Shown: positions 1 through 61,237 of the stretch, in pieces
How positions within the stretch are numbered: the stretch's first letter is position 1
Layout: every line of letters begins with the position of its first letter
DNA from: a virus
IMG/VR virus record: IMGVR_UViG_3300042939_000506
Coordinates: 1-61,237 of that record
Length of the DNA: 61,237 nucleotides
Strand: one strand, 5' to 3'
Notes under the pieces: generated by a model
The model's input: the letters and a program-made list of their open reading frames with translations, nothing else
Told to the model about the DNA's origin: nothing
Databases searched by the model: none
Translations under genes and position numbers: made by a program

Positions 1-2
1 TC

Positions 3-164
3 GTGAAGCGCCGTCAGCCTGAACACCCACCGCAGCAGTGCTACCGCTGCCGGGAGTGGTTCATCCCCAGGGTGGCCGTAACCGCGTACTGCTCGCCGTC
101 ATGCGCCAACAAGGACGCTTATCAGCGGCGCAAGGAAGGCGGGTGGCGTCCAAAACCAAAATGA
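3..164 (+). CDS. Small zinc-ribbon protein, possibly cut by the window edge
   Basis: A 53-residue protein starting at GTG, two bases from the left edge, so the true start may lie outside the window. It has two cysteine pairs, CYRC near residue 13 and CSPSC near residue 34, followed by a basic tail. This four-cysteine arrangement suggests a single zinc ribbon, probably nucleic-acid binding or structural. No closer family is recognised. It ends before a promoter-bearing gap. Confidence 0.55.
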   Translation: MKRRQPEHPPQQCYRCREWFIPRVAVTAYCSPSCANKDAYQRRKEGGWRPKPK

Positions 165-182
165 CGAAATCCGTTGGAACAC

Positions 183-237
183 TTCATATTTCAGCCGCCA
201 TCCCTTAGGATGGTTACAGGCAGGGAACAAGCCCGCC
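183..237 (+). promoter_or_regulatory. Early promoter with leader hairpin (copy 1)
   Basis: A -10 TAGGAT at 206-211 and a weak -35 TTCATA at 183-188 are separated by 17 bases. Seven bases after the -10 comes the leader hairpin GGCAGGG/CCCGCC (219-237), shared with the promoters at 14.1, 36.5 and 56.0 kb. It should drive the left plus-strand operon from 263. Its spacer is the least conserved of the family. Confidence 0.55.
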
Positions 238-262
238 CATACCCGGAAGGACCCGATCACCA

Positions 263-604
263 GTGGGAAAAATCGACTTCACCGATAACGTGAAGAACCT
301 GCGCGGACAGGACTTCATCGACCAAGTACGCACCATCGCCCTGCTCTCCGCAGGGTCCTACGGCGTGATGACCTGCGGTGCCTGCCGCAAAGAACCGGCC
401 AAGTGGATCGGGATGCAAGCCTGCGGAGCACCCGGCGGCCCGTTCTGCCACACCTGCGTCGACCACCAACGCGACTGGATGAACACCGCCGAAGCCATCG
501 CCGAAGCACAGCCCTACTGCCGCCACTGCGACGAAGACGTGGACCGCAGCCACATCTACGTCGTGGACCTGTATTCACGCATCAACGACAGGATCACGCT
601 GTGA
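263..604 (+). CDS. Hypothetical cysteine-rich protein
   Basis: A 113-residue protein from a GTG start with a GGAAGGA ribosome binding site about eleven bases upstream. Cysteine/histidine clusters (CGAC, then CHTC, then CRHC) suggest one or two zinc-binding knuckles. It is the first gene after the leader-hairpin promoter and overlaps the next gene by a GTGA junction, so the two are translationally coupled. No known family is recognised; an early-expressed regulator or takeover protein is possible but unproven. Confidence 0.7.
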   Translation: MGKIDFTDNVKNLRGQDFIDQVRTIALLSAGSYGVMTCGACRKEPAKWIGMQACGAPGGPFCHTCVDHQRDWMNTAEAIAEAQPYCRHCDEDVDRSHIYVVDLYSRINDRITL

Positions 605-1461
605 CCCTCAAGAAGATCGACTACATGGAGAACGCCCGATACTGGGGGCTGTCGGCGGTCGGCCAGGAACTGCGCCTGGTCAACAAACCGGTCAGCTACA
701 CCACCAACCTCCCGGCCCGGCAGCGCGACCAGATCAAAGCGTGCTCCGTGCTGGGTCTGACCTACTGGTCCGACCATCCCGGCAAGAGTTGCGTGTGGGC
801 CACCGACTTCCACCGCCGCTGGCATGTGGTCAAGATCGACTACAAGAACCGTGTAGCCGAGCACTACTGCGGCAAAGGGGACGCGCTGGGCTACAAGCAC
901 GGCTCCGACAAGTGCAGCCACACCGGAACCCGCAAGCAGTTCCTGGCCTGCGAAAGCCTGCAGATCGCGGCCATGGAACTGGCGTGCCCCTCCGTCGAAG
1001 ACCACGACCAGTACGCCGAACTGTCCCGTATCTGGCATTCCACGCCGACGTTTTTCGACGGCAAGGACTGGGAACCGCCGCCGGCGAAGTACACCGCCGC
1101 TGAGAAACGGCTCATCAAAGAGCGCAACGAGACCAAGGCCGCTCAGCGTGACGCCGAGATTGACGCCTTGATCGAGGCCAAGACAGCGGAGTACCGATCC
1201 CAGTCTCCCGAGCAGATAGTGCGGCCACCGCGCAAGAAGAAGGTGGTCCGGGCCGTCCTCCGCAAGTCCTCGCTGGGCGAGGTGGTCCCACCGCGCATGA
1301 CCTTGGAGGCCGCTATCGCCATCATCAACTTTGACCCGGAGTTTCTGCAGGACGTTCCCAGTGAGCGGCTTGTCGAGGCACTAGGCGCAACACCCCATGA
1401 CGAGAAGATCAAAGCCGAACTGGCTGCCCGAGGACTGACCCCCGCCAAGGAGGCATCGTGA
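601..1461 (+). CDS. Hypothetical protein, 286 aa
   Basis: The GTG start at 601 overlaps the stop of the preceding gene (GTGA). The open frame extends further upstream, but the beginning of that extension is an arginine-rich shadow translation. The N-terminal half is globular with scattered Cys/His (around CSHTGT). The middle is a charged helical segment rich in E, K and R, and the C-terminus has a basic patch (PRKKK). No family is recognised. Its place directly ahead of DNA polymerase suggests a replication-associated role by context only. Confidence 0.75.
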   Translation: MTLKKIDYMENARYWGLSAVGQELRLVNKPVSYTTNLPARQRDQIKACSVLGLTYWSDHPGKSCVWATDFHRRWHVVKIDYKNRVAEHYCGKGDALGYKHGSDKCSHTGTRKQFLACESLQIAAMELACPSVEDHDQYAELSRIWHSTPTFFDGKDWEPPPAKYTAAEKRLIKERNETKAAQRDAEIDALIEAKTAEYRSQSPEQIVRPPRKKKVVRAVLRKSSLGEVVPPRMTLEAAIAIINFDPEFLQDVPSERLVEALGATPHDEKIKAELAARGLTPAKEAS

Positions 1462-1652
1462 ATCCCATCCAACCGCCCATGACCAACAGGGAGATCGCCC
1501 TGGACTTCGCCATGCGCCTGGCGATCACCGTCGGAGAGTCCAACGGCGCGGCAGTGGTCAAGAACGCCGAGGCGTTCCTGGCCTTCCTCGACGCTGTGCC
1601 AGCCCCCACCGTGCAAGCACGGCCCCTGTCGTTTGTGGGAGCAGTCGAATGA
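1458..1652 (+). CDS. Small hypothetical protein, 64 aa
   Basis: A short mainly helical protein starting at GTG within the GTGA overlap with the previous stop. Its own end overlaps the next start by four bases (ATGA). The unbroken chain of coupled genes is the main support that it is real. No motif is recognised. Confidence 0.6.
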   Translation: MNPIQPPMTNREIALDFAMRLAITVGESNGAAVVKNAEAFLAFLDAVPAPTVQARPLSFVGAVE

Positions 1653-1846
1653 TGCCGAATCAGAGCCCCGACTACATGCGCGGATCATCAGATGCTCTCG
1701 CGGGGATGGCCAACGGTATTTCGGTGCTGCTGAAAAGAGACACCGTTCCCGACTGCTGCCGGAAATACTTGGAAGCTCTGCGTGCCGCAGCCTCAACCGC
1801 ATCCTCGATCAGCGAAGTGGAGGCGATCTGTGCCGAGGGTTCCTGA
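1649..1846 (+). CDS. Small hypothetical protein, 65 aa
   Basis: Starts with tandem ATG codons overlapping the previous stop. The product is small and helical with a CC pair near residue 36. Its 3' end overlaps the polymerase start by 17 bases, and the polymerase ribosome binding site lies inside it. Function unknown. Confidence 0.55.
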   Translation: MMPNQSPDYMRGSSDALAGMANGISVLLKRDTVPDCCRKYLEALRAAASTASSISEVEAICAEGS

Positions 1847-3638
1847 CCGATCCTGGTACGACCCTGTTCTCGACGCCACGCTGCACACCGGAGACAACGC
1901 TGTCTCCAAGGTCAACGACCTTTACTGCAGCCGTCCACGCCGCATAGCCATCGACATCGAGACACCAGGACTGGATCGCAGCTTCGTCATCAACTGTGTC
2001 ACTGCGGCCTGGATCGAGGGCCCCGGAGTTCAGGTGGTGCTGCTGGACCCGGCACGCGACGGTCTGCACCACAACAAGGTGCGCGACATCATGGAACGGG
2101 CAGCGTCGGTGGTGCTGCACAACGCACCCTTCGACATTCCGGCTCTCTACCACCACAACCTCATCACGGCTGCCGAGATCAACCGGGTGACCGACACGTT
2201 GCTGCTGGCACGCATGGCCTGGCCCAACCCGTATGACACAGAGACCGGAAAGCGGGACCTGACCTCGCTGGCCACCCGGCTGCTGGGCATGGAGGACTTC
2301 GACAAAGGCATGACGCTGGCGTTCAAGGCGGCAGGCTTCAAGACCAAGCAGGCCGGGTACGAGGGCATGGACATCGACTCCCCCATCTACCGGCGGGGAG
2401 CCATGGCCGACACCGTGGCCACTCTGCGGCTGGAACCCATCGTCAGGCAGTACGCCAGACAACGGCTCACCGACCATGGCCTGCCCTCCGGGGCGCACAG
2501 CGACCATGAGGCCGACCAGATCATCGCGGTGCAGGAAACGGTCAACCGGGTGATGCTGCGGCGCACCGCACGCGGCATCAACGTCGACTCCGACTACCTG
2601 ACCCGTTACGCCGAACAGGTGGACAGTGATCGCACCAAAGCGCGGGAAACCCTGTCGGCGGCTGGCCTGGACGGCGGTGTCGGTAAATCCGCGGCCCTGG
2701 TCGGCTACCTGGACTCCATCGGGGAACTGCCGCCGAACTGGAAACGCACCGAGACAGGCAAGCTCGCTGCCACCAAGGAACTGCTCACCGGACTGGATCA
2801 TCCGCTGGCCGACGCTCAGCGTCGGCTGGCTGAAACCGACAAGGTGCTGGGCTACCTCGACAAGGTGTACCGGCAATCTCTGGTGACCGGAAGATGCCAC
2901 CCACAGATCGGTGTGCTGGGAGCGAGTCAGACCGGGCGCATGTCCTGCTCTGCACCGGAACTACAGCAGTTTCCGAAGGAAGCGCGGCCCATCCTGATCG
3001 CTGACCATGAACTCGGTCTGTCCAGTATCGACTGGTCCCAGATCGAGCCGGTGACGATGGGGCTGCTGGCACGCGACGAGAAGTTCCTGGCCGACTACGA
3101 AGCCGGTGAGGATCTGTACGGCCCGATCCAGACCGCTGCCGGCATTGACCGGACGCTGGCCAAGGTGGTGCTGCTGGCCACGATGTACGGCCAGGGAATC
3201 ACCGGGCTGGCCAAACGTATCGGCAAGCATGAGAACGACGCCGCCCAGATCCGCCGCCAGATGCTCGACGCGATGCCTGAGTGCAAACGCTGGATGGCCA
3301 ACGTGCAGGCATACGCCGAGCAGTTCGGTGTGGTGATGACAGCGGCAGGACGGGTGCTGCCGGTGGATTCCGGTGGGGCTTTCCGCGCTGTCAACTACGT
3401 CGTGCAGGGCAGCGCCTATGACGTGCTGGCGCACAGCATCTGCGAGGCAGAACGGCAAGGGTTGGGTGACCACATCGTGCTGGCGATGCACGACGAACTG
3501 GTGGTGGACACGGTGGTGGCCGAGGAGGTGCAGCGGATCATGACCACACCGCCGCCCTGGCTGGCCGAATGGGCTGGGCGCACCCCGACACTCAGAACAG
3601 ACCGCGAGGATATGGGACCGACATGGCTAAAGGTGTGA
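1830..3638 (+). CDS. DNA polymerase I, family A (3'-5' exonuclease + polymerase)
   Basis: A 602-residue replicative polymerase, about the size of the mycobacteriophage L5-type enzymes and lacking the 5'-nuclease domain of bacterial Pol I. The proofreading site is visible as DIE at residues 42-44, with the second motif HNAPFD. Polymerase motif A is IDWSQIEP (about 398-406), motif B ends KVVLLATMYG (about 445-455), and motif C is MHDELVVD (about 553-560). The start chosen is GTG 1830, because GGAGG lies seven bases upstream; the longer open frame has no ribosome binding site. It is expected to copy the phage genome together with the PrimPol-helicase downstream. Confidence 0.95.
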   Translation: MPRVPDRSWYDPVLDATLHTGDNAVSKVNDLYCSRPRRIAIDIETPGLDRSFVINCVTAAWIEGPGVQVVLLDPARDGLHHNKVRDIMERAASVVLHNAPFDIPALYHHNLITAAEINRVTDTLLLARMAWPNPYDTETGKRDLTSLATRLLGMEDFDKGMTLAFKAAGFKTKQAGYEGMDIDSPIYRRGAMADTVATLRLEPIVRQYARQRLTDHGLPSGAHSDHEADQIIAVQETVNRVMLRRTARGINVDSDYLTRYAEQVDSDRTKARETLSAAGLDGGVGKSAALVGYLDSIGELPPNWKRTETGKLAATKELLTGLDHPLADAQRRLAETDKVLGYLDKVYRQSLVTGRCHPQIGVLGASQTGRMSCSAPELQQFPKEARPILIADHELGLSSIDWSQIEPVTMGLLARDEKFLADYEAGEDLYGPIQTAAGIDRTLAKVVLLATMYGQGITGLAKRIGKHENDAAQIRRQMLDAMPECKRWMANVQAYAEQFGVVMTAAGRVLPVDSGGAFRAVNYVVQGSAYDVLAHSICEAERQGLGDHIVLAMHDELVVDTVVAEEVQRIMTTPPPWLAEWAGRTPTLRTDREDMGPTWLKV

Positions 3639-4039
3639 GGCGTGTGCTGGTGACCGGAAGCCGGTCATGGGCAGACAAAGACGTTCTCTGGGACGCGCTG
3701 GATCAACAGCGCGAGCAATACGGGCTGATTGTGGTGGTTCACGGAGGATGCCCCACCGGAGCTGACTGGTTGGCGTGGAAATGGTGCCATGCCCGCGGTG
3801 TGGCCTGCGAGGTCCACACAGCGGATTGGACAACACACGGCAAGGCTGCTGGCCCGCTCCGTAATCAACGGATGGTCGATCTTGGTGCTGACGTGTGCCT
3901 GGCGTTTCCCTTTGGCGAGAGCAAAGGAACGCGGCACTGCATGAAAGCGGCGAAGAAAGCTGGTATTCCGATCAAGGATTACTCGTATCTGCTAGGCATA
4001 CCGATCCCGAATCTTGATGATGACGGAAACCCGCTGTGA
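3623..4039 (+). CDS. SLOG-fold (YspA/DUF2493-like) nucleotide-binding protein
   Basis: A 138-residue protein beginning at ATG 3623, inside the end of the polymerase gene. It opens with a strand and glycine-rich turn (RVLVTGSRSW), then VVHGGCPTGAD and a later GADVCLAFPFGES segment. This order is typical of the SLOG/Rossmann DUF2493 family related to DprA and YspA, which bind nucleotides or nucleotide-derived ligands. The biochemical role in phages is not established. It overlaps the next gene by GTGA. Confidence 0.75.
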   Translation: MAKGVRRVLVTGSRSWADKDVLWDALDQQREQYGLIVVVHGGCPTGADWLAWKWCHARGVACEVHTADWTTHGKAAGPLRNQRMVDLGADVCLAFPFGESKGTRHCMKAAKKAGIPIKDYSYLLGIPIPNLDDDGNPL

Positions 4040-4407
4040 CCGGTGTAGAGCGGTGGGTACCGGTACCGGTACCGGGCTACCAGATCAGCGACCACGGCAG
4101 AGTGTGGGTCAACGACCGGGTTGTGCACCGCGTCCACACCGGCCCATACCCTGCCCGTGGCAAACTGCTGGCACCACGGAGGGGAAACCAGTACGGGCAT
4201 CTGTGCGTCACCCTCTACAGAGGACCGCTCAAGCAGAAGTGCTACGTCCACCAACTGGTAGCCGAGGCGTTCATCCCCAAGATTGACGGCAAAACGATGG
4301 TGCTGCACGGCCCCCGAGGGGTCACCTGCAACCACGTTGACAACCTGCGGTGGGGCAACGCCTCCGACAACGAACTGGACAAGCGACGCTGGGCGGGCAA
4401 GCCGTGA
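4036..4407 (+). CDS. HNH endonuclease with NUMOD4-like N-terminus
   Basis: A 123-residue protein. The N-terminus has the NUMOD4 look (W..VPGYQISDHGRVW) and is followed by an HNH core: HQLVAEAFIP, CNHVDNLRWG, then ASDNELDKRR. This is the usual architecture of free-standing homing-type HNH nucleases in phages. It is coupled to the SLOG gene by a GTGA overlap and is the last gene before a 285-base gap. No flanking intron or inserted target gene is evident. Confidence 0.8.
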   Translation: MTGVERWVPVPVPGYQISDHGRVWVNDRVVHRVHTGPYPARGKLLAPRRGNQYGHLCVTLYRGPLKQKCYVHQLVAEAFIPKIDGKTMVLHGPRGVTCNHVDNLRWGNASDNELDKRRWAGKP

Positions 4408-4692
4408 CACGCCCGAACCACACACCGATTTCAGGATCGGTGATGATGATCTAGCCACAAAATCGTGGTCGGAAAACAACGTCTGACCACTACATATTGT
4501 GGTGCCGTCTAATGCGTACAGCTTTGTGCTGATACGTCCACACGATCATGTCGGTGCCCGCTGATTAAATGTGCCCACGCACTCAGAGGCGACTCTGAGA
4601 GCAGACCGGCTCCACCCCCGCAGTGCTTCCCCCGGCACTGAGGAGCCGACGACAACCGAACATCATCCCCCGAACGAAAGAGCATTCCCCCG
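4408..4692 (+). promoter_or_regulatory. Structured leader upstream of PrimPol-helicase
   Basis: A gene-free gap with two clear hairpins. The first is CTCAGAG-GCGA-CTCTGAG (4582-4599, seven base pairs with a GNRA-type loop). The second is CAGTGC/GCACTG with an eight-base loop (4621-4640). A further weak inverted repeat ACCAC/GTGGT surrounds a TATTGT box near 4490, which resembles the -10 of the other early promoters. No poly-T follows the hairpins, so they look more like leader elements than a terminator. What they sense or bind is unknown. Confidence 0.5.
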
Positions 4693-7116
4693 ATGCTTGG
4701 CTCAACGCCTATTTCTGCCATTCTCGGCAGCGGTGTCAACAACACCGATCACGCCGCTGTGCGTTCCTTCATCAAGACGGCCTGCGGAGCAGGTCTGTCG
4801 CTGCTGCTGATCTGCCCCGGCAGCAAAATCCCCTTTGACGGTAGAACCGCTAAACAGCGGGTTGCCGATGATCTTGCTGCCCAGGAGGCGGCAAAGCAGG
4901 CTGGACGCCGGGACTGGACCCGCGTCAAGTCTGCATCCGGGCTGGCTTTGGCCAGCCCGGATGCCAAGACGGTGCTCAAGTACCTCGACACCTACATCGC
5001 CAGATTCGGTGAGGACTGCGCGGTCAACCTGGGCGTGGAGGTCGGCGGGTCACGGCTGATCGTGGTGGACTGCGACACCGAGGCCCAACGGCGAGGATTC
5101 CTGCACGCCGCCGAAGCACCGGATGAGTTGCCGCCCACTGTGATCTCTCCCGGCACGCAGGACGCTGACGGCACCTGGATTCACACTCCCGGCAACGGCC
5201 ACTACTGGTTCACGCTGCCCGAGGGTGTGGACCTGCCCGAATCGGTGGGCGCGATGACCTGGGGCGGTGAGGACGGGTTCGCGGTCCTGTGGAACCGCCG
5301 CTACGTCCTGATCCCGCCGTCCACCCGCAAGGAGGGTGCCTACGAACTGCTGGGGCAGGACTACCCGGCCCCGCCGTGGCTGATCGAGGCGATCAACAAG
5401 CACTGCGCCGCCAAATCGGCACGCATGGAAGCCAACCGGACCAAGGACGAGGACCTTGCCGGGGTGATCGACACCTGGGCTGAAACGATCAGCTGGGCCG
5501 ACATTCTGGAACCGCTGGGATGGACCGCCGTACCCAGGCCGGACAACTGCGGCTGCGAGGTGTGGACCGCTCCCGGCGATCATGCCTCGCTCAAGAGCGC
5601 TACAGCCCACGACTCCGGGTGCTCGCTGGGCCGGTACACCGAAACCAACGCTCCGCTGCACATCTGGACCGACCACGACATCGAGCCCTTTGACGGCTAC
5701 GTCGACACCCACGAGTCCAAAACGCTGTCCAAACTGCAGGCGATTGCCTGGGCTTCCTACGGCGGCAGTGTCGGCCAGGCGATGGATGAACTGAATCTCG
5801 GTACCTCCCCGGTGTCGGAGATTGCTGCTGAGGACGGCCTGTCGATCTCCAATCTGCGGGAGGAGCTACCGTCCCTCCCGGCTACGCCCACCCAGCCGAC
5901 AGCAGATCAGCCCACCTCGCCGTTCGACACCGACGACGACGTGGAACCTCGCGTGTTCGACAGTGGTATTCCCGGTGTCCCTGTCATCGCCCCGTTCTCC
6001 CATTGGGCTGACATGCCGCCACCGGAGTTCTGCGTGGAGGGTCTGATTGAGCGTGGTGGCCTGACTGCGCTGATCGGTCCTCCTGGCGTGGGCAAGTCCA
6101 GTGTCGCGCTGGATCTGGCGTGCCACCTGGCGACCGGCAAGCCGTGGCAGGGCCGCAAGGTCATCAAGACGAAAGTGCTTTACATGCCCGGCGAGGGTCA
6201 GGCCGGCGCGGTGGCGCGTGTTCACGCCTGGTGCCACGAACACGGTGTGTCGTTGTCGGAGATTGACGAGAACCTGCTGATCGGTCTGCCGATCATCTTC
6301 ATCAGCGCGGCTGCCGAGAAGTGGGCGTTGGTGATGAACCAGATCAGCCACGAGGGTGTCGGGCTGGTCATCTTCGACACCTTCGCCCGGATGGCTGCCG
6401 AGATCGACGAGAACTCGTCCAGCCACGTCGGCATGGCGGTGCGACGGTTCGACAAGTTGCGCGAGGAAACCAACTGCGGCGTGCTGGTGGTGCATCACAC
6501 CGCCAAGCACAACCCGATGGCGGCTCGTGGGTCCAGTGCGCTGATGGGTGCTCTCTACACCGAGCTTGTTGTCGGTGAGGCGACGTGGACCTTCGACGAA
6601 CTTGGGTTGACCGGTGCCGGGGGCCGGGTGCCCTCGGGCAAGCCGATTCAGTTGAAAGTGACGAAGCAAAAGAACGCGGAGCAGGAGGAGCATCCGATTC
6701 CGTTGTTGATGCGGAACTGCGAGTCCTGGCGTGCCCCGTACATCACCGGGCCTACCGGCAGAACTGATCCCGGTCTGGGAGAGATCGTCATGGCGGCTCC
6801 GGTGGAGGAGCCGACAGTGGAGACCGCGGTGCGTATTGCAGAGTTCTCGGAGCAGTTCCCGGAGCAGGGCATCACCCGTTCTGAGGCGGTGATCGGTGTG
6901 CGGGCCGATTCCTTCACCGCCACTCGCAAGGATGCGTCCAAGGCATGGAAGCAGAAAGTGTCGTTGTCGGTGGATCTGGCCTTGCGGCTGGGTCTGCTGC
7001 AGACGGTCAACGGGTTGCGTACCGGGACGCGGTATGAGCGCGGCCCGGTTGACCCTCAGGCGGCGCGGATGGCTCATGCCACGGCGGTGATGACAGACGG
7101 GATGGACCCGCAGTGA
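4693..7116 (+). CDS. PrimPol primase-helicase (RepA/DnaB-like ATPase)
   Basis: An 807-residue fusion. The first 250 residues resemble bifunctional primase-polymerases: VNLGVEVGGSRLIVVDCDTE, then HYWFTLP and YVLIPPSTRKEG. The second half is a RecA-fold ATPase with Walker A GPPGVGKSS (462-470), Walker B VIFDTF (about 559-564) and a VVHHTAKH segment, as in RepA-type hexameric helicases. The predicted role is priming and unwinding at the phage replication fork, with the family A polymerase. The ATG 4693 start follows a GAAAGAG site in the structured leader. Confidence 0.88.
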   Translation: MLGSTPISAILGSGVNNTDHAAVRSFIKTACGAGLSLLLICPGSKIPFDGRTAKQRVADDLAAQEAAKQAGRRDWTRVKSASGLALASPDAKTVLKYLDTYIARFGEDCAVNLGVEVGGSRLIVVDCDTEAQRRGFLHAAEAPDELPPTVISPGTQDADGTWIHTPGNGHYWFTLPEGVDLPESVGAMTWGGEDGFAVLWNRRYVLIPPSTRKEGAYELLGQDYPAPPWLIEAINKHCAAKSARMEANRTKDEDLAGVIDTWAETISWADILEPLGWTAVPRPDNCGCEVWTAPGDHASLKSATAHDSGCSLGRYTETNAPLHIWTDHDIEPFDGYVDTHESKTLSKLQAIAWASYGGSVGQAMDELNLGTSPVSEIAAEDGLSISNLREELPSLPATPTQPTADQPTSPFDTDDDVEPRVFDSGIPGVPVIAPFSHWADMPPPEFCVEGLIERGGLTALIGPPGVGKSSVALDLACHLATGKPWQGRKVIKTKVLYMPGEGQAGAVARVHAWCHEHGVSLSEIDENLLIGLPIIFISAAAEKWALVMNQISHEGVGLVIFDTFARMAAEIDENSSSHVGMAVRRFDKLREETNCGVLVVHHTAKHNPMAARGSSALMGALYTELVVGEATWTFDELGLTGAGGRVPSGKPIQLKVTKQKNAEQEEHPIPLLMRNCESWRAPYITGPTGRTDPGLGEIVMAAPVEEPTVETAVRIAEFSEQFPEQGITRSEAVIGVRADSFTATRKDASKAWKQKVSLSVDLALRLGLLQTVNGLRTGTRYERGPVDPQAARMAHATAVMTDGMDPQ

Positions 7117-7205
7117 GCGAGGGCTTGTGGTCGACAGGGCTGATCCTGACCGGTTACGGGGTTCTGCTGGTGGTGCTCGTTGCGCTGAACAAAGCTCCGC
7201 CCTGA
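7113..7205 (+). CDS. Possible 30-aa membrane peptide
   Basis: Begins at GTG overlapping the stop of the helicase gene (GTGA). It is almost entirely one hydrophobic helix (LILTGYGVLLVVLVAL) with a short polar tail, so it would be a single-pass membrane peptide. Support is only the coupled start and hydrophobic character; it could be chance. Confidence 0.4.
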   Translation: MSEGLWSTGLILTGYGVLLVVLVALNKAPP

Positions 7206-7218
7206 TGCCCCGGCAAAC

Positions 7219-7270
7219 TAGACAATGCCTACCGTGCTCTGTATTGTGAGAGGGTAGGCAGCAGCCTATC
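7219..7270 (+). promoter_or_regulatory. Early promoter with leader hairpin (copy 2)
   Basis: A -35 TAGACA (7219-7224) and a -10 TATTGT (7242-7247) with a 17-base spacer that contains the family motif ATGCCTAC and ends in CTG. Downstream is a variant leader hairpin GGTAGG/CCTATC (7253-7270). It should drive the helicase-exonuclease segment starting at 7318. Confidence 0.7.
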
Positions 7271-7300
7271 GACAGTGACAGCGACAGTGACAGCGACAGA
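7271..7300 (+). repeat. Short tandem repeat of GACAGTGACAGC
   Basis: Two and a half copies of the 12-base unit GACAGTGACAGC lie in the leader of the SF2 helicase gene, between the hairpin and the ribosome binding site. This could be a protein-binding iteron or simple slippage. Confidence 0.6.
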
Positions 7301-7317
7301 AAGAGTGAGGAACGCAG

Positions 7318-9087
7318 ATGAGCGTCCGAACAGGGAATAAGCCCCGTCAACTACGTCCCTATCAGCTTGAGGCGGCAGAAGCCGTCGAGGCTGACTGGGC
7401 AGCCGGACACAAGCGTGTTGGAGTGGTCCTCCCCACCGGGGCTGGCAAATCCACAGTCATCGGCAAGCTGGTGTCCGACGCCTACCATCGCGGCCAGAAA
7501 GTGGTCATGCTCGCCCACCGCGGAGAACTCATCGACCAGATGATCCGCGACCTCAAAGAGGTCGATCCCACCATTCCGAACAGCCACATCGGTGTGGTCA
7601 GAGCCGACCAGAACAATCACCGCGCACCCATCGTCGGGGCCACCCTGCAGACGTTGGCCAAAGCCAATCGTCGCCGGGCTCTGGGCAAGCGCGATGTCAT
7701 CATCTGGGACGAGGTGCACCACGCGCCGGCGTTGGGCTATCACGCCACCTTCACCGAACTGGGTGGCTACGACGACGCCTACATGTGCGGCTTCACAGCC
7801 ACCATGTACCGCGCCGACAACAGCAAGGGCAAAACCGAGCAGATCGGTCTGGGCGACGTGATCCAGAAGATCAGCTACGAACGCAACCTGCGCTGGGCAA
7901 TCGAGGAAGGCTACCTCGTCCCTCCCACCGGGCTGACAGTCAGGATCGGGGAACTCAACGCCCTCAACGAGATCAAGAACGTGGCCGGTGACTTCAACCA
8001 GGCCGACCTCGCTGAGGTGATGGAAGCGGCGGTGGAGTACACCGTCGATGCCATTGAAATGCACGCCAGAGACCGCCGATCCATTGTGTTCGCGGCCAGT
8101 GTGGACGCCTCCAAGCAGATCGCTGATCTGCTCAACAAACGCGGTGTCCTCTCAGCGGTGTCCACCACCGGGGCCATGAGCTACGACGAGAGGCAGCCGG
8201 TCTACCAAGCCTTCCGCGAGGGCAAAGTCGACGTGCTGGTCACCGTCATGGTGCTCACCGAGGGTGCTGACTTCCCCATGTGCGACTGCGTGGTCATGGC
8301 CAGGCCAACCCGCAGCCGGGTCCTGTACTCGCAGATGGTGGGCCGCGCTCTGCGGCTCTACGACGGCAAGCAGGACGCGCTGGTGCTGGACCTGTCCGGC
8401 ACCACCCGCCAGATGCGGCTCATCCACCTGTCCGAACTGGTGCACGGCATGGGCATCGACATCAAAGAGGTCGACGAGAACGGCGAAGAAGCCATCTGCG
8501 AAGTCTGCGAACTGGTGATGAGCGAGTGCACCTGCGAGAAGGAACCCGAGATCCGGGTCAGTTCCAAACGTCAGGGCGTCGTGGACATGGTGACCATCGA
8601 CCTGCTGGCCGACAACGAGTCCGACATCCTGTGGCTGGAAACGCCTGCCGGTGTGCCGTTCATCAGCCTGCCCGACGGCTGGCTGGTGTTCGTCTGGCCC
8701 AAAGACTCCCGCCGGGACCAGTGGGCTGTCGGCTACATGAACACCGCCAAGAAGAACCCCGACAAGACCCCTGTCGGTGGCTGGTACGAGCTGGGTGCTG
8801 ACGGTGATCCGGTCCACTACCCGATGGCCACGGCGATCAAACACGCCCAGCAGTGGGCCGTGGACTCCAAGCTCAAAGTTCCGACCCGGCTGGCTTCCTG
8901 GCGGCGCAGAAGCCTGCCACCGTCGGAAATGCAGTCCGATCTGGCCAAGCGGCTGGGCATCCCCGGATATGCCGGGATGACCAAAGGCCGGTTGCACGAC
9001 GAGATCAGCATCCACTTCGCAGCACGGCTGCTGGACCCGCAGATGCGGGCCATGGACACCACCGACCCTGAGGCGGTGGCTCTGTGA
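7318..9087 (+). CDS. SF2 DEAD/DEAH-type helicase
   Basis: A 589-residue helicase. It has an N-terminal Q-like segment (LRPYQLEAAEAVE), motif I PTGAGKST (39-46), motif II DEVH (131-134), motif III FTATMYR and a C-terminal helicase domain ending in QMVGRALR. The order matches UvsW/RadD-like repair and recombination helicases found in phages. A small cysteine cluster (CEVCELVMSECTC, near 395) may bind zinc. GAGGAACG upstream gives a good ribosome binding site. It lies in one operon with a RecB-like exonuclease, which suggests a recombination or fork-repair role. Confidence 0.9.
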   Translation: MSVRTGNKPRQLRPYQLEAAEAVEADWAAGHKRVGVVLPTGAGKSTVIGKLVSDAYHRGQKVVMLAHRGELIDQMIRDLKEVDPTIPNSHIGVVRADQNNHRAPIVGATLQTLAKANRRRALGKRDVIIWDEVHHAPALGYHATFTELGGYDDAYMCGFTATMYRADNSKGKTEQIGLGDVIQKISYERNLRWAIEEGYLVPPTGLTVRIGELNALNEIKNVAGDFNQADLAEVMEAAVEYTVDAIEMHARDRRSIVFAASVDASKQIADLLNKRGVLSAVSTTGAMSYDERQPVYQAFREGKVDVLVTVMVLTEGADFPMCDCVVMARPTRSRVLYSQMVGRALRLYDGKQDALVLDLSGTTRQMRLIHLSELVHGMGIDIKEVDENGEEAICEVCELVMSECTCEKEPEIRVSSKRQGVVDMVTIDLLADNESDILWLETPAGVPFISLPDGWLVFVWPKDSRRDQWAVGYMNTAKKNPDKTPVGGWYELGADGDPVHYPMATAIKHAQQWAVDSKLKVPTRLASWRRRSLPPSEMQSDLAKRLGIPGYAGMTKGRLHDEISIHFAARLLDPQMRAMDTTDPEAVAL

Positions 9088-9251
9088 CTGTCACCGTGAC
9101 CTTCGGCCTCTGCCCGACCTGCGAAATGGCCTACCAGGACACCACTCCGCGCTGGGTGGTCTGCGACAGCCGGGGTGCTGACCGTGGCTGCTACGACGAC
9201 GAAGTTGACGCTCTCAACTACGCCCTACTCGTGACGGAGTTCGGCTGGTGA
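9084..9251 (+). CDS. Small zinc-ribbon protein, 55 aa
   Basis: The GTG start overlaps the helicase stop and the stop overlaps the next GTG, so it is coupled on both sides. It contains CPTC near residue 10, then CDSRGADRGC, consistent with a compact zinc ribbon. Function unknown. Confidence 0.6.
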   Translation: MTVTVTFGLCPTCEMAYQDTTPRWVVCDSRGADRGCYDDEVDALNYALLVTEFGW

Positions 9252-10552
9252 CCGGCCTCCCCGACCCCATCACCGATGCCAACGGAATCACCTGGTATCG
9301 ACCCGACTTCGACGGCAAGTCCCCTCCCCCGATCTGGGGCTGGACGTCGCAGACCGAGCAGGCTCATCCGGCCTATCTCGCATCCCCCGAAAGAAAGGCA
9401 CCACCGCCCATGACCGAACTTGATGCCAACGGCATCCCTGACCGCGGTCGGTACACCGACTACAGCAGGTATCCGCTGCCGGCCACCCCGCCTCGGGAGG
9501 ACGTGCAGTTCGACTCCTGGGGCCGCTACAAGCTGCCCTCACCGACCACCGGCAGGCTGACCTCCTACAGCCGCGCCACCACACTGTCCTCCGCGACAGC
9601 CGACCATTTCCATCTCGGTCAGTGGCGCATCCGCTCCAAGGTGCAGGCCGTCCTCGCGGCCCAGCAGCACGCCCTGGCAGTGCAGTCCGGGGACGCCGAC
9701 AACCTCACCGACAACGAAATGGCCATGGCCTGCACGTTCAACGAACTGCAGACCGCCATGACCAACGGGTCCTCGTCGAAGAAGATCAACGACCTCATCG
9801 ACCTCATCGACGACTTCAACGGCGCGGCTGACTCCCGCGAACTGGGCCAGTTCGTCCATGACTGGATCGGGGAGTTGGACATGGGCCGCGCCCTGCTGCA
9901 CCAGCTTCCCGAGCAGGCGCAGCCCTATGCACGCAGCTACCAGGCCGCGTTGCAGAAAGCCGGTCTGATCGCGGTGCCCGAATACGTCGAACGGGTGGTT
10001 CTCAACGACCAGGGCGAGGAGACAGTCGCCGGGCGCATTGACCGGCTGTACTGGCACGTCGAGTCCAAGCGGCTGCTGCTGGGCGACCTCAAGACCTCCA
10101 AGACGCTGGACTTCTCGCTGATGGAGTACGCCATGCAGTTCGCGGTGTACGGCTACGCGACCCTCATGCTGGGGCTGGACGGGCTGACGTGGGAGGAAAT
10201 GCCCAAGATCGACCAGGACTTCTGCGTGGTGGTCCACCTGCCGTCAGATCAGCCTGAACGGGCCTCCGTGGTGCCTTTCGACCTGTTCGCCGGGGGTGAG
10301 GGTCTTATCACCGCCATGCAGGTGCGCCGTCAACGCCGGGAGATCCCCAAGCGGGTCCTCTCCCACACCCTCCCCACGACCGGGGAGGACACCATTCGCT
10401 ATGTCCAAGCGCGGCAAGCGATCCAGAACATCACGAGTGTCGATGACGCCATCGCTGTTCGTGAGCAGTACCAGGACGTCTGGAATGACGACCTGGATGA
10501 GTTCGGAACACAGTGTTTCGGACTTCTCGCCACTACCGATGAGGAGAACTGA
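9248..10552 (+). CDS. RecB/Cas4-like PD-(D/E)XK exonuclease
   Basis: A 434-residue nuclease. The catalytic core reads GRIDR (D265), then GDLKTSK (D280, K282), followed by a helix QFAVYGYA, the standard arrangement of phage RecB-type exonucleases. It would resect DNA ends for recombination, with the SF2 helicase and the small protein that follows. Two starts are possible: GTG 9248 (coupled, used here) or ATG 9410, which follows a purine-rich GAAAGAAAGG. The first 54 residues are therefore uncertain. Confidence 0.85.
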   Translation: MTGLPDPITDANGITWYRPDFDGKSPPPIWGWTSQTEQAHPAYLASPERKAPPPMTELDANGIPDRGRYTDYSRYPLPATPPREDVQFDSWGRYKLPSPTTGRLTSYSRATTLSSATADHFHLGQWRIRSKVQAVLAAQQHALAVQSGDADNLTDNEMAMACTFNELQTAMTNGSSSKKINDLIDLIDDFNGAADSRELGQFVHDWIGELDMGRALLHQLPEQAQPYARSYQAALQKAGLIAVPEYVERVVLNDQGEETVAGRIDRLYWHVESKRLLLGDLKTSKTLDFSLMEYAMQFAVYGYATLMLGLDGLTWEEMPKIDQDFCVVVHLPSDQPERASVVPFDLFAGGEGLITAMQVRRQRREIPKRVLSHTLPTTGEDTIRYVQARQAIQNITSVDDAIAVREQYQDVWNDDLDEFGTQCFGLLATTDEEN

Positions 10553-10554
10553 CA

Positions 10555-11040
10555 ATGGCGACCAACCCTTTCGACAAGAGCAACGGCACCGCCACCAAGG
10601 CACGCGGTGGTCTGGCGGCGGTGGGCAGCGACGGTGAGCCCACGTCGCTGGACAATTCCGGCAGCCCCTTCGCCATGCCGCCCAGCGGCGGTGGCGGTGA
10701 CTACCGGATCAGCGAGTTCCTCGGGGAACTGCTGCTGATCCAGCCGTTGGAGGAAGTGACGATCAACACCAAGATCGCCCCGGACTCCCCGGCGATCCGC
10801 TGCAACGTCATCCGGCTGGACAACGACAACGAGCAGGTCGACGACCTGCTGGTGTTCCAGGTGGCTTTGCGGAACACGCTCCGCAAGATCATGCGCGGCC
10901 CGAACTCCTGGGTGATCGGGCGGCTGGAACTGGGCGAGGCCAAGAACGGCAAGAGTGCCCCGTACCAGCTGTCGGACAAGCTGACGCAGGAGGAAGTCGA
11001 CAACGCCCGAAAGGTGATGACGCACCTCGGGTTAGGCTGA
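10555..11040 (+). CDS. Hypothetical protein, possible ssDNA-binding partner of the exonuclease
   Basis: A 161-residue protein with a disordered glycine/serine-rich N-terminus (GGLAAVGSDG, PPSGGGGDY) and a compact beta-rich core (EFLGELLLIQP ... WVIGRLELGEAKNG). It is the last gene of the rightward replication operon and begins two bases after the exonuclease stop. Position and layout suggest a ssDNA-binding or annealing accessory protein, but no family signature is certain. Confidence 0.6.
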   Translation: MATNPFDKSNGTATKARGGLAAVGSDGEPTSLDNSGSPFAMPPSGGGGDYRISEFLGELLLIQPLEEVTINTKIAPDSPAIRCNVIRLDNDNEQVDDLLVFQVALRNTLRKIMRGPNSWVIGRLELGEAKNGKSAPYQLSDKLTQEEVDNARKVMTHLGLG

Positions 11041-11082
11041 CGGCTGCCCCTGCTGGTTTAGTCCCCCGCAGCAGGGTCAACG

Positions 11083-11118
11083 ACAAAGCCCCCGGCCCAT
11101 TAGGGCCGGGGGCTTTGT
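11083..11118. terminator. Strong bidirectional terminator
   Basis: A perfect 16-base-pair stem with loop ATTA: ACAAAGCCCCCGGCCC pairs with its exact complement. A-rich and T-rich flanks on both arms let it work in both directions. It separates the rightward replication operon from the leftward lysis operon. Confidence 0.9.
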
Positions 11119-11237
11119 GCTGTCATCCCTCGACACTGAACAGCTTAGAGCACAGCCATGGAACATCACCGCATTGGGGTCTGTGTGCCCCGTAGAGCCA
11201 CGATCTTCCCTGGATGGTGTTCTGGTACTTGGCAGCC

Positions 11238-11936
11238 TCAGATGATCGGCAGGACAAGCATCCTGACAAACGCGGAAGCCAGCAGCAGGAACGCCAACGA
11301 CCCCAACGCCAACTGAATCTTCGGCCCGGAGAACTTGGTGGCCACACTCCCGAAGAACAGCACCAACGCGAACATGATCGTCAGCATGGTGTACCGGCTT
11401 GAGGTGGCACCGTAGATGCTGGACTCGGCCAGCAACTCCTCCGCTTTCGCCGCGAACTGTTCGGACTTCTCCTGCCCCGGAGGGATATACGAGTCCAACC
11501 CCATCGGTGTTCCCTTGGGGAGTTTCCCGTTGACCGGGTTGCCGTCCTCGTCCCGCAAGGTTCTCCCGAACCAGGCGTCCTGGGCCTCATCCAGTTCCGG
11601 GGAGAAACGTTCATGGATGAACGCGGCGAAATCATCCCGGCCCAGCAGGACAGCTTTCTGCCACTCGATCCACACGCTGGCATCCACCGAGGTCTGTTCC
11701 GCGCCACGCGCAGCCCACCGGCTTGAGTCCGCACGCAACACCGTGGACTCCGACACCAAACTGGAACCCCTACCGCCCCAACGGGAAGCCTCAAACGAGG
11801 CCCACGTCGCGGAGATCGCGGCCACAGCCATGAGAACGGCCATGATGTTCTCAAACCACCGCTGCCGGCGCTCAGGAACGGTTTCGTCGTGCGTCTTGGG
11901 AGCGGTGCTGAACAGGAACTCGCGGATCGTGGTCAT
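11238..11936 (-). CDS. Membrane protein of the lysis region, 3 predicted TM segments
   Basis: A 232-residue protein with one N-terminal hydrophobic helix (IMAVLMAVAAISATWASF), a long soluble middle of about 130 residues, and two C-terminal helices (TMLTIMFALVLFFGSV and the final LALGSLAFLLLA region). The ATG 11936 start overlaps the preceding stop (ATGA). As the last gene downstream of endolysin it may take part in lysis, as a holin partner or spanin-like factor, but the large soluble middle is not typical of a simple holin. Confidence 0.75.
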   Translation of the reverse strand: MTTIREFLFSTAPKTHDETVPERRQRWFENIMAVLMAVAAISATWASFEASRWGGRGSSLVSESTVLRADSSRWAARGAEQTSVDASVWIEWQKAVLLGRDDFAAFIHERFSPELDEAQDAWFGRTLRDEDGNPVNGKLPKGTPMGLDSYIPPGQEKSEQFAAKAEELLAESSIYGATSSRYTMLTIMFALVLFFGSVATKFSGPKIQLALGSLAFLLLASAFVRMLVLPII

Positions 11937-12124
11937 TGTTCGGTGTCCACCTTCGACGCGGCTTCCATCATCTCCCACGCCGCGTCCTTCTCATCCGCGC
12001 TGGCCTGGCAGTGCGCCAAGTGATACACCGCCAGCGCGTCGGAATACACCAGCATCGACTCAAACTCCATCGAGTCGTCGAGGTCGGCGTAGTGCTCGTT
12101 GCAGGCTGCGCACACCACTCTCAT
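11933..12124 (-). CDS. Small hypothetical protein with Cys/His cluster, 63 aa
   Basis: Starts at ATG 12124 inside an ATGA overlap and ends in another. It contains CAACNEHY near the start and HLAHC in the middle, which together could bind one zinc. It lies between two membrane proteins of the lysis operon. Function unknown. Confidence 0.65.
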   Translation of the reverse strand: MRVVCAACNEHYADLDDSMEFESMLVYSDALAVYHLAHCQASADEKDAAWEMMEAASKVDTEQ

Positions 12125-12747
12125 CGCGGGGGTGCTCCTGCGCTGAAGCGCATCATGTAAGACAGCCCGGTCTGAATGACGGTCTTGACCATCATGACGC
12201 CCACAATCGTCCACAGTTCAGCGGAGAAAAGATCAGCGTCCGGGCCGATCAGCATTGCCATCCCCGCGAACACCGCCATTCCGATGTCCAGTGCCGCGCC
12301 CTGGATGAACGTCCTGGTGGTGGCCGGTCCCCCGGAGAACGCCGCCTCAAGGTTGTCGGACTGTTCTTCGACTTCCTCAGCGACTTCTGCTTTGACCATC
12401 TTGGCGATGGCACGCTGCGTTCCGGCCTGCATGGAGTCTTTGTTCTCGACCACCGACTGGGTGATGGCCTGCCGGATGGCTTCGCGCAGTTCGGTGCCGA
12501 TGTCCACCTTGACGGTTTCCCCGGTCTGCGGGTTTCGGGCCACCACCGGAGGCAGATCCGGCTGCATCTGCTGAGCCGGTTGCGAGTATGGCTGCGGATA
12601 TGGCTGCGGGTACGGCTGCCCAGCCGGGGGCACATACGGCGGCACCGGGCTGGGTGTGTAGGTGTAGTTCGGGGGCGGTTGAGGGGGAGGCTGAGCCGGC
12701 GGCTGCCCGTTGGGGTTCTGGGGCGGGTTGTCCCACGGCATTGACAT
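12121..12747 (-). CDS. Proline-rich membrane protein, holin candidate
   Basis: A 208-residue protein. The first 65 residues are dominated by P, Q and Y repeats (PYPQPYPQPYSQP). A charged amphipathic helix follows, and then two hydrophobic segments near the C-terminus (DIGMAVFAGMAMLIG and WTIVGVMMVKTVIQTG). Its place directly after endolysin, with a coupled ATGA start, makes it the best holin candidate. The long proline-rich extension is unusual for a holin. Confidence 0.65.
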   Translation of the reverse strand: MSMPWDNPPQNPNGQPPAQPPPQPPPNYTYTPSPVPPYVPPAGQPYPQPYPQPYSQPAQQMQPDLPPVVARNPQTGETVKVDIGTELREAIRQAITQSVVENKDSMQAGTQRAIAKMVKAEVAEEVEEQSDNLEAAFSGGPATTRTFIQGAALDIGMAVFAGMAMLIGPDADLFSAELWTIVGVMMVKTVIQTGLSYMMRFSAGAPPR

Positions 12748-14066
12748 CAGAAGCTGCCTCGCACGTTCTCGTACAGTTCGCGGGCGTTGATCCCGGCTTT
12801 TTCTGCCAGGGCGAACACCAAAGCCTGCGTGAGCAGACCCTCGGCTCGCAGCGACAGCAGCGTGCCTTCTAAGTCGTCGGCTTGTGAATGATGGAACGGC
12901 CTACCTGTGAGCGGAGTCGGCATCATTGTCGGCGGCGGCTCATGATGCACAGGCGGTGGCTCAGGTGCCGGTTCGTGCACAGGCGGCGGCGGCTCGTGAT
13001 GCACACCCGGTTCGTTGGAGCCGTCCAGCACCGGCAGCGGGTCCACCTTCGCCCCCGGATCGTAACCACGCGGCATATACGACAGATGCAGATGCGCGGC
13101 CACACCACCGTTGGTGCCCTCGTTGGGGTTGATGATGCCGATCTGCTGACCCGCTTGGACTTTCGCACCCACAGTGAGCGCGTGCTCCCGAACGATGTGG
13201 CCGTACTCCCACACCCCGCCACCCTGCGAATCGTCGGAGTCGATGACGAGCCAACCGCACGGGTCCGGGCCGCCGTAACCAGCTGCGGCACCGGAGAAGA
13301 TGACCGTCCCCGACTGCACCGCGAACACCGGGCGGTCCCCAGCACCGCCGTTGAACCCGAAGTCCACCCCGGTGTGGATTGTCCCCCACCGAGGCCCGAA
13401 CGGGCTGGTGACAATCCGATCCGCGGTGACCGGCCAGAACCGGCCCTGAGTTGCAACTGGGGCGGGACCGGGCAGCGCCGGGGCGTGGACGCTGCCGTGG
13501 GGCCGCGCCCAGATGTAACCCTTGCCCGCTGCGAGCAGAACGGTCTGCGCCAAGGTCAGCCAATAGCCCCACTTGCCGGGTGTTGACGGGCCACCGGAGT
13601 CGGTGATCCACACCGCCTGCTGGTTGTCCTCGTCGCTGTATCCATGTGCGCTGACGTAGTGGTAGGTGGTTCCGAAGTTGTAGAAACTCGGTGCCGGGCC
13701 GGAACCTTTGATCGGGAACGGGATGTTGTTCTGCGGGGCGACAAAGTTGATGACCAGGCCGAAACCGGCGTCAACGCTGGTTCGCAGGTTGTTCCAGAAG
13801 GTTTCAACCTCGTCCTGCGTTGGTGGGTCGTTGGGGAGCGACACGGTGATGTAGTCGGCGTTGTGGACGTACTCATTGAGCACACGCTCGATGAGGCCGA
13901 GGTGGTCGGTGCCGCCTTCATGTGTCTGGCACTTTGCGGCCAGAATGTGTTCCTCGACGTGGATGCCCCTGTCCGACAAACACATCTGTGCGCTGGCTGG
14001 ACCACACCAATATCCGGTTTCCTGTGCCGCCAGATCGGCGTTGTACGGAAGGATCTTCTCGGTCAC
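12747..14066 (-). CDS. Endolysin (lysin A): C39-like peptidase + M23 peptidase
   Basis: A 439-residue two-enzyme lysin. The N-terminal domain has the C39-type catalytic layout, with Cys21 in YWCGPASAQ, His141 in SAHGYS and Asp156 in ITDSGG. The C-terminal domain is an M23 zinc endopeptidase, with HTGVDFG (His231, Asp235) and HLHLSY (His325, His327). A linker rich in PPP and HHEPP leads to a helical tail. There is no amidase or glycosidase domain. The only in-frame start is GTG 14066. It has no ribosome binding site but has TACGCT six bases upstream, which fits a leaderless transcript. It should cut peptide bonds in peptidoglycan at lysis. Confidence 0.88.
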   Translation of the reverse strand: MTEKILPYNADLAAQETGYWCGPASAQMCLSDRGIHVEEHILAAKCQTHEGGTDHLGLIERVLNEYVHNADYITVSLPNDPPTQDEVETFWNNLRTSVDAGFGLVINFVAPQNNIPFPIKGSGPAPSFYNFGTTYHYVSAHGYSDEDNQQAVWITDSGGPSTPGKWGYWLTLAQTVLLAAGKGYIWARPHGSVHAPALPGPAPVATQGRFWPVTADRIVTSPFGPRWGTIHTGVDFGFNGGAGDRPVFAVQSGTVIFSGAAAGYGGPDPCGWLVIDSDDSQGGGVWEYGHIVREHALTVGAKVQAGQQIGIINPNEGTNGGVAAHLHLSYMPRGYDPGAKVDPLPVLDGSNEPGVHHEPPPPVHEPAPEPPPVHHEPPPTMMPTPLTGRPFHHSQADDLEGTLLSLRAEGLLTQALVFALAEKAGINARELYENVRGSF

Positions 14067-14072
14067 ACCGCG

Positions 14073-14078
14073 AGCGTA
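14073..14078 (-). promoter_or_regulatory. -10 box TACGCT of endolysin (leaderless)
   Basis: TACGCT lies six bases before the endolysin GTG on the minus strand. No Shine-Dalgarno sequence is present. It sits beside the divergent early promoter at 14094. Confidence 0.5.
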
Positions 14079-14093
14079 GAAATCGGCAGTGCA

Positions 14094-14149
14094 TTGAAAA
14101 TGCCTCCGTGTGCCTGTATTGTGTGAGGAGAGGCAGGGATCAGCCCGCC
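14094..14149 (+). promoter_or_regulatory. Early promoter with leader hairpin (copy 3)
   Basis: A -35 TTGAAA (14094-14099), a 17-base spacer with the family motif ATGCCTCC and CTG, a -10 TATTGT (14117-14122), and the leader hairpin GGCAGGG/CCCGCC at 14132-14149. It drives the plus-strand genes from 14172. Confidence 0.75.
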
Positions 14150-14171
14150 TCACGTTGGAAGGAACCGACAC

Positions 14172-14579
14172 ATGGCAAGGCCGCAAACAACCCGAGACAT
14201 CGAAATCAAAGATGTCGACTTCGGCGTCATCTACTTCGGGCAGATCGCCACCATGCCGGCGCTGCTCAAGGGATACAGCGTCTTTCTGGAAGCCGTGGAG
14301 AAATCCGGGGCCAGAGTGGAGCAGCGTTACGACGGTGCCCACTTCTACCGGCACCCCACTCAAGCGGAAATGCAGGACCAGCTTCGCGCAGCCCAGGACC
14401 GCTGGGACGAGGGGCAGAAGTATTACGAGACCATCGCCGCGGTAGGGGAAACCGAATACCCCTACCAGTTCAACCAGGCGAAATCCTGGGCCGAACAGGA
14501 GGGTCTGCAGTTCCCGCCTGACCACGACCCCATCACGGCCATCGACGTGGTGATTCGTGACGAGGAGGCTCAGCGATGA
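14172..14579 (+). CDS. Hypothetical protein, 135 aa
   Basis: An acidic, mixed alpha/beta protein rich in aromatic residues, with a GGAAGGAA ribosome binding site ten bases before the ATG. It is the first gene downstream of the 14.1 kb early promoter and overlaps the next gene by ATGA. No family recognised. Confidence 0.7.
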   Translation: MARPQTTRDIEIKDVDFGVIYFGQIATMPALLKGYSVFLEAVEKSGARVEQRYDGAHFYRHPTQAEMQDQLRAAQDRWDEGQKYYETIAAVGETEYPYQFNQAKSWAEQEGLQFPPDHDPITAIDVVIRDEEAQR

Positions 14580-15121
14580 GCAGCCCCTTCGTCCCTCAGA
14601 CCGAACCATCCATCAGTGACCGGCAGATCAGCTTCCTCACTGACCTGACCCGCAAGTACATGCAGCTCAACGGCCACAGCGCAGAGGAAATCGAGGACGC
14701 GCTGACCGCCACAGGGAACCGCCACATCGCCGGTCTGACCAAAACCGCTGCCAGCGAAGCCATCGACAAGAAACTCGATCAGATCAAGAAAATGGAAAAC
14801 GAACTGGTCGAGGAAGAACAGTCCGTCGACAATCGCATTGACGGGTTCTGGGAACTGGCTGACGGCAGAATCGTCAAGGTTCAGTACGCGGTGCACGGGT
14901 CAGGCCGCGCCTACGGAAAGCTTCTCAATACCGTCAGCGGCGGGTTCGATTACGCCCCCGGTATCGTCAGCGAGGTGCGACGGGATGGTACCCGGCTGAC
15001 TTTGGACCGGGCCAAAGAACTCGGCCACCTCTACGGAATGTGCATCCGCTGCGGGGCCACTCTGACTGACGAGGCCAGCATCGAGGCAGGTATCGGGCCG
15101 GTGTGCGCCACTAAGTTTTAA
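14576..15121 (+). CDS. DUF6011-like zinc-ribbon protein
   Basis: A 181-residue protein. The N-terminal half is helical and charged, with a coiled-coil-like DKKLDQIKKMENELVEEEQS. The C-terminus carries CIRCGATLTDEASIEAGIGP followed by a final Cys, the signature of the DUF6011 family found in actinophages. The cysteines probably bind one zinc. The molecular function of the family is not known. Confidence 0.75.
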   Translation: MSSPFVPQTEPSISDRQISFLTDLTRKYMQLNGHSAEEIEDALTATGNRHIAGLTKTAASEAIDKKLDQIKKMENELVEEEQSVDNRIDGFWELADGRIVKVQYAVHGSGRAYGKLLNTVSGGFDYAPGIVSEVRRDGTRLTLDRAKELGHLYGMCIRCGATLTDEASIEAGIGPVCATKF

Positions 15122-15127
15122 CCCACC

Positions 15128-15166
15128 GTCAGCCCAGGTGCGGCGCACAGCCGCATCTGGGCTGAC
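15128..15166 (+). promoter_or_regulatory. 39-base intergenic hairpin before the XRE gene
   Basis: An almost perfect inverted repeat: GTCAGCCCAG pairs with CTGGGCTGAC, then TGCGGC pairs with GCCGCA around a GCACA loop. No T-run follows, so an operator or an attenuator/processing element is as likely as a terminator. It separates the DUF6011 gene from the XRE regulator. Confidence 0.6.
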
Positions 15167-15192
15167 ACGACCTCCGTGAACAGGAGACACCC

Positions 15193-15564
15193 ATGTCGAA
15201 ACAACCGAGCGACTACGCGCAAGGATGGGGCGAGTTGATTCGCGCCCACCGCGTTTATATCGGGATCAGCCAACGGACGTTGGCCGGGAAGCTGCAGATG
15301 AGCGAACGCAGCCTCTCCGACATCGAAGTGGGCCGGCGAGCCTGCCCACCGGGTTTCCTCAACGCTGTTCAAGAAGTCGCTCAGCAGTTCTACGGTGACG
15401 TGAAGAAAGTCACCGACGCCGCAGACGATGATCTGGTCGCCAGCAGCGGAGGGTGGTTTGAGTTGCCGGTCAGTGCCGACCCGAAACAGGAGTGGACTCG
15501 GGCGGTGGTGGCACGCGCAGCTGTCGAGAACGGCAACATCATGCCGGTGCTAATCGCCACTTAA
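15193..15564 (+). CDS. XRE-family HTH regulator (Cro/repressor-like)
   Basis: A 123-residue protein whose first half is a Cro/C1-type helix-turn-helix. Residues 25-50 read ISQRTLAGKLQMSERSLSDI followed by EVGRR, the classic XRE recognition region. The C-terminal part is short, without an autocleavage domain. An AGGAGA site precedes the ATG. It lies just before an excisionase-like gene, so it may regulate lysis-lysogeny or excision. Whether it is the immunity repressor cannot be told from sequence. Confidence 0.8.
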   Translation: MSKQPSDYAQGWGELIRAHRVYIGISQRTLAGKLQMSERSLSDIEVGRRACPPGFLNAVQEVAQQFYGDVKKVTDAADDDLVASSGGWFELPVSADPKQEWTRAVVARAAVENGNIMPVLIAT

Positions 15565-15579
15565 ACACCACCCTTGATC

Positions 15580-15600
15580 GGTATTCTGCTAGTCGATACC
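15580..15600 (+). promoter_or_regulatory. Inverted repeat GGTAT/ATACC before excisionase-like gene
   Basis: GGTAT (15580-15584) and ATACC (15596-15600) flank TCTGCTAGTCG, with a possible -10 TATTCT inside. A second short inverted repeat AGTCG/CGACT overlaps it. It is a candidate operator between the XRE gene and the small HTH gene. Confidence 0.4.
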
Positions 15601-15620
15601 CCGACTGGCAGGAGACCGTC

Positions 15621-15836
15621 ATGCCCGACACCTCGGACAAGAAACGCAAGATAGCGCGGTATTTGTCCCGATCAGAGGTAGCCGAATACCTGGGGCTGGC
15701 CGGGGTCAAGTCGCTGTCGAGGGTGGAGCTTCCACCCCACGACGCGGAAATCGGCATCTACAAGGGGTGGCTTCCCGCCACCATTGACCGGTGGAACGCC
15801 ACCAGGCCGGGTCGTGGCCGGTGGGGTGCTCGTTAA
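15621..15836 (+). CDS. Excisionase / AlpA-like HTH protein
   Basis: A 71-residue basic protein with a winged-helix DNA-binding layout: SRSEVAEYLGLAGVKSLSRV, an acidic loop, and GWLPATIDRWNATRPGRG. This is characteristic of small excisionase or DNA-binding-domain proteins of actinophages. GCAGGAGA gives a strong ribosome binding site. It is about 27 kb from the integrase but follows the XRE regulator, so it may direct excision or act as a Cro-like regulator. Confidence 0.75.
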   Translation: MPDTSDKKRKIARYLSRSEVAEYLGLAGVKSLSRVELPPHDAEIGIYKGWLPATIDRWNATRPGRGRWGAR

Positions 15837-16072
15837 CTTTCAACGGGCGGGACGGAGTTCTCCACTCCGATGGTGTTCTCCGCTTCCCGCAGCACTGCCG
15901 CCAGCGCGTTGGCCCTGGCCTCGTCGGTCGGGTCGTCGACCTGCACTTCCTCCGGGGTGGTTGACCACGCCTCTTTGACTTCCTCGGCGATTTCGGGGTG
16001 CGCGGCGATCACCGCCAGCAGAGCGGCGTGCTTGGCCTGAAGGTCGGCGAAAACCTCGTCATACCGTGCCAT
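15833..16072 (-). CDS. Hypothetical helical protein at the end of the tail operon
   Basis: A 79-residue acidic, alanine-rich helical protein. It is the last gene of the leftward structural operon and overlaps the convergent HTH gene by four bases. An AGGAG site precedes ATG 16072. Its position after a receptor-binding-type protein could suit a tail chaperone, but nothing specific is recognised. Confidence 0.65.
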   Translation of the reverse strand: MARYDEVFADLQAKHAALLAVIAAHPEIAEEVKEAWSTTPEEVQVDDPTDEARANALAAVLREAENTIGVENSVPPVES

Positions 16073-16084
16073 TGCTGTTTCTCC

Positions 16085-17869
16085 TTACCACGTCTGTAGT
16101 GCGATTCGTTTCCATTGGTTGTCGGCCACGGCGATGTAGAGCCAGTTGTTGTCGACGGCGTACATTCCCCGCCTGCCAGGATCGTTGTTGCGTACCGGAG
16201 GAACGACACGAGTGCCCGGCACCTGCACTTGCTCGTTCATCCCCTCTTGGTTAATCGCAATCTTGGAGAAGATCGACATTGTGCTGTCGGGACCGCCGGC
16301 GTTGATGGAAGTGCAGACCACATCTCCGCTGGCGAACACCTCAAAGACGTTCGACGGAGGCCCGTTGAGGTAGGGCATACAAGTTATCAGAGACACATCT
16401 TCGGCACCGGGACCCTCGATCCTCGGGCTCAAGGTCATCACGCCGTGCAATGGGGAGGAAATCGACGTTCTGACGATCTTCGGGTTGATGGACAAAGCCT
16501 GCTGAGAAGCGGTTTCGCTGTTGAGGACGCTCTCCTGGCCCAGTGTGATCTTGGTGGTCGGTGTGGCGGCGGCGGTCCAGTTCACCACCATTCCCCCGGT
16601 GGCCGAGATCGTGGGGTTGTTGATTGTCGGGGACTGGATCGTCTTGTTCGACAGTGTGACGATGTTCCCGGCGGTGGCAACCTGATTCGCCGCAACAATC
16701 TGGCTGGTGATGTTGGTATTGCCGGTTGTGGTGGCGTACACGTTGCCGCGCAGGGCAGCAAGTACCAGATGCGAGGTACCCGCCGCCGTGTCGATGCCGT
16801 TCGACGTAATCAACTGCGTGCCACCCTTGCGGGTGCGTGTCACGAACTGTGCGTCACAATCGGCGGTCAAATCGTGCCGGAACCCAATTGCGATCGGTTT
16901 ACCAGACGCGCTACTGAACGGCGAACCCTCAGGATTCAACCACTCCCGCGCATCCAAAATCTGGAAATAACCAGGGTTCCGGCGCGGAGGATCAATACCC
17001 GCCGCGATGTCAGCATCGTTGAAACCAGGATCAGGCACCCGAATCGCAGTGATCTCAGGGCGTCCCAACTCCGGTTCGTCCATCAGGTAGTCCCGCACCC
17101 ACGTTTCAAGGCGAGCCTTGAACACCTGCCACGGCGACACCTTCACGACCTTCGGATTGACCTTCTCCGGGCCGAGCACCAAAATGTCGGTGTCGTCGGT
17201 GATCTCGTCAATCGGCTGCAGTGATCCGGCATCGAAAACGCCGTCAGAACCGTCAGCACCGTCCTTGCCGTCCGCACCGTCAGCACCGTCCTTGCCGTCC
17301 GCACCGTCGGCCCCGTCAGCACCGTCAGCACCGTCCTTGCCGTCCGCACCGTCGGCCCCGTCCTTGCCGGGAGGTCCCGGCGGGCCTGCGACCAGACCCG
17401 CCGCCAGCTGGCCGGGAACCCGCATCACCGTGACCAGATCCACCACCGCCCCGTCCTCGCACGGTGCCTGAAACACAAACGAGGCAATGGAGCCGGGCCG
17501 AGACCCGAACTTGATGTTGTGGAACGACACCTCGTAGAACAGCGGTGTCTCCAACGCCAACAGCGGCGAGTCACCGACCAGGCACACCCCGTCGGGAATG
17601 TCGACACAGCACTCGCAGCAGCCGGGGTGGCGCGGCTTCTTCTTGAGCCGGACCCGACCGTCCTCGTCGATCACACCGGTCACCGGGCTCAGGGCTATAC
17701 CGGCAGGGTTGGGTTCGGCGCTCAACGCTCGGATCAGGTCCCCGTTGGCCAGCATCGGAGAAAACCGGATGGTCCCGGTGATCGGGACCAGCTTGTCCGG
17801 GTCGGTGCAGTTCTCGGCGTTGAGGACGTAGAAATGCCCGACAGCGGTGAAGTGGTGCGGACTAGCCAT
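16085..17869 (-). CDS. Minor tail protein / fibre with collagen-like repeat
   Basis: A 594-residue protein starting at ATG 17869, with an AGAGGA site upstream. The N-terminal 150 residues form a cysteine-containing beta domain. Next comes a Gly-X-Y stretch of about 16 triplets (GPPGPPGKDGADG pattern, about residues 160-210), which should form a trimeric collagen-like shaft. The C-terminal 350 residues have repeated beta strands (SPTINNPTISATGG) typical of fibre heads. It is probably the receptor-binding tail fibre and is the distal gene of the tail module. Confidence 0.8.
   Translation of the reverse strand: MASPHHFTAVGHFYVLNAENCTDPDKLVPITGTIRFSPMLANGDLIRALSAEPNPAGIALSPVTGVIDEDGRVRLKKKPRHPGCCECCVDIPDGVCLVGDSPLLALETPLFYEVSFHNIKFGSRPGSIASFVFQAPCEDGAVVDLVTVMRVPGQLAAGLVAGPPGPPGKDGADGADGKDGADGADGADGADGKDGADGADGKDGADGSDGVFDAGSLQPIDEITDDTDILVLGPEKVNPKVVKVSPWQVFKARLETWVRDYLMDEPELGRPEITAIRVPDPGFNDADIAAGIDPPRRNPGYFQILDAREWLNPEGSPFSSASGKPIAIGFRHDLTADCDAQFVTRTRKGGTQLITSNGIDTAAGTSHLVLAALRGNVYATTTGNTNITSQIVAANQVATAGNIVTLSNKTIQSPTINNPTISATGGMVVNWTAAATPTTKITLGQESVLNSETASQQALSINPKIVRTSISSPLHGVMTLSPRIEGPGAEDVSLITCMPYLNGPPSNVFEVFASGDVVCTSINAGGPDSTMSIFSKIAINQEGMNEQVQVPGTRVVPPVRNNDPGRRGMYAVDNNWLYIAVADNQWKRIALQTW
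17233..17390 (-). repeat. DNA repeat encoding Gly-X-Y triplets
   Basis: Near-identical short units (GACGGTGCTGACGG type) encode the collagen-like shaft of the tail fibre. Such tracts readily gain or lose units by recombination, so shaft length may vary between related phages. Confidence 0.75.
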
Positions 17870-18173
17870 TCGATTCCTCTTTCTCAAGCACCGTGCGAAC
17901 ATCAGAAGGCCGGATAAGCTTGGTGCGGTCCTTGAGGACATGCGGGATCGTGCCGTCACCGACGAGCTTCTTCAACCGGTTCATGCTGATACCGGCCACC
18001 ACACCGGGAATGTGAGTCATCGGGATGGCGGTGTCGTCTTCTCCACGGCCCTCCACCCGGTCACCGTGATCTTCGGTGGAGCCTTCCGACCAGGATTTCC
18101 CGGCCAGCAGCAGCTTCGCCAGCGACTCTGGCAGGTCGACGTTGATTTCGCCGTTGGTGATTTCCATAGTCAC
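17862..18173 (-). CDS. Hypothetical tail-operon protein, 103 aa
   Basis: Starts at GTG 18173 (GTGA overlap) or ATG 18167, and ends eight bases inside the fibre gene. It is acidic at the start and basic at the end, with VLKDRTKLIRPSDVRTVLE resembling a small helical DNA- or protein-binding motif. No family recognised. Confidence 0.65.
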   Translation of the reverse strand: MTMEITNGEINVDLPESLAKLLLAGKSWSEGSTEDHGDRVEGRGEDDTAIPMTHIPGVVAGISMNRLKKLVGDGTIPHVLKDRTKLIRPSDVRTVLEKEESNG

Positions 18174-19066
18174 AGCACTTTCGGTGGAGCAGTGGCATGA
18201 ACGGTGATATGAGCGCTGGAGTAGGCGTTCGCCGGCTGCCCGCCGTGCAAGATGGCGTGCTCGTCGGTGGTGGTGTAGATGAGAACCCGCCGACCGCCGT
18301 TGTCATCAACCTCCCACAGCACCTGCGCGGGGCCGTTGGAGGTGTTGACGAACGTGCGCGAAGGGGTGGTGGGAACATGCACGAATCCGATCCAGCGGCG
18401 GTTGAACCCCGCAGCACCACCCACGTTTATCGAAGCTGCCCCGTTGTTGTCACCGCCCACATGATTGGAGGCAGTACGGTTGCTCATTGTCACCGAATTA
18501 GAGCGGAAAGCATACGTCGGATTACCGTCCTTGCCGGTCAAATCCGTTCCCGTTGTGCAGGTGATAACCACTTCCTGCGGTGTCTGCGAGGGGTCAGGGG
18601 TGATTGTCAGCCAGTAGCCCCGGATGGTTCCGCGAGTACGGTCAGCGGCCACGCTTGCGCTGTTGTACTCCGCAAAGAACGTGCAGTCTTTCCCGCCGTA
18701 AGTGACTTTCATCGTCCAAGTACTGCCGCCTGGAACAATAGGCGGGATCATGTAGGACACGAACACCAGCAGGAAATTGTCGTCCGGGCCGGGGGTGTGC
18801 AAATAACTGACGTTCATCGTTTTCGATGCCGTGATGAGCGAAGCGCCCTCACCAACAACAGGTGTGGGGATTCGGACGTTATCGGGAACCGGAACCAGAT
18901 GGGCGGGTAGCTCCGACTTCTTCACATAGTCCCGCAGGTCGGTTCTGGTGGCACACTCGGCGGCTGGCAGCACGCCCAGAGCGCGGGTCGGCACGGTGAT
19001 CTGCGTCGGATCGCCAGTGCGATTACGGTTTCCGATCATCGGGGCCATCTTGTTGCTTGCAGTCAC
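18170..19066 (-). CDS. Minor tail protein, 298 aa
   Basis: A beta-rich protein without a recognisable enzymatic motif. It contains strings of short strands (STWTMKVTYGGKDCTFFAEY) and a C-terminal domain with repeated T/V segments. It is coupled on both sides by GTGA overlaps within the tail-tip gene block. The minor tail assignment rests on location and composition. Confidence 0.65.
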   Translation of the reverse strand: MTASNKMAPMIGNRNRTGDPTQITVPTRALGVLPAAECATRTDLRDYVKKSELPAHLVPVPDNVRIPTPVVGEGASLITASKTMNVSYLHTPGPDDNFLLVFVSYMIPPIVPGGSTWTMKVTYGGKDCTFFAEYNSASVAADRTRGTIRGYWLTITPDPSQTPQEVVITCTTGTDLTGKDGNPTYAFRSNSVTMSNRTASNHVGGDNNGAASINVGGAAGFNRRWIGFVHVPTTPSRTFVNTSNGPAQVLWEVDDNGGRRVLIYTTTDEHAILHGGQPANAYSSAHITVHATAPPKVL

Positions 19067-20148
19067 GGTTTCACCCTCCCGTCGATTTCGATGCCCGTCG
19101 CTGCGATCAGCGACTCAAGAACGTCATTGAGCAACCAGAACATCCGCTGGATCGACTCTGCTGTCGCGTTCGGACCGTTCATCGCGTCCAGCAGTTCCTG
19201 GTAAGCGCGCTTGGTCAGATAGTTGTTCAGCACGAACTCGACCACATCGTTGATTGCCTGCCGGGTATTGCCCAGATCGACCTCATATTTATCGGAAAGA
19301 TCATCCAGAGCGGACTTCTCAGCCTTCTTCTCCAACGCCAGATCCGCGTACTGAATCACAGTGCCGACTTGCTGGTCGATGTACTGGGTGTTCAACCGGA
19401 TCTGATTTTGCAAGCCGTCAGTAACCGTCACGTCAGCCTTTTTCGCCAACTCCTGCCCAACCAGCGTCATATCCCCAGCGTGCAAGTCGGTGAGGTTCTG
19501 ATTCTGCTCACCGATATAACCCATCGTGTTAGCAAGCTCGCTGTCCAGCTTGGTTTCCAACGCAGCAATCCGCGCCAGCAACGGGGCCGTCGCCGCCGCC
19601 ACCGCGGCCTCGACAGCCGCCTGGTCGATGGCACCGCCAGAAGCCTCAAGCGCGTCGTCGATGGTGAGAACACGCTTGCCGTTGACGCTCAGATTCCCGC
19701 CCGGAACCTCAATGTCCATGCTCACCGGGTTGGGGTTCGGCCCGGAAGCTGTCAGGTTCAGTGCTTCGATAACAACTTTGGCGTTCGGGCTGGCATCTTT
19801 GACGTTGAGTCGGATGCGTTCCGGCAGCGCGTTCATCTGCGACTGCACCGCCTGGAAGATCATGGGTGCAAGATCGGTGAGCTTTTCCTCAAGAATCGTC
19901 GTCCAGTTCTCCTCGGTCAGCCCGAGCGGGACCTCCGCGACAGCCGCCTCGATGAGGGCGGTGACTGCCGCCGCGTTCAGACCACCACCGGTCTGTAGCC
20001 CTCCTGTCGCCGCCGCGATAAGCTCCGCAACCTGCTCCGCTGTCAAGCCGGGGTTACCAACCACCCGTTTGATCTCGGTGTTCACTACCACCGGAAGCTG
20101 TGTGCCGGGTGCCTTCTCGGTGTTGATGGAGATGAGCTTGTTGGTCAC
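19063..20148 (-). CDS. Minor tail protein with coiled-coil, 361 aa
   Basis: Mostly alpha-helical with alanine/leucine heptads (AAVEAAVAAATAPLLARIAALE), which suggests a long trimeric coiled coil. A central beta segment carries a VPGGNLSVNGKRVLTIDDA-type fibre motif. An AGGGG site lies five bases before the GTG. It is likely a structural fibre or spike component. Confidence 0.7.
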   Translation of the reverse strand: MTNKLISINTEKAPGTQLPVVVNTEIKRVVGNPGLTAEQVAELIAAATGGLQTGGGLNAAAVTALIEAAVAEVPLGLTEENWTTILEEKLTDLAPMIFQAVQSQMNALPERIRLNVKDASPNAKVVIEALNLTASGPNPNPVSMDIEVPGGNLSVNGKRVLTIDDALEASGGAIDQAAVEAAVAAATAPLLARIAALETKLDSELANTMGYIGEQNQNLTDLHAGDMTLVGQELAKKADVTVTDGLQNQIRLNTQYIDQQVGTVIQYADLALEKKAEKSALDDLSDKYEVDLGNTRQAINDVVEFVLNNYLTKRAYQELLDAMNGPNATAESIQRMFWLLNDVLESLIAATGIEIDGRVKP

Positions 20149-20156
20149 CGACGCCC

Positions 20157-20882
20157 CTATCCGTACTCGACGTAATCCAGGGCCGCGGAGAATCTGCGTG
20201 GCCCGAGCCCTAACTTTTCCTTAGCCCCGTGCACCCGCAGCCCCAAGCTGCGGTTCCCGGTCCCGGTGGCCACCATGTTCGTCGAGTCGTTCCAGGTCCC
20301 CAGCGACACTCCGTCGCGGAACATGGTGTAGAGCTTGCCCTTCCACTCCAATCGCACGATGTTCCCCGGCGAGTACGCCCCGAACCGGGCGACCACGGTT
20401 TCCTTCAAGCCCTGACGGACGATCAGACCGATCTCTGAGGCGGCCAGCCAGATACCGACCCCGGCGTTGAATCCGGTGTTGGACACCCGCCCGTAGACGT
20501 GCGTCTGATAGTTGATGTCCCCGAGCAGCGTCTTGGTGGAATCGCCCATCGTTGCGACCAACGCCTCGACATAACCGTCCTCGGTGGGCGAGGTGGCCTT
20601 CGCGTAACGCATGTAGGAGATCCGCTCAAACACCCCGGCGGTGAAGTTGTCGGGAATCCCTATCCGGCAGCGGTTGTCGACAACGGAGGCGACGTGATCC
20701 AGAGAGGGGCCGTGATTGACCCAGGAGCCGTCGTCGTCGAGCTCGGCGTCGGGCCGGTTGAAGTCGTCGTACACCTGAACGGCGTTCCAGACGGTGGTGC
20801 GGCCCAGCATGATGCGACTGACGGGCTTGGCCCCCAGCCGAGCAGCAGTGATGGGCTTCGCCCCAAACCGTAGTGTGCTCAC
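20157..20882 (-). CDS. Minor tail protein with lectin-like (DUF7257-type) domain
   Basis: A 241-residue protein opening with two imperfect repeats (RFGAKPITAARLGAKPVSR). It is followed by a jelly-roll-like domain beginning YDDFNRPDAELDDDGSWV and ending in the LDYVEYG motif common to mycobacteriophage tail-tip proteins. The same fold recurs in the protein at 24535-25809. It is probably involved in carbohydrate or envelope contact. Confidence 0.7.
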   Translation of the reverse strand: MSTLRFGAKPITAARLGAKPVSRIMLGRTTVWNAVQVYDDFNRPDAELDDDGSWVNHGPSLDHVASVVDNRCRIGIPDNFTAGVFERISYMRYAKATSPTEDGYVEALVATMGDSTKTLLGDINYQTHVYGRVSNTGFNAGVGIWLAASEIGLIVRQGLKETVVARFGAYSPGNIVRLEWKGKLYTMFRDGVSLGTWNDSTNMVATGTGNRSLGLRVHGAKEKLGLGPRRFSAALDYVEYG

Positions 20883-21295
20883 GTCGTCGAAATGATGTAG
20901 AGCGTGTTCGGGTCAGGCGAGGTTAGCGCCGCGTAGGCGGTGGAGGTGATCGGAACGATCCGCAGCGGCAGGAACGACCCTGCCGGGTCGGCTGCGGTGA
21001 CCACCCCGGTGTTGACCTTGGCCGGCGTCACCGCCTTGTCGGCCAGCTTTCCTGTCGTCACCGCCACATCTTTGATGTCGGCGGTCTCCACCGCCCCGGA
21101 GGCGATCTTGACCGACGTGACCGCACCGTCGTTGATCTTCTCGGTGGTGACGTTCTTGTCCACCAGCTTGGCGGTGGTGATCGTGTTGTTGTTCACCGTG
21201 GACGGTGCGACCTCGGACAGTTCCTGACGAACCTCGGGGGCCAGCCGCTCCCCAACCGGCTTGGAGGGGTCATAGGAAATGAACAGGTCGGCCAT
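20879..21295 (-). CDS. Minor tail protein with repeated TTxKLxDxAVT motif
   Basis: A 138-residue protein built of repeats of about ten residues (TTAKLVDKNV, TTEKINDGAV, TSVKIASGAV and so on), typical of phage fibre stalk sections. The ATG 21295 start lacks a ribosome binding site but has TAATCT seven bases upstream. Confidence 0.7.
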   Translation of the reverse strand: MADLFISYDPSKPVGERLAPEVRQELSEVAPSTVNNNTITTAKLVDKNVTTEKINDGAVTSVKIASGAVETADIKDVAVTTGKLADKAVTPAKVNTGVVTAADPAGSFLPLRIVPITSTAYAALTSPDPNTLYIISTT

Positions 21296-21302
21296 GCGGC
21301 CA

Positions 21303-21308
21303 AGATTA
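21303..21308 (-). promoter_or_regulatory. -10 box TAATCT before tail gene (leaderless)
   Basis: TAATCT ends seven bases before ATG 21295 on the minus strand. The same box at the same distance precedes the head-tail adaptor gene at 36452. Confidence 0.45.
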
Positions 21309-21313
21309 GAGAC

Positions 21314-21658
21314 TCAGAGGGCAACGGCGGCAAAAGCGTCGAACGACGCCTCAACCTCCTCCTGCGAGAAGCCCTGCGGCTGCGCGACGTAATTGTTGCC
21401 GTTCAGTTTTGCGTCCACCATCGGCGAATACAGCTTGTCGAGGAACTGGGAACGCTTGAAGTCGGAATCCTTGGCCCCTTCGTTGGCGATGCTCTCAAGA
21501 ATCGCCATTTCGGTCAGATCCAAAGCCAGGTGCATGTTCGCCAAATCCATCGGAAGGCTGATGCCCGACTGCAGCATCTTGACCCGGATGGTGCGCCAGT
21601 GATGAGCCGTCAGCACGCTTAGCGTGATGACGGCGACGTAGGGCGGGCAGTGCCCCAC
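21314..21658 (-). CDS. Hypothetical tail-operon protein, 114 aa (possible frameshift partner)
   Basis: GTG 21658 is the first start; downstream starts are possible. The protein is largely helical (MDLANMHLALDLTEMAILES) with an acidic C-terminus. It overlaps the preceding gene by 40 bases in the -1 frame, so it could be made separately or as a fusion by frameshifting. No clear slippery heptamer was seen. Confidence 0.6.
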   Translation of the reverse strand: MGHCPPYVAVITLSVLTAHHWRTIRVKMLQSGISLPMDLANMHLALDLTEMAILESIANEGAKDSDFKRSQFLDKLYSPMVDAKLNGNNYVAQPQGFSQEEVEASFDAFAAVAL

Positions 21659-21981
21659 GTCGCCACCGCTCTGGCGATCCTATCAATGCTGTCGGCGGGA
21701 GCTTCCCCGGAGATCATTTCGACATAGATGCGTTCCATTTCACCCTCGGCAAGATGGTTACGGACGAACAGCACCAGATAGTCCACGCGGGACGACACCT
21801 CGATCTGAGCGTTCGCGGCCATCGCCAGCGCAGGAATGGCATTGACCATTGGTCGGCGGGCCTTAACGATTCCTACACCTTCGACTTCAAGGTCGTGGAA
21901 CTTGGCCGGGTTTCGTTCCCAGCACTCCCACTGATCGGCGTCACCGATCATGTCGTCCAGCCCAGACGGCGGCTCGTACAC
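21619..21981 (-). CDS. Hypothetical tail-operon protein, 120 aa
   Basis: A GTG start preceded by GGAGG only three bases away. The protein has an acidic N-terminus (LDDMIGDADQWECWE) and a helical C-terminal half. It lies upstream of and overlaps the 114-residue gene, giving a two-gene layout that recalls tail-assembly chaperone pairs, though it is far from the tape measure gene. Function unknown. Confidence 0.6.
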   Translation of the reverse strand: MYEPPSGLDDMIGDADQWECWERNPAKFHDLEVEGVGIVKARRPMVNAIPALAMAANAQIEVSSRVDYLVLFVRNHLAEGEMERIYVEMISGEAPADSIDRIARAVATWGTARPTSPSSR

Positions 21982-21988
21982 GGCCCTC

Positions 21989-23299
21989 CTAGAGTTGCTG
22001 CGCTCCCGGTATCACGATGCTCACACTGATCGACCAGCTGGCGAAGTAGGCACGCGGCACGGTGGCGAACAGACGCTCCCACGTCGGATTGGGTGGGCTG
22101 TTCAACGACGCCACTGCCAGTGAGACCGACGTTCCGTTACGTTCAGCAACCGCGGTCATGCCGTCCGGCGGTGTCTGCGCCACCGCCGCCGGACCCAAAG
22201 TGAGATCCAGCGGATTGTCCGTTCGGGCGAAGAAACTCGCGCACAGCAGCAGTTGGCCGTTACGGGCGACCGACGGTGCGATGTGCAGTTCACCGTCCTT
22301 TGCCCAGCGGCGGCGGGTGGATGCCACCGCCCACCCCAGACTGCCGACATCACCGCCCACCGACCCGGCGTTACGCAACGCGACCAGGCACACCACTTCC
22401 TCGATGAGGGTGCTGTTCCCGAAGGTGTAGTTCGCTGGTTCCGACGCACCTGCCACCTTGGTAAACACGCGCAGGTGCGACCCACCCAGACCGGCCAGGC
22501 CGTCGTTGACGCTGTGCAGTAACGCCCATCCTGCCGGGGCGGTGATGGCGTTGGAGGTACCGGCGTTGTTACCGCAGATGGCCACCAGAACGTCCCCCGC
22601 CGCCACACCGGTCGGTTTCGTCACGGTGACGGCGGTGTTGATTGCCGTGGCGGTGGTCGGAGTGCCGACGATCTGAGGGACAGGACGCGGCCCCGGTTCG
22701 GTGATCTGCGGAACGGCGAACAGGTCCAGGCGCAGAGCCCCGGCGATCACATTGGACTCGGTGTTGGAGTCTCCACCGTCAATGGGCGTGGACTCCCAGA
22801 ACTCGCTGACGAACCGGACATCGACCTTGGCGGTGATGCTGGCCCCCGGAGCCACGGCAATCCAGCCGGTCAGCTGTGGCATCAACGGAATGGTGGTGGA
22901 GGGTTGCCGCACCTCATGAACACCGAACCCGGTGCCCAGGCTGAGCAACCCGCCCATGCCGGCGTCAGCACCGCCGCCGAACCGGGACACCTCGGTCATG
23001 GTGGGGTTTCCGCTCAGAGCTAAACCGTGATCCATCCGAATGTAGCCGCGTGAGCGGGTCTGCAGAGCCACCGACGAACCGCTCTGTGTGACCAGCCCGT
23101 ACACCTGCTGAGTCAGCGGAGAGTTGTTCGTCCACGTCCGGGTGATGGACTGCAGCAGATCGTTCTTCGCCGCTCCGCCTGTGGTTCCGTAGTTCCTGGC
23201 GGTGGCCTCGACCTCAGCGGAATCCACTCGCCGCAGCTGCATCCACGGTTGCGGAGCCAAAGCCCCGTCAGTGGCGTCGAAATGATTGGGATGGATCAC
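21989..23299 (-). CDS. Minor tail protein, 436 aa
   Basis: Starts at GTG 23299 in a GTGA overlap with the previous stop, rather than at the more distal open frame. The N-terminal 200 residues are a virion-type beta domain. The C-terminal part begins near VGTPTTATAINTAVTVTKPT and reads like an immunoglobulin- or carbohydrate-binding fold (PAGWALLHSVNDG). It probably sits at the tail tip. Confidence 0.65.
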   Translation of the reverse strand: MIHPNHFDATDGALAPQPWMQLRRVDSAEVEATARNYGTTGGAAKNDLLQSITRTWTNNSPLTQQVYGLVTQSGSSVALQTRSRGYIRMDHGLALSGNPTMTEVSRFGGGADAGMGGLLSLGTGFGVHEVRQPSTTIPLMPQLTGWIAVAPGASITAKVDVRFVSEFWESTPIDGGDSNTESNVIAGALRLDLFAVPQITEPGPRPVPQIVGTPTTATAINTAVTVTKPTGVAAGDVLVAICGNNAGTSNAITAPAGWALLHSVNDGLAGLGGSHLRVFTKVAGASEPANYTFGNSTLIEEVVCLVALRNAGSVGGDVGSLGWAVASTRRRWAKDGELHIAPSVARNGQLLLCASFFARTDNPLDLTLGPAAVAQTPPDGMTAVAERNGTSVSLAVASLNSPPNPTWERLFATVPRAYFASWSISVSIVIPGAQQL

Positions 23300-23895
23300 T
23301 GCGACCCCACCGGAGTAGCGAAAGCCAGCAGCCGTGTCCACCGGGCGTTGGCCTCCCAGCGCGGGTCGAACTCACTGGGCGTGGTCCACACTCCCGGCGT
23401 CTGAACCGCCGCCAGATACCGGAAATGAAGCACCTGCATCGACGGCACTACACCGACCGGAACCCAGGCGTGGGAGGAGTCGTAGTCGAAGAAGAATCGA
23501 CCGTACTTGAGGTCAGCCGCACTCACCTCAGGCCGGTCCACCTGCATCCTGCCGCCCACAGTGTCCTGCACCACCGAAGGGAACTCCGCGCTGGGGTCCA
23601 ACCCCACCGCCCAGGACCAGGCGTCGTGAATGAGCACCGTGGACGGCGACTGCGCCACCACGGTGCGTGGTGCCCGCAACACCTGAACATGCACGTCCTG
23701 CGGGTCGGGTGAGTTGTTGAACCACGTCAACTCGCCCTCAATGGTGGTCACCGGGTCGGGGCTGCGGGAAATCTCCCCGTCCTTGGTGGCCGTCAGGAAC
23801 CGTTCGGCCACGATTCGCGGAAACCAGTTGCGGCGCATCCCCACAGCCCCCGGTGTGGTCAGCATGTATTCGGCAGTGCAAACCCGCACACTCAC
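23296..23895 (-). CDS. Minor tail protein, 199 aa
   Basis: GTG 23895 is chosen by its GTGA coupling to the upstream gene. The beta-rich sequence contains WFNNSPDPQDVHVQVLRAPR and HDAWSWAVG. A matching pattern (WTNDAPVDVMVLIRVIRG, RDRWTWAID) occurs in the next gene upstream, so these two are probably diverged duplicates. Tail-tip location. Confidence 0.65.
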   Translation of the reverse strand: MSVRVCTAEYMLTTPGAVGMRRNWFPRIVAERFLTATKDGEISRSPDPVTTIEGELTWFNNSPDPQDVHVQVLRAPRTVVAQSPSTVLIHDAWSWAVGLDPSAEFPSVVQDTVGGRMQVDRPEVSAADLKYGRFFFDYDSSHAWVPVGVVPSMQVLHFRYLAAVQTPGVWTTPSEFDPRWEANARWTRLLAFATPVGSQ

Positions 23896-24524
23896 CCCAC
23901 AACCACCTTTCCCTGCTGCGGAAACACGACCAGCTGAACCCGCGACCACCCCGCCGCCGCTTCATGCTGCGGATTGTTCTTGTTGGCGTTGTCGCTCCAC
24001 GGCGGCGGGGTCCACACATAGCAGCGGTACCGCACGTTGATCCGCTGCCCTGGCGAGACCGGCCCCACCCACTCGTCGGCACACGTCGAACCCGACCACA
24101 CCCACTGCTTGCCGGGGTTGGGCTCAGCGACACTGTTGGTTCCCAGGTCGATGGCACTTCCGGTCTGAGAGTTGAACACTCCGGTCGTCAGCGGGGCTGT
24201 CGGCTCCCGGTCAATCGCCCAGGTCCACCGATCCCGAACCTGAATGGCGTTGGGGTTGCTGACGATCCAGGAGCGGTGCCCCCGAATCACCCGGATCAGC
24301 ACCATCACGTCCACCGGGGCGTCGTTGGTCCACCCGAACGAGGGAATGTCGATGAGCAGCTTTCCCGGCAGTGTCACCGTCGGGGCCAGCTTGCCGTCAC
24401 CGCCGGACTCGGCTTTCACATCAGCGACCAGACGCGGAACCGCCCAGCGGCGTAGCCGCAGCTGGCCGGCGTCGTCGATGTCAAGATGTTCGTCGGTGCA
24501 GACGTTGGGTTCCACCCAGTCCAT
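23892..24524 (-). CDS. Minor tail protein, 210 aa, paralogue of its neighbour
   Basis: ATG 24524 is chosen because TAGGCT lies seven bases upstream and there is no ribosome binding site for any start. It shares the order of motifs W.N.(S/A)P.D, VLIRVIRG and the (R/H)D.W.WA(V/I) block with the 199-residue product downstream. It is likely a tail-tip structural protein arising from duplication. Confidence 0.65.
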   Translation of the reverse strand: MDWVEPNVCTDEHLDIDDAGQLRLRRWAVPRLVADVKAESGGDGKLAPTVTLPGKLLIDIPSFGWTNDAPVDVMVLIRVIRGHRSWIVSNPNAIQVRDRWTWAIDREPTAPLTTGVFNSQTGSAIDLGTNSVAEPNPGKQWVWSGSTCADEWVGPVSPGQRINVRYRCYVWTPPPWSDNANKNNPQHEAAAGWSRVQLVVFPQQGKVVVG

Positions 24525-24531
24525 GTGCGGA

Positions 24532-24537
24532 AGCCTA
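24532..24537 (-). promoter_or_regulatory. -10 box TAGGCT, overlapping an upstream stop codon
   Basis: TAGGCT ends seven bases before ATG 24524. Its TAG is also the stop codon of the preceding tail gene, an economical overlap also seen at 48711. Confidence 0.45.
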
Positions 24538-25809
24538 CGGACTTCTGGTGTCGGCGACAGTGACCGAATGAACCGAACTGGGTGTGAACTGTCCAAACGC
24601 CCCGAACACTGAACGGCCCCCGAAACCCCACCCCCGATTACCGGCGAGGGGCTGAGTGATCCGGGTGGGATCGTCCCATTCGATCAACACGGTGCTGCCG
24701 CGCAGCACCCGGTAGGAATACGGAGCACGACCAGGATCAGGGTTATCGTCCCCGCACTGCAACGTCAAAGGGACGCCGACCGCAGGTTTGTCGCAGGGCA
24801 CCCGTTGAACGAGTTCTTCGCCGCTGCCCAGGTTGTACCCCAGATGCAGCCGACCCTTACCGCCCACGTCCACGTCCCACCACGCCATCACATACGCCTT
24901 GTGATCGTTGGAGACCCTTCCGAAAACAATGTCGTCAGCAGATTCGGCAAGGGCGATAGTCTGCAACACGCGAGTTCCGGTGACACGGGTGATGGCCTGA
25001 TACGGCGTCGCGGTCTGTGCGTCGGGAGAGTTGACCCGGAAGCATCGAACGTAGTTGGCCAAAATCCCGGTGCGCGGCCAGACCGCCTCACCGCCCTTGA
25101 CCTCATAGGTTCCGTTGCTGTTGTCGGTGTAGATACGCCACCCAGACCCCAGCGGGCCGTCAGTACGCTCAAAGTCATCGCCACCCACGATGCCGTTGAC
25201 CGGCTTGTTCACCAAAGCGAGAAGCTGAGCGATGGACGTGGCCTGCGAAGCTGTGGTCGCCATGAGCAGCGCGAACTGATCGGTGGCGTCATTGGGGCTG
25301 ATCGTGGTGTCCGGCTTGGTGCCGGTCAGGTTCTGAAACAGCGAGTCCAGAAACGCCTGCCACTCCTCGACCTTGAGGAACTCCTTGATGTTCTCCATCA
25401 GAGCGGCGACGTTCTGTTCCAGTTCGGCGTTGAACGCCGCCAGCTGAGTCCCGATGGAGTCGAATATCTGCTGTGGCCCGTCATTGCCGGTGAGAATCGA
25501 GATCAGCGACTCAAAGAACGCCTGCGGCGAGGACAGGTCCAGGCCGGTGGATTGTTGAATCTGATCGACGATGTTGGACGGCTTGACCGGTCGGCTGACC
25601 GTCGCCGGGGTCAAAATCGGGTCGGAAAGCACCACCTTGCTGCCCGGAGTGGTGGCGATCAGATCGCCGCCCCGACTGTTGAGAACCCAATCCCCGACCC
25701 GCACACTCGACGAGGATTCCAATGTCTCCACCCGCCGTTGAATCTCCCGCGCCCACTCGGCGTCGGTGCGGGGAGCGCGGCCCCGCCGGCTTGGAAGCGT
25801 GCTGCTCAT
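24535..25809 (-). CDS. Minor tail protein with lectin-like domain, 424 aa
   Basis: The N-terminal 200 residues are basic then helical (coiled coil around AFNAELEQNVAALMENIKEF). The C-terminal 210 residues start GDDFERTDGPLGSGWRIY, the same jelly-roll type as in the 20157-20882 product. It is probably a tail-tip adhesin. The start overlaps the preceding stop by four bases. Confidence 0.72.
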   Translation of the reverse strand: MSSTLPSRRGRAPRTDAEWAREIQRRVETLESSSSVRVGDWVLNSRGGDLIATTPGSKVVLSDPILTPATVSRPVKPSNIVDQIQQSTGLDLSSPQAFFESLISILTGNDGPQQIFDSIGTQLAAFNAELEQNVAALMENIKEFLKVEEWQAFLDSLFQNLTGTKPDTTISPNDATDQFALLMATTASQATSIAQLLALVNKPVNGIVGGDDFERTDGPLGSGWRIYTDNSNGTYEVKGGEAVWPRTGILANYVRCFRVNSPDAQTATPYQAITRVTGTRVLQTIALAESADDIVFGRVSNDHKAYVMAWWDVDVGGKGRLHLGYNLGSGEELVQRVPCDKPAVGVPLTLQCGDDNPDPGRAPYSYRVLRGSTVLIEWDDPTRITQPLAGNRGWGFGGRSVFGAFGQFTPSSVHSVTVADTRSP

Positions 25810-26846
25810 TCGTCGCCACCATTCCTCTCGGTCAGTTCCAGCAACTCGGGAGGATCATCGTCGACAGATTCCAGCGTCACCGAAACCGTCGACCCTTCCT
25901 CAACCATCTCCACCTCGACAGAGTTCAACTCCATCAACGACAGCACTCCGAACGCCTCCACAGTCATACGCACAGACGGCACCAACTGATCCACCCCCAA
26001 AGGGGCTTCCGGGTGCAGCCTCGTCCCAGAATCCACCGTCACCGCCTCCCTCAGCGAGGAGCAGTACCGCAAATACTGCCGCGCCGCCCGGTCGGCGTTG
26101 GAAACCCCGAACAGGGAATCCACGTTGACGATGGTCTGCAGGTTCAACGACCCCAACTTGCGTCGGGCGCGGGAACGGTCATCAGCACCCCGCACCAGCA
26201 CATCGTTGTAGGTACGGGCACCGTCGCGCACCAGCGACAACCCGTCATCAAGAAAATCGTGCTCACCCAGCGCGGCCAGCGGAGTTCTCGGCGCAGGCCC
26301 CAGAACCGGTGTTCCGGCCACCACCGTCCAGGTCAACCCCAACCCGACCAGAGTGTCGAAAATGCTGTCCAGCATCGCCGCGTCAGCTTGAGTGTCGAAA
26401 TTGAACCGGTCAGCCAGCGGGTCCAGTCGCATCACCGGAGTGCTGGACAGACGATGGTTCTCCATCATCGCCACCCACAACTCTCGGGCGATCTCACCTG
26501 GATCGGAGGACTCCCACTGCTTGCTCACCGGGCAGCGGGTGCGGCTCAGCAGAGCCGCCTCATCCCGCGCCGAAACGGTCAACCGGTTACGGGTGTAGGT
26601 GGCCTTCTGCACCGGCCCCCGCCAGTACAGCACCGTCCCGGTGTCGTCCCACACGCTGATCCAGTGCAGCCACGGCAGCACGTCGGGCATCCCGTCGACC
26701 ACCGCCACCTCAACCTCGCAGCGCGACACCTCCGACACTTCCCGGTTCCACGTCAACTCCACAATCTCCGATGGCAGGTACTGATACAGCGGAACACCGG
26801 CAGCGGTGTGCAACGCCACCACCTGGCCGGGAGTTATCAGCATCAC
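25806..26846 (-). CDS. Minor tail protein, Gp37-like (tail hub)
   Basis: A 346-residue protein resembling siphovirus Gp37/ReqiPepy6-like tail proteins: an N-terminal beta barrel (LYQYLPSEIVELTWNREVS), a WISVWDDTGTVLYWRG strand pair and a long second domain with TYNDVLVRG. Such proteins form part of the tail hub below the tape measure. It lies third downstream of the tape measure gene, as expected. Start GTG 26846, GTGA overlap. Confidence 0.75.
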   Translation of the reverse strand: MMLITPGQVVALHTAAGVPLYQYLPSEIVELTWNREVSEVSRCEVEVAVVDGMPDVLPWLHWISVWDDTGTVLYWRGPVQKATYTRNRLTVSARDEAALLSRTRCPVSKQWESSDPGEIARELWVAMMENHRLSSTPVMRLDPLADRFNFDTQADAAMLDSIFDTLVGLGLTWTVVAGTPVLGPAPRTPLAALGEHDFLDDGLSLVRDGARTYNDVLVRGADDRSRARRKLGSLNLQTIVNVDSLFGVSNADRAARQYLRYCSSLREAVTVDSGTRLHPEAPLGVDQLVPSVRMTVEAFGVLSLMELNSVEVEMVEEGSTVSVTLESVDDDPPELLELTERNGGDE

Positions 26847-28249
26847 GCCTCCCGGTCATGCAGCACCATCGACACCGAGAACTGCGTTCCCGGCGCAGTG
26901 TGCACCACGAAGTCCCAGCAGTCCTGCCGGTCAATCACCGGAGGTCTCCACGGCCCCCCAGTCGGAGTCCCCACCATCCCCACCGGGCGGCGGCGCAGAT
27001 TGTCATACACGCACCAGTACCGACCGCTGATCCCGTCCAAGGTCAGCGTTGTTTCCGGCGGCAACCCCGACACCTGCAACGGAAACCGGGTGGTTTCGCA
27101 GCGAATGTCCTCCGCGCAGGGACGCCAGAACGCCTGCAAACTCACCGGATCAGTGCCGGTGTTGGTGATCGTCACACTGACCGCGGTGTCCCGGCACCTA
27201 AACGGCGCATCCATCGTGGGAACCCGGAACCGGTGCTTGAGCAGACCGCCCACCGGCATACACCCGCCGCACACAGGCGGCGGGGTGGTGATCCGCTCGA
27301 TCTCCTCGGGCACACATTCGGTGGAGAACAGCACCGGCATGTTGTCGCACCACACCGGTTTCTCGCAGCCGGCGGCGTGAACCCAGTTGATCGGCAGTTC
27401 GGTGATCTCATCCCAATCCACGTCAGCGGGGTAGGCGGGAAGATAGGAGTACGGCGACAGCGACTCCATTTCCCAGGACACCTTATAGACGGTGGACTGC
27501 TGGTGGGCACGGCTGTTACCGAAGTACTCCTGTATCTCCGGGGCTTTGGTCAACACCACCCGGTGCAGCTGACGAACCAGAGAATCCGGGTCGGCGGCAC
27601 TGAACTCGGGGTGAGCGTTCAGATAGGTCAGCGTCGCCCCGTCCACACTCGCGGCCTCCCGCAACCGGCAGGTCAGCCAGTTCAGGCCGTGCTGCAGCCC
27701 GGCACCGGTACACCCGACCAGCAACGCCTCAAAGGTCACGGTGCGGGAAGTGTCACGGTGAATCCCCGCCACCGCCCCCGACCCCACCGCCTGAGTGATA
27801 GCTCGCTCAACCGGAGTGGTGTCCAGACCGGTCACCTTGGTCACCCACAGGCCGTGGAACTCCCCCGACTCCGGTACCTCCACGCTGTGCCACGGCGCAA
27901 GCTCAGGCCGGTACAGCGGATCTTTCAGCCACTGCCGCAACCCGGTCCAGGTGTCGTCGTAGCTCACCGTGGCGGTGCATCGGCAGGGCGGTGTCGGCTC
28001 CCAACACTGACCGACCTCCATCAGGCCCGGCCCGAACCGGCGTGACCCTCGGGGCGGGGAGTACAGATCATCCCCGGCAGTTCCGGCAGGAATGGTCGCC
28101 AGGCCGGGCTGCGCGAACACCAGTGAGCAGTCCTGGGTCCCGAACACCTCGGCGTCAGTGCTGGGAGTGACCCGACCCAGATGTGTGGCCAGCCGGGACG
28201 AGTTGGCAAACTCCTCACCGTTGAGGGCGAAGTATCCGCGGAAAGTCAT
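26843..28249 (-). CDS. Minor tail protein, distal-tail-like, 468 aa
   Basis: The first gene after the tape measure, where the distal tail (Dit-type) protein usually lies. It opens MTFRGYFALNGEEFANSSR, typical of actinophage minor tail proteins at this position, and has many cysteines in its C-terminal half (VCGGC, CRCT). An AAGGA site lies five bases before the ATG. Confidence 0.8.
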   Translation of the reverse strand: MTFRGYFALNGEEFANSSRLATHLGRVTPSTDAEVFGTQDCSLVFAQPGLATIPAGTAGDDLYSPPRGSRRFGPGLMEVGQCWEPTPPCRCTATVSYDDTWTGLRQWLKDPLYRPELAPWHSVEVPESGEFHGLWVTKVTGLDTTPVERAITQAVGSGAVAGIHRDTSRTVTFEALLVGCTGAGLQHGLNWLTCRLREAASVDGATLTYLNAHPEFSAADPDSLVRQLHRVVLTKAPEIQEYFGNSRAHQQSTVYKVSWEMESLSPYSYLPAYPADVDWDEITELPINWVHAAGCEKPVWCDNMPVLFSTECVPEEIERITTPPPVCGGCMPVGGLLKHRFRVPTMDAPFRCRDTAVSVTITNTGTDPVSLQAFWRPCAEDIRCETTRFPLQVSGLPPETTLTLDGISGRYWCVYDNLRRRPVGMVGTPTGGPWRPPVIDRQDCWDFVVHTAPGTQFSVSMVLHDREA

Positions 28250-28257
28250 CGCTGTCC

Positions 28258-31200
28258 TTAGCTCATCAGGGCAAGAAGCCGGTCATGGACAATCCTGCCG
28301 CCCTGCTCGTTTCCGGTCACCGTGAACGGCGCGTGGATGGTTGTGGTGGACGTTGCTCCGGTGGACACCCGACCGGTGGTCAGCGCATCCACCAGACGGT
28401 CAAAGCTGGCGGTCTGAGCCGGGGACAGCACCCGCTCCGGTTTCACGGTGGCTTTCGGCATCAGGCCGGTGCCCCGCGCCACCCCACCCTGATCGAACTT
28501 CATGCCGGGGAACATTCCGGCGAGCACATCGGTGATGGAGGCCAGCACGGCGGAGAACCCGCCCAGAATCCCCGAGAACCCTGCGGTGATCGGGTCGAAC
28601 AGCCGCGCCAACCCCACACCGCCGAACAGGTCGGTGGTCATTCCCGGCAGGTAGGACTGCAACAGTTCACCGATGCCCTGGAACGCCACACTGAACGCCG
28701 CCTGGCCGATCTGCCCCCACACCTCGGCGGCGATGTCCATGGCTGCGTTACCGCCTGCAGTGACCGCATTGCCCACGATGCCGCCGACGATGGAGCCGCC
28801 GGGGAACGCGGCTCCCAGACCAGCCGACAACGCACCCTCACCGGCCTGCAGCAGCGCACTTCCGATGGCCTTGCCAATCGGAATGATGACCTTCTCGATG
28901 ATGTACTTGACCAGCGCGTCGAGCACCAGGCGCAGAATCTTGATGCGTTCGTCGGCGGCGGTCTGAGCACTGGACGTGGAGCGGTCCATCAGACCGGAGG
29001 TGTCGTTACGCAGCCGCCCGGACGCCTCAAACGCCAGGAACTCTCCCCGGAAGTCGCGGAACTCGCCGCTGATCTCGTTGAGAGTGTCACGGGCCTCGAC
29101 GTTGACGCCCAGCACCTTGAGTAGCACACCGATGAGCAGATTGACGATGGCCCCCAGAATCGGGACCTGCGCCACCCCGAAGAACTCGGCACCGACGGTG
29201 GAGGACACGTCCACCCCACCGCCGGTCGCCATGTACCGGACCCCGCCGCTGTTGAGCAGACCGGCCCGGAATCTCTGCATCCCCCCGAACCCGCCCATGG
29301 CGGCGACCTCATTGCGGGTCATCACCCACTCGCCGGGCATCAGCATCGCCGGAACGGAGTCCTTGCCCGGAGTTCCTCCGGTCACTCCACCGCCGCTGGC
29401 GAACCCGGCGACACCAATCACCCCGGCAGCTGCGCTGAGCACCCCACCGACCCCGTTGTTGACTATCGCCCCGCCGCCGCTGCTGTCCCCACTCTTGGGC
29501 AGCGCGGCGACAACCGCCTGAGCGATGATCGGCCCTGCAGACTGGCCGATCCCCTGCCCGATCTTGGTGACAACTTCGCTGGATAGTCCTTCGATGCCGC
29601 CACTGACGCCTGACTCCAAAGTCGGTTCAAGAATGTCGCTGCCCAGCCGTTTGGAAATCTGGTTGAGCACCGACATGACCTGCTCGTGACGGGCCTTGTC
29701 AGCTTGATCCTCGTTGGTTGTCGTGCGGTCCACCAACGCGGAAGTGTTCGACATGATCTGCCCGTTGGCGGTCATCGTCTGCGTGCCCTGCATGATGTTT
29801 TGCGCGGATTGACCGCCGCCCTGACGGGTGAAGTCGGGGACATTGAGACCGGCCATCGCCGCCAACGCCATCGGGTTCTGCTGCTGAATCAACGTCTGGT
29901 AGGGGGTGGACGGCGCGGTCGGTGTCATCTGCTGCGGGAATATCCCGTCAGCAAGACCGCCGACGACGTTGCCCATCAGACCGCCCATCAGCCCTTGAAC
30001 GTCGGCTTGCGTGCCGCCGGCCCCCAGGATCATGTTCCCGAGGATCTTGGTGGGATGCCCGAACGGCAGGTCGTCCAAGCTCATTTCCTTGGCACGACCT
30101 CTGTCGAAGTCCAGCTCGTTCCATTTGCCGGTCTGAGCTTCCCGCAGCCGGGCCTGCTTCTGCGCCCGCTCGCCGGTCGGTCGCATTATTTCGTCCAGCT
30201 TGGCCATCGTGTCGTTGACCTTCTCCTGCAGGTCAACGTGAGCTTCGGTGCCTTCAATGGAGTTCTTGAGAGCTTCGTTGTAGACCGCCAGATCGCTCTG
30301 CAGCCGCTGAACCTCTTTACCGAGACTGATGAGGTCGTCGGTGGCCCTCATCACCGCTTCGTTGTCGATCTGGGTGTAGCCGTAGGTTCCCAGCGTCGGG
30401 TCCTGCATGATCGGGGTGTTCTGGGCGTAGATGTTGTCCTTCATCGACTTGGGCATGGCGGTGCCCAGCACCGCCTGCAGGAACGGTCCCTGCATGGCGT
30501 CGGTGACGGCGACGTGAACGTGATTGCGGTGGGCAGTAGCGCCGTAGTAGCTGTTGGCGTTAACGGGCTGGCCCTTCTTGATGCCGAACCCACCCATGTC
30601 GTCGTTGTAGATCAGTTCCTCGATGTAGGGCATGTAGTTGCGGTAAAGCATCTCGGCGAACGCCCGCATCTGCGGAGTCGAGTCGCTGCCGTTGGACACA
30701 TCGACAGCGTTGCCGGTCGAATGATGACTCGTGGTTTCCCATTCGCGCCCGTACAAGCCTCCTTGCGGAGTGACCTGCAGCCCATAAGCCGTTGACAAAG
30801 CCCCGATCACGTCGAGGGCGTCCTTGGCCCCGTTCGCGTCAGGAATCGCCGCCGGGTTGAACGCGACCGCAGGAGCCGCCGCTGTGGCCCCGTACCCGGC
30901 TTCCGCGGGAAGCGGAAGCCCGGTCATCGGATACCCGGTGCCGGTCGGCATGTTGGTGACGTTGACGTTCAGGTCAGGTCGTCCCGGCCACCCCGGCTGG
31001 TTCTGCACACCACCCATGTCGGCGAACGGGTCGAACACCGGGGCACTTTCCAGGCCGACCTTCTGCCGGGCCTGGTCGATGAGATCCGCAGCCGTGAGTT
31101 CCTTCGGTTCCTTCGGCTTGGGAAGTTTGTTGCCGCGCTCATCCACAGGACTGGGCGGCACCGGAAGGGGGTTCCAGTTCCCCCACGGAGTCGCCGCGTC

Positions 31201-33714
31201 AGAGGGAGGCGTCCAGGGCGGCAACCACCCAGGAGCGTCTATCGCCCCCGCCCCTGTCGGCGGTACCACCGGGGTCAACCCCATGGTGGACCCGTCCACC
31301 GGAATACCTGTGGGTAAAGGACCTGGCTTGGGAAGTTCGGTGACCTCGACCGGAAGTGGTGAGGTCGGGGTGATCGGACCCAACCCGGCTGTCAGCGGCC
31401 CCGACAAATTGTCGGGCTGCGACTTGGGGGCCAAACTGTCCTCGGGAGTGAGAGCCGCTGAACTCTGCGGCTGAGAGCCCGGCAACGGGATGATGTCGGC
31501 AGGGTTGACCGGAACGATGATGTCTTTCAGCGCCCCCTGCAACATCGGATCATCGCTGGCTGACGGTGGAGCGATTCCGTACCGCTCCATGTTCTCTGAA
31601 GTAGCCCAGTCCCCCATGATGGGCACACCGTCCCAGGCGGCATTACCGCCAGGACCGCCAAACAACTCAGCTTTGGTGTCCCCCAAACGCTCCAAAACGC
31701 TCAGGTCCTGACCGTCAAGCTGTTTGGCGATCTTGCTGCCCAGCCACGTCCCGCCGGCAACCAGACCGGCGATAGCGGTGATGGGGAAGAACGCCGCCTT
31801 GATCGCCAACCCCAGCTTCGCCAACGGACCTGCGGCGAACGCCGCCATCGCTGAGGCCATCGCCACCAGGCCGGTACGCACCGCCTGCGGTATCAAAAAC
31901 GCCAGCAGCCCACGAACGACACCGAGAGCGGTGGTCAGAGCCGCTACACCGGAAATGACTTTCCACGCCAGGAAAGCGCCGACCACGGCCTCGATACCGA
32001 ACGGAAGCGCCTCAATGGTCTTGGCGATGAAAGTTAACGCGCTGATAAGTATCGGCAACACCTGCTCGGCTACCGGGGCCAACGCGGCTATAGCCTCACC
32101 GAACGCCCAAGCCAGACCGCCGAGAATCCTCAGGGTGTTGATGCCCTCCCGAATCCACTCAACGATCTTGCCGTTCTCAGAGTTCTTCTTCACGAAATCC
32201 GAGAACTTCTGAGTGATCTTGACCAGCCAGTTGCCGAACTCAGGGAGCAGCTGCGAACCCGTGGCCATCAGCGTGGTGATCGCGTTGACGAACGGGCCTG
32301 CAGCCGGGGCCAGGTTCTTGAACATCTGAACGGTGTTGGCCAGCAGCGTGTTGATGCTTCCCATCGTTTCCGGGGTCAACAACTGCTGAGCGACGTTGCT
32401 CATCACCTGGTTCATCTGCGCGGCGATGCCGGTCATGCCCTGCTGCAGCATCGGTAGGTAGGACTGCACCACTGCGGTGAACATCTGCGGGGCGTCCTTG
32501 AACAACGCCTGTTGAATGGACTGTTGGAACTCCTTGAACTGCGGCCCCATCTGCTGCAACGCCAACGCTGCCTGCTGCGCGTTCGGGGCGAGCTTCTGAA
32601 TCAGCTCGTCGAACTTGTCCAGATCGCCGTCAATCAGCGCACTGACAGTATCGGAGAACCCCATCGTGCCCAGCTTCAAGGTCTGCATCGCCACAGTCGC
32701 CGCGCCGATACCCGCCGGGAGCACCCACAACGCTTTGGACAGCGACCCCAACGCCCCGACCAGGCTGACGGTTGCCAGCGACATGATCGCCACCGCTTCA
32801 GTGGACACGTTCAGCGACAGCCCGGTCACTGACCGCAGAATCTCCCCAGGGACGCCGCGTATTCGTTGGGCCTCGTCCAGTGACTTTTTAAGCTGGCGTT
32901 CCCGCTCCTTCTCCGCTTGCTTGGCGGCGCGTTCAGCGTCCTTGGCCTGACGTTTCGCTGACGCTTCTGCTTCCCGCTCTCGCTTCTTGATCTCGCGGAC
33001 GGACTCGGTGGTTTTATTCTTTTCCTCGCGGATAAAGTCATTGGCTGCCCGCATCAACTCGGAGGATTCATCCCGCAACCCACTGATTACTGTTTTGCGG
33101 TATTTCTCCAGCTGCGCGTTGCGCTGATCCATGGCGTTGGCGTGCTGCTGCTCGCGTAACGCCTCTTTGGTGGCTATCTGATCTCTGAGAGTTTTGATCC
33201 GTTTGAGGGCTTTGGCGTAGTCGGATTCCTCTTTGGTCAGCGCCTTGGCGATTGCCTGCTGTTCTTCCAGCAGCGCGTTACGTTCTTCGGTCAACCGGGC
33301 GATAGTTCTCTCGCGGGTAGCCCGCCGCAAGCTGGTGTCCTTACGAGCGATCTGCGTGTCCAAATCGCTGATGCGTTCCTGTGCTCTGCTTTGCCGTTCC
33401 AGGGACCTGGCGGTTTCCTCGGTGGCCTCCTGCATTTCCTGCTGCTGTTCGGCCAGCTTCCGCATCGTGTTCTCAAACGGCTTGGACTGCTTCTCAACGA
33501 TCTCCACCTGATCGGCGAAAATGTCCAGATCAGCGTTGGCGATCTGCTTGATCGCATAGCCGATAGCGTCGATCTGCTTGTTGACGTTCTTGAGCCGCGG
33601 CTCAGCCCCTTTCCACAGATCATCGGAAAGGACCTTGCGAACCTTTTCAAGGTCGACCTGGTTGAGCTTGATGTCAGCTTCAACCGAGACCTTCCCGACG
33701 TTAGGTGAGGGCAC
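28258..33714 (-). CDS. Tape measure protein with M15-like peptidase domain
   Basis: An 1818-residue protein that sets tail length. The N-terminal 300 residues are highly charged coiled coil (KDAERAAKQAEKERERQLKK). Several hydrophobic segments follow (about 305-345 and 545-700), then proline-rich spacers. Around residues 995-1065 is an embedded D-Ala-D-Ala peptidase-like domain with HHSTGNAVDVS and HRNHVHVAV, giving His/Asp/His metal ligands. It would open peptidoglycan during injection. The GTG start has no ribosome binding site; TAACCT lies six bases upstream. Confidence 0.93.
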   Translation of the reverse strand: MPSPNVGKVSVEADIKLNQVDLEKVRKVLSDDLWKGAEPRLKNVNKQIDAIGYAIKQIANADLDIFADQVEIVEKQSKPFENTMRKLAEQQQEMQEATEETARSLERQSRAQERISDLDTQIARKDTSLRRATRERTIARLTEERNALLEEQQAIAKALTKEESDYAKALKRIKTLRDQIATKEALREQQHANAMDQRNAQLEKYRKTVISGLRDESSELMRAANDFIREEKNKTTESVREIKKREREAEASAKRQAKDAERAAKQAEKERERQLKKSLDEAQRIRGVPGEILRSVTGLSLNVSTEAVAIMSLATVSLVGALGSLSKALWVLPAGIGAATVAMQTLKLGTMGFSDTVSALIDGDLDKFDELIQKLAPNAQQAALALQQMGPQFKEFQQSIQQALFKDAPQMFTAVVQSYLPMLQQGMTGIAAQMNQVMSNVAQQLLTPETMGSINTLLANTVQMFKNLAPAAGPFVNAITTLMATGSQLLPEFGNWLVKITQKFSDFVKKNSENGKIVEWIREGINTLRILGGLAWAFGEAIAALAPVAEQVLPILISALTFIAKTIEALPFGIEAVVGAFLAWKVISGVAALTTALGVVRGLLAFLIPQAVRTGLVAMASAMAAFAAGPLAKLGLAIKAAFFPITAIAGLVAGGTWLGSKIAKQLDGQDLSVLERLGDTKAELFGGPGGNAAWDGVPIMGDWATSENMERYGIAPPSASDDPMLQGALKDIIVPVNPADIIPLPGSQPQSSAALTPEDSLAPKSQPDNLSGPLTAGLGPITPTSPLPVEVTELPKPGPLPTGIPVDGSTMGLTPVVPPTGAGAIDAPGWLPPWTPPSDAATPWGNWNPLPVPPSPVDERGNKLPKPKEPKELTAADLIDQARQKVGLESAPVFDPFADMGGVQNQPGWPGRPDLNVNVTNMPTGTGYPMTGLPLPAEAGYGATAAAPAVAFNPAAIPDANGAKDALDVIGALSTAYGLQVTPQGGLYGREWETTSHHSTGNAVDVSNGSDSTPQMRAFAEMLYRNYMPYIEELIYNDDMGGFGIKKGQPVNANSYYGATAHRNHVHVAVTDAMQGPFLQAVLGTAMPKSMKDNIYAQNTPIMQDPTLGTYGYTQIDNEAVMRATDDLISLGKEVQRLQSDLAVYNEALKNSIEGTEAHVDLQEKVNDTMAKLDEIMRPTGERAQKQARLREAQTGKWNELDFDRGRAKEMSLDDLPFGHPTKILGNMILGAGGTQADVQGLMGGLMGNVVGGLADGIFPQQMTPTAPSTPYQTLIQQQNPMALAAMAGLNVPDFTRQGGGQSAQNIMQGTQTMTANGQIMSNTSALVDRTTTNEDQADKARHEQVMSVLNQISKRLGSDILEPTLESGVSGGIEGLSSEVVTKIGQGIGQSAGPIIAQAVVAALPKSGDSSGGGAIVNNGVGGVLSAAAGVIGVAGFASGGGVTGGTPGKDSVPAMLMPGEWVMTRNEVAAMGGFGGMQRFRAGLLNSGGVRYMATGGGVDVSSTVGAEFFGVAQVPILGAIVNLLIGVLLKVLGVNVEARDTLNEISGEFRDFRGEFLAFEASGRLRNDTSGLMDRSTSSAQTAADERIKILRLVLDALVKYIIEKVIIPIGKAIGSALLQAGEGALSAGLGAAFPGGSIVGGIVGNAVTAGGNAAMDIAAEVWGQIGQAAFSVAFQGIGELLQSYLPGMTTDLFGGVGLARLFDPITAGFSGILGGFSAVLASITDVLAGMFPGMKFDQGGVARGTGLMPKATVKPERVLSPAQTASFDRLVDALTTGRVSTGATSTTTIHAPFTVTGNEQGGRIVHDRLLALMS

Positions 33715-33720
33715 GCGGAA

Positions 33721-33726
33721 AGGTTA
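33721..33726 (-). promoter_or_regulatory. -10 box TAACCT of tape measure gene
   Basis: TAACCT ends six bases before GTG 33714. The whole 28-base interval 33715-33742 resembles the intervals before the portal gene (47839-47866) and before the protease gene (45966-45993). Confidence 0.5.
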
Positions 33727-33739
33727 TCGACGGGGAGTG

Positions 33740-34135
33740 CTACTCCTCAGTCGTGACAGCGTTGGTTGTCAGCAAAACGATCTCCCGCATCAGCAGACCG
33801 AGAGTTTCGCTGTCGTAGTCGGTGTCATCACCGTCCATGAGCCGCTGCATCACCCGACCGTAGGAATCCGGGCCGATGTGTTCAACGATGAACAGGCCGG
33901 TCATGTCGTTCTTGACCTCGGTGCTCACGTATTTCGACGAGGCCAGCGAGAACCCGGCCAACGCCTGCTGGGTGGGGGCGCGCACCGCCAGGTTGTCCCC
34001 GGCGAAGTTGATCCGATCATGCTCCCAGTCGGGGTCCAGTTCGTATTCGGGGGAGGTTTCGTCGTTGGTGGCGGGAAGGTTGTCCGGCGTGTCGTCAACG
34101 GTTTCGGACTTGGTGCCGGCGGGGGATTTCGACAT
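33740..34135 (-). CDS. Tail assembly chaperone
   Basis: A 131-residue acidic protein directly before the tape measure, the standard place for the chaperone that guides tail tube assembly. The sequence (INFAGDNLAVRAPTQQALAG, then SETLGLLMREIVLL) matches the compact helical type of mycobacteriophages. ATG 34135 has GAAAGG upstream. No second frame extends through the 25-base gap, so the usual frameshifted longer form appears absent. Confidence 0.75.
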   Translation of the reverse strand: MSKSPAGTKSETVDDTPDNLPATNDETSPEYELDPDWEHDRINFAGDNLAVRAPTQQALAGFSLASSKYVSTEVKNDMTGLFIVEHIGPDSYGRVMQRLMDGDDTDYDSETLGLLMREIVLLTTNAVTTEE

Positions 34136-34167
34136 GGGGGACCTTTCGGATCGGGGCACAATACAGA

Positions 34168-34902
34168 CTATCGCAGGATTCCTCGACTGCTGATAGCACG
34201 CCGCCGACGGCCCGGAGGAATCATCACTCTGCCGCCGTACTTGGCGACCATCACCGCTGCGGCCCTGTTCAAGAACGGGTTACCGTCCTGGCCGGGGTGA
34301 TCGACATAGGGGACCACCACACTGCGGCCACGAATATCCCCGACACCCCACCGGGCCTTGGTGGTGCGGTATCCCCACATACCGTCCTCTTTGCGATAGC
34401 TGGACAGCGTGGCTTTGCGGTTATTGCTCTTACGCATGTGCGTCTTGGCATCTTCAATGCCGTTGAAGGTGTGGGTCTCGTAGGTCACGATACGGCCCCG
34501 TCGATACTTCCAGTCAAAAGACAGCGCGTTGGCTTTCTTCGCCTGAATCGGGTGCGGTTCGGTGCCCTCATGGACATACCGGGCGTAAGGGGCGATACGG
34601 GAACCGGCGGTGACCGTACCGGAGATACGCCGCCCACCGGGCAGATCCTTGATGGGCTGCGCGTGAATCGACCGCATCAGGCTGCCTTTTCGGCGTGGGC
34701 CGCGAGGACCGCCCCCGGAATACTTTCGGTGATCTTTGGCGACGATCCTGCGCGACACCCGCTCAATGCTCTTGAGCATCTTGCGAAGCTCACGCCGGAA
34801 CAGCGGCGAGCACTTCACCGAAAACTGGCCGTACTCGTCCAGCTGGGTGGACAGCGAGTATTGCAGATTGTTCAGACGACGCTCACGCCTCGTCGTCGAC
34901 AC
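34168..34902 (-). CDS. HK97 gp10-like tail completion / connector protein
   Basis: A 244-residue basic protein from GTG 34902 (GAGGA five bases upstream), overlapping the previous gene by 20 bases. It has the gp10-type hallmarks of an arginine-rich helical start, then ARYVHEGTEPHPI and later VDHPGQDGNPFLNRA. Such proteins join the connector to the tail. Position between head-tail genes and the tail chaperone agrees. Confidence 0.75.
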   Translation of the reverse strand: MSTTRRERRLNNLQYSLSTQLDEYGQFSVKCSPLFRRELRKMLKSIERVSRRIVAKDHRKYSGGGPRGPRRKGSLMRSIHAQPIKDLPGGRRISGTVTAGSRIAPYARYVHEGTEPHPIQAKKANALSFDWKYRRGRIVTYETHTFNGIEDAKTHMRKSNNRKATLSSYRKEDGMWGYRTTKARWGVGDIRGRSVVVPYVDHPGQDGNPFLNRAAAVMVAKYGGRVMIPPGRRRRAISSRGILR

Positions 34903-35197
34903 CGGGTTCCTCGACCGCAAACTCAGGCTCGACACCCTCAACCTCAGGTTCAGGGTTCACGTCCTCGACGCCTTCGACGGGCTCAGCACCGTCAACGTCG
35001 GGATCGGGCTCCACCACCTCGGGGTCAGGCTCGACCAGATCGGGCCGGAACACGATGAACCCGCGGCGTTCCAGGTCGTCGATGTGATCGGTGCGGGTGA
35101 TGAGGGCCTGACGCCCCCGGCGCAGCACACCGACCGCAGGGGTGACACTGCCCTCGATGACCATGGCGGTCGATTTCGCTGACTTCCTGGTAGCCAT
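34883..35197 (-). CDS. Hypothetical head-tail protein with acidic tail, 104 aa
   Basis: Starts at ATG 35197 with AGGAGG five bases upstream. A 50-residue head domain is followed by a low-complexity acidic tail of E, P, D and V. It may be a connector or capsid accessory protein. The open frame upstream of the chosen start is a shadow of the neighbour. Confidence 0.7.
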   Translation of the reverse strand: MATRKSAKSTAMVIEGSVTPAVGVLRRGRQALITRTDHIDDLERRGFIVFRPDLVEPDPEVVEPDPDVDGAEPVEGVEDVNPEPEVEGVEPEFAVEEPGVDDEA

Positions 35198-35205
35198 GAC
35201 GCCTC

Positions 35206-35709
35206 CTAAACGCTGATATACAGGGTGCTCATCCACGCGATGACCCCACCCTCGGGACCATACGGGTTGATGGTGTCGGCTCCGACCTGATGCTCGCCGT
35301 TCAGGTGACCCGATACCGCGCACTGCATCCGGCTCAACCGCCAACAGTCGTCCAATGACACCGCTGCCTCGTTGGTGTAGGCGTCGAAGTTCGGATCATC
35401 CATGCTGGCGCATCGGGCAACCCCAACCTCGACCACCAGAACCTCCGGTGCCCCGCAGGGCGGGACCACCAGAGAGGCGTCGGGGAAGAACTCGCTGTGA
35501 TAACGGGAAGCCAGCCGGACCCACAGGAACGGCTGATCGCAGTTAACCTCCTCGATGGGGGCACCCTCCCCCGCCAGGAACCACACCCGGTCGCTGCCCC
35601 CGCCCAGCGGTGGACAGTCGGAGGTCGGGGAGAACAGGGCACGCATCACCGCGATGATGGACTGAATGACCGGGCTGGCCGGGTCCTGGCAGGCGGGATT
35701 GTTTCTCAC
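35206..35709 (-). CDS. Head-tail connector protein, 167 aa
   Basis: GTG 35709 overlaps the previous stop (GTGA). The layout (RVWFLAGEGAPIEEVNCDQP, then WVRLASRYHSEFFP, then a C-terminal QVGADTINPYGPEGG) is that of small connector proteins between the adaptor and gp10-like proteins. The exact step, head closure or tail terminator, is not decided by sequence. Confidence 0.65.
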   Translation of the reverse strand: MRNNPACQDPASPVIQSIIAVMRALFSPTSDCPPLGGGSDRVWFLAGEGAPIEEVNCDQPFLWVRLASRYHSEFFPDASLVVPPCGAPEVLVVEVGVARCASMDDPNFDAYTNEAAVSLDDCWRLSRMQCAVSGHLNGEHQVGADTINPYGPEGGVIAWMSTLYISV

Positions 35710-36452
35710 AGCACGCTCGGCCCGGACAGGACGTGGTACGGGTTGACCGCGGAGAGCCACAGGTCGATCTCACTCATCCCTGTCTTGCCGTTGGCGTAGA
35801 TGCGGGACGGGTCGAAAACGCGGGACACTCCACGGCTGGTGGTGGCGATGACGTTGCGCGGCAGCCGGCATTGCTCACCGGAACAAGCGGCGATGAACTC
35901 TCGCGCCAACTGACCGACGAAGGTGGCGACCCCATCAGGGACGGGGATGCCTTTCATGTAGGTCACCGACCAGGTTCCGTTCTCCCCCAGCGGCTTGTTG
36001 TAGTTCTGCGGAGGCCACTGTGTACCCACCCGGTAGAGAATGTCGCCTTCCAACGAGTAGTCGCAGGGGTCCAGTACCTCACCGTTTATCGTCACTGTGA
36101 CGATTTCAGCGACCGGGCCAGGCAAATGAACGGTGCGCGGACCCGCTGCTTTGCAGCGTGCCGCGCAGCCGCAGGTGTAATTCACCCACCGCCCGTACTC
36201 GTAGGTCGGAATGTAAGGGGTCACCCGTTGATCGAACGTGGAGCCGGGACGGAACCCTCCGCAGTCCGGGGGCGGGCACGGTCGGACGGTGACCTCGCAG
36301 ACGCCGAACTGACGCCCTGACAGTGCCCACAGCACGTTGACGGCAAGGTCCTCGGCGGCGTTGCGCTCCGCAAGCCGCTGCATGTAGTCAGGATCGTCCT
36401 CGTCGGGGAGCTCGGGAAGGCAGCTGCGGTCGACAGGCCAGTTGCAGGACAT
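35706..36452 (-). CDS. Head-to-tail adaptor
   Basis: A 248-residue protein with many cysteines. The helical N-terminus (AAEDLAVNVLWALSGRQFG) and central beta domain ending in TWSVTYMKGIPVP followed by a helix (VGQLAREFIAACSG) match actinophage head-tail adaptors. The ATG start has no ribosome binding site; TAATCT lies six bases upstream. It is the first gene of this segment because a plus-strand module lies immediately upstream. Confidence 0.75.
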   Translation of the reverse strand: MSCNWPVDRSCLPELPDEDDPDYMQRLAERNAAEDLAVNVLWALSGRQFGVCEVTVRPCPPPDCGGFRPGSTFDQRVTPYIPTYEYGRWVNYTCGCAARCKAAGPRTVHLPGPVAEIVTVTINGEVLDPCDYSLEGDILYRVGTQWPPQNYNKPLGENGTWSVTYMKGIPVPDGVATFVGQLAREFIAACSGEQCRLPRNVIATTSRGVSRVFDPSRIYANGKTGMSEIDLWLSAVNPYHVLSGPSVL

Positions 36453-36458
36453 GGCCTG

Positions 36459-36464
36459 AGATTA
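36459..36464 (-). promoter_or_regulatory. -10 box TAATCT of head-tail adaptor
   Basis: TAATCT ends six bases before ATG 36452. It restarts leftward transcription beyond the inserted plus-strand module and is back-to-back with the early promoter at 36490. Confidence 0.5.
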
Positions 36465-36489
36465 GTCGCCAGCGGTGCTGACCTGGGCA

Positions 36490-36545
36490 TTGACTACCCC
36501 TCCGGGGGTCTGTATTCTCATAGGTGAGGCAGGGATACACCCGCC
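36490..36545 (+). promoter_or_regulatory. Early promoter with leader hairpin (copy 4)
   Basis: A -35 TTGACT (36490-36495), a 17-base spacer with ACCCCTCC and CTG, a -10 TATTCT (36513-36518), and the leader hairpin GGCAGGG/CCCGCC (36528-36545). It is the best sigma-A-like member and drives the four-gene plus-strand module inside the structural operon. Confidence 0.8.
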
Positions 36546-36562
36546 AGGAAGGTAATACCGTC

Positions 36563-36757
36563 ATGTTCAAGGCAGAAAAGACCCTCACGCTGCTGGGGGT
36601 GAGTTCGACAGGCACCAAGCACGGCCTGCTGATCGAAACCTGCACCAACGATGTCCGTTTCACCGTCACCGGGGCCAACGGCAAGCGTCACGCCTCAGTG
36701 ATCCTCGCTGATGCCGATGGCGACGTCATCTCGATGTTCCTGCGGGGTGTGCTGTGA
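36563..36757 (+). CDS. Small hypothetical early protein, 64 aa
   Basis: Starts at ATG 36563 with AGGAAGG ten bases upstream. A short beta-rich protein (TLTLLGVSSTGTKHGLLIET). It is the first gene of a plus-strand module controlled by the hairpin-type early promoter. Function unknown. Confidence 0.65.
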   Translation: MFKAEKTLTLLGVSSTGTKHGLLIETCTNDVRFTVTGANGKRHASVILADADGDVISMFLRGVL

Positions 36758-37218
36758 CTGAGAGCATCGTGACCACCACCCACAGTGTTGACGAGCTTCA
36801 CCGTCAAATCAACGGTCAAGCCCTGTCCATTGAAACCCTGCGGGGAGAAATCGACAGGATCAAAGCCGACGCCCAGGCCAAGCTCGACGCCCAGGCAGCC
36901 GACTGGAAGAAGCTCAACGAACTTCTCAACCAGTACGCCAACGATGAGGGGCTGTGCGACGCCTACGAGGACAGAATCGACATTTGGAACAGCAGCTTGA
37001 CGCACTTCAAGCTCACAGGCCGACGCAAAGGCTTCGTTGTAAAAGTCCAGGTCAAGCTGCAATACGAGACCGAGATTGAAGTCGATGCCATCAACCGCGA
37101 CAGTGCCAAGGAGAAGATCGACGACCTCGACAGCTACGACCTGCTTGAAGGTCTGTCCATCGGGGACTACGAAGACATCGACTACACCACCCTCAGTGCG
37201 CGGGAGGGGTACCTGTGA
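36754..37218 (+). CDS. Hypothetical coiled-coil protein, 154 aa
   Basis: GTG start in a GTGA overlap. The N-terminal half is a coiled coil (LSIETLRGEIDRIKADAQAK) and the C-terminal half an acidic beta/alpha domain with DAINRDSAKEKIDDL. No family known. Part of the coupled early module at 36.5-37.9 kb. Confidence 0.65.
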   Translation: MTESIVTTTHSVDELHRQINGQALSIETLRGEIDRIKADAQAKLDAQAADWKKLNELLNQYANDEGLCDAYEDRIDIWNSSLTHFKLTGRRKGFVVKVQVKLQYETEIEVDAINRDSAKEKIDDLDSYDLLEGLSIGDYEDIDYTTLSAREGYL

Positions 37219-37409
37219 ACGAGCCGGTCATCCTTTACACCGCCAACAAACAGCGGATGGTGCTGCTCGACGGCGACATGCTGACCATGCGTGTCCAGAC
37301 CCTCGACGGGCACAACCGGGCGGTGGCCAAACTGTCGTGGACTGACGCCGAAATCCTCTACGACACCCTCGGGGTCTGGTTGGGCGTGGACAGGGTGTTC
37401 GACCAATGA
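37215..37409 (+). CDS. Small hypothetical protein, 64 aa
   Basis: A GTGA-coupled start and an ATGA-coupled end. The sequence alternates strands and short helices (RMVLLDGDMLTMRVQTLDG). No recognised family. Confidence 0.6.
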   Translation: MNEPVILYTANKQRMVLLDGDMLTMRVQTLDGHNRAVAKLSWTDAEILYDTLGVWLGVDRVFDQ

Positions 37410-37927
37410 GCGACCTCACCGGGCAAGTGCGGCAGTTCTACCTCGCCCACGACCAGATGATGCGGCTGCGCGCCCAGGACGAGATCAGCCGCCGCGACTG
37501 GGAACACATCACCGACCTCTTGGAGGACATCGCGTGTGTCGCCCACGACATCATTAGCACCACCTGGCCGCAGGACACGGTGCCGGCCACAGAATCGGGC
37601 ACGCTACGAACCCCGCAGATCGACGAAGCCGCCGCCATCGTCGCCGCCTGGCTCGGTGAACGGATGGGGCTGGACGAACCAGCCCCGATAGGCCAGGAGT
37701 TCGCCTACCGGGGTCAGGGTCCGATGCTGGTCTACGACTACGAAGGGCTGTGGTATCCGCAGAAACCCACCCCCGCGCTGATCCTGGAAGGAGGACCGGA
37801 TGACTGGGCGGTCTACGCCGCTGAGGAGTGCCGGGAAAACCTCACCGAGATCGGAGTGTTCAGCGAACCGCTGGCCAGCTTCATCCTGCAGTTCTACCCG
37901 CTACCGACAAGCCAAGTGCCCGGCTGA
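37406..37927 (+). CDS. Hypothetical protein, 173 aa
   Basis: Last gene of the plus-strand module, starting at ATG 37406 (ATGA overlap). The N-terminal helical region (RRDWEHITDLLEDIACVAHD) is followed by an aromatic-rich domain (LVYDYEGLWYPQKPTPALIL). It ends just before the bidirectional terminator at 37955. No function can be assigned. Confidence 0.65.
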   Translation: MSDLTGQVRQFYLAHDQMMRLRAQDEISRRDWEHITDLLEDIACVAHDIISTTWPQDTVPATESGTLRTPQIDEAAAIVAAWLGERMGLDEPAPIGQEFAYRGQGPMLVYDYEGLWYPQKPTPALILEGGPDDWAVYAAEECRENLTEIGVFSEPLASFILQFYPLPTSQVPG

Positions 37928-37954
37928 TCCCCCGTAATGCCGGTCACCACATAG

Positions 37955-37994
37955 AGAACCGCCCCCGAGACTTCCTTCCCTCGGGGGCGGTTCT
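37955..37994. terminator. Bidirectional terminator between module and tail genes
   Basis: A perfect 15-base-pair stem, AGAACCGCCCCCGAG and its complement, with a ten-base loop and a T-rich flank on the plus strand. It insulates the plus-strand module from the convergent membrane/major tail genes. Confidence 0.88.
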
Positions 37995-38006
37995 TCTTGT
38001 CTGGAT

Positions 38007-38453
38007 TCAGACGGTTTCGTCTTCCTCGTCAACCTCGACGTCCTCGTCGACCTCGACATCCTCGTCGTCCAGATCGACCAGTTCGACCTCATCGTCCTCG
38101 TCGGCCTCCTCGACCGCCGGATCGACGGCCACCTCATCGGGAACGATGTCGTCCAGCTGCTGAGCAATCGCAGCCAGAGCCGACAGATCCACCTGATCGG
38201 CAACCCCGGCGTCCACCAACTGCGACTGCACGTTGCTGGTGGCAGCTTCCAGCTTGGCGACGATCTCGTCCTTGGCCTTGGCCAGCTGAGCGACGAGAGC
38301 GTCGACTACGGCTTGTGTTGACACTTCCAGTCTCCTATCCAGATATGCGGTGTGCGCCTCGGCCACGCGGCGTAAGGCGTGAAAGCTATTCAGTTGTCCC
38401 AGAAGAACGAACAGCACCGCGAGCAGGATGGCTGCGACGGGCAGGACGTTCAT
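38007..38453 (-). CDS. Membrane-anchored coiled-coil protein with acidic tail
   Basis: A 148-residue protein with an N-terminal hydrophobic segment (VLPVAAILLAVLFVLLG), a coiled coil of about 60 residues, and a C-terminal run of D, E and V. It follows the major tail protein gene by an ATGA overlap. A single-pass membrane anchor is unusual among tail genes; it may be a moron or an inner-membrane factor rather than a virion part. Confidence 0.7.
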   Translation of the reverse strand: MNVLPVAAILLAVLFVLLGQLNSFHALRRVAEAHTAYLDRRLEVSTQAVVDALVAQLAKAKDEIVAKLEAATSNVQSQLVDAGVADQVDLSALAAIAQQLDDIVPDEVAVDPAVEEADEDDEVELVDLDDEDVEVDEDVEVDEEDETV

Positions 38454-39256
38454 CAGGTGTCGGTTTGCGCCGGGGCGATAGCAGCAGCCGGGGCGTTCGT
38501 CGGACCACCGAAGTAGTAGGTGGTGCCGGTGAACTTTCCGGTGATGTCCAGCTTGGCCGGACGCGAACCCGGCGTCGGGGGCGGCGGTGCCACCGAAGTG
38601 CGGAACAACGTGAAGTGGGCATCGTCATCCACCGGGGCCAACATCCGACCAGCAGTGCCGGTGGCGTTGGTGGCGGCGACGTTGTACGGACCCCGACCCC
38701 AGTGCGGAATCGGAATGGTGATCCCACTCAGCGTGAACGTCGAGATGCTGGAACTGACCTCGATGTTACCCATGGTGAACTCGCTGGCACCGAACAGCAG
38801 GTAGCCGTAGTTGGTGCCCGTAGTGGGAGCGGTGAAAACTGTGTCGAGCTTCTGCGGCTCGCAGTCCTCATCTGACCGACCGCCGGTCCAGATTTCCAAC
38901 GCGACCCCGTACTGGTCATCGACGCTGGCTGAGTCCTGGAACCCGATGGGGTTGTTGGCGAAGTCGATTACTTGGCTCCATCCGCTGAACAACCCGATCA
39001 GGCCGGTGTTGACGTTGCACAGCTCCAACTCGACGTTGTGGTACTTGCGAGTTGCAGGAGTACGGTCGCTGACGCACACTCGGCCTTCAGCGTTTTCCTG
39101 TTCCAGGTCGTTGGCATCCTTCATCACCGGGGTCAGCCGAACGGAAACGAATCCGTCGGTAACAATCCGGTTGGCGTTGCCCGAGATGGGAAGACCGCAA
39201 CGGTTGATTTTGGTGGCGCGGAGCCGGATGCCCTTGACCACGGGAAAGACGCTCAT
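38453..39256 (-). CDS. Major tail protein
   Basis: A 267-residue beta-rich protein with GGAGG nine bases before the ATG. It is the tube-forming subunit by position and style: MSVFPVVKGIRLRATKINRC start, repeated strands, and a C-terminal domain with TTYYFGG. A run of prolines (APPPPTPGS) separates the two domains. The gene lies on the capsid side of the connector genes, whereas in many siphophages the order is connector then major tail, so the order here is noteworthy. Confidence 0.7.
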   Translation of the reverse strand: MSVFPVVKGIRLRATKINRCGLPISGNANRIVTDGFVSVRLTPVMKDANDLEQENAEGRVCVSDRTPATRKYHNVELELCNVNTGLIGLFSGWSQVIDFANNPIGFQDSASVDDQYGVALEIWTGGRSDEDCEPQKLDTVFTAPTTGTNYGYLLFGASEFTMGNIEVSSSISTFTLSGITIPIPHWGRGPYNVAATNATGTAGRMLAPVDDDAHFTLFRTSVAPPPPTPGSRPAKLDITGKFTGTTYYFGGPTNAPAAAIAPAQTDT

Positions 39257-39328
39257 GCGCCACTACCTCCTGCTTGTTCCTCTGTCGTTGTTGAGGCCAT
39301 GCCCCTAGTCAAGAGCACCGCCGTGCAA

Positions 39329-40066
39329 TCAACTCGCCGCCTGAATGGCGGCGAGAATGTCGGACTTCTTGGTGGCCGCACCCAGGTCGATGCTGTTGTC
39401 GGCGGCGTACTGCTTGAGGTCGGCCACCGTCCACGTCATATCCGGGGCTGCGGCCCCACGCGGAACGCTGGTCACCACTCCGCTGGGCGGGGTCTGACGC
39501 GGCGCGTCCAGCGTGATGTGCTCGGTGGTCGGAGGCCGCTTGACCGCCGGGGAATGGATGGTCGTCGGCTCCACATAGTCGATGACCCCATCGGCAGCCA
39601 CACCCGAACCGTCACCAGGGGTGACTGGGAGGTCGTAGAGGCCGTACTTCTCCACCGAACCGTGAATGGGGGTGACTATCCGGTTGTCCGGCTTGGACCC
39701 GCTGACGGTGGTTGAGGGGCCGGGAATGGCCATCACCGCAGACGCCGGGGTGGCACCGCTGTAGTGGTTGCGGATGGTGGGCTGCTCCGGGCGTGCCCCG
39801 GCCATCCCCACGTCCTGCAGCACCTGGGCGAACCCGGTGTCACCGTAGGCCAGCGGCCCGGTACCCGTCGCCCCGTCGATGAGGCCGGCGGCAACAGCGT
39901 CAGCCTCAGGCATCGTGTACCTGGCGCGAGGGCCAACGCGGGTCTCCTTGGTCACCTTCGACCCGGCCTGCCGCAGCTTCTCCAAGGCAGGACCGCGCAG
40001 GGACTTGTTGATGAAGTCGACGGTGGCGAAACCGTCCTCCACAACTGCTTCGATTCCAGCGGGCAT
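39329..40066 (-). CDS. Hypothetical head protein with C-terminal SAP/HeH-like motif
   Basis: A 245-residue protein. The last 36 residues (TWTVADLKQYAADNSIDLGA then KKSDILAAI) look like a LEM/SAP-type helix-extended-loop-helix motif seen in phage head-tail proteins. The N-terminal part contains ATVDFINKSLRGPALEKLRQ. It follows the capsid-associated gene. Probably virion associated. Confidence 0.65.
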   Translation of the reverse strand: MPAGIEAVVEDGFATVDFINKSLRGPALEKLRQAGSKVTKETRVGPRARYTMPEADAVAAGLIDGATGTGPLAYGDTGFAQVLQDVGMAGARPEQPTIRNHYSGATPASAVMAIPGPSTTVSGSKPDNRIVTPIHGSVEKYGLYDLPVTPGDGSGVAADGVIDYVEPTTIHSPAVKRPPTTEHITLDAPRQTPPSGVVTSVPRGAAAPDMTWTVADLKQYAADNSIDLGAATKKSDILAAIQAAS

Positions 40067-40075
40067 GATGTTCTC

Positions 40076-40960
40076 CTATCCAACCTTGACCGCTGCCACA
40101 GCGGCCTCGTAGGCAATAGCCATCGACCGTTCAGCGATGGCGATGTACTGGTTGAGTTCCAACTTGATGGCGTCCCGAACAGCCATGGGGCCGCGCCACC
40201 CGAACAGCTGTGTGGTGGCGACGATGGTGTCCCCCAACGGGTCGGCGTACCCACCCCCGAACACCCAGGTGTGGCCCAACGGGCTGCGACCATTCAGGTT
40301 CAGCCGGGATTCGGCCAGGTAGGCAGCCCATTTCGGGCTGGCGTGCAGGTAACCCATCAACCCGACCTTGGCCAGGGCTACCTCAAGCTCCGACACCGCA
40401 GCCGTGACAGAGGTGACTGGCACAGCTGTCGGGGCGTCAGCCAGCAGCCGCGCAGCCACCGAAGTCTCCACCGACACCTGCTCGGTCAACGTCATCACAT
40501 GAATGGCACGCTGACGAACCTCGGCGCGGCTGGTCCCGGTCATGTCGCCGCACTGGTTGTGGTCATAGGCGTAGACGGTGATCGGCTCCACGTCGAAGAT
40601 CACCGCGTCGGGACGCTCTTTGATCTTGGTGGCCGCTGACGCCGAATCCGGTGCATCACACCAGTCCTCGTCCCACACACCGAACTGGCCGTCCACCCCG
40701 ATGTTCTGCTGACGGACCTGCAGACCGTCGAGAAAACGCAGAGGCAGAGTGCCGTCCTGCAGCCAGGTCACCGCATCGAACAACCCCCGCGGAGCAGGAA
40801 CCAGCGGCGGATCGAACAACGAGGTCCACCGATCACCGCCCCCAGCACGAACGTCGTACAAACCGTCGTTGTGAGGTTGGCCGGCGTCGTCGTAGAGACC
40901 GTCACCCACAGGTTCGGTGTGCGGCGGGTAGAGCTTGCTCAGCTTCTCCGGTGCGGTCAT
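40076..40960 (-). CDS. Capsid-associated protein (possible second capsid/vertex subunit)
   Basis: A 294-residue protein directly downstream of the major capsid gene. It contains YLHASPKWAAYLAESRLNLN and VFGGGYADPLGDTIVATTQL, which recalls encapsulin/capsid-fold strands, and a C-terminal helix. Related phage groups encode separate hexamer and pentamer capsid subunits, so a pentamer/vertex role is possible. This is inference from position and length only. Confidence 0.6.
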   Translation of the reverse strand: MTAPEKLSKLYPPHTEPVGDGLYDDAGQPHNDGLYDVRAGGGDRWTSLFDPPLVPAPRGLFDAVTWLQDGTLPLRFLDGLQVRQQNIGVDGQFGVWDEDWCDAPDSASAATKIKERPDAVIFDVEPITVYAYDHNQCGDMTGTSRAEVRQRAIHVMTLTEQVSVETSVAARLLADAPTAVPVTSVTAAVSELEVALAKVGLMGYLHASPKWAAYLAESRLNLNGRSPLGHTWVFGGGYADPLGDTIVATTQLFGWRGPMAVRDAIKLELNQYIAIAERSMAIAYEAAVAAVKVG

Positions 40961-40986
40961 ATCCTCGTGTCCCTTCTCAAGAGCGG

Positions 40987-41033
40987 AAGGCGAGCGGTGT
41001 GAGCGGCCTCAAAGTGCCCACACCGCTCGCCTT
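40987..41033. terminator. Hairpin after major capsid gene (attenuator candidate)
   Basis: A perfect 15-base-pair inverted repeat, AAGGCGAGCGGTGTG with its complement, around a 17-base loop, right after the capsid stop. The T-run is poor, so it may act as a partial terminator or an RNA 3' stabiliser that raises capsid output relative to downstream genes. Confidence 0.65.
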
Positions 41034-41054
41034 GTCTCTGGCAGTCGCGCTCGG

Positions 41055-42698
41055 TCAGGAGCAGGTGATCTCGACCGGAGCCCCGTACCCGCCGGTCGGG
41101 CAGATCGGGATTTCGACGTTCAGCGAGTGGTTGCACCGCTTACCAACAGCAATCGCGTCCTCGGTGAAGAACTCGGTGTAGCGGTTGATTTGCAACTGTT
41201 CCTTCGGGTAGAGCACCCCGACCTCGATGATGTTGCTCAGCGACCGGAACCACGTCCCCGCCGGGTAGAGCAGCACGTTGACCTTGCTCGGCCACTTCAT
41301 CGTGTCCAGGTGGCCCGGCTCGCCCACACCACGGGTCTGCCAGTCACCGACGAACTGCAGCGAGATGTTGCGAGCGTTGAGCCAGCCGCTGATCTCACCG
41401 TCACCCACGGCCAGGTTGTTGCGACCCTGCATGAGTGCCAGGTCGGCGCGCAGAACCTCATGCAACCAGTTCGGGGCGACGCCCTCGATGGTGGCACTGC
41501 GGCTCAACCCACGGTTGAGGCGCAGGTTGGTCGCCATCAGAGCAATCGAGTTGAGCACCGAGGAGGTCGCGTTGACCTGATCGGTGGTGATCTTCTTCGG
41601 CGTGGAACCGGCCACCATGTCGAGGATGGTGCGGCGGCTCAGAGCGCGGAAGTGCTCCTGAGTCAGCGACCGCAGGAACCACTCGATGGATTCCGGCCAG
41701 CCCTGCCGCTGCAGGATGCCTGCCTCCACGCAGTAGCCCACGGCGTTGAGCCGCATTTCGACGAACTCATCCGGGCAGGGAATCTCGACGCAGTGCTTGA
41801 CGGCGGTCGGGTGACCGTCGGCGTCGACTGCTTCCAGTTCCGGCTCGGTGAAGAAGAACTCGTAGCTCTCAAAGATCGCCGAGAGGTCCGGCTCCACCGG
41901 CCAGCGGATGCCGCCACGGTTGATGGCGATTTCCGGCAGGCTGATGAGGTCGGTGGCCTCGGGCACGTCGCAGAACGTGTAAATCTGCTCCGACGGGGCG
42001 CACCAGCCACCGGCAGCGGTGAGAGCCTGAGCGGTCACCTTGCCGTATCCGGGGATCTCGGAGGTGGCCCGCTCGATCTCCCGCACCAGTTCGTGGCTGT
42101 CGTTGACCACGGTCATCTGCCGGGACAACTGGGCCAGGCCGCGGGCGGCCATTGAACGGACATCGGAGCGGTTGGGGCGAACCCGTGCGCTGTGACCGCG
42201 CACCGAGTCGATGGCCAGGCCCATTTCCTTGAACCCGATCTTGCCGGAACGGTAGCCCGGCGCACCGGGAACCATTTCCCAGCCGGGACCGGTGTCCTCG
42301 GCGGGAGTGTCGGTTTCCCCGGCCCCGGCGAACACCACCGGAGCGGTGGATGCGGCGATAGGCTCGGCAACATCGTCGCCGCTGTACCTCTCGTCCTCGG
42401 TTTCCTCCACGGTGGACTCCTCGACGACCGGTTCGGCGGTGGCGGTCTTGGACCGTTCGATGACCTCGGCCACAGCGGCGCGGTGAGCGTCGGCTTCAGC
42501 TTCGGCGTCCGCAAGCGCGGAGTTGATGGTGTCCACTGCGTCGAGCAGAGAGTTCAGGTACTCCACGTCGGAGTCGCCCAGATTCTCGTCGCTCTCGTAG
42601 CGGCGCTGGATTTCGGTGATTTCGGCGGCTGCCTTCTCACGCAGCGAGGTCAGTTCCTCGGAAGTGATCGGCAACTCGTCCGGTAGCTGGAAGGTCAC
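41055..42698 (-). CDS. Major capsid protein (HK97-like) with scaffold-like N-terminus
   Basis: A 547-residue protein. The first 150 residues are acidic and coiled coil (ITEIQRRYESDENLGDSDVE), consistent with a delta/scaffold domain removed by the maturation protease. The remaining 400 form the capsid body (GGIRWPVEPDLSAIFESYEF, then MVAGSTPKKITTDQVNATSS, then GTWFRSLSNIIEVGVLYPKE). GGAG lies five bases before the GTG. A TATAGA box upstream near 42720 could drive it, since the integration cassette separates it from the portal-protease genes. Confidence 0.85.
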   Translation of the reverse strand: MTFQLPDELPITSEELTSLREKAAAEITEIQRRYESDENLGDSDVEYLNSLLDAVDTINSALADAEAEADAHRAAVAEVIERSKTATAEPVVEESTVEETEDERYSGDDVAEPIAASTAPVVFAGAGETDTPAEDTGPGWEMVPGAPGYRSGKIGFKEMGLAIDSVRGHSARVRPNRSDVRSMAARGLAQLSRQMTVVNDSHELVREIERATSEIPGYGKVTAQALTAAGGWCAPSEQIYTFCDVPEATDLISLPEIAINRGGIRWPVEPDLSAIFESYEFFFTEPELEAVDADGHPTAVKHCVEIPCPDEFVEMRLNAVGYCVEAGILQRQGWPESIEWFLRSLTQEHFRALSRRTILDMVAGSTPKKITTDQVNATSSVLNSIALMATNLRLNRGLSRSATIEGVAPNWLHEVLRADLALMQGRNNLAVGDGEISGWLNARNISLQFVGDWQTRGVGEPGHLDTMKWPSKVNVLLYPAGTWFRSLSNIIEVGVLYPKEQLQINRYTEFFTEDAIAVGKRCNHSLNVEIPICPTGGYGAPVEITCS

Positions 42699-43093
42699 TG
42701 CGACTCCTGTTCGCGTCTATAGCCCGGTACAACCTGTCGTTGATCGCTTCCCGGCCCGTAGCCAGATCAGAAGCTCTCGCAGTTGCCGACAGTAAGTACA
42801 GGCCGTGCAGCGGTCAGAGAAGTTTGGTGAAAACGCCACCGAAAGGAGGGAAAGGGGTCACGATGGAAAGTGCCACCGGGTATCAGGGGCGACGGGCCTC
42901 ATCCCCCGACAAGACCCGCCGCCCCTGTGCAGCCGGTTCCCCATCCCCCGACAGGGAGGGCTGCGGCTCTGTGAGCCTCGTCAGAGGCTACCACACATTT
43001 GCTGCTCCCCCGGATGGACTCGAACCATCAACCGCCCGGTGTGCAGTTGTCAGTCCGTCAACCAGCAGTGTCGGGGGGATAGGACCAATAAAC
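42699..43093. other. attP: Phage attachment (attP) region upstream of integrase
   Basis: A 395-base gap. It holds a strong inverted repeat CAGGGGCGACGGG/CCCGCCGCCCCTG (42886-42929), a hairpin AGCCTC-GTCA-GAGGCT near 42976, three copies of ATCCCCCGACA (42901-42911, 42943-42953, and an inverted 12-base version at 43069-43080), and a tRNA-derived segment at 43003-43029. Direct and inverted short repeats flanking a tRNA piece are what integrase arm sites around an attP core look like. The minus-strand capsid promoter candidate TATAGA lies near 42720. Confidence 0.65.
43003..43046 (-). other. Candidate attP core: 3' part of a tRNA gene
   Basis: On the minus strand the sequence reads as a T-arm GATGG-TTCGAGT-CCATC followed by an acceptor 3' strand CGGGGGA, then G and CA. 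A U1:A72-type acceptor with G73 would fit a tRNA-Asn, but that is a guess. No matching D-arm or anticodon stem can be folded upstream, so it is not a working tRNA. It is the kind of tRNA 3' identity that temperate actinophages use to integrate without damaging the host tRNA. Confidence 0.65.
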
Positions 43094-44047
43094 ATGAAGC
43101 GGAAACTAACGAACACCGAGTTTGCTACAAACAGGCAACGATCACTGAAACTTGTTGTGGAAGAAATCAGCGGCAGTGTAATTAATTCAGACGTGCCCAG
43201 ACCCCGCACACACAAACAGAAGTACCTGCTACCACCTGATTGGGAATCCGCCGTCACCGGCTGGATGGTGTGGCTGGCCGCCAGCGGGATGCCCAAAACC
43301 ACCCAACGAACTCGACGCGGACATGTACGAAAAACCGCACGCATGACAACAACCCGTCATCCCCGCGACGTCACCACCGCAATGCTGGTGTCTGTCTGCA
43401 GCGAGGAAAACTGGTCCAACGAACACCGACGGGGAGTTCGCCGTTCACTGATGGCGTTCTTTGAGTGGGCCACCGCACAAGGACTGGTCCCTCACAACCC
43501 CGCCGAGAAGCTGCCCCGCGTTCCTTCCGGCACCCCAAACCCTCGACCCGTACCCAACCCCATGTGGAAACAGATACTCATGGCCGCGCCACCCCGCGAA
43601 AAGATGATGATGCGGCTGGCCGGCGAAGTGGGGATGCGGAGAGCCGAAGTCGCCTGCTGTCACCGCGACGACCTCATCGAAGACCTGTGCGGATGGTCGC
43701 TCATCATCCACGGCAAGGGCAACAAACAACGCATGATCCCTATCCACAACAGGCTGGCCCGCGACATCATGGACTTCTGCGGCCACGGCTACCTGTTCCC
43801 CGGCCAGGACAACGGCCACCTAGCCGCCATGACAGTCGGCAAGCTCGTCGGAGACCTCATGCCACCGGGCTGGTCAATGCACAAACTGCGGCACCGATTC
43901 GCCACCAGAAGTCTTGCCGCCGGGGGCGACCTGCTGGTGGTGCGCGACCTGCTCGGTCACACCAGCGTGGCAACCACCCAGCTTTACACCGCCTCGGTTC
44001 CCGAGAAGATGCGCCGGATCACCGACCTACTCGCTCAGGAGGACTGA
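43094..44047 (+). CDS. int: Tyrosine integrase
   Basis: A 317-residue site-specific recombinase. The catalytic set is complete: Arg182/183 in GMRRAE, Lys in GKGNKQR (208-211), His263 and Arg266 in HKLRHR, His289 in LLGHTSV and Tyr298 in TTQLYT. The N-terminal half is a core-binding domain, preceded by a basic possible arm-binding segment. ATG 43094 has AGGA nine bases upstream. The frame is open upstream through the attachment region to 42740, with another ATG at 42863 behind AAAGGAGG, so a longer Int is possible. It is oriented against the surrounding structural genes. Confidence 0.9.
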   Translation: MKRKLTNTEFATNRQRSLKLVVEEISGSVINSDVPRPRTHKQKYLLPPDWESAVTGWMVWLAASGMPKTTQRTRRGHVRKTARMTTTRHPRDVTTAMLVSVCSEENWSNEHRRGVRRSLMAFFEWATAQGLVPHNPAEKLPRVPSGTPNPRPVPNPMWKQILMAAPPREKMMMRLAGEVGMRRAEVACCHRDDLIEDLCGWSLIIHGKGNKQRMIPIHNRLARDIMDFCGHGYLFPGQDNGHLAAMTVGKLVGDLMPPGWSMHKLRHRFATRSLAAGGDLLVVRDLLGHTSVATTQLYTASVPEKMRRITDLLAQED

Positions 44048-44334
44048 CCCAACTCCGGGCACAGATACTTGACAGCCAGAGCGGCGAACTCGTCACTGTC
44101 AGCCGCCGATTCCGGGCGGTCCAACCGGCTCAACACCTCCCGCAGCACGCGGTCAGTCAGATCACCGCTGGCCTCGGTACGCATCACGCACACCGTGTAG
44201 CCGTTACGCAGAGCCTCAGTTCGGTCGGTGTAACCCAACACCGCCACCGCATCCAGAAAGGAGCGGTCATCAGCAGCGGCTGTCGGGGCCAGATACAACG
44301 ACCCCAGCAGCGCACCGATCACAACCCAGATCAC
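44035..44334 (-). CDS. Secreted DUF732-like protein
   Basis: A 99-residue protein with a signal peptide (WVVIGALLGSLYLAPTAAA, cut probably after AAA). A short helical domain follows, with FLDAVAVLGY, ALRNGYTVC and a late conserved Cys in KYLCP. That arrangement is the DUF732 family, abundant in mycobacteria and small secreted proteins of their prophages. Its role is unknown; expression from a prophage could alter the lysogen surface. Its 3' end overlaps the convergent integrase gene by 13 bases. Confidence 0.75.
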   Translation of the reverse strand: MIWVVIGALLGSLYLAPTAAADDRSFLDAVAVLGYTDRTEALRNGYTVCVMRTEASGDLTDRVLREVLSRLDRPESAADSDEFAALAVKYLCPELGQSS

Positions 44335-44534
44335 TGCGATTTCCGGGTCTGAGTTTCAGTTCGCACTGTGCCACCCCCAGCAGCCCGAACCTCAGCCTTA
44401 GCCTCGATCTGGGACAGAAACGGTGGCATGTTGGCAGGCGGCACCGTCGTACCATCCGGCAGAGTCACCCGATACCCAGTGATCTCATAGCCGGAAGCGT
44501 GGGCGCGAGCCCGCTTGGAGCAGCCGCACCCCAT
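44331..44534 (-). CDS. Small conserved protein (MGCGC start), 67 aa
   Basis: Begins MGCGCSKRARAHA and continues with YRVTLPDGTTVPP, a pattern of a small actinophage family (DUF7196-like) commonly encoded near portal and protease genes. Paired cysteines at the start may bind metal. It follows the protease gene directly. Confidence 0.65.
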   Translation of the reverse strand: MGCGCSKRARAHASGYEITGYRVTLPDGTTVPPANMPPFLSQIEAKAEVRAAGGGTVRTETQTRKSQ

Positions 44535-45950
44535 CTACTTGACAGGCTTGTAGGTGCGCGGATCAGCCGGTTTCACCGGCCCGCGAGGATTGGCATGAGT
44601 AGTGACACCCGGCTTGTTCTTGGCCATGGTCAAAAGGTAAGCCACACGGGTGCGAGGAGCTGTCGGCACAGGAGGCTTACCCACTGTCTTCTCCGCCCGG
44701 CAGATTGCCTCCAAAGTCGCCACCGCCAGGTCCTGACGCCGGGATTCTTCCATCAGCGCCTCCAAGACTGCTTCCTTGATCTGAGTGCGCGTCAGGCCGG
44801 TGTGCTTGTGTCCCGGCTTGACCACCGGACCCACCGACGCCACCAACGCCAACGGCTGACCCTGATCGTCGTCACGGCCCCGCGCTGAGAACCCAGGAGT
44901 ATTGACAGCCAAAGCCGCCACCAGATCCAAACCCTGCCCCAGGTTTCGCCAGTCACCGGACAGCGGTGAAGAGACACCCTGCTCGACCTGATCCGGTGTG
45001 GCCCACGGTGCCGGAACACCGGAGAACCACACACCGTGCGAGTCCTCCCCGACCCGGACAAGCGCGAAACACGTCCCGGTGTTGTCGTAGTGCGCGGCTG
45101 CCGGCGCTGCCCCTAGCCGAGGGTCGGCGTGACCTGTCCCCACCGTCAGCCGACCAACCGGCAGCCGCTGCCCGTTGTCCAGCCTGATCGCCGGGCTGGT
45201 GTGGAAATGCGTGTAGTCGCTCGGTGAGCGGGGCACCATCACGCACTCGGTCTGCACGCTGCGGTGGCACTGACCGAACACCGCCAGGTGACCGTAGATA
45301 CGCCCATCGACACCCATCGTCGGCATCGTGGGGCCAGTCAAGTTCGGGTTCTCAAAGAGCCGATGGTCATAGACCTTGGGCCGGAACTCCTCGGCGGCGC
45401 TGGCCACCAACGCCACCTCACGCGGCTCCCGCTGATCGTTGAGAGACAGCTTGGTATCGCCGAACGCGGCTGTGGCCACCAACGTGGTGCCGATCAACTC
45501 AGCTTTGGTGAACGTCATGAACATCGGCGTGTCTGGGGAAGCGTCCTCGGCCAATTCCACCCCGGAGGAGTCGGTGAACACCCATTCCGCGGATGCCAGA
45601 TCAACACTGGGGCTGGACACCCCGTGCGCCAGTTCGTTGGCAGCTTCGTCAGCCTCGGCGGTGTTGAGCAGATACCCGGACGCCACCACAGTGCCGCCGT
45701 TGAGGGCGGCGCTCTCAATGACCCCGACGGTGTAGGAGTCGGAGTGGCCTTCCTTGGACTGCTTGCACCACATCAGCGGCAACGGGAAGCTGCGGAAACT
45801 CAAGTCGATGCTCTGTGCCAGCATCCTGCCGTCACTGGTGGGCTGTCCCACCAACGCGATCACCGCGTTGGTGAAGGTGCGGAAGGTCTCGCCCTCCTGC
45901 TCCGTCACTTCCCCCAAAGTCGACTCAAAATCGCTCATGGTGTCAGTCAT
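44535..45950 (-). CDS. Putative capsid maturation protease
   Basis: A 471-residue protein between portal and capsid, the position of the maturation protease. It contains GYLLNTAEADEAANELAHG, SVDLASAEW and TMGVDGRIYGHLAVFGQCHR, similar to large actinophage capsid maturation proteases. Its C-terminal third is basic and disordered and may act as scaffold. ATG 45950 has GGAGG five bases upstream and is preferred to the upstream TTG. The catalytic residues are not identified with certainty. Confidence 0.7.
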   Translation of the reverse strand: MTDTMSDFESTLGEVTEQEGETFRTFTNAVIALVGQPTSDGRMLAQSIDLSFRSFPLPLMWCKQSKEGHSDSYTVGVIESAALNGGTVVASGYLLNTAEADEAANELAHGVSSPSVDLASAEWVFTDSSGVELAEDASPDTPMFMTFTKAELIGTTLVATAAFGDTKLSLNDQREPREVALVASAAEEFRPKVYDHRLFENPNLTGPTMPTMGVDGRIYGHLAVFGQCHRSVQTECVMVPRSPSDYTHFHTSPAIRLDNGQRLPVGRLTVGTGHADPRLGAAPAAAHYDNTGTCFALVRVGEDSHGVWFSGVPAPWATPDQVEQGVSSPLSGDWRNLGQGLDLVAALAVNTPGFSARGRDDDQGQPLALVASVGPVVKPGHKHTGLTRTQIKEAVLEALMEESRRQDLAVATLEAICRAEKTVGKPPVPTAPRTRVAYLLTMAKNKPGVTTHANPRGPVKPADPRTYKPVK

Positions 45951-45990
45951 TGCGTCCTCCAATCCGCTGCCACGGTATCGACCGGCGGTG

Positions 45991-47838
45991 CTATACAGTG
46001 ACCACCTGAGCGGTCATCTGTCGGCGAACCTCCCGGCGCACCTGATCCCGAACTTCCTCAATGTCCAGACCGACCAGAGCCAACGTGTCGGCTTCCAGCG
46101 CGTCGTCCCAGCCCTTGATGAGTTCGGGAATGTCATCAGTGTTTACCGGCTCCATCACCCGGTGGAAATGTTGCGGCTTCAAGCCGCGCAACCTGTCATT
46201 GTCGGCGCGGGTGCGCCGGCGTTTACCGGCAAGCTCCAACGCACGCGACACCATCACCTCGATGATGGCCTGACTCGCCTCCCGTTTGCCCACATCTTGC
46301 CTGCGGCCACGATTGCCCTGGTTCTCTCCGGGTTTAAGTTTGTCGGTCACCGGGCGGCTGCCTCTGTTGGTGTCATCTGACCGCCCCGGCTTGGCATTGA
46401 CCCCGTTCGGTGGTGGTGGAGGTTCGATGGGATCGGGTACCGCGGCCTGGACTTTGGTGTCTAGCAGCGGCAAGAACGTGTGGAACAGCGACGGGTCCTT
46501 GGACACCTGATCCTGCGCCCACACCCGCCACCCGTCCAAGCTGGCGAAGTCATAACCCGCATCCGCATCCAGGTTCAAGTAGGAGCGATACGCGGCGGCA
46601 TTGATGACACCACGGTCATAAGCGTCAGTGGCGGTGTCGGTGTTGTCCGGGTCAGACGTCAACAAACTGGCGTCGTACCAGACGATGTACTTGGTGGGGT
46701 CGATCCCCTCCCGTTCCAGAACATTGCGGAAAACCTGATCGGTGATCGCCGCACACAGGTTCTCCATCACCGGAGCAATATGAATCTGAACGTCGGTGTC
46801 AGCGATCTGCCACGCCGACCAGTGATTCGTTGAGGACCCCAACCCCAACATCCGTTCCGGGGACACATCAAGGCCCATCGCCAAGCGGTGGATCGCGTCA
46901 TTACGCAACTTGATGGCGGTGTCAGTGATCTCGTTGTCGAACTTCAGGTGCGACACCTTGCTAATCATCTCGCCGGGAACACTGGCGAAAATGGGGATCA
47001 TCGCCGCGAACGACTCGTCGTCCTCGTACGCAACCTTGGCGACGTTGAACAGAAGCTCCTGTAGCTCCTGCACCGCGGGCAGACCGGTCAACCCCATACC
47101 GCCGGGCTGGCCGGCGGCAACCGGACCGGCGGCGCGGGGCAAGCTCATCTCCTGCGGAACGAACACAATGCCGTTACCGATCAGCCGGGACTTCCCGGCG
47201 TTGGCGATGGTCTTGGTGGTTCGGACGATTTCGTACAGATCGTCCAGACAGGCCCGCACCGGGGAGTCGGCGTCCTGAGCGGTGCGGGGGTGGGAGTTCC
47301 ACACCCGGAAGATCACATCGACACCCGGACGCAGATCATGATCGCTGCCATCGGGCAGCATCACGGTGACTTCCTGACCTTTCTTGCGGATCTCGTCGCG
47401 GGAGAACGCGAACCATTTTTCCGAACCGTCAGGCTGAACCAGGATGGCGACCCACACCTCGCCGGGGATCGTCAAACATTCCACAGCCCGTTTGATGAGC
47501 TGCCCTACGGTCAGCTGGGAACCACCGCCGATGGCTTTGACGATGGCATCCACCCGCGGGTTGGTGGTTTTACCGGTCGGCAGCCCCGAAGGGTCAAGTT
47601 CGGACGCCACCAACCGCACCCGGCTGCACGAATTGGAACGCCACCCGACGTAGTACCGCAACTCCCCGACCTGATCCATCAGGTTCCACGCTTCGGTCTG
47701 CCACCCGGTACGGCCTGACAGTGACACCGAGTTCTTGAACGTCGCCTGCGGGTTCTCAATGGGTGCGCTCGCCGCGACCAGAGCACCCGGCACGGAACCC
47801 CGCCGACGCCGAACTATTCGCAGATCAGGAGCCGCCAC
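45991..47838 (-). CDS. Portal protein
   Basis: A 615-residue protein downstream of terminase. The clip/stem region has typical portal features (NEITDTAIKLRNDAIHRLAM then GLDVSPERMLGLG). A long C-terminal extension is rich in proline and basic residues. GTG 47838 has no Shine-Dalgarno; TAACGT lies six bases upstream. It forms the DNA entry ring of the head. Confidence 0.88.
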   Translation of the reverse strand: MAAPDLRIVRRRRGSVPGALVAASAPIENPQATFKNSVSLSGRTGWQTEAWNLMDQVGELRYYVGWRSNSCSRVRLVASELDPSGLPTGKTTNPRVDAIVKAIGGGSQLTVGQLIKRAVECLTIPGEVWVAILVQPDGSEKWFAFSRDEIRKKGQEVTVMLPDGSDHDLRPGVDVIFRVWNSHPRTAQDADSPVRACLDDLYEIVRTTKTIANAGKSRLIGNGIVFVPQEMSLPRAAGPVAAGQPGGMGLTGLPAVQELQELLFNVAKVAYEDDESFAAMIPIFASVPGEMISKVSHLKFDNEITDTAIKLRNDAIHRLAMGLDVSPERMLGLGSSTNHWSAWQIADTDVQIHIAPVMENLCAAITDQVFRNVLEREGIDPTKYIVWYDASLLTSDPDNTDTATDAYDRGVINAAAYRSYLNLDADAGYDFASLDGWRVWAQDQVSKDPSLFHTFLPLLDTKVQAAVPDPIEPPPPPNGVNAKPGRSDDTNRGSRPVTDKLKPGENQGNRGRRQDVGKREASQAIIEVMVSRALELAGKRRRTRADNDRLRGLKPQHFHRVMEPVNTDDIPELIKGWDDALEADTLALVGLDIEEVRDQVRREVRRQMTAQVVTV

Positions 47839-47844
47839 GCTGTC

Positions 47845-47850
47845 ACGTTA
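47845..47850 (-). promoter_or_regulatory. -10 box TAACGT of portal gene
   Basis: TAACGT ends six bases before GTG 47838. The 28-base interval 47839-47866, which starts at the preceding TAG stop, closely resembles those before the tape measure and protease genes. Confidence 0.5.
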
Positions 47851-47863
47851 TCCAAGGGTGGTG

Positions 47864-48193
47864 CTAGTCGGTTTCTACACGTTCGTACTCGATGTCGTCC
47901 TCGTTGTAGAGCGGGGCGAACATACCCACCAGCTGCGAGCAGGCCAGACCCAGCGGAATCAGTGACCACCACGGCCACGCCAGGAAGCTGACCACCGGAA
48001 TCGCCAGCAGCAGCGAGAACCACATGCCGACACACCACGGGCAGCCCAGAAACTCCACCAGCGTTGATGCCGGGCCGTATTTGCGGGCGGCACGGATGCG
48101 GATGGGATCAAGGATGGTGTCGGCGTTGACCAGCCGGGTCAAACGCATGACAGCCAGAACATAGATAGCGAGAACGAGCACGGTTGAGGCCAT
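47864..48193 (-). CDS. Membrane protein, DUF1360-like
   Basis: A 109-residue protein with three hydrophobic helices (VLVLAIYVLAVMRLTRLV; GMWFSLLLAIPVVSFLA; LIPLGLACSQLVGMF). LGCPWCVG between them is typical of the DUF1360 membrane family. It lies between terminase and portal, a place where virion genes are expected, so it is probably an accessory gene. It is divergent from the RusA-like gene. Confidence 0.75.
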   Translation of the reverse strand: MASTVLVLAIYVLAVMRLTRLVNADTILDPIRIRAARKYGPASTLVEFLGCPWCVGMWFSLLLAIPVVSFLAWPWWSLIPLGLACSQLVGMFAPLYNEDDIEYERVETD

Positions 48194-48236
48194 GACAGCA
48201 CTGTTTCGCACCGGGGTGCAGAACACCTCCGATCCG

Positions 48237-48242
48237 TAGGCT
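48237..48242 (+). promoter_or_regulatory. -10 box TAGGCT of RusA-like gene
   Basis: TAGGCT ends six bases before GTG 48249 on the plus strand. It supports that start over the TTG six bases upstream. Confidence 0.45.
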
Positions 48243-48248
48243 TTGTGT

Positions 48249-48713
48249 GTGACCGACACCCTGCACACCACCCGCAATCTGCAGATACAGTTCTGGGTTC
48301 CCGGCACACCGAAACCGCAGGGCTCCAAACGGGCTTTCCAGCACCCGCACACCAAACGCATCGTGATGACCGAAGCGTCCGGGGATGCCCTGCGGCTGTG
48401 GCGGCAGGACGTGAAGATGTTCGCCCATCACGCCATGGACAGCAGAACGCCGTGGGGACCTCCCACCGGCATCTACCTGTCCATCGGGTTTGTGCTGCAC
48501 CGCCCGGTGGCCACACCCAAAACGAAACCGACACCGTTGGCGGTGAAAGTTCCCGACCTGGACAAGCTGACCCGCGGAGTCTGTGACGCCCTGACCGGAA
48601 CCGTCTACAGCGACGATTCCCAGATCGTGTCGTTCAACGTCTGGAAACGCATCGCCGAACGCGACGAGCCCACCGGGGCGCACATCACCGTGGAAACCCT
48701 CGACCTCGCCTAG
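48249..48713 (+). CDS. RusA-like Holliday junction resolvase
   Basis: A 154-residue protein with the RusA signature: FWVPGTPKPQGSKRAF near the start, the acidic cluster PDLDKLTRGVCDAL (Asp103, Asp105, Asp113) and SDDSQI (Asp122, Asp123). It should cleave four-way junctions made during recombination or late replication before packaging. It sits alone on the plus strand inside the leftward structural operon, next to terminase and portal. Confidence 0.85.
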   Translation: MTDTLHTTRNLQIQFWVPGTPKPQGSKRAFQHPHTKRIVMTEASGDALRLWRQDVKMFAHHAMDSRTPWGPPTGIYLSIGFVLHRPVATPKTKPTPLAVKVPDLDKLTRGVCDALTGTVYSDDSQIVSFNVWKRIAERDEPTGAHITVETLDLA

Positions 48714-48716
48714 AAT
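48711..48716 (+). promoter_or_regulatory. -10 box TAGAAT overlapping the RusA stop codon
   Basis: TAGAAT, five of six matches to TATAAT, ends six bases before ATG 48723. Its TAG is the stop codon of the RusA-like gene. Confidence 0.45.
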
Positions 48717-48722
48717 CAGGCG

Positions 48723-48842
48723 ATGGCTGCTGACGAGTTCCCGGTGGATTCCGAGGTGTTCACCCTGCCCGACGGAACGGTGATTATCGGGCGCGACGAG
48801 TATGAGGCAGAGATGGTGCGTCAGGTGTTCAGAACACCGTGA
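48723..48842 (+). CDS. Small hypothetical protein, 39 aa
   Basis: A short ORF (MAADEFPVDSEVFTLPDGTV start) that is acidic and folds plausibly as two strands and a helix. Support is the TAGAAT box six bases before the ATG and its place right after RusA. Its end overlaps the convergent hydrolase gene by 14 bases. Confidence 0.45.
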   Translation: MAADEFPVDSEVFTLPDGTVIIGRDEYEAEMVRQVFRTP

Positions 48843-49197
48843 CGTGAATGTGGTCGTAGTGATACGCCACCTGCCACAACGTGTAGCTGACCCCGAACCG
48901 GTCAGACTGGCTGAGAATGTCAGCGTGGATCGCGTTACCCAGACCGGTGTTGTTGCCCACCATGATGTCGATGGCCCGGCCTGACGGGTGATCGGGCAGC
49001 GGATCGGAGCGCACACCGCCGATGGACTGCACACCCGGATAGGTGTTGCGAATGTAGTCGGCCAACGCCCAAGCGTTGGGAACCAGACCGTAACCACCGA
49101 CCAGAGGGACAGCCCGCGCTGACCCTGTTGACAGCGGCAGCATGGCTCCCGCGATGATCGAGGACAGGCCCAAACGAATGAAGGTTTGTCGATTCAT
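48829..49197 (-). CDS. Secreted peptidase-like protein (M15/ARB_07466 type)
   Basis: A 122-residue protein with a signal peptide (residues 1-29, ending TGSARA). The mature part is a small DD-peptidase-like fold with IGGVR, DHPSGRAIDI (His70, Asp77) and YDHIHV (His116, His118). These are metal ligands of peptidoglycan-active M15-type enzymes. Export would place it in the cell wall, where it could assist lysis, superinfection control or wall remodelling. The ATG lacks a ribosome binding site but has TAGCGT seven bases upstream. Confidence 0.75.
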   Translation of the reverse strand: MNRQTFIRLGLSSIIAGAMLPLSTGSARAVPLVGGYGLVPNAWALADYIRNTYPGVQSIGGVRSDPLPDHPSGRAIDIMVGNNTGLGNAIHADILSQSDRFGVSYTLWQVAYHYDHIHVTVF

Positions 49198-49204
49198 CCG
49201 GGCG

Positions 49205-49210
49205 ACGCTA
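49205..49210 (-). promoter_or_regulatory. -10 box TAGCGT of secreted peptidase gene
   Basis: TAGCGT ends seven bases before ATG 49197 on the minus strand; no Shine-Dalgarno is present. Confidence 0.45.
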
Positions 49211-49229
49211 GGAAACCGGGATGAATCCG

Positions 49230-50930
49230 TTACCGGCTGGTGACCGGCAAACCCCCACGTCCGTCGGTAACTTTCCTGGTCAACCATCCCGGCGTGTCGC
49301 GGCCTCCACGATGCAGAGGAGAGGCGTAATTTGCCATCCCCGCCCCCAGCTTGTCCAGGCGGTCATGAGCGATCACCGCCGCGCTCACCCTGTCCGGGCA
49401 GTGCTGCCCAGCCTGCCAGTCGGCAGCCTGGTCGATGAACACGCTCATGATGTGCGGCACCACGCGGGCACGTTTGGTTTCCAATGCCTGCCGCAGACCG
49501 GCAGCCCTCCCCACCGGATCACCGCCGGCAGTCCACTTCACCGTCATGAACGGCGGTGTCGGGGACAGCGCACGCTGCTCGACCTCCGACAGGGACTTGC
49601 CTGTCGCCAGCTTCTCCCGCGCCTTCTTGTGCATCGCCCCGTAGGCGTGCTTGACCACCGCCGCATAGGTGGTGAACGTGGCGAAACCTTCCAGAGCGAT
49701 CTCCCTGGCTCCCAACCGCAAAGCCAGATCGACAGCCTTCTGCGCCCACTGCTCGGAGGTGTAAAGCCCAGACACGTCGTCGGTGAACACGATGGAACCG
49801 TCCCCACCCAGGACCGCACCCAGGATGCCGGTCTCATCCCCCTCACCGGAGTCGGCGGGATCAACCCCCACCACAGCGGCGACCGGGTAGTCGGGGAACG
49901 GAACCGGAGGATCGAACCAGGCACGCTCAAAGAGCCCACCGGCAGGGTTGGTCGGCATCCCCTGGTACAGCGCGTACCAGACACGCTCACCGACCTGGCG
50001 GCGGGTCTGCTCAAACTCCTGCTTGCTGCGTCGGCGAGCCGACACCATCACCGTGCCCGGTTTCCGGTTCAGCGCGTCCGGCACACCCTTCTCCGAGATC
50101 GCCGGAATGTTCAGGTAACGCCAGGTGCGCTGCTCCTTGGGCAGTTCGGCCTCAGCCGCCATCACCTTTCCGGCCAGATCCTCCGGGTGCCAGCGAGTCT
50201 GAATGAGGATCATCGACGCTTCCGGCGACAGGCGGGTCATGGCCACCGACGCCATCCACATGTCCACCTTCTCCCGGTGAGTCATGGAGTCGGCTTCCTG
50301 CATGTTCTTGTACGGGTCGTCGATGATGAACAAGTCGGCGGGACGCCCGGTGATCGCCGACCCCAGGCCGACGGCCACCAGACCGCCTTTCGCGTTGTCG
50401 ATGCGCCAGGCGTCAATACGGCGGGACTTGGAGGACAGTTTCAACCCCAGCTTGTCCTCGACGCGAGCCCCGGTCATCGGGTCGATCACGTCGGTGCCGT
50501 GCGCCTCGATCACCGACCGGCAGTTGGTGGAGTGGGTGTGCGCCAGATCGTCGCCGTAGGAGGCCAGAATGATGCGTCGGTTCGGGTTCAACTGCCAGGC
50601 CCGGATCGGAGTCCACACCGCGCACAGAGTGGACTTGCCTTCCTGCGGTGGCATCGTGACGAGCAGGTTGTGGCGAGGCTTGCTCAGCGTCTGCTCGATG
50701 GCATCCGCGATGGTCTGCAGGGCCGGGGTGATGTGGAAGTCGGGATCAACAGCGGCGGCGATCTCGGCGGCGTTGCGGTACTGGGTGCGGATACGTTCGC
50801 GGGTCGCCGCGGATTCCAGGTACGCCAGAATCGCGGCTTTCTGCTCCGGGGGCCAGCCTTTCGTTTCCTCGTAGATCCGGGCGACTTGATCGCTGGAAAA
50901 GGTGCCGTCTAGCGGCGGTAATGAGGCCAT
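49230..50930 (-). CDS. Terminase large subunit
   Basis: A 566-residue packaging motor. Walker A is MPPQEGKS (93-100), Walker B is LFIIDD (200-205) and the RNase H-like nuclease starts at GVDPADSG (Asp357). ATG 50930 is chosen over an upstream start because TAGCCT lies seven bases before it. It is the most upstream gene of the leftward structural operon. No separate small subunit gene is recognised next to it; the HNH gene is divergent on its other side. Confidence 0.92.
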   Translation of the reverse strand: MASLPPLDGTFSSDQVARIYEETKGWPPEQKAAILAYLESAATRERIRTQYRNAAEIAAAVDPDFHITPALQTIADAIEQTLSKPRHNLLVTMPPQEGKSTLCAVWTPIRAWQLNPNRRIILASYGDDLAHTHSTNCRSVIEAHGTDVIDPMTGARVEDKLGLKLSSKSRRIDAWRIDNAKGGLVAVGLGSAITGRPADLFIIDDPYKNMQEADSMTHREKVDMWMASVAMTRLSPEASMILIQTRWHPEDLAGKVMAAEAELPKEQRTWRYLNIPAISEKGVPDALNRKPGTVMVSARRRSKQEFEQTRRQVGERVWYALYQGMPTNPAGGLFERAWFDPPVPFPDYPVAAVVGVDPADSGEGDETGILGAVLGGDGSIVFTDDVSGLYTSEQWAQKAVDLALRLGAREIALEGFATFTTYAAVVKHAYGAMHKKAREKLATGKSLSEVEQRALSPTPPFMTVKWTAGGDPVGRAAGLRQALETKRARVVPHIMSVFIDQAADWQAGQHCPDRVSAAVIAHDRLDKLGAGMANYASPLHRGGRDTPGWLTRKVTDGRGGLPVTSR

Positions 50931-50937
50931 AAGACAC

Positions 50938-50943
50938 AGGCTA
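50938..50943 (-). promoter_or_regulatory. -10 box TAGCCT of terminase gene
   Basis: TAGCCT ends seven bases before ATG 50930. It would start the main late operon and is back-to-back with the early promoter at 50971. Confidence 0.5.
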
Positions 50944-50970
50944 GGGATACACCGTGCCAAACCGGGAGTT

Positions 50971-50999
50971 GATAAAATACCTCCACAAGACTGCATTAT
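50971..50999 (+). promoter_or_regulatory. Early-type promoter of HNH operon (copy without hairpin)
   Basis: Matches the early promoter family: GATAAA or overlapping TTGATA as -35, spacer motif ATACCTCC ending CTG, and -10 CATTAT (50994-50999). The leader hairpin is absent because ATG 51011 follows within 12 bases. Confidence 0.6.
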
Positions 51000-51010
51000 G
51001 AAAGGGCACG

Positions 51011-51463
51011 ATGGGACTGTCGAACTACAACGGATTCTCAGGCAAACTCCGCGAAGCCAGCCTGCGCCGCGTCCACAAACTCTGGGCCAGCGGCGAAGTA
51101 CCCCGCCCTGTCAAATGCGATGCCTGCTACCAAACCGAAGGCACCATCCACGGCCACAGCGAGGACTACAGCAACGACCACATCCACCTGCCGCTGTGCA
51201 TCACTTGTCACCTGCTGCTGCACATGCGCTGGCAGATGCCGAACATGTGGGAGGACTACAAGCTCGCCGTCCGGTCAGGATTCCGTGGCCGGCCCCTGGA
51301 ACAGAAGAACGCCCTCTACGTCATCAAGAACATCTACCCCGACGAAATGTACCAAGACGCAAACTACATCAACGACGAACGCTCAGCCACCGTCCTCGAC
51401 ATGATCTGCCCGATCAAGTTCATCCACCCCAACTCCATCGGATTGGGAGGAAACGATGACTGA
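51011..51463 (+). CDS. HNH endonuclease-like protein beside terminase
   Basis: A 150-residue protein with a zinc ribbon/HNH core: CDACYQTEGTIHGHSEDYS, then HLPLCITCHLLLH, where the two CxxC pairs bind zinc and the histidines are candidate catalytic residues. HNH proteins adjacent to terminase often take part in DNA packaging cleavage. Here the gene is on the opposite strand, under an early-type promoter. Confidence 0.75.
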   Translation: MGLSNYNGFSGKLREASLRRVHKLWASGEVPRPVKCDACYQTEGTIHGHSEDYSNDHIHLPLCITCHLLLHMRWQMPNMWEDYKLAVRSGFRGRPLEQKNALYVIKNIYPDEMYQDANYINDERSATVLDMICPIKFIHPNSIGLGGNDD

Positions 51464-51671
51464 CCTACGCACCCGTATCGCCGCCATCCTTTCTTCCAAA
51501 GAGGTTGTCCTCGACGGTGACTACATCAACCGGGAGTGCGCTTGGCTACTGGCCGACGCGGTGATCCAAGAACTAGGGCTGCAAACACACCTGGCGAAAC
51601 GCATCATCAACGGAAAGCCGGATCAACGTGTGCGCCGCCATGTGACGGATTGGGAGATTGTCAATGAGTGA
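51456..51671 (+). CDS. Small hypothetical protein, 71 aa (tandem paralogue A)
   Basis: MTDLRTRIAAIL start, ADAVIQELGL middle and VTDWE end are shared with the gene that follows, so the two are tandem duplicates. Likely a small helical protein; function unknown. ATG overlaps the HNH stop. Confidence 0.65.
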   Translation: MTDLRTRIAAILSSKEVVLDGDYINRECAWLLADAVIQELGLQTHLAKRIINGKPDQRVRRHVTDWEIVNE

Positions 51672-51846
51672 CCTCCGTGAGCGGATCGCCGCCGCTGTTG
51701 TGGAGAAGCTGTCCAAACGGCGGGATGGGCGCGTGGAGTTCTCGCCTTATGACGTGGCCGACGCGGTGATCGCGGAACTGGGTTTACGCCAAGAAACCGT
51801 TGGCCTCATCCACCGCTGGGTCACCGACTGGAAGGCCGACGAATGA
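51664..51846 (+). CDS. Small hypothetical protein, 60 aa (tandem paralogue B)
   Basis: Has MSDLRERIAA, ADAVIAELGL and WVTDWKADE in the same order as its upstream neighbour. ATG 51664 lies just inside the previous gene and its end overlaps the next start by ATGA. Confidence 0.65.
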   Translation: MSDLRERIAAAVVEKLSKRRDGRVEFSPYDVADAVIAELGLRQETVGLIHRWVTDWKADE

Positions 51847-52490
51847 CCGCGCAACTGGAACTGTTCACTCCCGCCCAACTCACACCCGCAGGCCCGGCCT
51901 ACGAACGCGAACGGTACTGGGGTATCGCCATTTGCCACCCCGGCGGCTGGGGACGAGACACCGACGAACCCACCGACACCTGCCGCCCCACCCTCCTGTC
52001 ACTGGACATGCGCTGCAACTGCTGGAACCGCCGCGGCGAAGAACGCTGCCAGTGCGTCGGCTACTACCTGTTTCGGGGTTCCTGCCGGGGGTGCAGCTGG
52101 TACGGCCCCGCCCGCACCAGCGAAGACGCCGCCGTCTACGACACCCACGACCACTGCTACCCCGGCTGGCGAGAACTGCCCGTCATCATCGGCCCCATCC
52201 CCGAAACCGGCAGCGGCAAAAAAGGCACAAGCATCGACTCCTTCATCGCCCGGCTGGAATCCATCGGCTACCCGCCAGGATGGATACAGGCCGGTGGACC
52301 CATCCGCGAACGCCGACAACAAGGCGGCACCCGCGCCCACACCGTCCACACCGGATACGGCAACTACACCATCTGCGGAGAAGTGGTCGGCTGCTGCCTG
52401 AGCATCGGCATGAACAGCTGCGAAGGACTGGACCGCTGCCTCACCGGCAGATGCACGCCCTACGAGTTCCCCGATCAGGAAATCGAGTAG
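51843..52490 (+). CDS. Hypothetical cysteine-rich protein, 215 aa
   Basis: Contains at least ten cysteines (RCNCWNRRGEERCQC; GSCRGCSWYG; a C-terminal CLTGRC), suggesting two or three zinc sites. The pattern W-(G/N)-x-C with aromatic residues is found in other actinophage early proteins of unknown function. Coupled to the preceding gene by ATGA. Convergent with the GNAT gene, overlapping it by 16 bases. Confidence 0.65.
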   Translation: MTAQLELFTPAQLTPAGPAYERERYWGIAICHPGGWGRDTDEPTDTCRPTLLSLDMRCNCWNRRGEERCQCVGYYLFRGSCRGCSWYGPARTSEDAAVYDTHDHCYPGWRELPVIIGPIPETGSGKKGTSIDSFIARLESIGYPPGWIQAGGPIRERRQQGGTRAHTVHTGYGNYTICGEVVGCCLSIGMNSCEGLDRCLTGRCTPYEFPDQEIE

Positions 52491-52858
52491 ACCAGCCGCG
52501 AAGCACCATGCTGCGTCGGACCCCGGTCCTCAAACCCGGCCCGTAACGCCCAGCGTTTGTCCCACGACAGAATCTCCACTTCCTTGAACCGGGCACTGAC
52601 CGCGTACTGCAGGCACGCCTGAGACACCTCGTCCCCCAACCCCATTCCGCGGAAATCCGGCCTCACCCAGACAGCCCGAATCCGGGCCTTCGTCGAACTC
52701 ACCGGAGCCACCCCCGCAAAACCGGTGATCCGGCCCTTGGAGTTGACCGTCTTGAACCACACGCAATCCTTCACCTGGGTCACGTTCACCCGCTCCTTCG
52801 CCGCAAGAGCGGCGAAAGGAGCGATCTCCTTCCAGGTGGCCCTCTCCACCGCCATCAT
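52475..52858 (-). CDS. GNAT-family acetyltransferase
   Basis: A 127-residue protein with the GNAT acetyl-CoA-binding motif A (RAVWVRPDFRGMGLGDEVSQ; the R.G.GLG loop) and a C-terminal strand VEILSWDKRWALRAGF. The substrate is not predictable. It is the last gene of the ParB/PAPS-reductase operon, coupled by an ATGA overlap, so it may modify a partner or nucleotide used by that system. Confidence 0.8.
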   Translation of the reverse strand: MMAVERATWKEIAPFAALAAKERVNVTQVKDCVWFKTVNSKGRITGFAGVAPVSSTKARIRAVWVRPDFRGMGLGDEVSQACLQYAVSARFKEVEILSWDKRWALRAGFEDRGPTQHGASRLVYSIS

Positions 52859-53400
52859 TCCGCCTTCGGATACCAAGCTTGCGAATACGCCCACTTGTTG
52901 ATGCTGCGGGCACTGAACACGCCCTCCTGGGCGAGCAGATCCACTTCCTCCTTGGTGCCGCCGATCTCGGCGGCGATCACATCACGCGCCACACCGTGCT
53001 CTTCGATCAGCTCCCGCACAATTGCGCTCATCTCCACCGCGATATGCGACCCCTTGGCCCGGTTGATCCGAATCGTCATCAACATCGCCGTGGGCCGGTC
53101 CACATCTAGCACCGCCACCGGAACCCGGCCCTTCCAACGAGCCCGGATTCGATCACTGTCCTGACTCAACCGCCATCGGTGAAACCCGTCGATGATGAGC
53201 CGGTCGGGGTTGACCAGCAACGGCTGCAACCACCCGGTAGACAGCACGCTCCGCTCAAGCAACCGCAACTCTGCAGCGTGCACCCGGTTCGGATTCCAGG
53301 TGTTGGGGTCGAGGGTGTCTGCCGGCACCCATCGGATGTGGTCAACGGGATCTCCCTCCGCAGCATCCAAACGGGGCAACCCCGCCGCGTTCACCGTCAC
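52855..53400 (-). CDS. ParB-like protein, IbrB type
   Basis: A 181-residue protein with the ParB/Srx nucleotide-binding fold. It shows the LDPNTWNPN entry, SVLSTGWLQPLLVNP and the signature IIDGFHRWR (Asp71, His74, Arg75), then TIRINRAKGSH. Proteins of this type pair with PAPS-reductase-like IbrA in phages and enteric bacteria; the IbrA-type gene is immediately upstream and overlapping. It is unlikely to act in plasmid partition, since there is no ParA. Confidence 0.82.
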   Translation of the reverse strand: MTVNAAGLPRLDAAEGDPVDHIRWVPADTLDPNTWNPNRVHAAELRLLERSVLSTGWLQPLLVNPDRLIIDGFHRWRLSQDSDRIRARWKGRVPVAVLDVDRPTAMLMTIRINRAKGSHIAVEMSAIVRELIEEHGVARDVIAAEIGGTKEEVDLLAQEGVFSARSINKWAYSQAWYPKAE

Positions 53401-54491
53401 GACGCCTTCTCCTTACGGGCCTGCTGCTGAGCAACACTGAGCGCGGTGATTGCTCGCTTATAAGCACCCGCCATGAACTGACCCAACACGTAATCCGGCG
53501 GGTACGAGTCGGGGGTTTCCACCGCCTTGGACCGCACATGACCCAACTCTTTGAGAGCCTTGGCACGCTGCACCTCGTCGTCGATGGTGTCCTCCACCCA
53601 CGCCTGCACCCCGTCATAGGACTGCCCGTACCGGGCGAACATGCCCGCCCGGTCCAGTTCGTGGTAGTACCGCTCCTGCACCGCCATTTCGGGGAACAAC
53701 TGCAGCAACTGGTCGTAGAACACCGGGGCGTAAGCCCTGGTGTTACCCAGCCGTTTAGCCCGCTCCGCGTGCAGCGGGGTCGACACCCGCAACGGCTCCT
53801 TGCTCAGCAGCTGCGAGTCATAGATCGGGCAGTAGCGGATGTCCCGGTCATAGAAGTACCGGAACACATCGTTCTCCTGCCAGTCGAAAATCGGCTTGGC
53901 GGTCATCACCCGCTTCTCGGCGGTGGTGTTGATGTAGTTCTCCGTCAGCTTCGCGGTCATCGCCCGAAACCGCATCAGCGACTCCGCGGCCCGGACCCCC
54001 GTCACGATGGCGACCTTGCCCTTCTCGTCACGGGCAGCCAGAGTGTCCATCGTGTACTGATCCAGCACCAGACGCCGATCCAAACACAGCTTCTCGGAGG
54101 TCAACGCGAAATCGGGGATCGGGCGCAGATGAGGTCGATCCGGGTCCCACTGGATATAGCGGGTCGAGGTCCCCAGAATGTACTTCGTCGATTCCAGCGG
54201 CACGCAGTACCACCGCATGTCGATCCAGTCCTTGCGGCGGTACTCGTCAACGAAATCCACCACCGCGTCCGGTATCAACTCCTCATCGCGGAACACCACC
54301 TTCACCGGGCGGCGGTCCCCCCGCTCCAACGCCACCTCACGCGCCAGATGCAACGTCACCAGCGAGTCCTTACCCCCGGAGAACGCCACCAGCACCGAAT
54401 CGAACACGTCGTAGATGTGGTGCATCCGCTTGACCGCCTCGGTCAGCACATCAGAGTCGATGAACCCCTTCACATGCTTGATCCGTTTCAC
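53397..54491 (-). CDS. PAPS-reductase-like PP-loop ATPase, IbrA type
   Basis: A 364-residue protein with the PP-loop AFSGGKDS (36-43), a central SEKLCLDRR and TGVRAAES, and a C-terminal DUF3440-like part (GQFMAGAYKR). PP-loop enzymes adenylate substrates, often in sulfur or nucleobase chemistry; DndC in DNA phosphorothioation belongs to this superfamily. IbrA/IbrB pairs are known as regulators of immunoglobulin-binding genes in E. coli, and their chemistry is unresolved. Starts at GTG 54491, overlapping a small gene by GTGA. Confidence 0.85.
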   Translation of the reverse strand: MKRIKHVKGFIDSDVLTEAVKRMHHIYDVFDSVLVAFSGGKDSLVTLHLAREVALERGDRRPVKVVFRDEELIPDAVVDFVDEYRRKDWIDMRWYCVPLESTKYILGTSTRYIQWDPDRPHLRPIPDFALTSEKLCLDRRLVLDQYTMDTLAARDEKGKVAIVTGVRAAESLMRFRAMTAKLTENYINTTAEKRVMTAKPIFDWQENDVFRYFYDRDIRYCPIYDSQLLSKEPLRVSTPLHAERAKRLGNTRAYAPVFYDQLLQLFPEMAVQERYYHELDRAGMFARYGQSYDGVQAWVEDTIDDEVQRAKALKELGHVRSKAVETPDSYPPDYVLGQFMAGAYKRAITALSVAQQQARKEKAS

Positions 54492-54643
54492 GGCAAACGG
54501 CCCTCATCGACCAGGTGCTGCACGATCCGGCAGGACAGCGCATAGGACTCAGCCGGCGTTCCGTAGGCGTGTTCAAGGAAATACATGTCGACCACGACCT
54601 GCACCGCCCGGATCGTGTCGAGCATGTCATCGACCCCGCCCAT
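54488..54643 (-). CDS. Small hypothetical protein in IbrA/ParB operon, 51 aa
   Basis: Begins MGGVDDMLDTIRAVQ and reads to LVDEGRLP. It is bounded by an ATGA overlap upstream and a GTGA overlap downstream, exactly filling the space between the ParB-like and PAPS-reductase-like genes. It is helical and amphipathic, possibly an adaptor. Easily missed because of its length. Confidence 0.7.
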   Translation of the reverse strand: MGGVDDMLDTIRAVQVVVDMYFLEHAYGTPAESYALSCRIVQHLVDEGRLP

Positions 54644-55302
54644 CACATCACCGACGCGATGTAGTCACACAGACGTTGCGGCATTGTGGAGTCGGGGTCC
54701 TTGCGCTTCAACCAGCCGATGAAGTCGGTCCACACCTTCTTCTGCTTCTCATCGTCGAACACGATGGAGTAGCTGATGATTGACTGGCCGCGGTTGTTGA
54801 TCGGTTCCTCGTCATCATCGTCACCGGACAAATCGTCAATGTCCACGGTCACCGGCTCAGGCACCGACAGCAGCGCATCCAGATCCTCGGCGGTGTAGCC
54901 CAAACCGGTCAGATCGTCGGACACGTCAGAAAGCAGCGAAGCCAACTCCTTGTTGTCGTAACGGCCCTTCTCAGCGGTGCGGTTATCAGCCAGGACGATG
55001 CGTGCCGCCTGGTCCTCATCCACATCGACCCAATGCACCAGGATCGCGTTCCACCGCTCATCCTCAGGGTGGCGTTGCGCCAGCTGACGGAACGCTTTCA
55101 ACGTGTGGTTACCCGCCAGAACCTCAAACCGCCGCCCGGTGTGCGTCCCGATATTGGCCACAATCGGGCGGTACTGGCCGTGAGCCTTGAGGCTCGCGGC
55201 CACCGCCCCCACATTCCCCCGGCGCGGGTTACGACCGTAAATCCGCAGCGCCGACGGTGCCACAGACGAGGTTGTTTCCGGTGTCACATCGGTGTCAGCC
55301 AT
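54643..55302 (-). CDS. ParB-like nuclease-domain protein (paralogue 2)
   Basis: A 219-residue protein whose first 130 residues are ParB/Srx-like: ALRIYGRNPRRGNVGAVAAS, then LAGNHTLKAFRQLA and VLADNRTAEKGRYDN. An acidic linker (DDLSGDDDDEE) leads to a C-terminal domain ending DPDSTMPQRLCDYIASVM. It is a close paralogue of the next gene, sharing GTHTGR, HWVDVD and FDDE. Expected to bind CTP or a related nucleotide, possibly with nuclease activity. Confidence 0.8.
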   Translation of the reverse strand: MADTDVTPETTSSVAPSALRIYGRNPRRGNVGAVAASLKAHGQYRPIVANIGTHTGRRFEVLAGNHTLKAFRQLAQRHPEDERWNAILVHWVDVDEDQAARIVLADNRTAEKGRYDNKELASLLSDVSDDLTGLGYTAEDLDALLSVPEPVTVDIDDLSGDDDDEEPINNRGQSIISYSIVFDDEKQKKVWTDFIGWLKRKDPDSTMPQRLCDYIASVM

Positions 55303-55979
55303 CAGACCCGGCTCCCCTCGGTCTCATTCAGGTGGGAAACCACCCGTTCGGCCAACGTCAAATCCGGGTCCGGGTACTGGTCCTTCAACCACTTCACAAA
55401 CGCGAACCACATCTCCTGCTGCGGCTCGTCGTCGAAGGTGATCGTGAAGCTGATCGCTGACTCCGACGCCGGCCCCAACACCGGAGGTTCCAACTCCGGG
55501 TCCTCCTCAGGAGGCTCGACATCCGGGGCGGCGGGACGGTCCAACGTCGCTTCCAGAGCATCCAGGTCAGCGTCGGAATACCCGGTGCCGGTGGTGCCGA
55601 CCTCACCCAGCAGCGCGACCAGAGTGTCGGTGTCGAACTCACCGGCATCGAAGCTGCGGTTGTCCACCAGCACGATGCGGGTGGCCATGTCGTCATCCAC
55701 ATCGACCCAATGCACCGCCACATGAGCCCACCGCTGATCGAACGGGTTCTGCTCAGCCAGGTCGCGGAACGCCTTCAGCGTGTGGTTTCCGGCCAGCACT
55801 TCATTCGGTCTGCCGGTGTGCGTCCCGATGTTGACTACCAGCGGCTTGAACTGGCCGTTGGCTTTCAGGGAACCGGCTATCGCATCGACATCCCCGATGC
55901 GGGCGTTGCGGTGAAACACCGACAGTTCTGATGGTTTGACGAGCGTCGTGGTGCCGACAAGCGGCGAGGTTGAGGCCAT
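55302..55979 (-). CDS. ParB-like nuclease-domain protein (paralogue 1)
   Basis: A 225-residue protein with the same domain order as its downstream neighbour: SELSVFHRNARIGDVDAIAG, LAGNHTLKAFRDLA, VLVDNRSFDAGEFDT, an acidic proline-rich linker, and a C-terminal FDDEPQQEMWFAFVKWLKDQ domain. It is first in the operon. ATG 55979 lacks a ribosome binding site but has TACCGT seven bases upstream. Confidence 0.8.
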   Translation of the reverse strand: MASTSPLVGTTTLVKPSELSVFHRNARIGDVDAIAGSLKANGQFKPLVVNIGTHTGRPNEVLAGNHTLKAFRDLAEQNPFDQRWAHVAVHWVDVDDDMATRIVLVDNRSFDAGEFDTDTLVALLGEVGTTGTGYSDADLDALEATLDRPAAPDVEPPEEDPELEPPVLGPASESAISFTITFDDEPQQEMWFAFVKWLKDQYPDPDLTLAERVVSHLNETEGSRV

Positions 55980-55986
55980 AACGCAG

Positions 55987-55992
55987 ACGGTA
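55987..55992 (-). promoter_or_regulatory. -10 box TACCGT of ParB/PAPS-reductase operon
   Basis: TACCGT ends seven bases before ATG 55979. It is divergent from the early promoter at 56045, so both sets of genes could be co-regulated from this interval. Confidence 0.5.
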
Positions 55993-56044
55993 GGAGGGGA
56001 CCGTGCAGGGCCATCAGGGACAAAGACACACCACAACGAAACCC

Positions 56045-56101
56045 TAGACAATACCTGCGGGAGTCTGTATTATCAACAGACCAGGCAGGGAAACACCCGC
56101 C
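56045..56101 (+). promoter_or_regulatory. Early promoter with leader hairpin (copy 5)
   Basis: A -35 TAGACA (56045-56050), a 17-base spacer with ATACCTGC and CTG, a -10 TATTAT (56068-56073), and the leader hairpin GGCAGGG/CCCGCC (56084-56101). It drives the six small genes 56120-58057. Confidence 0.8.
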
Positions 56102-56119
56102 AGAAAGGAAAACCTTCGC

Positions 56120-56629
56120 ATGTCCTCTCCACCCACACTGCTCAACGAGACACTGAGCGAGGCGCGTAAAACCTTCCTCCACGAACTGTTCACCACCGCC
56201 CTGGAAGGCGGAATCGGGTACTGGTCACAGTGCAGCGAATACCACTGGGCACTTCCCGACATCGCCACTGGCCCCGCCGAGGACATCGACGGCTTCTACG
56301 CCATCATCCATCCCGTCGAAGGCGGCTGGGGTGTGTTCGGAGATCCTGACGGCACCGTCGGAGACTGCGACGAGGACAAGCAGCCCCTACGCATTGACCT
56401 CCCCGTCATCCACCGCGGAGCCCGGCTGATGAGCCTCTACGTCCAGGGACTCGTTGACGGCAAAGGCCAGCCCGTTCCCCTCGACCAGATCAAACCCTGG
56501 CGCGAGGACCACTACCACTGGCAGTACGTCACCGCCTACAACACCAACGGCAAAGACGGCGACTACGACGCCGACACCGCCGACATGATCGTGCAGTGGG
56601 GCCTGTTCGGAGAGGTGGTCTACGGATGA
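56120..56629 (+). CDS. Hypothetical early protein, 169 aa
   Basis: First gene of the 56-58 kb early operon, with AGAAAGGAAAA upstream of the ATG. The protein is acidic and aromatic-rich (GGIGYWSQCSEYHW, EDHYHWQYVTAY). Similar proteins are common as early unknowns in actinophages; no enzymatic motif is seen. Confidence 0.7.
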   Translation: MSSPPTLLNETLSEARKTFLHELFTTALEGGIGYWSQCSEYHWALPDIATGPAEDIDGFYAIIHPVEGGWGVFGDPDGTVGDCDEDKQPLRIDLPVIHRGARLMSLYVQGLVDGKGQPVPLDQIKPWREDHYHWQYVTAYNTNGKDGDYDADTADMIVQWGLFGEVVYG

Positions 56630-56982
56630 CCAACAGCGGATACACCACCCTCGGCGAGATCAAACGCGCCAACGCCGCCGCCGGATACTTCTGGTGGAGC
56701 ACCACCACCGTCAAGACCTACCGACCCAAACTGGAATCGGCCATCTACGTCGAACAGCCCCGCGAGGACTACCCCAAAGGCTCCCGGTCCTGGGTCGAAT
56801 CCACCCGCGACTACACCGGAGATAGCCGCGAATACAAACTCGTCAGATTCAACTGCGAAAACGGCGACGTGTCCTACATCCGCGACGGCGACAGAAACAT
56901 CTGCCGATTCCCCACCCGACGCGCAGCCCTCGACGAACTGCGCGACATCGTTTTGGAGGTACAACAATGTTCGACCATGTGA
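56626..56982 (+). CDS. Hypothetical protein, 118 aa
   Basis: ATG 56626 overlaps the previous stop (ATGA). A basic and aromatic protein (YFWWSTTTVKTYRPK) with a beta-rich middle and helical end. It overlaps the next gene by 16 bases. Unknown function. Confidence 0.65.
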   Translation: MTNSGYTTLGEIKRANAAAGYFWWSTTTVKTYRPKLESAIYVEQPREDYPKGSRSWVESTRDYTGDSREYKLVRFNCENGDVSYIRDGDRNICRFPTRRAALDELRDIVLEVQQCSTM

Positions 56983-57350
56983 GAGTCGCCAGCGTCGGTG
57001 AGGGCGACAACAACGCCTGGCAAAAGTACTACGTCAGCATCTTCAACGACGGCACCATTCGGATGCACTGCGAAACCCGCACCCGCACCATGATGTTCTC
57101 CGACACCTTCGTCGACCCGGACATCTGCCGCAAAGTCGGGGAGGCACTCATCCTCGCCTCTGTGCTGCACCCGAAAATCACACAACGCTTCACCGAAGCG
57201 GCCAGTGCGATGAGCAGAGTCTCTCAGCAAGCAGAGGACGACATCATCGACCTGCTGGTCGCCACCCGCGCCCTGTTCGACGAAGCTGAGAACGCCCCCT
57301 GCGATGAACTCGTCGAGGAATGGCACGGAAAGGCCGAAAGCAATGGGTAA
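56967..57350 (+). CDS. Hypothetical protein, 127 aa
   Basis: GGAGG lies seven bases before the ATG. The N-terminal half is beta (KYYVSIFNDGTIRMHCETR) and the C-terminal half helical and acidic. No known family. Part of the early operon. Confidence 0.65.
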   Translation: MFDHVRVASVGEGDNNAWQKYYVSIFNDGTIRMHCETRTRTMMFSDTFVDPDICRKVGEALILASVLHPKITQRFTEAASAMSRVSQQAEDDIIDLLVATRALFDEAENAPCDELVEEWHGKAESNG

Positions 57351-57636
57351 CCCCAGCCCGAACCCCACCGTGCACACCGACGCCCAGCGGCGGCTCGTCC
57401 AAACCCTCTACCGCATGAGATACGGGCCGCTGATGGGAGTCACTCCCAACTGGGAGGACGACATCGTGACCTTCCTCAACGACGTCATCATCTGGCTCGA
57501 CGCGCTCAACGACAAACTCGTCATCGTCGCTGAAACCACCACAAACATGCAGACCGAACTCGACAGGTTCCGTCAGCAGCAGCAGGCCGTCAGGGACTTC
57601 CTCGGTCTGCCCAACCCGAAGAAAGGCCCCGCGTGA
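57343..57636 (+). CDS. Hypothetical helical protein, 97 aa
   Basis: ATG 57343 with GGAAAGG upstream. A helical protein with a coiled-coil-like C-terminus (TTNMQTELDRFRQQQQAVRD). It overlaps neighbours by 8 and 4 bases. Unknown function. Confidence 0.65.
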   Translation: MGNPSPNPTVHTDAQRRLVQTLYRMRYGPLMGVTPNWEDDIVTFLNDVIIWLDALNDKLVIVAETTTNMQTELDRFRQQQQAVRDFLGLPNPKKGPA

Positions 57637-57821
57637 TCCTCACCGGAACCCTCGAAAAAACACAACCCGACGGCACCATCCTGACCGTCGACTGGATGAT
57701 CGACACCGACAAAGCAGAACTGGTCCAGGTCGGTGGTGAGGGCCAACTGGAACTGACCGACATCGACCTCATCGCACAGATGCTGGAACTCGACCTCGAC
57801 GACGACGAGCCGGCACCATGA
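57633..57821 (+). CDS. Small acidic hypothetical protein, 62 aa
   Basis: GTG start in a GTGA overlap; the stop overlaps the next ATG. Contains a short beta region and an acidic tail (DLDDDEPAP). Unknown. Confidence 0.6.
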   Translation: MILTGTLEKTQPDGTILTVDWMIDTDKAELVQVGGEGQLELTDIDLIAQMLELDLDDDEPAP

Positions 57822-58057
57822 CGGTTTACGGATACGTGTTCTGGTTCTTCACAACCATCCTCATCCTCAGCTTCATCGCCGGATACATTCACGCCGACTA
57901 CTACAACGAAAAACAAGAACCCATCGACCACAACACGCTGACCTACTGCGAAGGCTGCGGCTGCCGCCACAAACTCATGTATATGAACTGGCGCAGAGAC
58001 AAATACCGCTGCATTATCTGCTGCCACGACTACGACCCAGGACCACGCCTGTCCTGA
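57818..58057 (+). CDS. Membrane-anchored zinc-ribbon protein, 79 aa
   Basis: An N-terminal membrane helix (VFWFFTTILILSFIAGYIH) is followed by a cytoplasmic zinc ribbon, CEGCGCRHK and CIICCHDY. The combination suggests a small membrane-tethered binding protein. It is the last gene of the early operon. Confidence 0.65.
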   Translation: MTVYGYVFWFFTTILILSFIAGYIHADYYNEKQEPIDHNTLTYCEGCGCRHKLMYMNWRRDKYRCIICCHDYDPGPRLS

Positions 58058-58064
58058 CAAACTA

Positions 58065-58164
58065 GCGGAAGGCGCGTCAAACCGGGGTGTTTTCATCCTT
58101 TCTGACCGGCAAAGCGTGCCCAGGACTCTCACTCACAGACGAGGCACAGCTGCGCGCCTTCCGC
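58065..58164. repeat. Long-range 12-bp inverted repeat GCGGAAGGCGCG
   Basis: GCGGAAGGCGCG at 58065-58076 is perfectly complementary to 58153-58164, separated by 76 bases. Such a long closing stem in a gap between convergent genes may be a large terminator-like RNA fold or a looped protein-binding site. No obvious T-run follows. Confidence 0.6.
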
Positions 58165-58174
58165 ACCCATCACC

Positions 58175-58223
58175 GTGACAAAACGTGACACCCCGAACTG
58201 TCACATCAAAAGATCACTGTGAC
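58175..58223. repeat. Cluster of GTGACA / TGTCAC repeats
   Basis: GTGACA occurs at 58175-58180 and 58185-58190, its inverse TGTCAC at 58199-58204, and GTGAC at 58219-58223. Regular 10-14-base spacing puts them on one helix face, as for a dimeric repressor. They overlap the 3' end of the HTH gene at 58214. Confidence 0.55.
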
Positions 58224-58759
58224 GAAACCGCCACAACCCCCGGCCACACCACCACAAACCCCTGAGCATCCCGATACCGCTGCTGACGGCGGCGATGACA
58301 CTCCCGGCAGAACTCCTTGCCGTTGTGCACATACACGTTGTACCCCTGCATCGGGGACCCACACCGGCCACACGACCGCACCCCGGTGATATGAGCATCC
58401 AACAGCCTGTCCAATTTCGACTTCGTTCTAACCAACTCTGAGGACAACTCCTCCACCGTTTTCGCCAACTGCCGGGCCTCACTCTTGGCCAGGCGCAACT
58501 CGTTGGCGAAGTTGGCCGACTCCGACTGCATCTGCGAACACACCCGCGTCATATCCTCAGCCCGAATCGACCTGACCAACCTCAGGCTGCAACCCATCCG
58601 ATCCGCAATATCCTCGGCAGTCAGACCAGCCAGAGTCAAACCGGCGACGACCCAACAGCGATCCGACACCCCCAACTGAGACATCTTCCTGCCCGAACCC
58701 GCCAGCACCGACGGAACAAGCTGAGCATCAGGAAACCACCGAACCCGATCATCACCCAC
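58214..58759 (-). CDS. HTH regulator with coiled coil and C-terminal zinc ribbon
   Basis: A 181-residue protein. Residues about 46-66 form a helix-turn-helix of the resolvase/sigma-like type (LTAEDIADRMGCSLRLVRSI). A coiled coil runs from about 80 to 122, and four cysteines (130, 133, 151, 154: CGRC and CREC) form a zinc ribbon. Size and HTH are compatible with an actinophage immunity repressor or early regulator, but identity is not proven. GTG 58759 is supported by TATTCT six bases upstream. Confidence 0.72.
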   Translation of the reverse strand: MGDDRVRWFPDAQLVPSVLAGSGRKMSQLGVSDRCWVVAGLTLAGLTAEDIADRMGCSLRLVRSIRAEDMTRVCSQMQSESANFANELRLAKSEARQLAKTVEELSSELVRTKSKLDRLLDAHITGVRSCGRCGSPMQGYNVYVHNGKEFCRECHRRRQQRYRDAQGFVVVWPGVVAVSSQ

Positions 58760-58765
58760 CCGCCC

Positions 58766-61237: not shown

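What the first reader, a model, noticed from the sequence alone, without database searches (positions are those of the whole stretch)
183..56101. Family of early promoters with a shared spacer motif and transcribed hairpin
At 183, 7219, 14094, 36490 and 56045 (and 50971 without the hairpin) a -35/-10 pair with a 17-base spacer is followed by a GGCAGGG...CCCGCC-type leader hairpin. In five of the six the spacer carries (A/G)CCTNC or CCCTCC and ends in CTG before the -10. Conservation inside the spacer and in the RNA leader suggests one regulator acting on all early operons, with a second layer at RNA level. All lie on the plus strand.
Basis: seen in the sequence. Interest (0 to 1): 0.75.

Follow-up and report, generated by a model that had tools for sequence, protein, structure and literature searches.

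The report
Phage early promoter-operators with leader hairpin
This phage and its relatives reuse one kind of promoter at many genes, each carrying a DNA site that looks made for one phage-encoded switch protein and, usually, a small RNA hairpin at the start of the message; related arrangements are already known, so it is a variant rather than something wholly new.

Summary
Five plus-strand sites (7219, 14094, 36490, 50971, 56045) share the spacer motif; a sixth is on the minus strand (34186-34158), so 'all plus' is wrong. 50971 is weak on its own. 183 has the hairpin but no spacer motif; 7219 has the motif but another leader.

The window is related to Gordonia phages (Evaa, Sour, CaiB) and cluster B mycobacteriophages. 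All 15 relatives I chose carry promoter-plus-hairpin sites of this kind. There the motif is usually one arm of a 21-22 bp dyad, lying in the spacer in one group and on the -10 in another, while the hairpin keeps its distance from the -10. The operator differs between phages of one host. An XRE (434-repressor-like) gene lies behind such a promoter in 16 of 16 genomes and is the best regulator candidate, but its covariation with the operator depends on how dyads are centred. The hairpin (mostly 5-nt loop beginning with A) shows compensatory changes.

Most likely: autoregulated XRE control of a promoter regulon plus a 5'-end RNA element. Binding, sign, timing and hairpin function are inferred. 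Closest known: cluster K ESAS/SAS and repeats reported in CaiB.

The parts
7219..7247 (+). promoter with operator (TAGACA-17-TATTGT), before the DNA helicase gene; no GGCAGGG hairpin
   Evidence: helicase ortholog
14094..14122 (+). promoter with operator (TTGAAA-17-TATTGT), before the operon holding the XRE gene
14130..14151 (+). transcribed hairpin GAGGC(A)GGG-ATCAG-CCCGCCTC; its GGC begins 9 nt after the -10
   Evidence: z -3.53
14172..15121 (+). first genes of the XRE operon: 14172-14579 (DUF7432) and 14576-15121 (Evaa gp40 counterpart)
15193..15564 (+). XRE/434-repressor-like HTH protein, proposed operator-binding regulator
15559..15587 (+). weak operator-like site before the AlpA-like gene (score 11.6, about chance level)
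15621..15836 (+). small conserved AlpA/excisionase-like HTH gene following XRE
   Evidence: no Pfam match
36490..36518 (+). promoter with operator (TTGACT-17-TATTCT), pointing against the surrounding structural genes
   Evidence: similar placement of Nigel gp17
36528..36545 (+). transcribed hairpin GGC(A)GGG-ATACA-CCCGCC
50971..50999 (+). promoter with operator (GATAAA-17-CATTAT), weak; near-leaderless gene 51011-51463, no hairpin
   Evidence: leave-one-out at chance level
56045..56073 (+). promoter with operator (TAGACA-17-TATTAT), before 56120-56629
56084..56101 (+). transcribed hairpin GGC(A)GGG-AAACA-CCCGCC
183..211 (+). promoter-like TTCATA-17-TAGGAT without the operator motif; palindrome CCATCC-CTTA-GGATGG at 198-213
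219..237 (+). transcribed hairpin GGC(A)GGG-AACAAG-CCCGCC

Best explanation
The sites form one phage regulon. Each is a SigA-like promoter overlapped by an operator for the phage's own XRE protein (15193-15564), whose operon is itself behind one of these promoters (14094). As XRE accumulates it binds as a dimer across the spacer and -10, blocks RNA polymerase, and turns down these operons together with its own synthesis (a Cro-like feedback switch). Separately, most of these transcripts begin with a small GC hairpin about 10 nt after the -10 (7-10 in the window, 7-16 in relatives), so within a few nt of the expected 5' end and just before the ribosome site. It most likely protects the 5' end of the message or sets up translation, independently of the operator. 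Shown: sites, conservation, two promoter registers, operator types that differ between phages, compensatory changes in the hairpin. Inferred: binding, repression rather than activation, timing, and what the hairpin does.
For: (1) Promoter-plus-hairpin sites in 15 of 15 relatives: 99 sites, plus 4 in the window. (2) In relatives the motif is usually a 21-22 bp dyad. Its centre lies 7-9 bp before the -10 in Evaa and seven of eight cluster B phages, but at +1 to +3 from the -10 start in five Gordonia phages (automatic search; Shatter -3, Tres no clear dyad). A site that moves by roughly one helical turn relative to the promoter is easier to explain as a repressor operator than as a promoter element or a geometry-bound activator site. 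(3) Hairpin-to--10 distance is median 10 in 40 sites of one group and 11 in 59 of the other. (4) Eight cluster B phages whose records name M. smegmatis as host carry at least three operator kinds with SigA-like boxes, so the reader of the site should be phage-encoded. (5) Such a promoter with hairpin precedes the XRE operon in 16 of 16 genomes; the operator profile scores above shuffles there in 14 of 15 relatives (those sites were in its training set). (6) XRE matches 434 repressor structures (E 5e-4) and a designed binder (4e-8), and HTH_31 in 16 of 16. (7) With hand-set dyad centres, operator distance follows the XRE recognition helix best: r 0.56, partial on DNA polymerase 0.32, p 0.002. 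(8) Hairpin: 107 of 136 promoter-strand sites versus 1 of 38 reverse reads and 801 of 8000 random pieces; stem pair 2 Watson-Crick in 96 of 105 against 75.7 after shuffling, with GC, CG and TA types.
Against: In the window alone the dyad is poor: best symmetry 0.44, at the 95% point of the null; 50971 is at chance level on its own. The XRE covariation is fragile: with the automatically found dyad centres the partial r drops to 0.13, p 0.19, still the highest of the candidates (AlpA-like whole 0.12), and with hand-set centres the whole AlpA-like protein also gives 0.20, p 0.02, while whole XRE gives 0.04. Imvubu has the RRD helix of the TTACCCG group but an AATACCG operator. The minus-strand operator and 36490 lie in the structural region. 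The profile used was trained on hairpin-bearing sites, so the hairpin fraction is inflated. No expression or binding data were available. No integrase is annotated in the five relatives whose full gene tables I saw, so a lysogenic role for XRE is not expected there.
Confidence: 0.5

Rival explanations
1. Another phage DNA-binding protein (the AlpA-like gene after XRE, the ribbon-helix-helix protein, or the 58214-type HTH/HNH protein) is the operator-binding regulator.
For: AlpA-like gene follows XRE in the same operon; its whole-protein distance has partial r 0.20, p 0.02 with hand-set centres. RHH and HTH63 proteins were located in all 15 relatives (Puhltonio HTH63 corrected).
Against: The AlpA-like HTH segment hardly varies although operators do (partial r -0.02); RHH -0.02 and HTH63 0.05. 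The 58214 family was not tested.
Confidence: 0.25
2. The regulator is an activator acting on the spacer (MerR-like geometry) and switches the promoters on.
For: In Evaa and most cluster B phages the dyad is centred in the -35/-10 spacer, and the window's best centre is the same as Evaa's; some -35 boxes are poor.
Against: In five Gordonia phages the dyad is centred at the -10, which such activators should not tolerate; the operon candidate is 434-like. MerR domains were not searched for across the genomes.
Confidence: 0.12
3. No regulator: the copies are simply recently duplicated promoter cassettes.
For: Copies within a genome resemble each other most (by eye).
Against: Half-sites and stem are kept while the bases between them differ; compensatory stem changes; operator and hairpin also occur apart.
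Confidence: 0.06
4. The hairpin is a boxB-like antitermination site or a binding site of another phage RNA-binding protein, rather than a plain 5' stabiliser.
For: Loop is 5 nt in 99 of 103 sites (only loops of 4-6 were searched) and begins with A in 100 of 103. Copies in a genome tend to change together: three of four Sour copies are ATCGGG...CCCGAT and the fourth TTCGGG...CCCGAT; all four window copies have a bulged A.
Against: Three-nt loops also occur (Puhltonio); the loop does not begin with G as a GNRNA-type boxB would (recalled); it lies next to the ribosome site; no N-like protein was looked for; in NHagos only one of seven copies has the bulged A.
Confidence: 0.2

Closest known systems
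Cluster K mycobacteriophage ESAS/SAS (Pope et al. 2011, PMC3203893; Adephagia, PMC11373665)
   Same: Repeated SigA-like promoters containing an imperfect inverted repeat whose sequence differs between subclusters, followed by a conserved leader element next to start codons of non-structural genes (section 15, part 1 of 2; passages; looked at in Anaya).
   Different: SAS is a 13-mer GGGATAGGAGCCC containing the ribosome site, not a 5-6 bp stem with a 5-nt loop before a separate ribosome site; inverted repeat longer; no enrichment of SAS in the window.
Repeated intergenic regions of Gordonia phage CaiB, cluster DR (Welsh et al. 2022, PMC9302106)
   Same: The reported blocks GCGGGA, ACCCGCTC, GAGAGGAC and TGTTGT upstream of genes 42, 71, 77, 80, 81, 85 correspond, on my reading, to the two hairpin arms, the ribosome site and the right end of the operator (main text and references to 17 read).
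   Different: The paper gives the conserved blocks and says they may regulate; it names no promoter, dyad, hairpin, regulator or other phage group.
Phage 434 repressor/Cro and their operators
   Same: XRE proteins match 434 repressor structures; dyad operators overlap promoters including that of the regulator's own operon.
   Different: Many dispersed sites instead of two clustered operator regions (recalled); window protein shows only an HTH domain in Pfam; binding untested.
Cluster A mycobacteriophage stoperators (recalled; mentioned in PMC3203893)
   Same: Many dispersed sites for one phage regulator (recalled).

Membership tests
Cluster K ESAS/SAS | SigA-like -35/-10 with an inverted repeat, repeated at many gene starts | tested here: inconclusive
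   met in most relatives; in the window itself the symmetry is borderline
Cluster K ESAS/SAS | 13-bp SAS GGGATAGGAGCCC 3-9 bp before start codons | tested here: not met
   10 matches, all with 3 mismatches, 20.2 expected
434-repressor-like XRE regulators | HTH_3/HTH_31-type helix-turn-helix | tested here: met
   PF13560 above cut-off for the window protein; 16 of 16 members match it at E up to 0.01; PDB 434 repressor E 5e-4
434-repressor-like XRE regulators | Specific binding to dyad operators and repression | not testable with these tools
   only covariation, sensitive to dyad centring
Lambda boxB/nut antitermination site | Small hairpin with pentaloop of GNRNA type (recalled) | tested here: not met
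   loop 5 nt in 99 of 103 but first base A in 100 of 103
Lambda boxB/nut antitermination site | Cognate N-like arginine-rich protein (recalled) | not tested
   not searched
Cluster A stoperators | Asymmetric 13-bp site, many copies (recalled) | tested here: not met
   (pattern recalled)

The most novel reading that the evidence does not exclude
A two-level regulon in which both levels have evolved as matched specificities: a phage XRE protein with its operators, and a phage RNA-binding factor with its 5-nt-loop leader hairpins, so that the copies of each element in a genome change together and related phages infecting the same host are blind to each other's control signals. The bulged A shared by all four window hairpins would be one such specificity change.
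Probability: 0.15. Interest if true: 0.75.

Novelty: new variant of a known kind. Interest (0 to 1): 0.55.

Why it matters
483 phage records match the XRE protein, 453 of them Mycobacterium phages, and in my literature searches I found no description of how the cluster B group controls early transcription. A candidate regulator, proposed operators in 16 genomes and a set of natural variants (operator sequence, promoter register, hairpin) make this testable in laboratory strains, and give annotators a way to place likely transcription starts.

Tried and rejected
Searches for close relatives in viral contigs with the XRE and DUF7432 proteins found none. A pattern scan for -10 plus GGCAGGGA found 68 stretches; of these only L058 has the full motif, and it is 100% identical to window 48621-57074, so it adds nothing. 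Distant blastn with 14080-14172 gave two unrelated hits. No Rfam family reached its gathering score; no tRNA. 183 rejected as a spacer-motif member.

Corrections on checking. In some searches the window's plus-strand -10 was set one base off; and one search use the right one. In some searches the HTH63 row for Puhltonio was the wrong gene; one search uses the right one (partial r 0.05 instead of -0.14). I had read Yago84 47386 and LittleMunchkin 16921 as lacking an operator; and one search show a dyad there in the spacer register, so the '183-type' exception holds for cluster B phages only.

Rows dropped before the operator statistics: Yago84 47386, LittleMunchkin 16921 and 4334 (operator in the other register, by eye), Puhltonio 17419 and Saguaro 16584 (no operator), Saguaro 23649 (-10 doubtful). 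With no rows dropped the XRE helix partial r is 0.34. Dyad centres for CaiB, Yago84, LittleMunchkin, Shatter and Tres were set by hand after one search gave other values.

Literature: ten search calls, nine ran. Seen: part 1 of section 15 and passages of PMC3203893; passages of PMC12699233, PMC11373665, PMC9753669, PMC12821328; part 1 of 2 of PMC9302106 (the main text and references to 17); the rest as listings. The ZoeJ paper (Dedrick et al. 2019) was not read.
Full report
What the window is. It is a 61,237-base virus record. Thirty-eight of its open frames match Evaa proteins, in the same order, reversed and rotated. DNA similarity to Gordonia phages and cluster B mycobacteriophages is patchy (at most 8% of a 25 kb query covered in the listed hits).

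Checking the observation. Leave-one-out scores put five of these six sites above every hit in 20 shuffles; 50971 is at chance level by itself. 183 does not match (-7.8). The GGC(A)GGG-N5/6-CCCGCC hairpin follows 183, 14094, 36490 and 56045; all four stems carry the same bulged A, and folding is clearly better than shuffles for 14094 only. Promoter boxes by themselves were not enriched in bases 1-20000.

The family in relatives. A profile built from the window sites picks up Evaa promoters such as TTGACA-ACGCCTACCGGACTCGG-TATAGT at 57104, with a GGCGGG...CCCGCC leader. Promoter-plus-hairpin sites were then found in each of 15 relatives: Evaa, Yago84, Sour, CaiB, LittleMunchkin, NHagos, Shatter (Gordonia) and Nigel, Vincenzo, Puhltonio, Tres, Daisy, Reprobate, Saguaro, Imvubu (Bclasvirinae). 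For ten of these I had only the right part of the genome. One search lists 103 sites, 4 of them in the window. It required a 4-6 nt loop, a minimal promoter score and a ribosome-site/start pattern, so its loop-length count is conditional.

The spacer motif as half of a dyad. With the centres used the arms match at 0.81 of positions in Reprobate, 0.78 Nigel, 0.69 CaiB, 0.62 Evaa and Puhltonio, 0.49-0.59 in eight others, and only 0.37-0.38 in Tres and Shatter. In the window symmetry is weak: 0.44, the best of 16 centres and the same centre as Evaa, but only at the 95% point of the null. An automatic search places the centre 7-9 bp upstream of the -10 in Evaa and seven cluster B phages, at +1 (Sour), +1.5 (NHagos) and +3 (CaiB, Yago84, LittleMunchkin) from the -10 start, at -3 in Shatter, and nowhere sensible in Tres. 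In the six Gordonia phages other than Evaa the -35 begins TTGC in 29 of 40 sites (count over) and the -10 is TANNNT, which the scan required. LittleMunchkin appears to have both registers (by eye). The distance from the -10 to the hairpin is median 10 (n=40) in that group and 11 (n=59) in the other; it reaches 13-16 in Nigel and Vincenzo. The hairpin thus keeps to the -10, while the operator does not.

Two exceptions. At the place matching 183 (upstream of the DNA polymerase operon), seven of eight cluster B phages have the hairpin with no operator-profile hit (Nigel, Puhltonio, Tres, Daisy, Reprobate, Vincenzo, Saguaro; none found in Imvubu). In Gordonia phages this does not hold: Evaa and CaiB have operator hits there and Yago84 and LittleMunchkin a dyad by eye. 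Before the DNA helicase, as at 7219, the operator profile hits in 9 of 15 relatives (Evaa and all eight cluster B phages) without the GGCGGGANNNACCCGCC leader; six Gordonia phages have no profile hit. Operator and hairpin can therefore occur apart.

Who reads the operator. Eight cluster B phages whose records name M. smegmatis carry at least three operator kinds (TTACCCG in five, AATACCG in Daisy and Imvubu, Tres different), so a host factor is unlikely. The gp40 - XRE - AlpA-like operon follows such a promoter with hairpin in 15 of 15 relatives and in the window; the operator profile, trained on sites that include these, hits in 14 of 15 (LittleMunchkin is in the other register). The XRE proteins match HTH_31 in 16 of 16 and 434 repressor in the PDB. 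The segment aligned to 434 TQQS is SERS in the window, AKRS in Evaa, xRRD in six cluster B phages, xLHS or xPHS in five Gordonia phages. Mantel tests over 15 genomes with hand-set dyad centres give for this helix r 0.56, partial on DNA polymerase 0.32 (p 0.002); XRE whole 0.04, XRE HTH 0.16 (p 0.06), AlpA-like whole 0.20 (p 0.02), AlpA-like HTH -0.02, HTH63 0.05, RHH -0.02; DNA polymerase alone r 0.54. With the window added the helix gives 0.34 (p 0.0006). With automatic centres the helix falls to 0.13 (p 0.19), still the highest. Imvubu has the RRD helix but not the TTACCCG operator. This is suggestive, not proof.

The hairpin. On promoter-strand profile hits, 107 of 136 have a stem of at least 5 pairs 6-17 nt after the -10, 94 of them with a 5-nt loop; reverse reads of the same operators give 1 of 38, random pieces 801 of 8000. 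The profile was trained on hairpin-bearing sites, so the first fraction is inflated; the window's bulged hairpins count as misses (0 of 7). With the 5' arm alone as anchor, 105 of the 136 were usable (7 window sites left out, 24 without the anchor). Stem pairs 1, 2 and 3 are Watson-Crick in 73, 96 and 91 of 105, above all 2000 shuffles; pair 2 shows GC 84, CG 7, TA 4, AT 1. Relatedness of sequences is not corrected for. The start codon is ATG in 96 of the 102 sites counted.

How it most likely works. XRE, made from its own operator-bearing promoter, binds the site and shuts these promoters in concert; that is inference from anatomy. The hairpin begins a few nt after the expected transcript start and ends just before the ribosome site, which fits protection of the 5' end or control of translation; that too is inference. 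Timing is not shown: 'early' rests on the genes being replication and other non-structural genes, and two window sites (36490, 34186-) lie inside the structural region.

What is known. The CaiB announcement lists conserved blocks upstream of six genes and suggests regulation (PMC9302106). Cluster K ESAS/SAS is the same kind of thing: SigA-like promoters with an inverted repeat plus a start-associated leader (PMC3203893 section 15 part 1; PMC11373665 passages; looked at in Anaya). Repeats upstream of ATG starts are also reported for cluster DJ (PMC9753669 passages). In some searches I found no paper that names this dyad, its regulator, the hairpin or the link between cluster B and the Gordonia phages; most subscription papers are not in that library.

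Noticed in passing
42740-44047 (+): Tyrosine integrase (PF00589, E 5.5e-18; E 2.5e-20) lying in reverse between the major capsid gene and the next structural gene. No integrase is annotated in Evaa, Yago84, Sour, CaiB or Nigel, so this phage may be temperate and the XRE regulator may have an immunity role here.
   Followed up: partly
198-213 (+): Perfect palindrome CCATCC-CTTA-GGATGG around the -10 of the 183 promoter, found once in the window; possibly a site for a second regulator.
   Followed up: partly
Nigel record 55486 (L081), L082 17419, L085 18117, L086 19079, L087 16584: Upstream of the polymerase operon cluster B phages share a hairpin promoter of another type, with GGTATAwC/GCTATAACC-like bases and often TAACCC before the stem (by eye).
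   Followed up: no
7254-7320 (+): Helicase leader contains tandem GACAGTGACAGC-like units; most relatives have a larger stem-loop and C/A-rich bases at this place (by eye).
   Followed up: no
50971-51020 (+): The start codon lies only about 12 nt after the -10, so the message may be nearly leaderless; Tres has an operator with a similarly short leader (L083, 16646).
   Followed up: no
L077 4788-5393; L081 9300-9884: Proteins annotated 'RNase E' in Sour, Nigel and others look by eye like short HTH proteins; the name is probably a mis-annotation.
   Followed up: no
54643-55302 and 55302-56051 (-): Two adjacent ParB-like genes, both closest to Evaa gp1.
   Followed up: no

What the first reader, a model, noticed from the sequence alone, without database searches (positions are those of the whole stretch)
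52475..55979. Coupled operon of three ParB-like proteins, an IbrA-type PAPS-reductase, a 51-aa protein and a GNAT enzyme
Six genes overlap by a few bases in the order ParB-ParB-51 aa-PAPS reductase-ParB-GNAT. IbrA/IbrB pairs are known, but this set has two extra ParB paralogues, a tiny protein and an acetyltransferase in one transcript. No ParA or partition site is seen. PP-loop enzymes plus nucleotide-binding ParB folds suggest a nucleotide- or DNA-modifying, or defence/counter-defence, system.
Basis: partly seen in the sequence, partly recalled or inferred. Interest (0 to 1): 0.72.

Follow-up and report, generated by a model that had tools for sequence, protein, structure and literature searches.

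The report
Phage DNA-modification-like cassette, swappable cap
A tightly overlapping set of six genes beside a bacteriophage's DNA-packaging gene belongs to a widespread phage gene cassette whose last enzyme is either an acetyltransferase or a methyltransferase but never both, which suggests an unrecognised way of chemically decorating phage DNA.

Summary
In detail: ParB1-ParB2-51 aa-PP-loop(PAPSR)-ParB3-GNAT lie on the minus strand at 55979-52475 with 1-4 bp overlaps. They belong to a larger cassette common in phages. Across 63 non-redundant loci the core ParB-A, PP-loop enzyme and ParB-B (IbrB-like) is nearly constant. The next slot holds either a GNAT (22) or a small SAM-methyltransferase (26), never both (P about 2e-7), with at least 7-8 switches on the PP-loop tree. 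The window's closest relative, an M. abscessus prophage 75% identical in the PP-loop enzyme, carries the methyltransferase. Retrieval from the other side shows that the parts are dedicated: 53/54 methyltransferase loci and 74/74 ParB-B loci with enough flank hold the PP-loop enzyme. The core is homologous to IbrA/IbrB. It is neither ParABS nor Dnd: no ParA, no parS, no conserved cysteines, no desulfurase. The PP-loop fold is closest to FAD synthase and CysD, which adenylate their substrates. Best reading: a late DNA-hypermodification cassette in which the PP-loop enzyme activates and the GNAT or methyltransferase caps. Chemistry is inferred. I found no description in the held literature.

The parts
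55302..55979 (-). ParB-A copy 1 (ParB/Srx-fold protein with conserved C-terminal domain), 225 aa
   Evidence: phrog_723 E 6e-63; 66% identical to prophi79-1 gp92; 48% identical to ParB2
54643..55302 (-). ParB-A copy 2, 219 aa; same domain as the N-terminus of phage ParB-methyltransferase fusions
   Evidence: phrog_723 E 3e-61, phrog_498 'DNA methyltransferase' E 6.5e-26; PADLOC MTase_II E 2.9e-6
54488..54646 (-). small protein, 51-52 aa, not conserved
   Evidence: no family hit above cut-off; no similarity to the small proteins in the same slot of relatives
53397..54491 (-). PP-loop (PAPS-reductase-like, IbrA superfamily) enzyme, 364 aa; SGGKDS motif
   Evidence: phrog_2302 E 5e-127; 56-60-sequence alignments; model pLDDT 93.5; best solved folds FAD synthase Z 16.8, CysD Z 15.1, APS reductase Z 14.4
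52855..53400 (-). ParB-B (IbrB-like), 181 aa; N-domain plus HTH M-domain region
   Evidence: phrog_2159 E 5e-79; profile aligns to both domains of solved ParB/Noc; IbrB homologue E 6e-28
52475..52858 (-). GNAT acetyltransferase, 127 aa, the variable 'cap' slot
   Evidence: PF00583 E 4e-9; model pLDDT 97, best solved match 5yge (ArgA-type amino-acid acetyltransferase), Z 16.9; same slot holds a methyltransferase in relatives
51011..51463 (+).
   Evidence: present in 45 of 63 clusters; 63% identical to prophi79-1 gp100 'HNH endonuclease'; 59 of 72 loci found by HNH alone also hold the PP-loop enzyme
49230..50996 (-). terminase large subunit, the neighbour beside which the cassette usually lies (context, not a member)
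   Evidence: 68% identical to prophi79-1 terminase; terminase near the cassette in many loci
56048..56076 (-). promoter-like site upstream of ParB1, in the divergent intergenic region (weak)
   Evidence: consensus scan: 2 found in the region, 1.2 expected

Best explanation
The operon is a late-expressed phage DNA-(hyper)modification cassette, with the HNH-like zinc protein as a further member and the terminase as its neighbour. ParB-B (IbrB-like) and ParB-A would use nucleotide-switched DNA binding to bring the enzymes onto phage DNA. The PP-loop enzyme would adenylate a group on a base, or less likely a phosphate, so that a nucleophile, more probably an amine or amino acid than sulfur, can be attached. 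The GNAT in this phage, or the unrelated small methyltransferase in its relatives, would then cap the new group with an acetyl or a methyl before packaging. Shown here: cassette membership, order, dedication of the parts, mutual exclusion and repeated swapping of the last enzyme, folds, lack of invariant cysteines, terminase proximity. Inferred: DNA as substrate, adenylation of a base, amine nucleophile, capping order, late timing, protection from restriction.
For: (1) Non-redundant PP-loop loci (63): 22 GNAT, 26 methyltransferase, 0 both; hypergeometric P(0 both) 1.8e-7. A ParB-B-anchored set of 80 (overlapping in contigs): 26 GNAT, 39 methyltransferase, 0 both. (2) GNAT/MT state changes at least 12 times on the PP-loop tree; well-supported branches alone force 7-8; the window (GNAT) is sister to a prophage with MT, support 97. 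Two unrelated group-transfer enzymes trading one slot is what alternative caps on a common intermediate would look like. (3) Dedication: MT loci 53/54 and ParB-B loci 74/74 with enough flank hold the PP-loop enzyme; HNH loci 59/72, most of the rest cut by contig ends. (4) ParB-A is the domain fused to phage DNA methyltransferases (phrog_498 E 6.5e-26; PADLOC MTase_II). Published surveys report ParB folds in phages fused to N6_N4 and Methyltransf_23 domains and, in a bacterium, to an acetyltransferase (PMC12704722), and ParBc genes beside a proven phage base modifier plus AMP-forming ligase (CmoX/CmoY, PMC12783734). (5) PP-loop fold nearest FAD synthase and CysD, which adenylate an oxyanion (chemistry from established knowledge). 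(6) A distant PAPSR in Microbacterium phage Hendrix lies in a row glucosyltransferase-methyltransferase-N-acyltransferase-PAPSR. (7) One HNH-like relative without the PP-loop enzyme sits beside a ParB and an SNF2-N6_N4 DNA methylase.
Against: No DNA, nucleoside or phenotype data exist here. The methyltransferase has no DPPY-type or SPPC motif (0 of 24), so it is not a standard DNA methylase and could act on a protein, RNA or small molecule. The GNAT shows no detectable similarity to Mu Mom and its nearest folds acetylate amino acids and proteins. IbrA/IbrB are annotated, after published genetics, as co-activators of gene expression. 15 of 63 clusters lack both caps (5 of these have short flanks), so the core can act without one. 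No supplier of an unusual precursor was identified in the record, although not every gene was classified.
Confidence: 0.52

Rival explanations
1. IbrA/IbrB-like transcriptional co-activator: ParB-B binds DNA and, with the PP-loop protein, switches on late genes; the other enzymes tune it.
For: Homology to phage IbrA and IbrB; ParB-B aligns to the HTH region of ParB/Noc; the cassette sits at the head of the minus-strand terminase side.
Against: Does not explain swapping of an acetyl- for a methyltransferase, or the dedicated HNH-like protein; SGGKDS and many other positions are invariant, which points to catalysis.
Confidence: 0.13
2. Packaging accessory: the cassette marks or prepares the packaging site or concatemer for terminase, with the HNH protein as nickase.
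For: Terminase nearby in many lineages; HNH-like protein between cassette and TerL in the window and prophi79-1.
Against: Some relatives have the cassette with no annotated terminase beside it (Rhizobium phage RHph_I4; Bacillus phage 022DV001, though there the record ends).
Confidence: 0.12
3. Sulfur chemistry: a phosphorothioation-like or thiolation system, PP-loop enzyme as DndC-like sulfurtransferase.
For: Weak DndC and BrxP matches; PAPS-reductase domain.
Against: No invariant cysteine in 60 sequences (best column 54/60, with Ala or Ser in the rest); DndC score 24.8 against a cut-off of 290; no cysteine desulfurase in the record.
Confidence: 0.07
4. Counter-defence or host takeover acting on a non-DNA target (tRNA, protein or nucleotide pool): the PP-loop enzyme makes a small molecule or modifies tRNA, and the GNAT or MT finishes it.
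For: GNAT closest to ArgA and protein acetyltransferases; MT lacks DNA-methylase motifs; PP-loop enzymes often act on tRNA or small molecules (established knowledge).
Against: ParB-fold proteins with DNA-methylase links and terminase proximity point to DNA.
Confidence: 0.14

Closest known systems
IbrA/IbrB pair (annotated 'co-activators of prophage gene expression')
   Same: Homologous PP-loop and ParB-B proteins in the same order; Faecalibacterium phage FP_Taranis also has ParB-IbrA-IbrB before terminase
   Different: Window PP-loop gives no DUF3440 match and belongs to phrog_2302, not phrog_424; plus cap enzyme and HNH-like protein
CmoX/CmoY phage cytosine hypermodification with ParBc neighbours (PMC12783734)
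   Same: SAM-dependent enzyme plus ATP-using, AMP-forming activating enzyme plus ParB-domain gene
   Different: Different enzyme families as far as described (AMP-forming ligase, C5-cytosine transferase with SPPC motif); no GNAT alternative described there
Dnd/Ssp phosphorothioation
   Same: PP-loop PAPSR-like enzyme and a ParB-superfamily protein (DndB)
   Different: No conserved cysteines, no desulfurase; DndD/DndE-type partners not seen among the recurring neighbour families
Phage Mu Mom
   Same: GNAT-type enzyme in a phage; Mom is annotated as acting just before packaging
   Different: No detectable sequence similarity; no PP-loop/ParB neighbours in the stretch read
prophi79-1 (M. abscessus prophage) and cluster B mycobacteriophages (Morty007, Casbah)
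   Same: Same core operon beside terminase
   Different: Methyltransferase in place of GNAT (prophi79-1) or no cap enzyme (cluster B)

Membership tests
IbrA/IbrB | PP-loop protein homologous to IbrA beside a ParB protein homologous to IbrB | tested here: met
   hhalign E 2.3e-25 and 6.4e-28 against the CHPC1230 pair
IbrA/IbrB | DUF3440 C-terminal domain (carried by the Hendrix PAPSR) | tested here: not met
   Pfam scan of the window protein gives PF01507, plus a weak PF01171, and no PF11922; the Hendrix PAPSR has PF11922
IbrA/IbrB | activates transcription of target genes | not testable with these tools
   needs RNA-seq of a deletion mutant
ParABS partition | ParA ATPase partner | tested here: not met
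   PF13614 absent from the record, found in 14/14 controls
ParABS partition | parS sites | tested here: not met
   1 site with 3 mismatches, 1.3 expected
ParABS partition | TIGR00180 above curated cut-off | tested here: not met
   ParB3 16.8 bits against 58.45; no hit for ParB1/2
Dnd phosphorothioation | DndC equivalog score | tested here: not met
   24.8 bits against 290.4
Dnd phosphorothioation | conserved cysteines for Fe-S/sulfur transfer | tested here: not met
   no invariant Cys in 60 sequences
Dnd phosphorothioation | cysteine desulfurase in the cluster | tested here: not met
   PF00266 absent; a host enzyme could substitute
PAPS/APS reductase (CysH) | equivalog score | tested here: not met
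   TIGR02057 25.6 bits against 254.2
Mom DNA modification | sequence similarity to Mu Mom | tested here: inconclusive
   hhalign probability 0.3%, one Mom sequence only
Phage DNA hypermodification cassette | modified nucleoside in virion DNA | not testable with these tools
   needs LC-MS
Phage DNA hypermodification cassette | co-encoded activating enzyme, group-transfer enzyme and DNA-targeting protein | tested here: met
   PP-loop + GNAT/MT + ParB across 48 of 63 clusters; the DNA-targeting role of ParB is inferred
GNAT superfamily | GNAT fold and acetyl-CoA-binding R/QxxGxG/A motif | tested here: met
   RGMGLG in the sequence; Z 16.9 to 5yge; PF00583 above cut-off

The most novel reading that the evidence does not exclude
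A previously undescribed class of phage DNA base modification built as 'core plus interchangeable cap': an adenylating PP-loop enzyme, steered by ParB-fold proteins, attaches a group to DNA, and phages repeatedly exchange an acetyltransferase for a methyltransferase to change its outer chemistry, presumably to evade modification-sensing nucleases.
Probability: 0.36. Interest if true: 0.85.

Novelty: new variant of a known kind. Interest (0 to 1): 0.62.

Why it matters
It gives IbrA/IbrB-type genes, which are widespread in phages and mostly annotated as a metabolic PAPS reductase and a partition protein, a concrete testable role, and it suggests that many such annotations are misleading. The GNAT-for-methyltransferase swap is a natural experiment that predicts which chemical group changes between sister phages. 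The core also occurs in easily grown phages of M. smegmatis and Arthrobacter, so one mass-spectrometry run could settle it.

Tried and rejected
Partition system: no ParA, no parS excess, ParB below TIGR00180. Dnd-type sulfur modification: cysteines not conserved, no desulfurase. Mom-type GNAT: no similarity found. Standard DNA methylase in the MT slot: no DPPY/SPPC motif. Gene fusions as clues: only ParB-ParB tandem fusions, plus a split terminase match in L002; none joining cassette enzymes. An apparent ParB-B/MT fusion in L113 was an ORF-calling artefact: two separate genes. A 2013 survey of phage base-modification systems (Nucleic Acids Research gkt573) was looked for and is not held, so prior description there cannot be excluded. 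hhalign with the Hendrix GNAT and MT gave no significant match, so that cassette is an analogy, not homology, for those two parts. Foldseek against viral models listed only generic acetyltransferases for the GNAT.
Full report
Observation. The window is a 61,237-bp virus record, by its genes a temperate actinobacterial phage (integrase, DNA polymerase, primase-helicase and endolysin genes; 62.6% G+C). The six reported genes are real, on the minus strand, with 1-4 bp overlaps: ParB1 55979-55302, ParB2 55302-54643, a 51/52-aa protein to 54488, a PP-loop enzyme 54491-53397, ParB3 53400-52855, and a GNAT whose best start is the ATG at 52858 (ATGA overlap with ParB3), ending 52475. Family matches are strong for all but the small protein.

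Relatives. The nearest annotated locus is the M. abscessus prophage prophi79-1: ParB, ParB, small protein, PP-loop enzyme, small protein, ParB, methyltransferase, HNH protein on the other strand, terminase. Identities to the window are ParB1 66%, ParB2 66%, PP-loop 75%, ParB3 83%, HNH protein 63%, TerL 68%, but the GNAT is replaced by an unrelated methyltransferase. Cluster B mycobacteriophages have ParB, small genes, PP-loop, ParB, terminase and no cap; Arthrobacter phage Wheelbite has ParB, PP-loop, ParB, methyltransferase, TerS, TerL; Bacillus phage 022DV001 has ParB, PP-loop, methyltransferase, then ParB; Rhizobium phage RHph_I4 has ParB, ParB-domain protein, PP-loop, ParB.

Survey. PP-loop-anchored searches of IMG/VR and of one-genome-per-species contigs, with the annotated loci, gave 103 loci, 63 after clustering the PP-loop enzyme at 90% identity. 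ParB-A and ParB-B are near universal. The cap slot holds a GNAT in 22 clusters, a methyltransferase in 26, neither in 15 (5 of these have under 2.5 kb of flank), both in 0; with random pairing the chance of no overlap is 1.8e-7. On the PP-loop tree the GNAT/MT label needs at least 12 changes, and strongly supported branches alone force 7 for GNAT and 8 for MT; the window (GNAT) pairs with the M. abscessus type (MT) at support 97 (a quick-search tree without bootstrap). Swapping is therefore recurrent and recent.

A missed member. Neighbour clustering found a 45-locus family with CxxC...H.EDY...CxxCH...H. Its window member is 51011-51463 (+). Pfam does not recognise it above threshold, but the prophi79-1 homologue is annotated as an HNH endonuclease. 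It is present in 41 of 48 clusters with a cap enzyme and 4 of 15 without.

Dedication. Independent retrieval asked whether the parts live alone. Of methyltransferase loci with enough upstream flank, 53 of 54 carry the PP-loop enzyme; the exception, L141, has a ParB-A/ParB-B chimera in place of the middle genes. All 74 ParB-B loci with enough flank carry it, although the 80 listed are the best of 301 relatives, so distant members are untested. Of 72 HNH loci, 59 carry it; most of the other 13 are cut by contig ends. One true exception, L278, has the HNH-like gene beside a ParB and an SNF2 helicase-N6_N4 DNA methylase.

Enzymes. The PP-loop model (pLDDT 93.5) is closest to FAD synthase (Z 16.8), CysD (15.1) and APS reductase (14.4); rows within 1 Z are tied, and a shared fold does not prove function. 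SGGKDS is invariant. No cysteine is invariant, which argues against a DndC- or CysH-like sulfur mechanism, as do the scores far below NCBIfam cut-offs and the lack of a desulfurase. The GNAT model (pLDDT 97) best matches an ArgA-type amino-acid acetyltransferase and other amino-acid or protein acetyltransferases; most members share a stretch around V24 and W34. The methyltransferase has a SAM-binding DLGxSTGLL motif and invariant ARR and GR positions but no DNA-methylase motif. ParB-B spans the N-domain and HTH region of solved ParB and Noc and is an IbrB homologue. ParB-A matches the N-terminal domain of phage DNA methyltransferase families.

Interpretation. Two unrelated group-transfer enzymes alternating in one slot, next to an activating enzyme and DNA-methylase-linked ParB proteins beside terminase, is best explained as a late DNA-modification cassette with interchangeable caps. 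Precedents from the literature: ParBc genes co-occur with the proven cytosine modifier CmoX and its AMP-forming ligase (PMC12783734), and ParB folds fuse to methyltransferases in phages and to an acetyltransferase in a bacterium, with ATP, CTP or GTP binding (PMC12704722). Microbacterium phage Hendrix strings glucosyltransferase, methyltransferase, N-acyltransferase and a PAPSR, though its GNAT and MT are not detectably the same families. That DNA is the substrate, and that the step is base adenylation followed by amine attachment and capping, are inferences.

Limits. Homologue sampling was anchored on conserved peptides; contig ends hide some neighbours; ORFs were called mechanically; the literature library lacks an older survey that may bear on this and the original IbrAB paper. 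No chemistry was tested.

Noticed in passing
window 42740-44047 (+): An integrase gene (phrog_1, E 2e-38) lies on the + strand inside a run of minus-strand genes, so the phage is probably temperate.
   Followed up: no
window 51843-52490 (+): A DUF6349 protein (E 1.4e-32) converges on and overlaps the 3' end of the GNAT gene by 16 bp.
   Followed up: no
L278:1053-3239: SNF2-like helicase fused to an N6_N4 DNA methylase, with a ParB gene upstream and the HNH-like zinc protein downstream: another ParB-linked modification set.
   Followed up: partly
L125:2098-5646: Microbacterium phage Hendrix: glucosyltransferase, methyltransferase, N-acyltransferase and DUF3440-bearing PAPSR in one overlapping row at the genome end, a likely separate DNA-modification cluster.
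   Followed up: partly
L002:2696-5236: Morty007 terminase (846 aa) matches TerL in two separated blocks (33-277 and 513-846), consistent with an intein.
   Followed up: no
L141:3094-3624: One ORF joins the N-part of ParB-A to the C-part of ParB-B with the PP-loop gene gone: deletion derivative or assembly chimera.
   Followed up: no
window 48243-48713 (+): RusA-type Holliday junction resolvase gene (E 3.4e-13) on the + strand just beyond TerL.
   Followed up: no
window 56045-56076: Divergent promoter-like sites on both strands between ParB1 and the gene at 56120.
   Followed up: no
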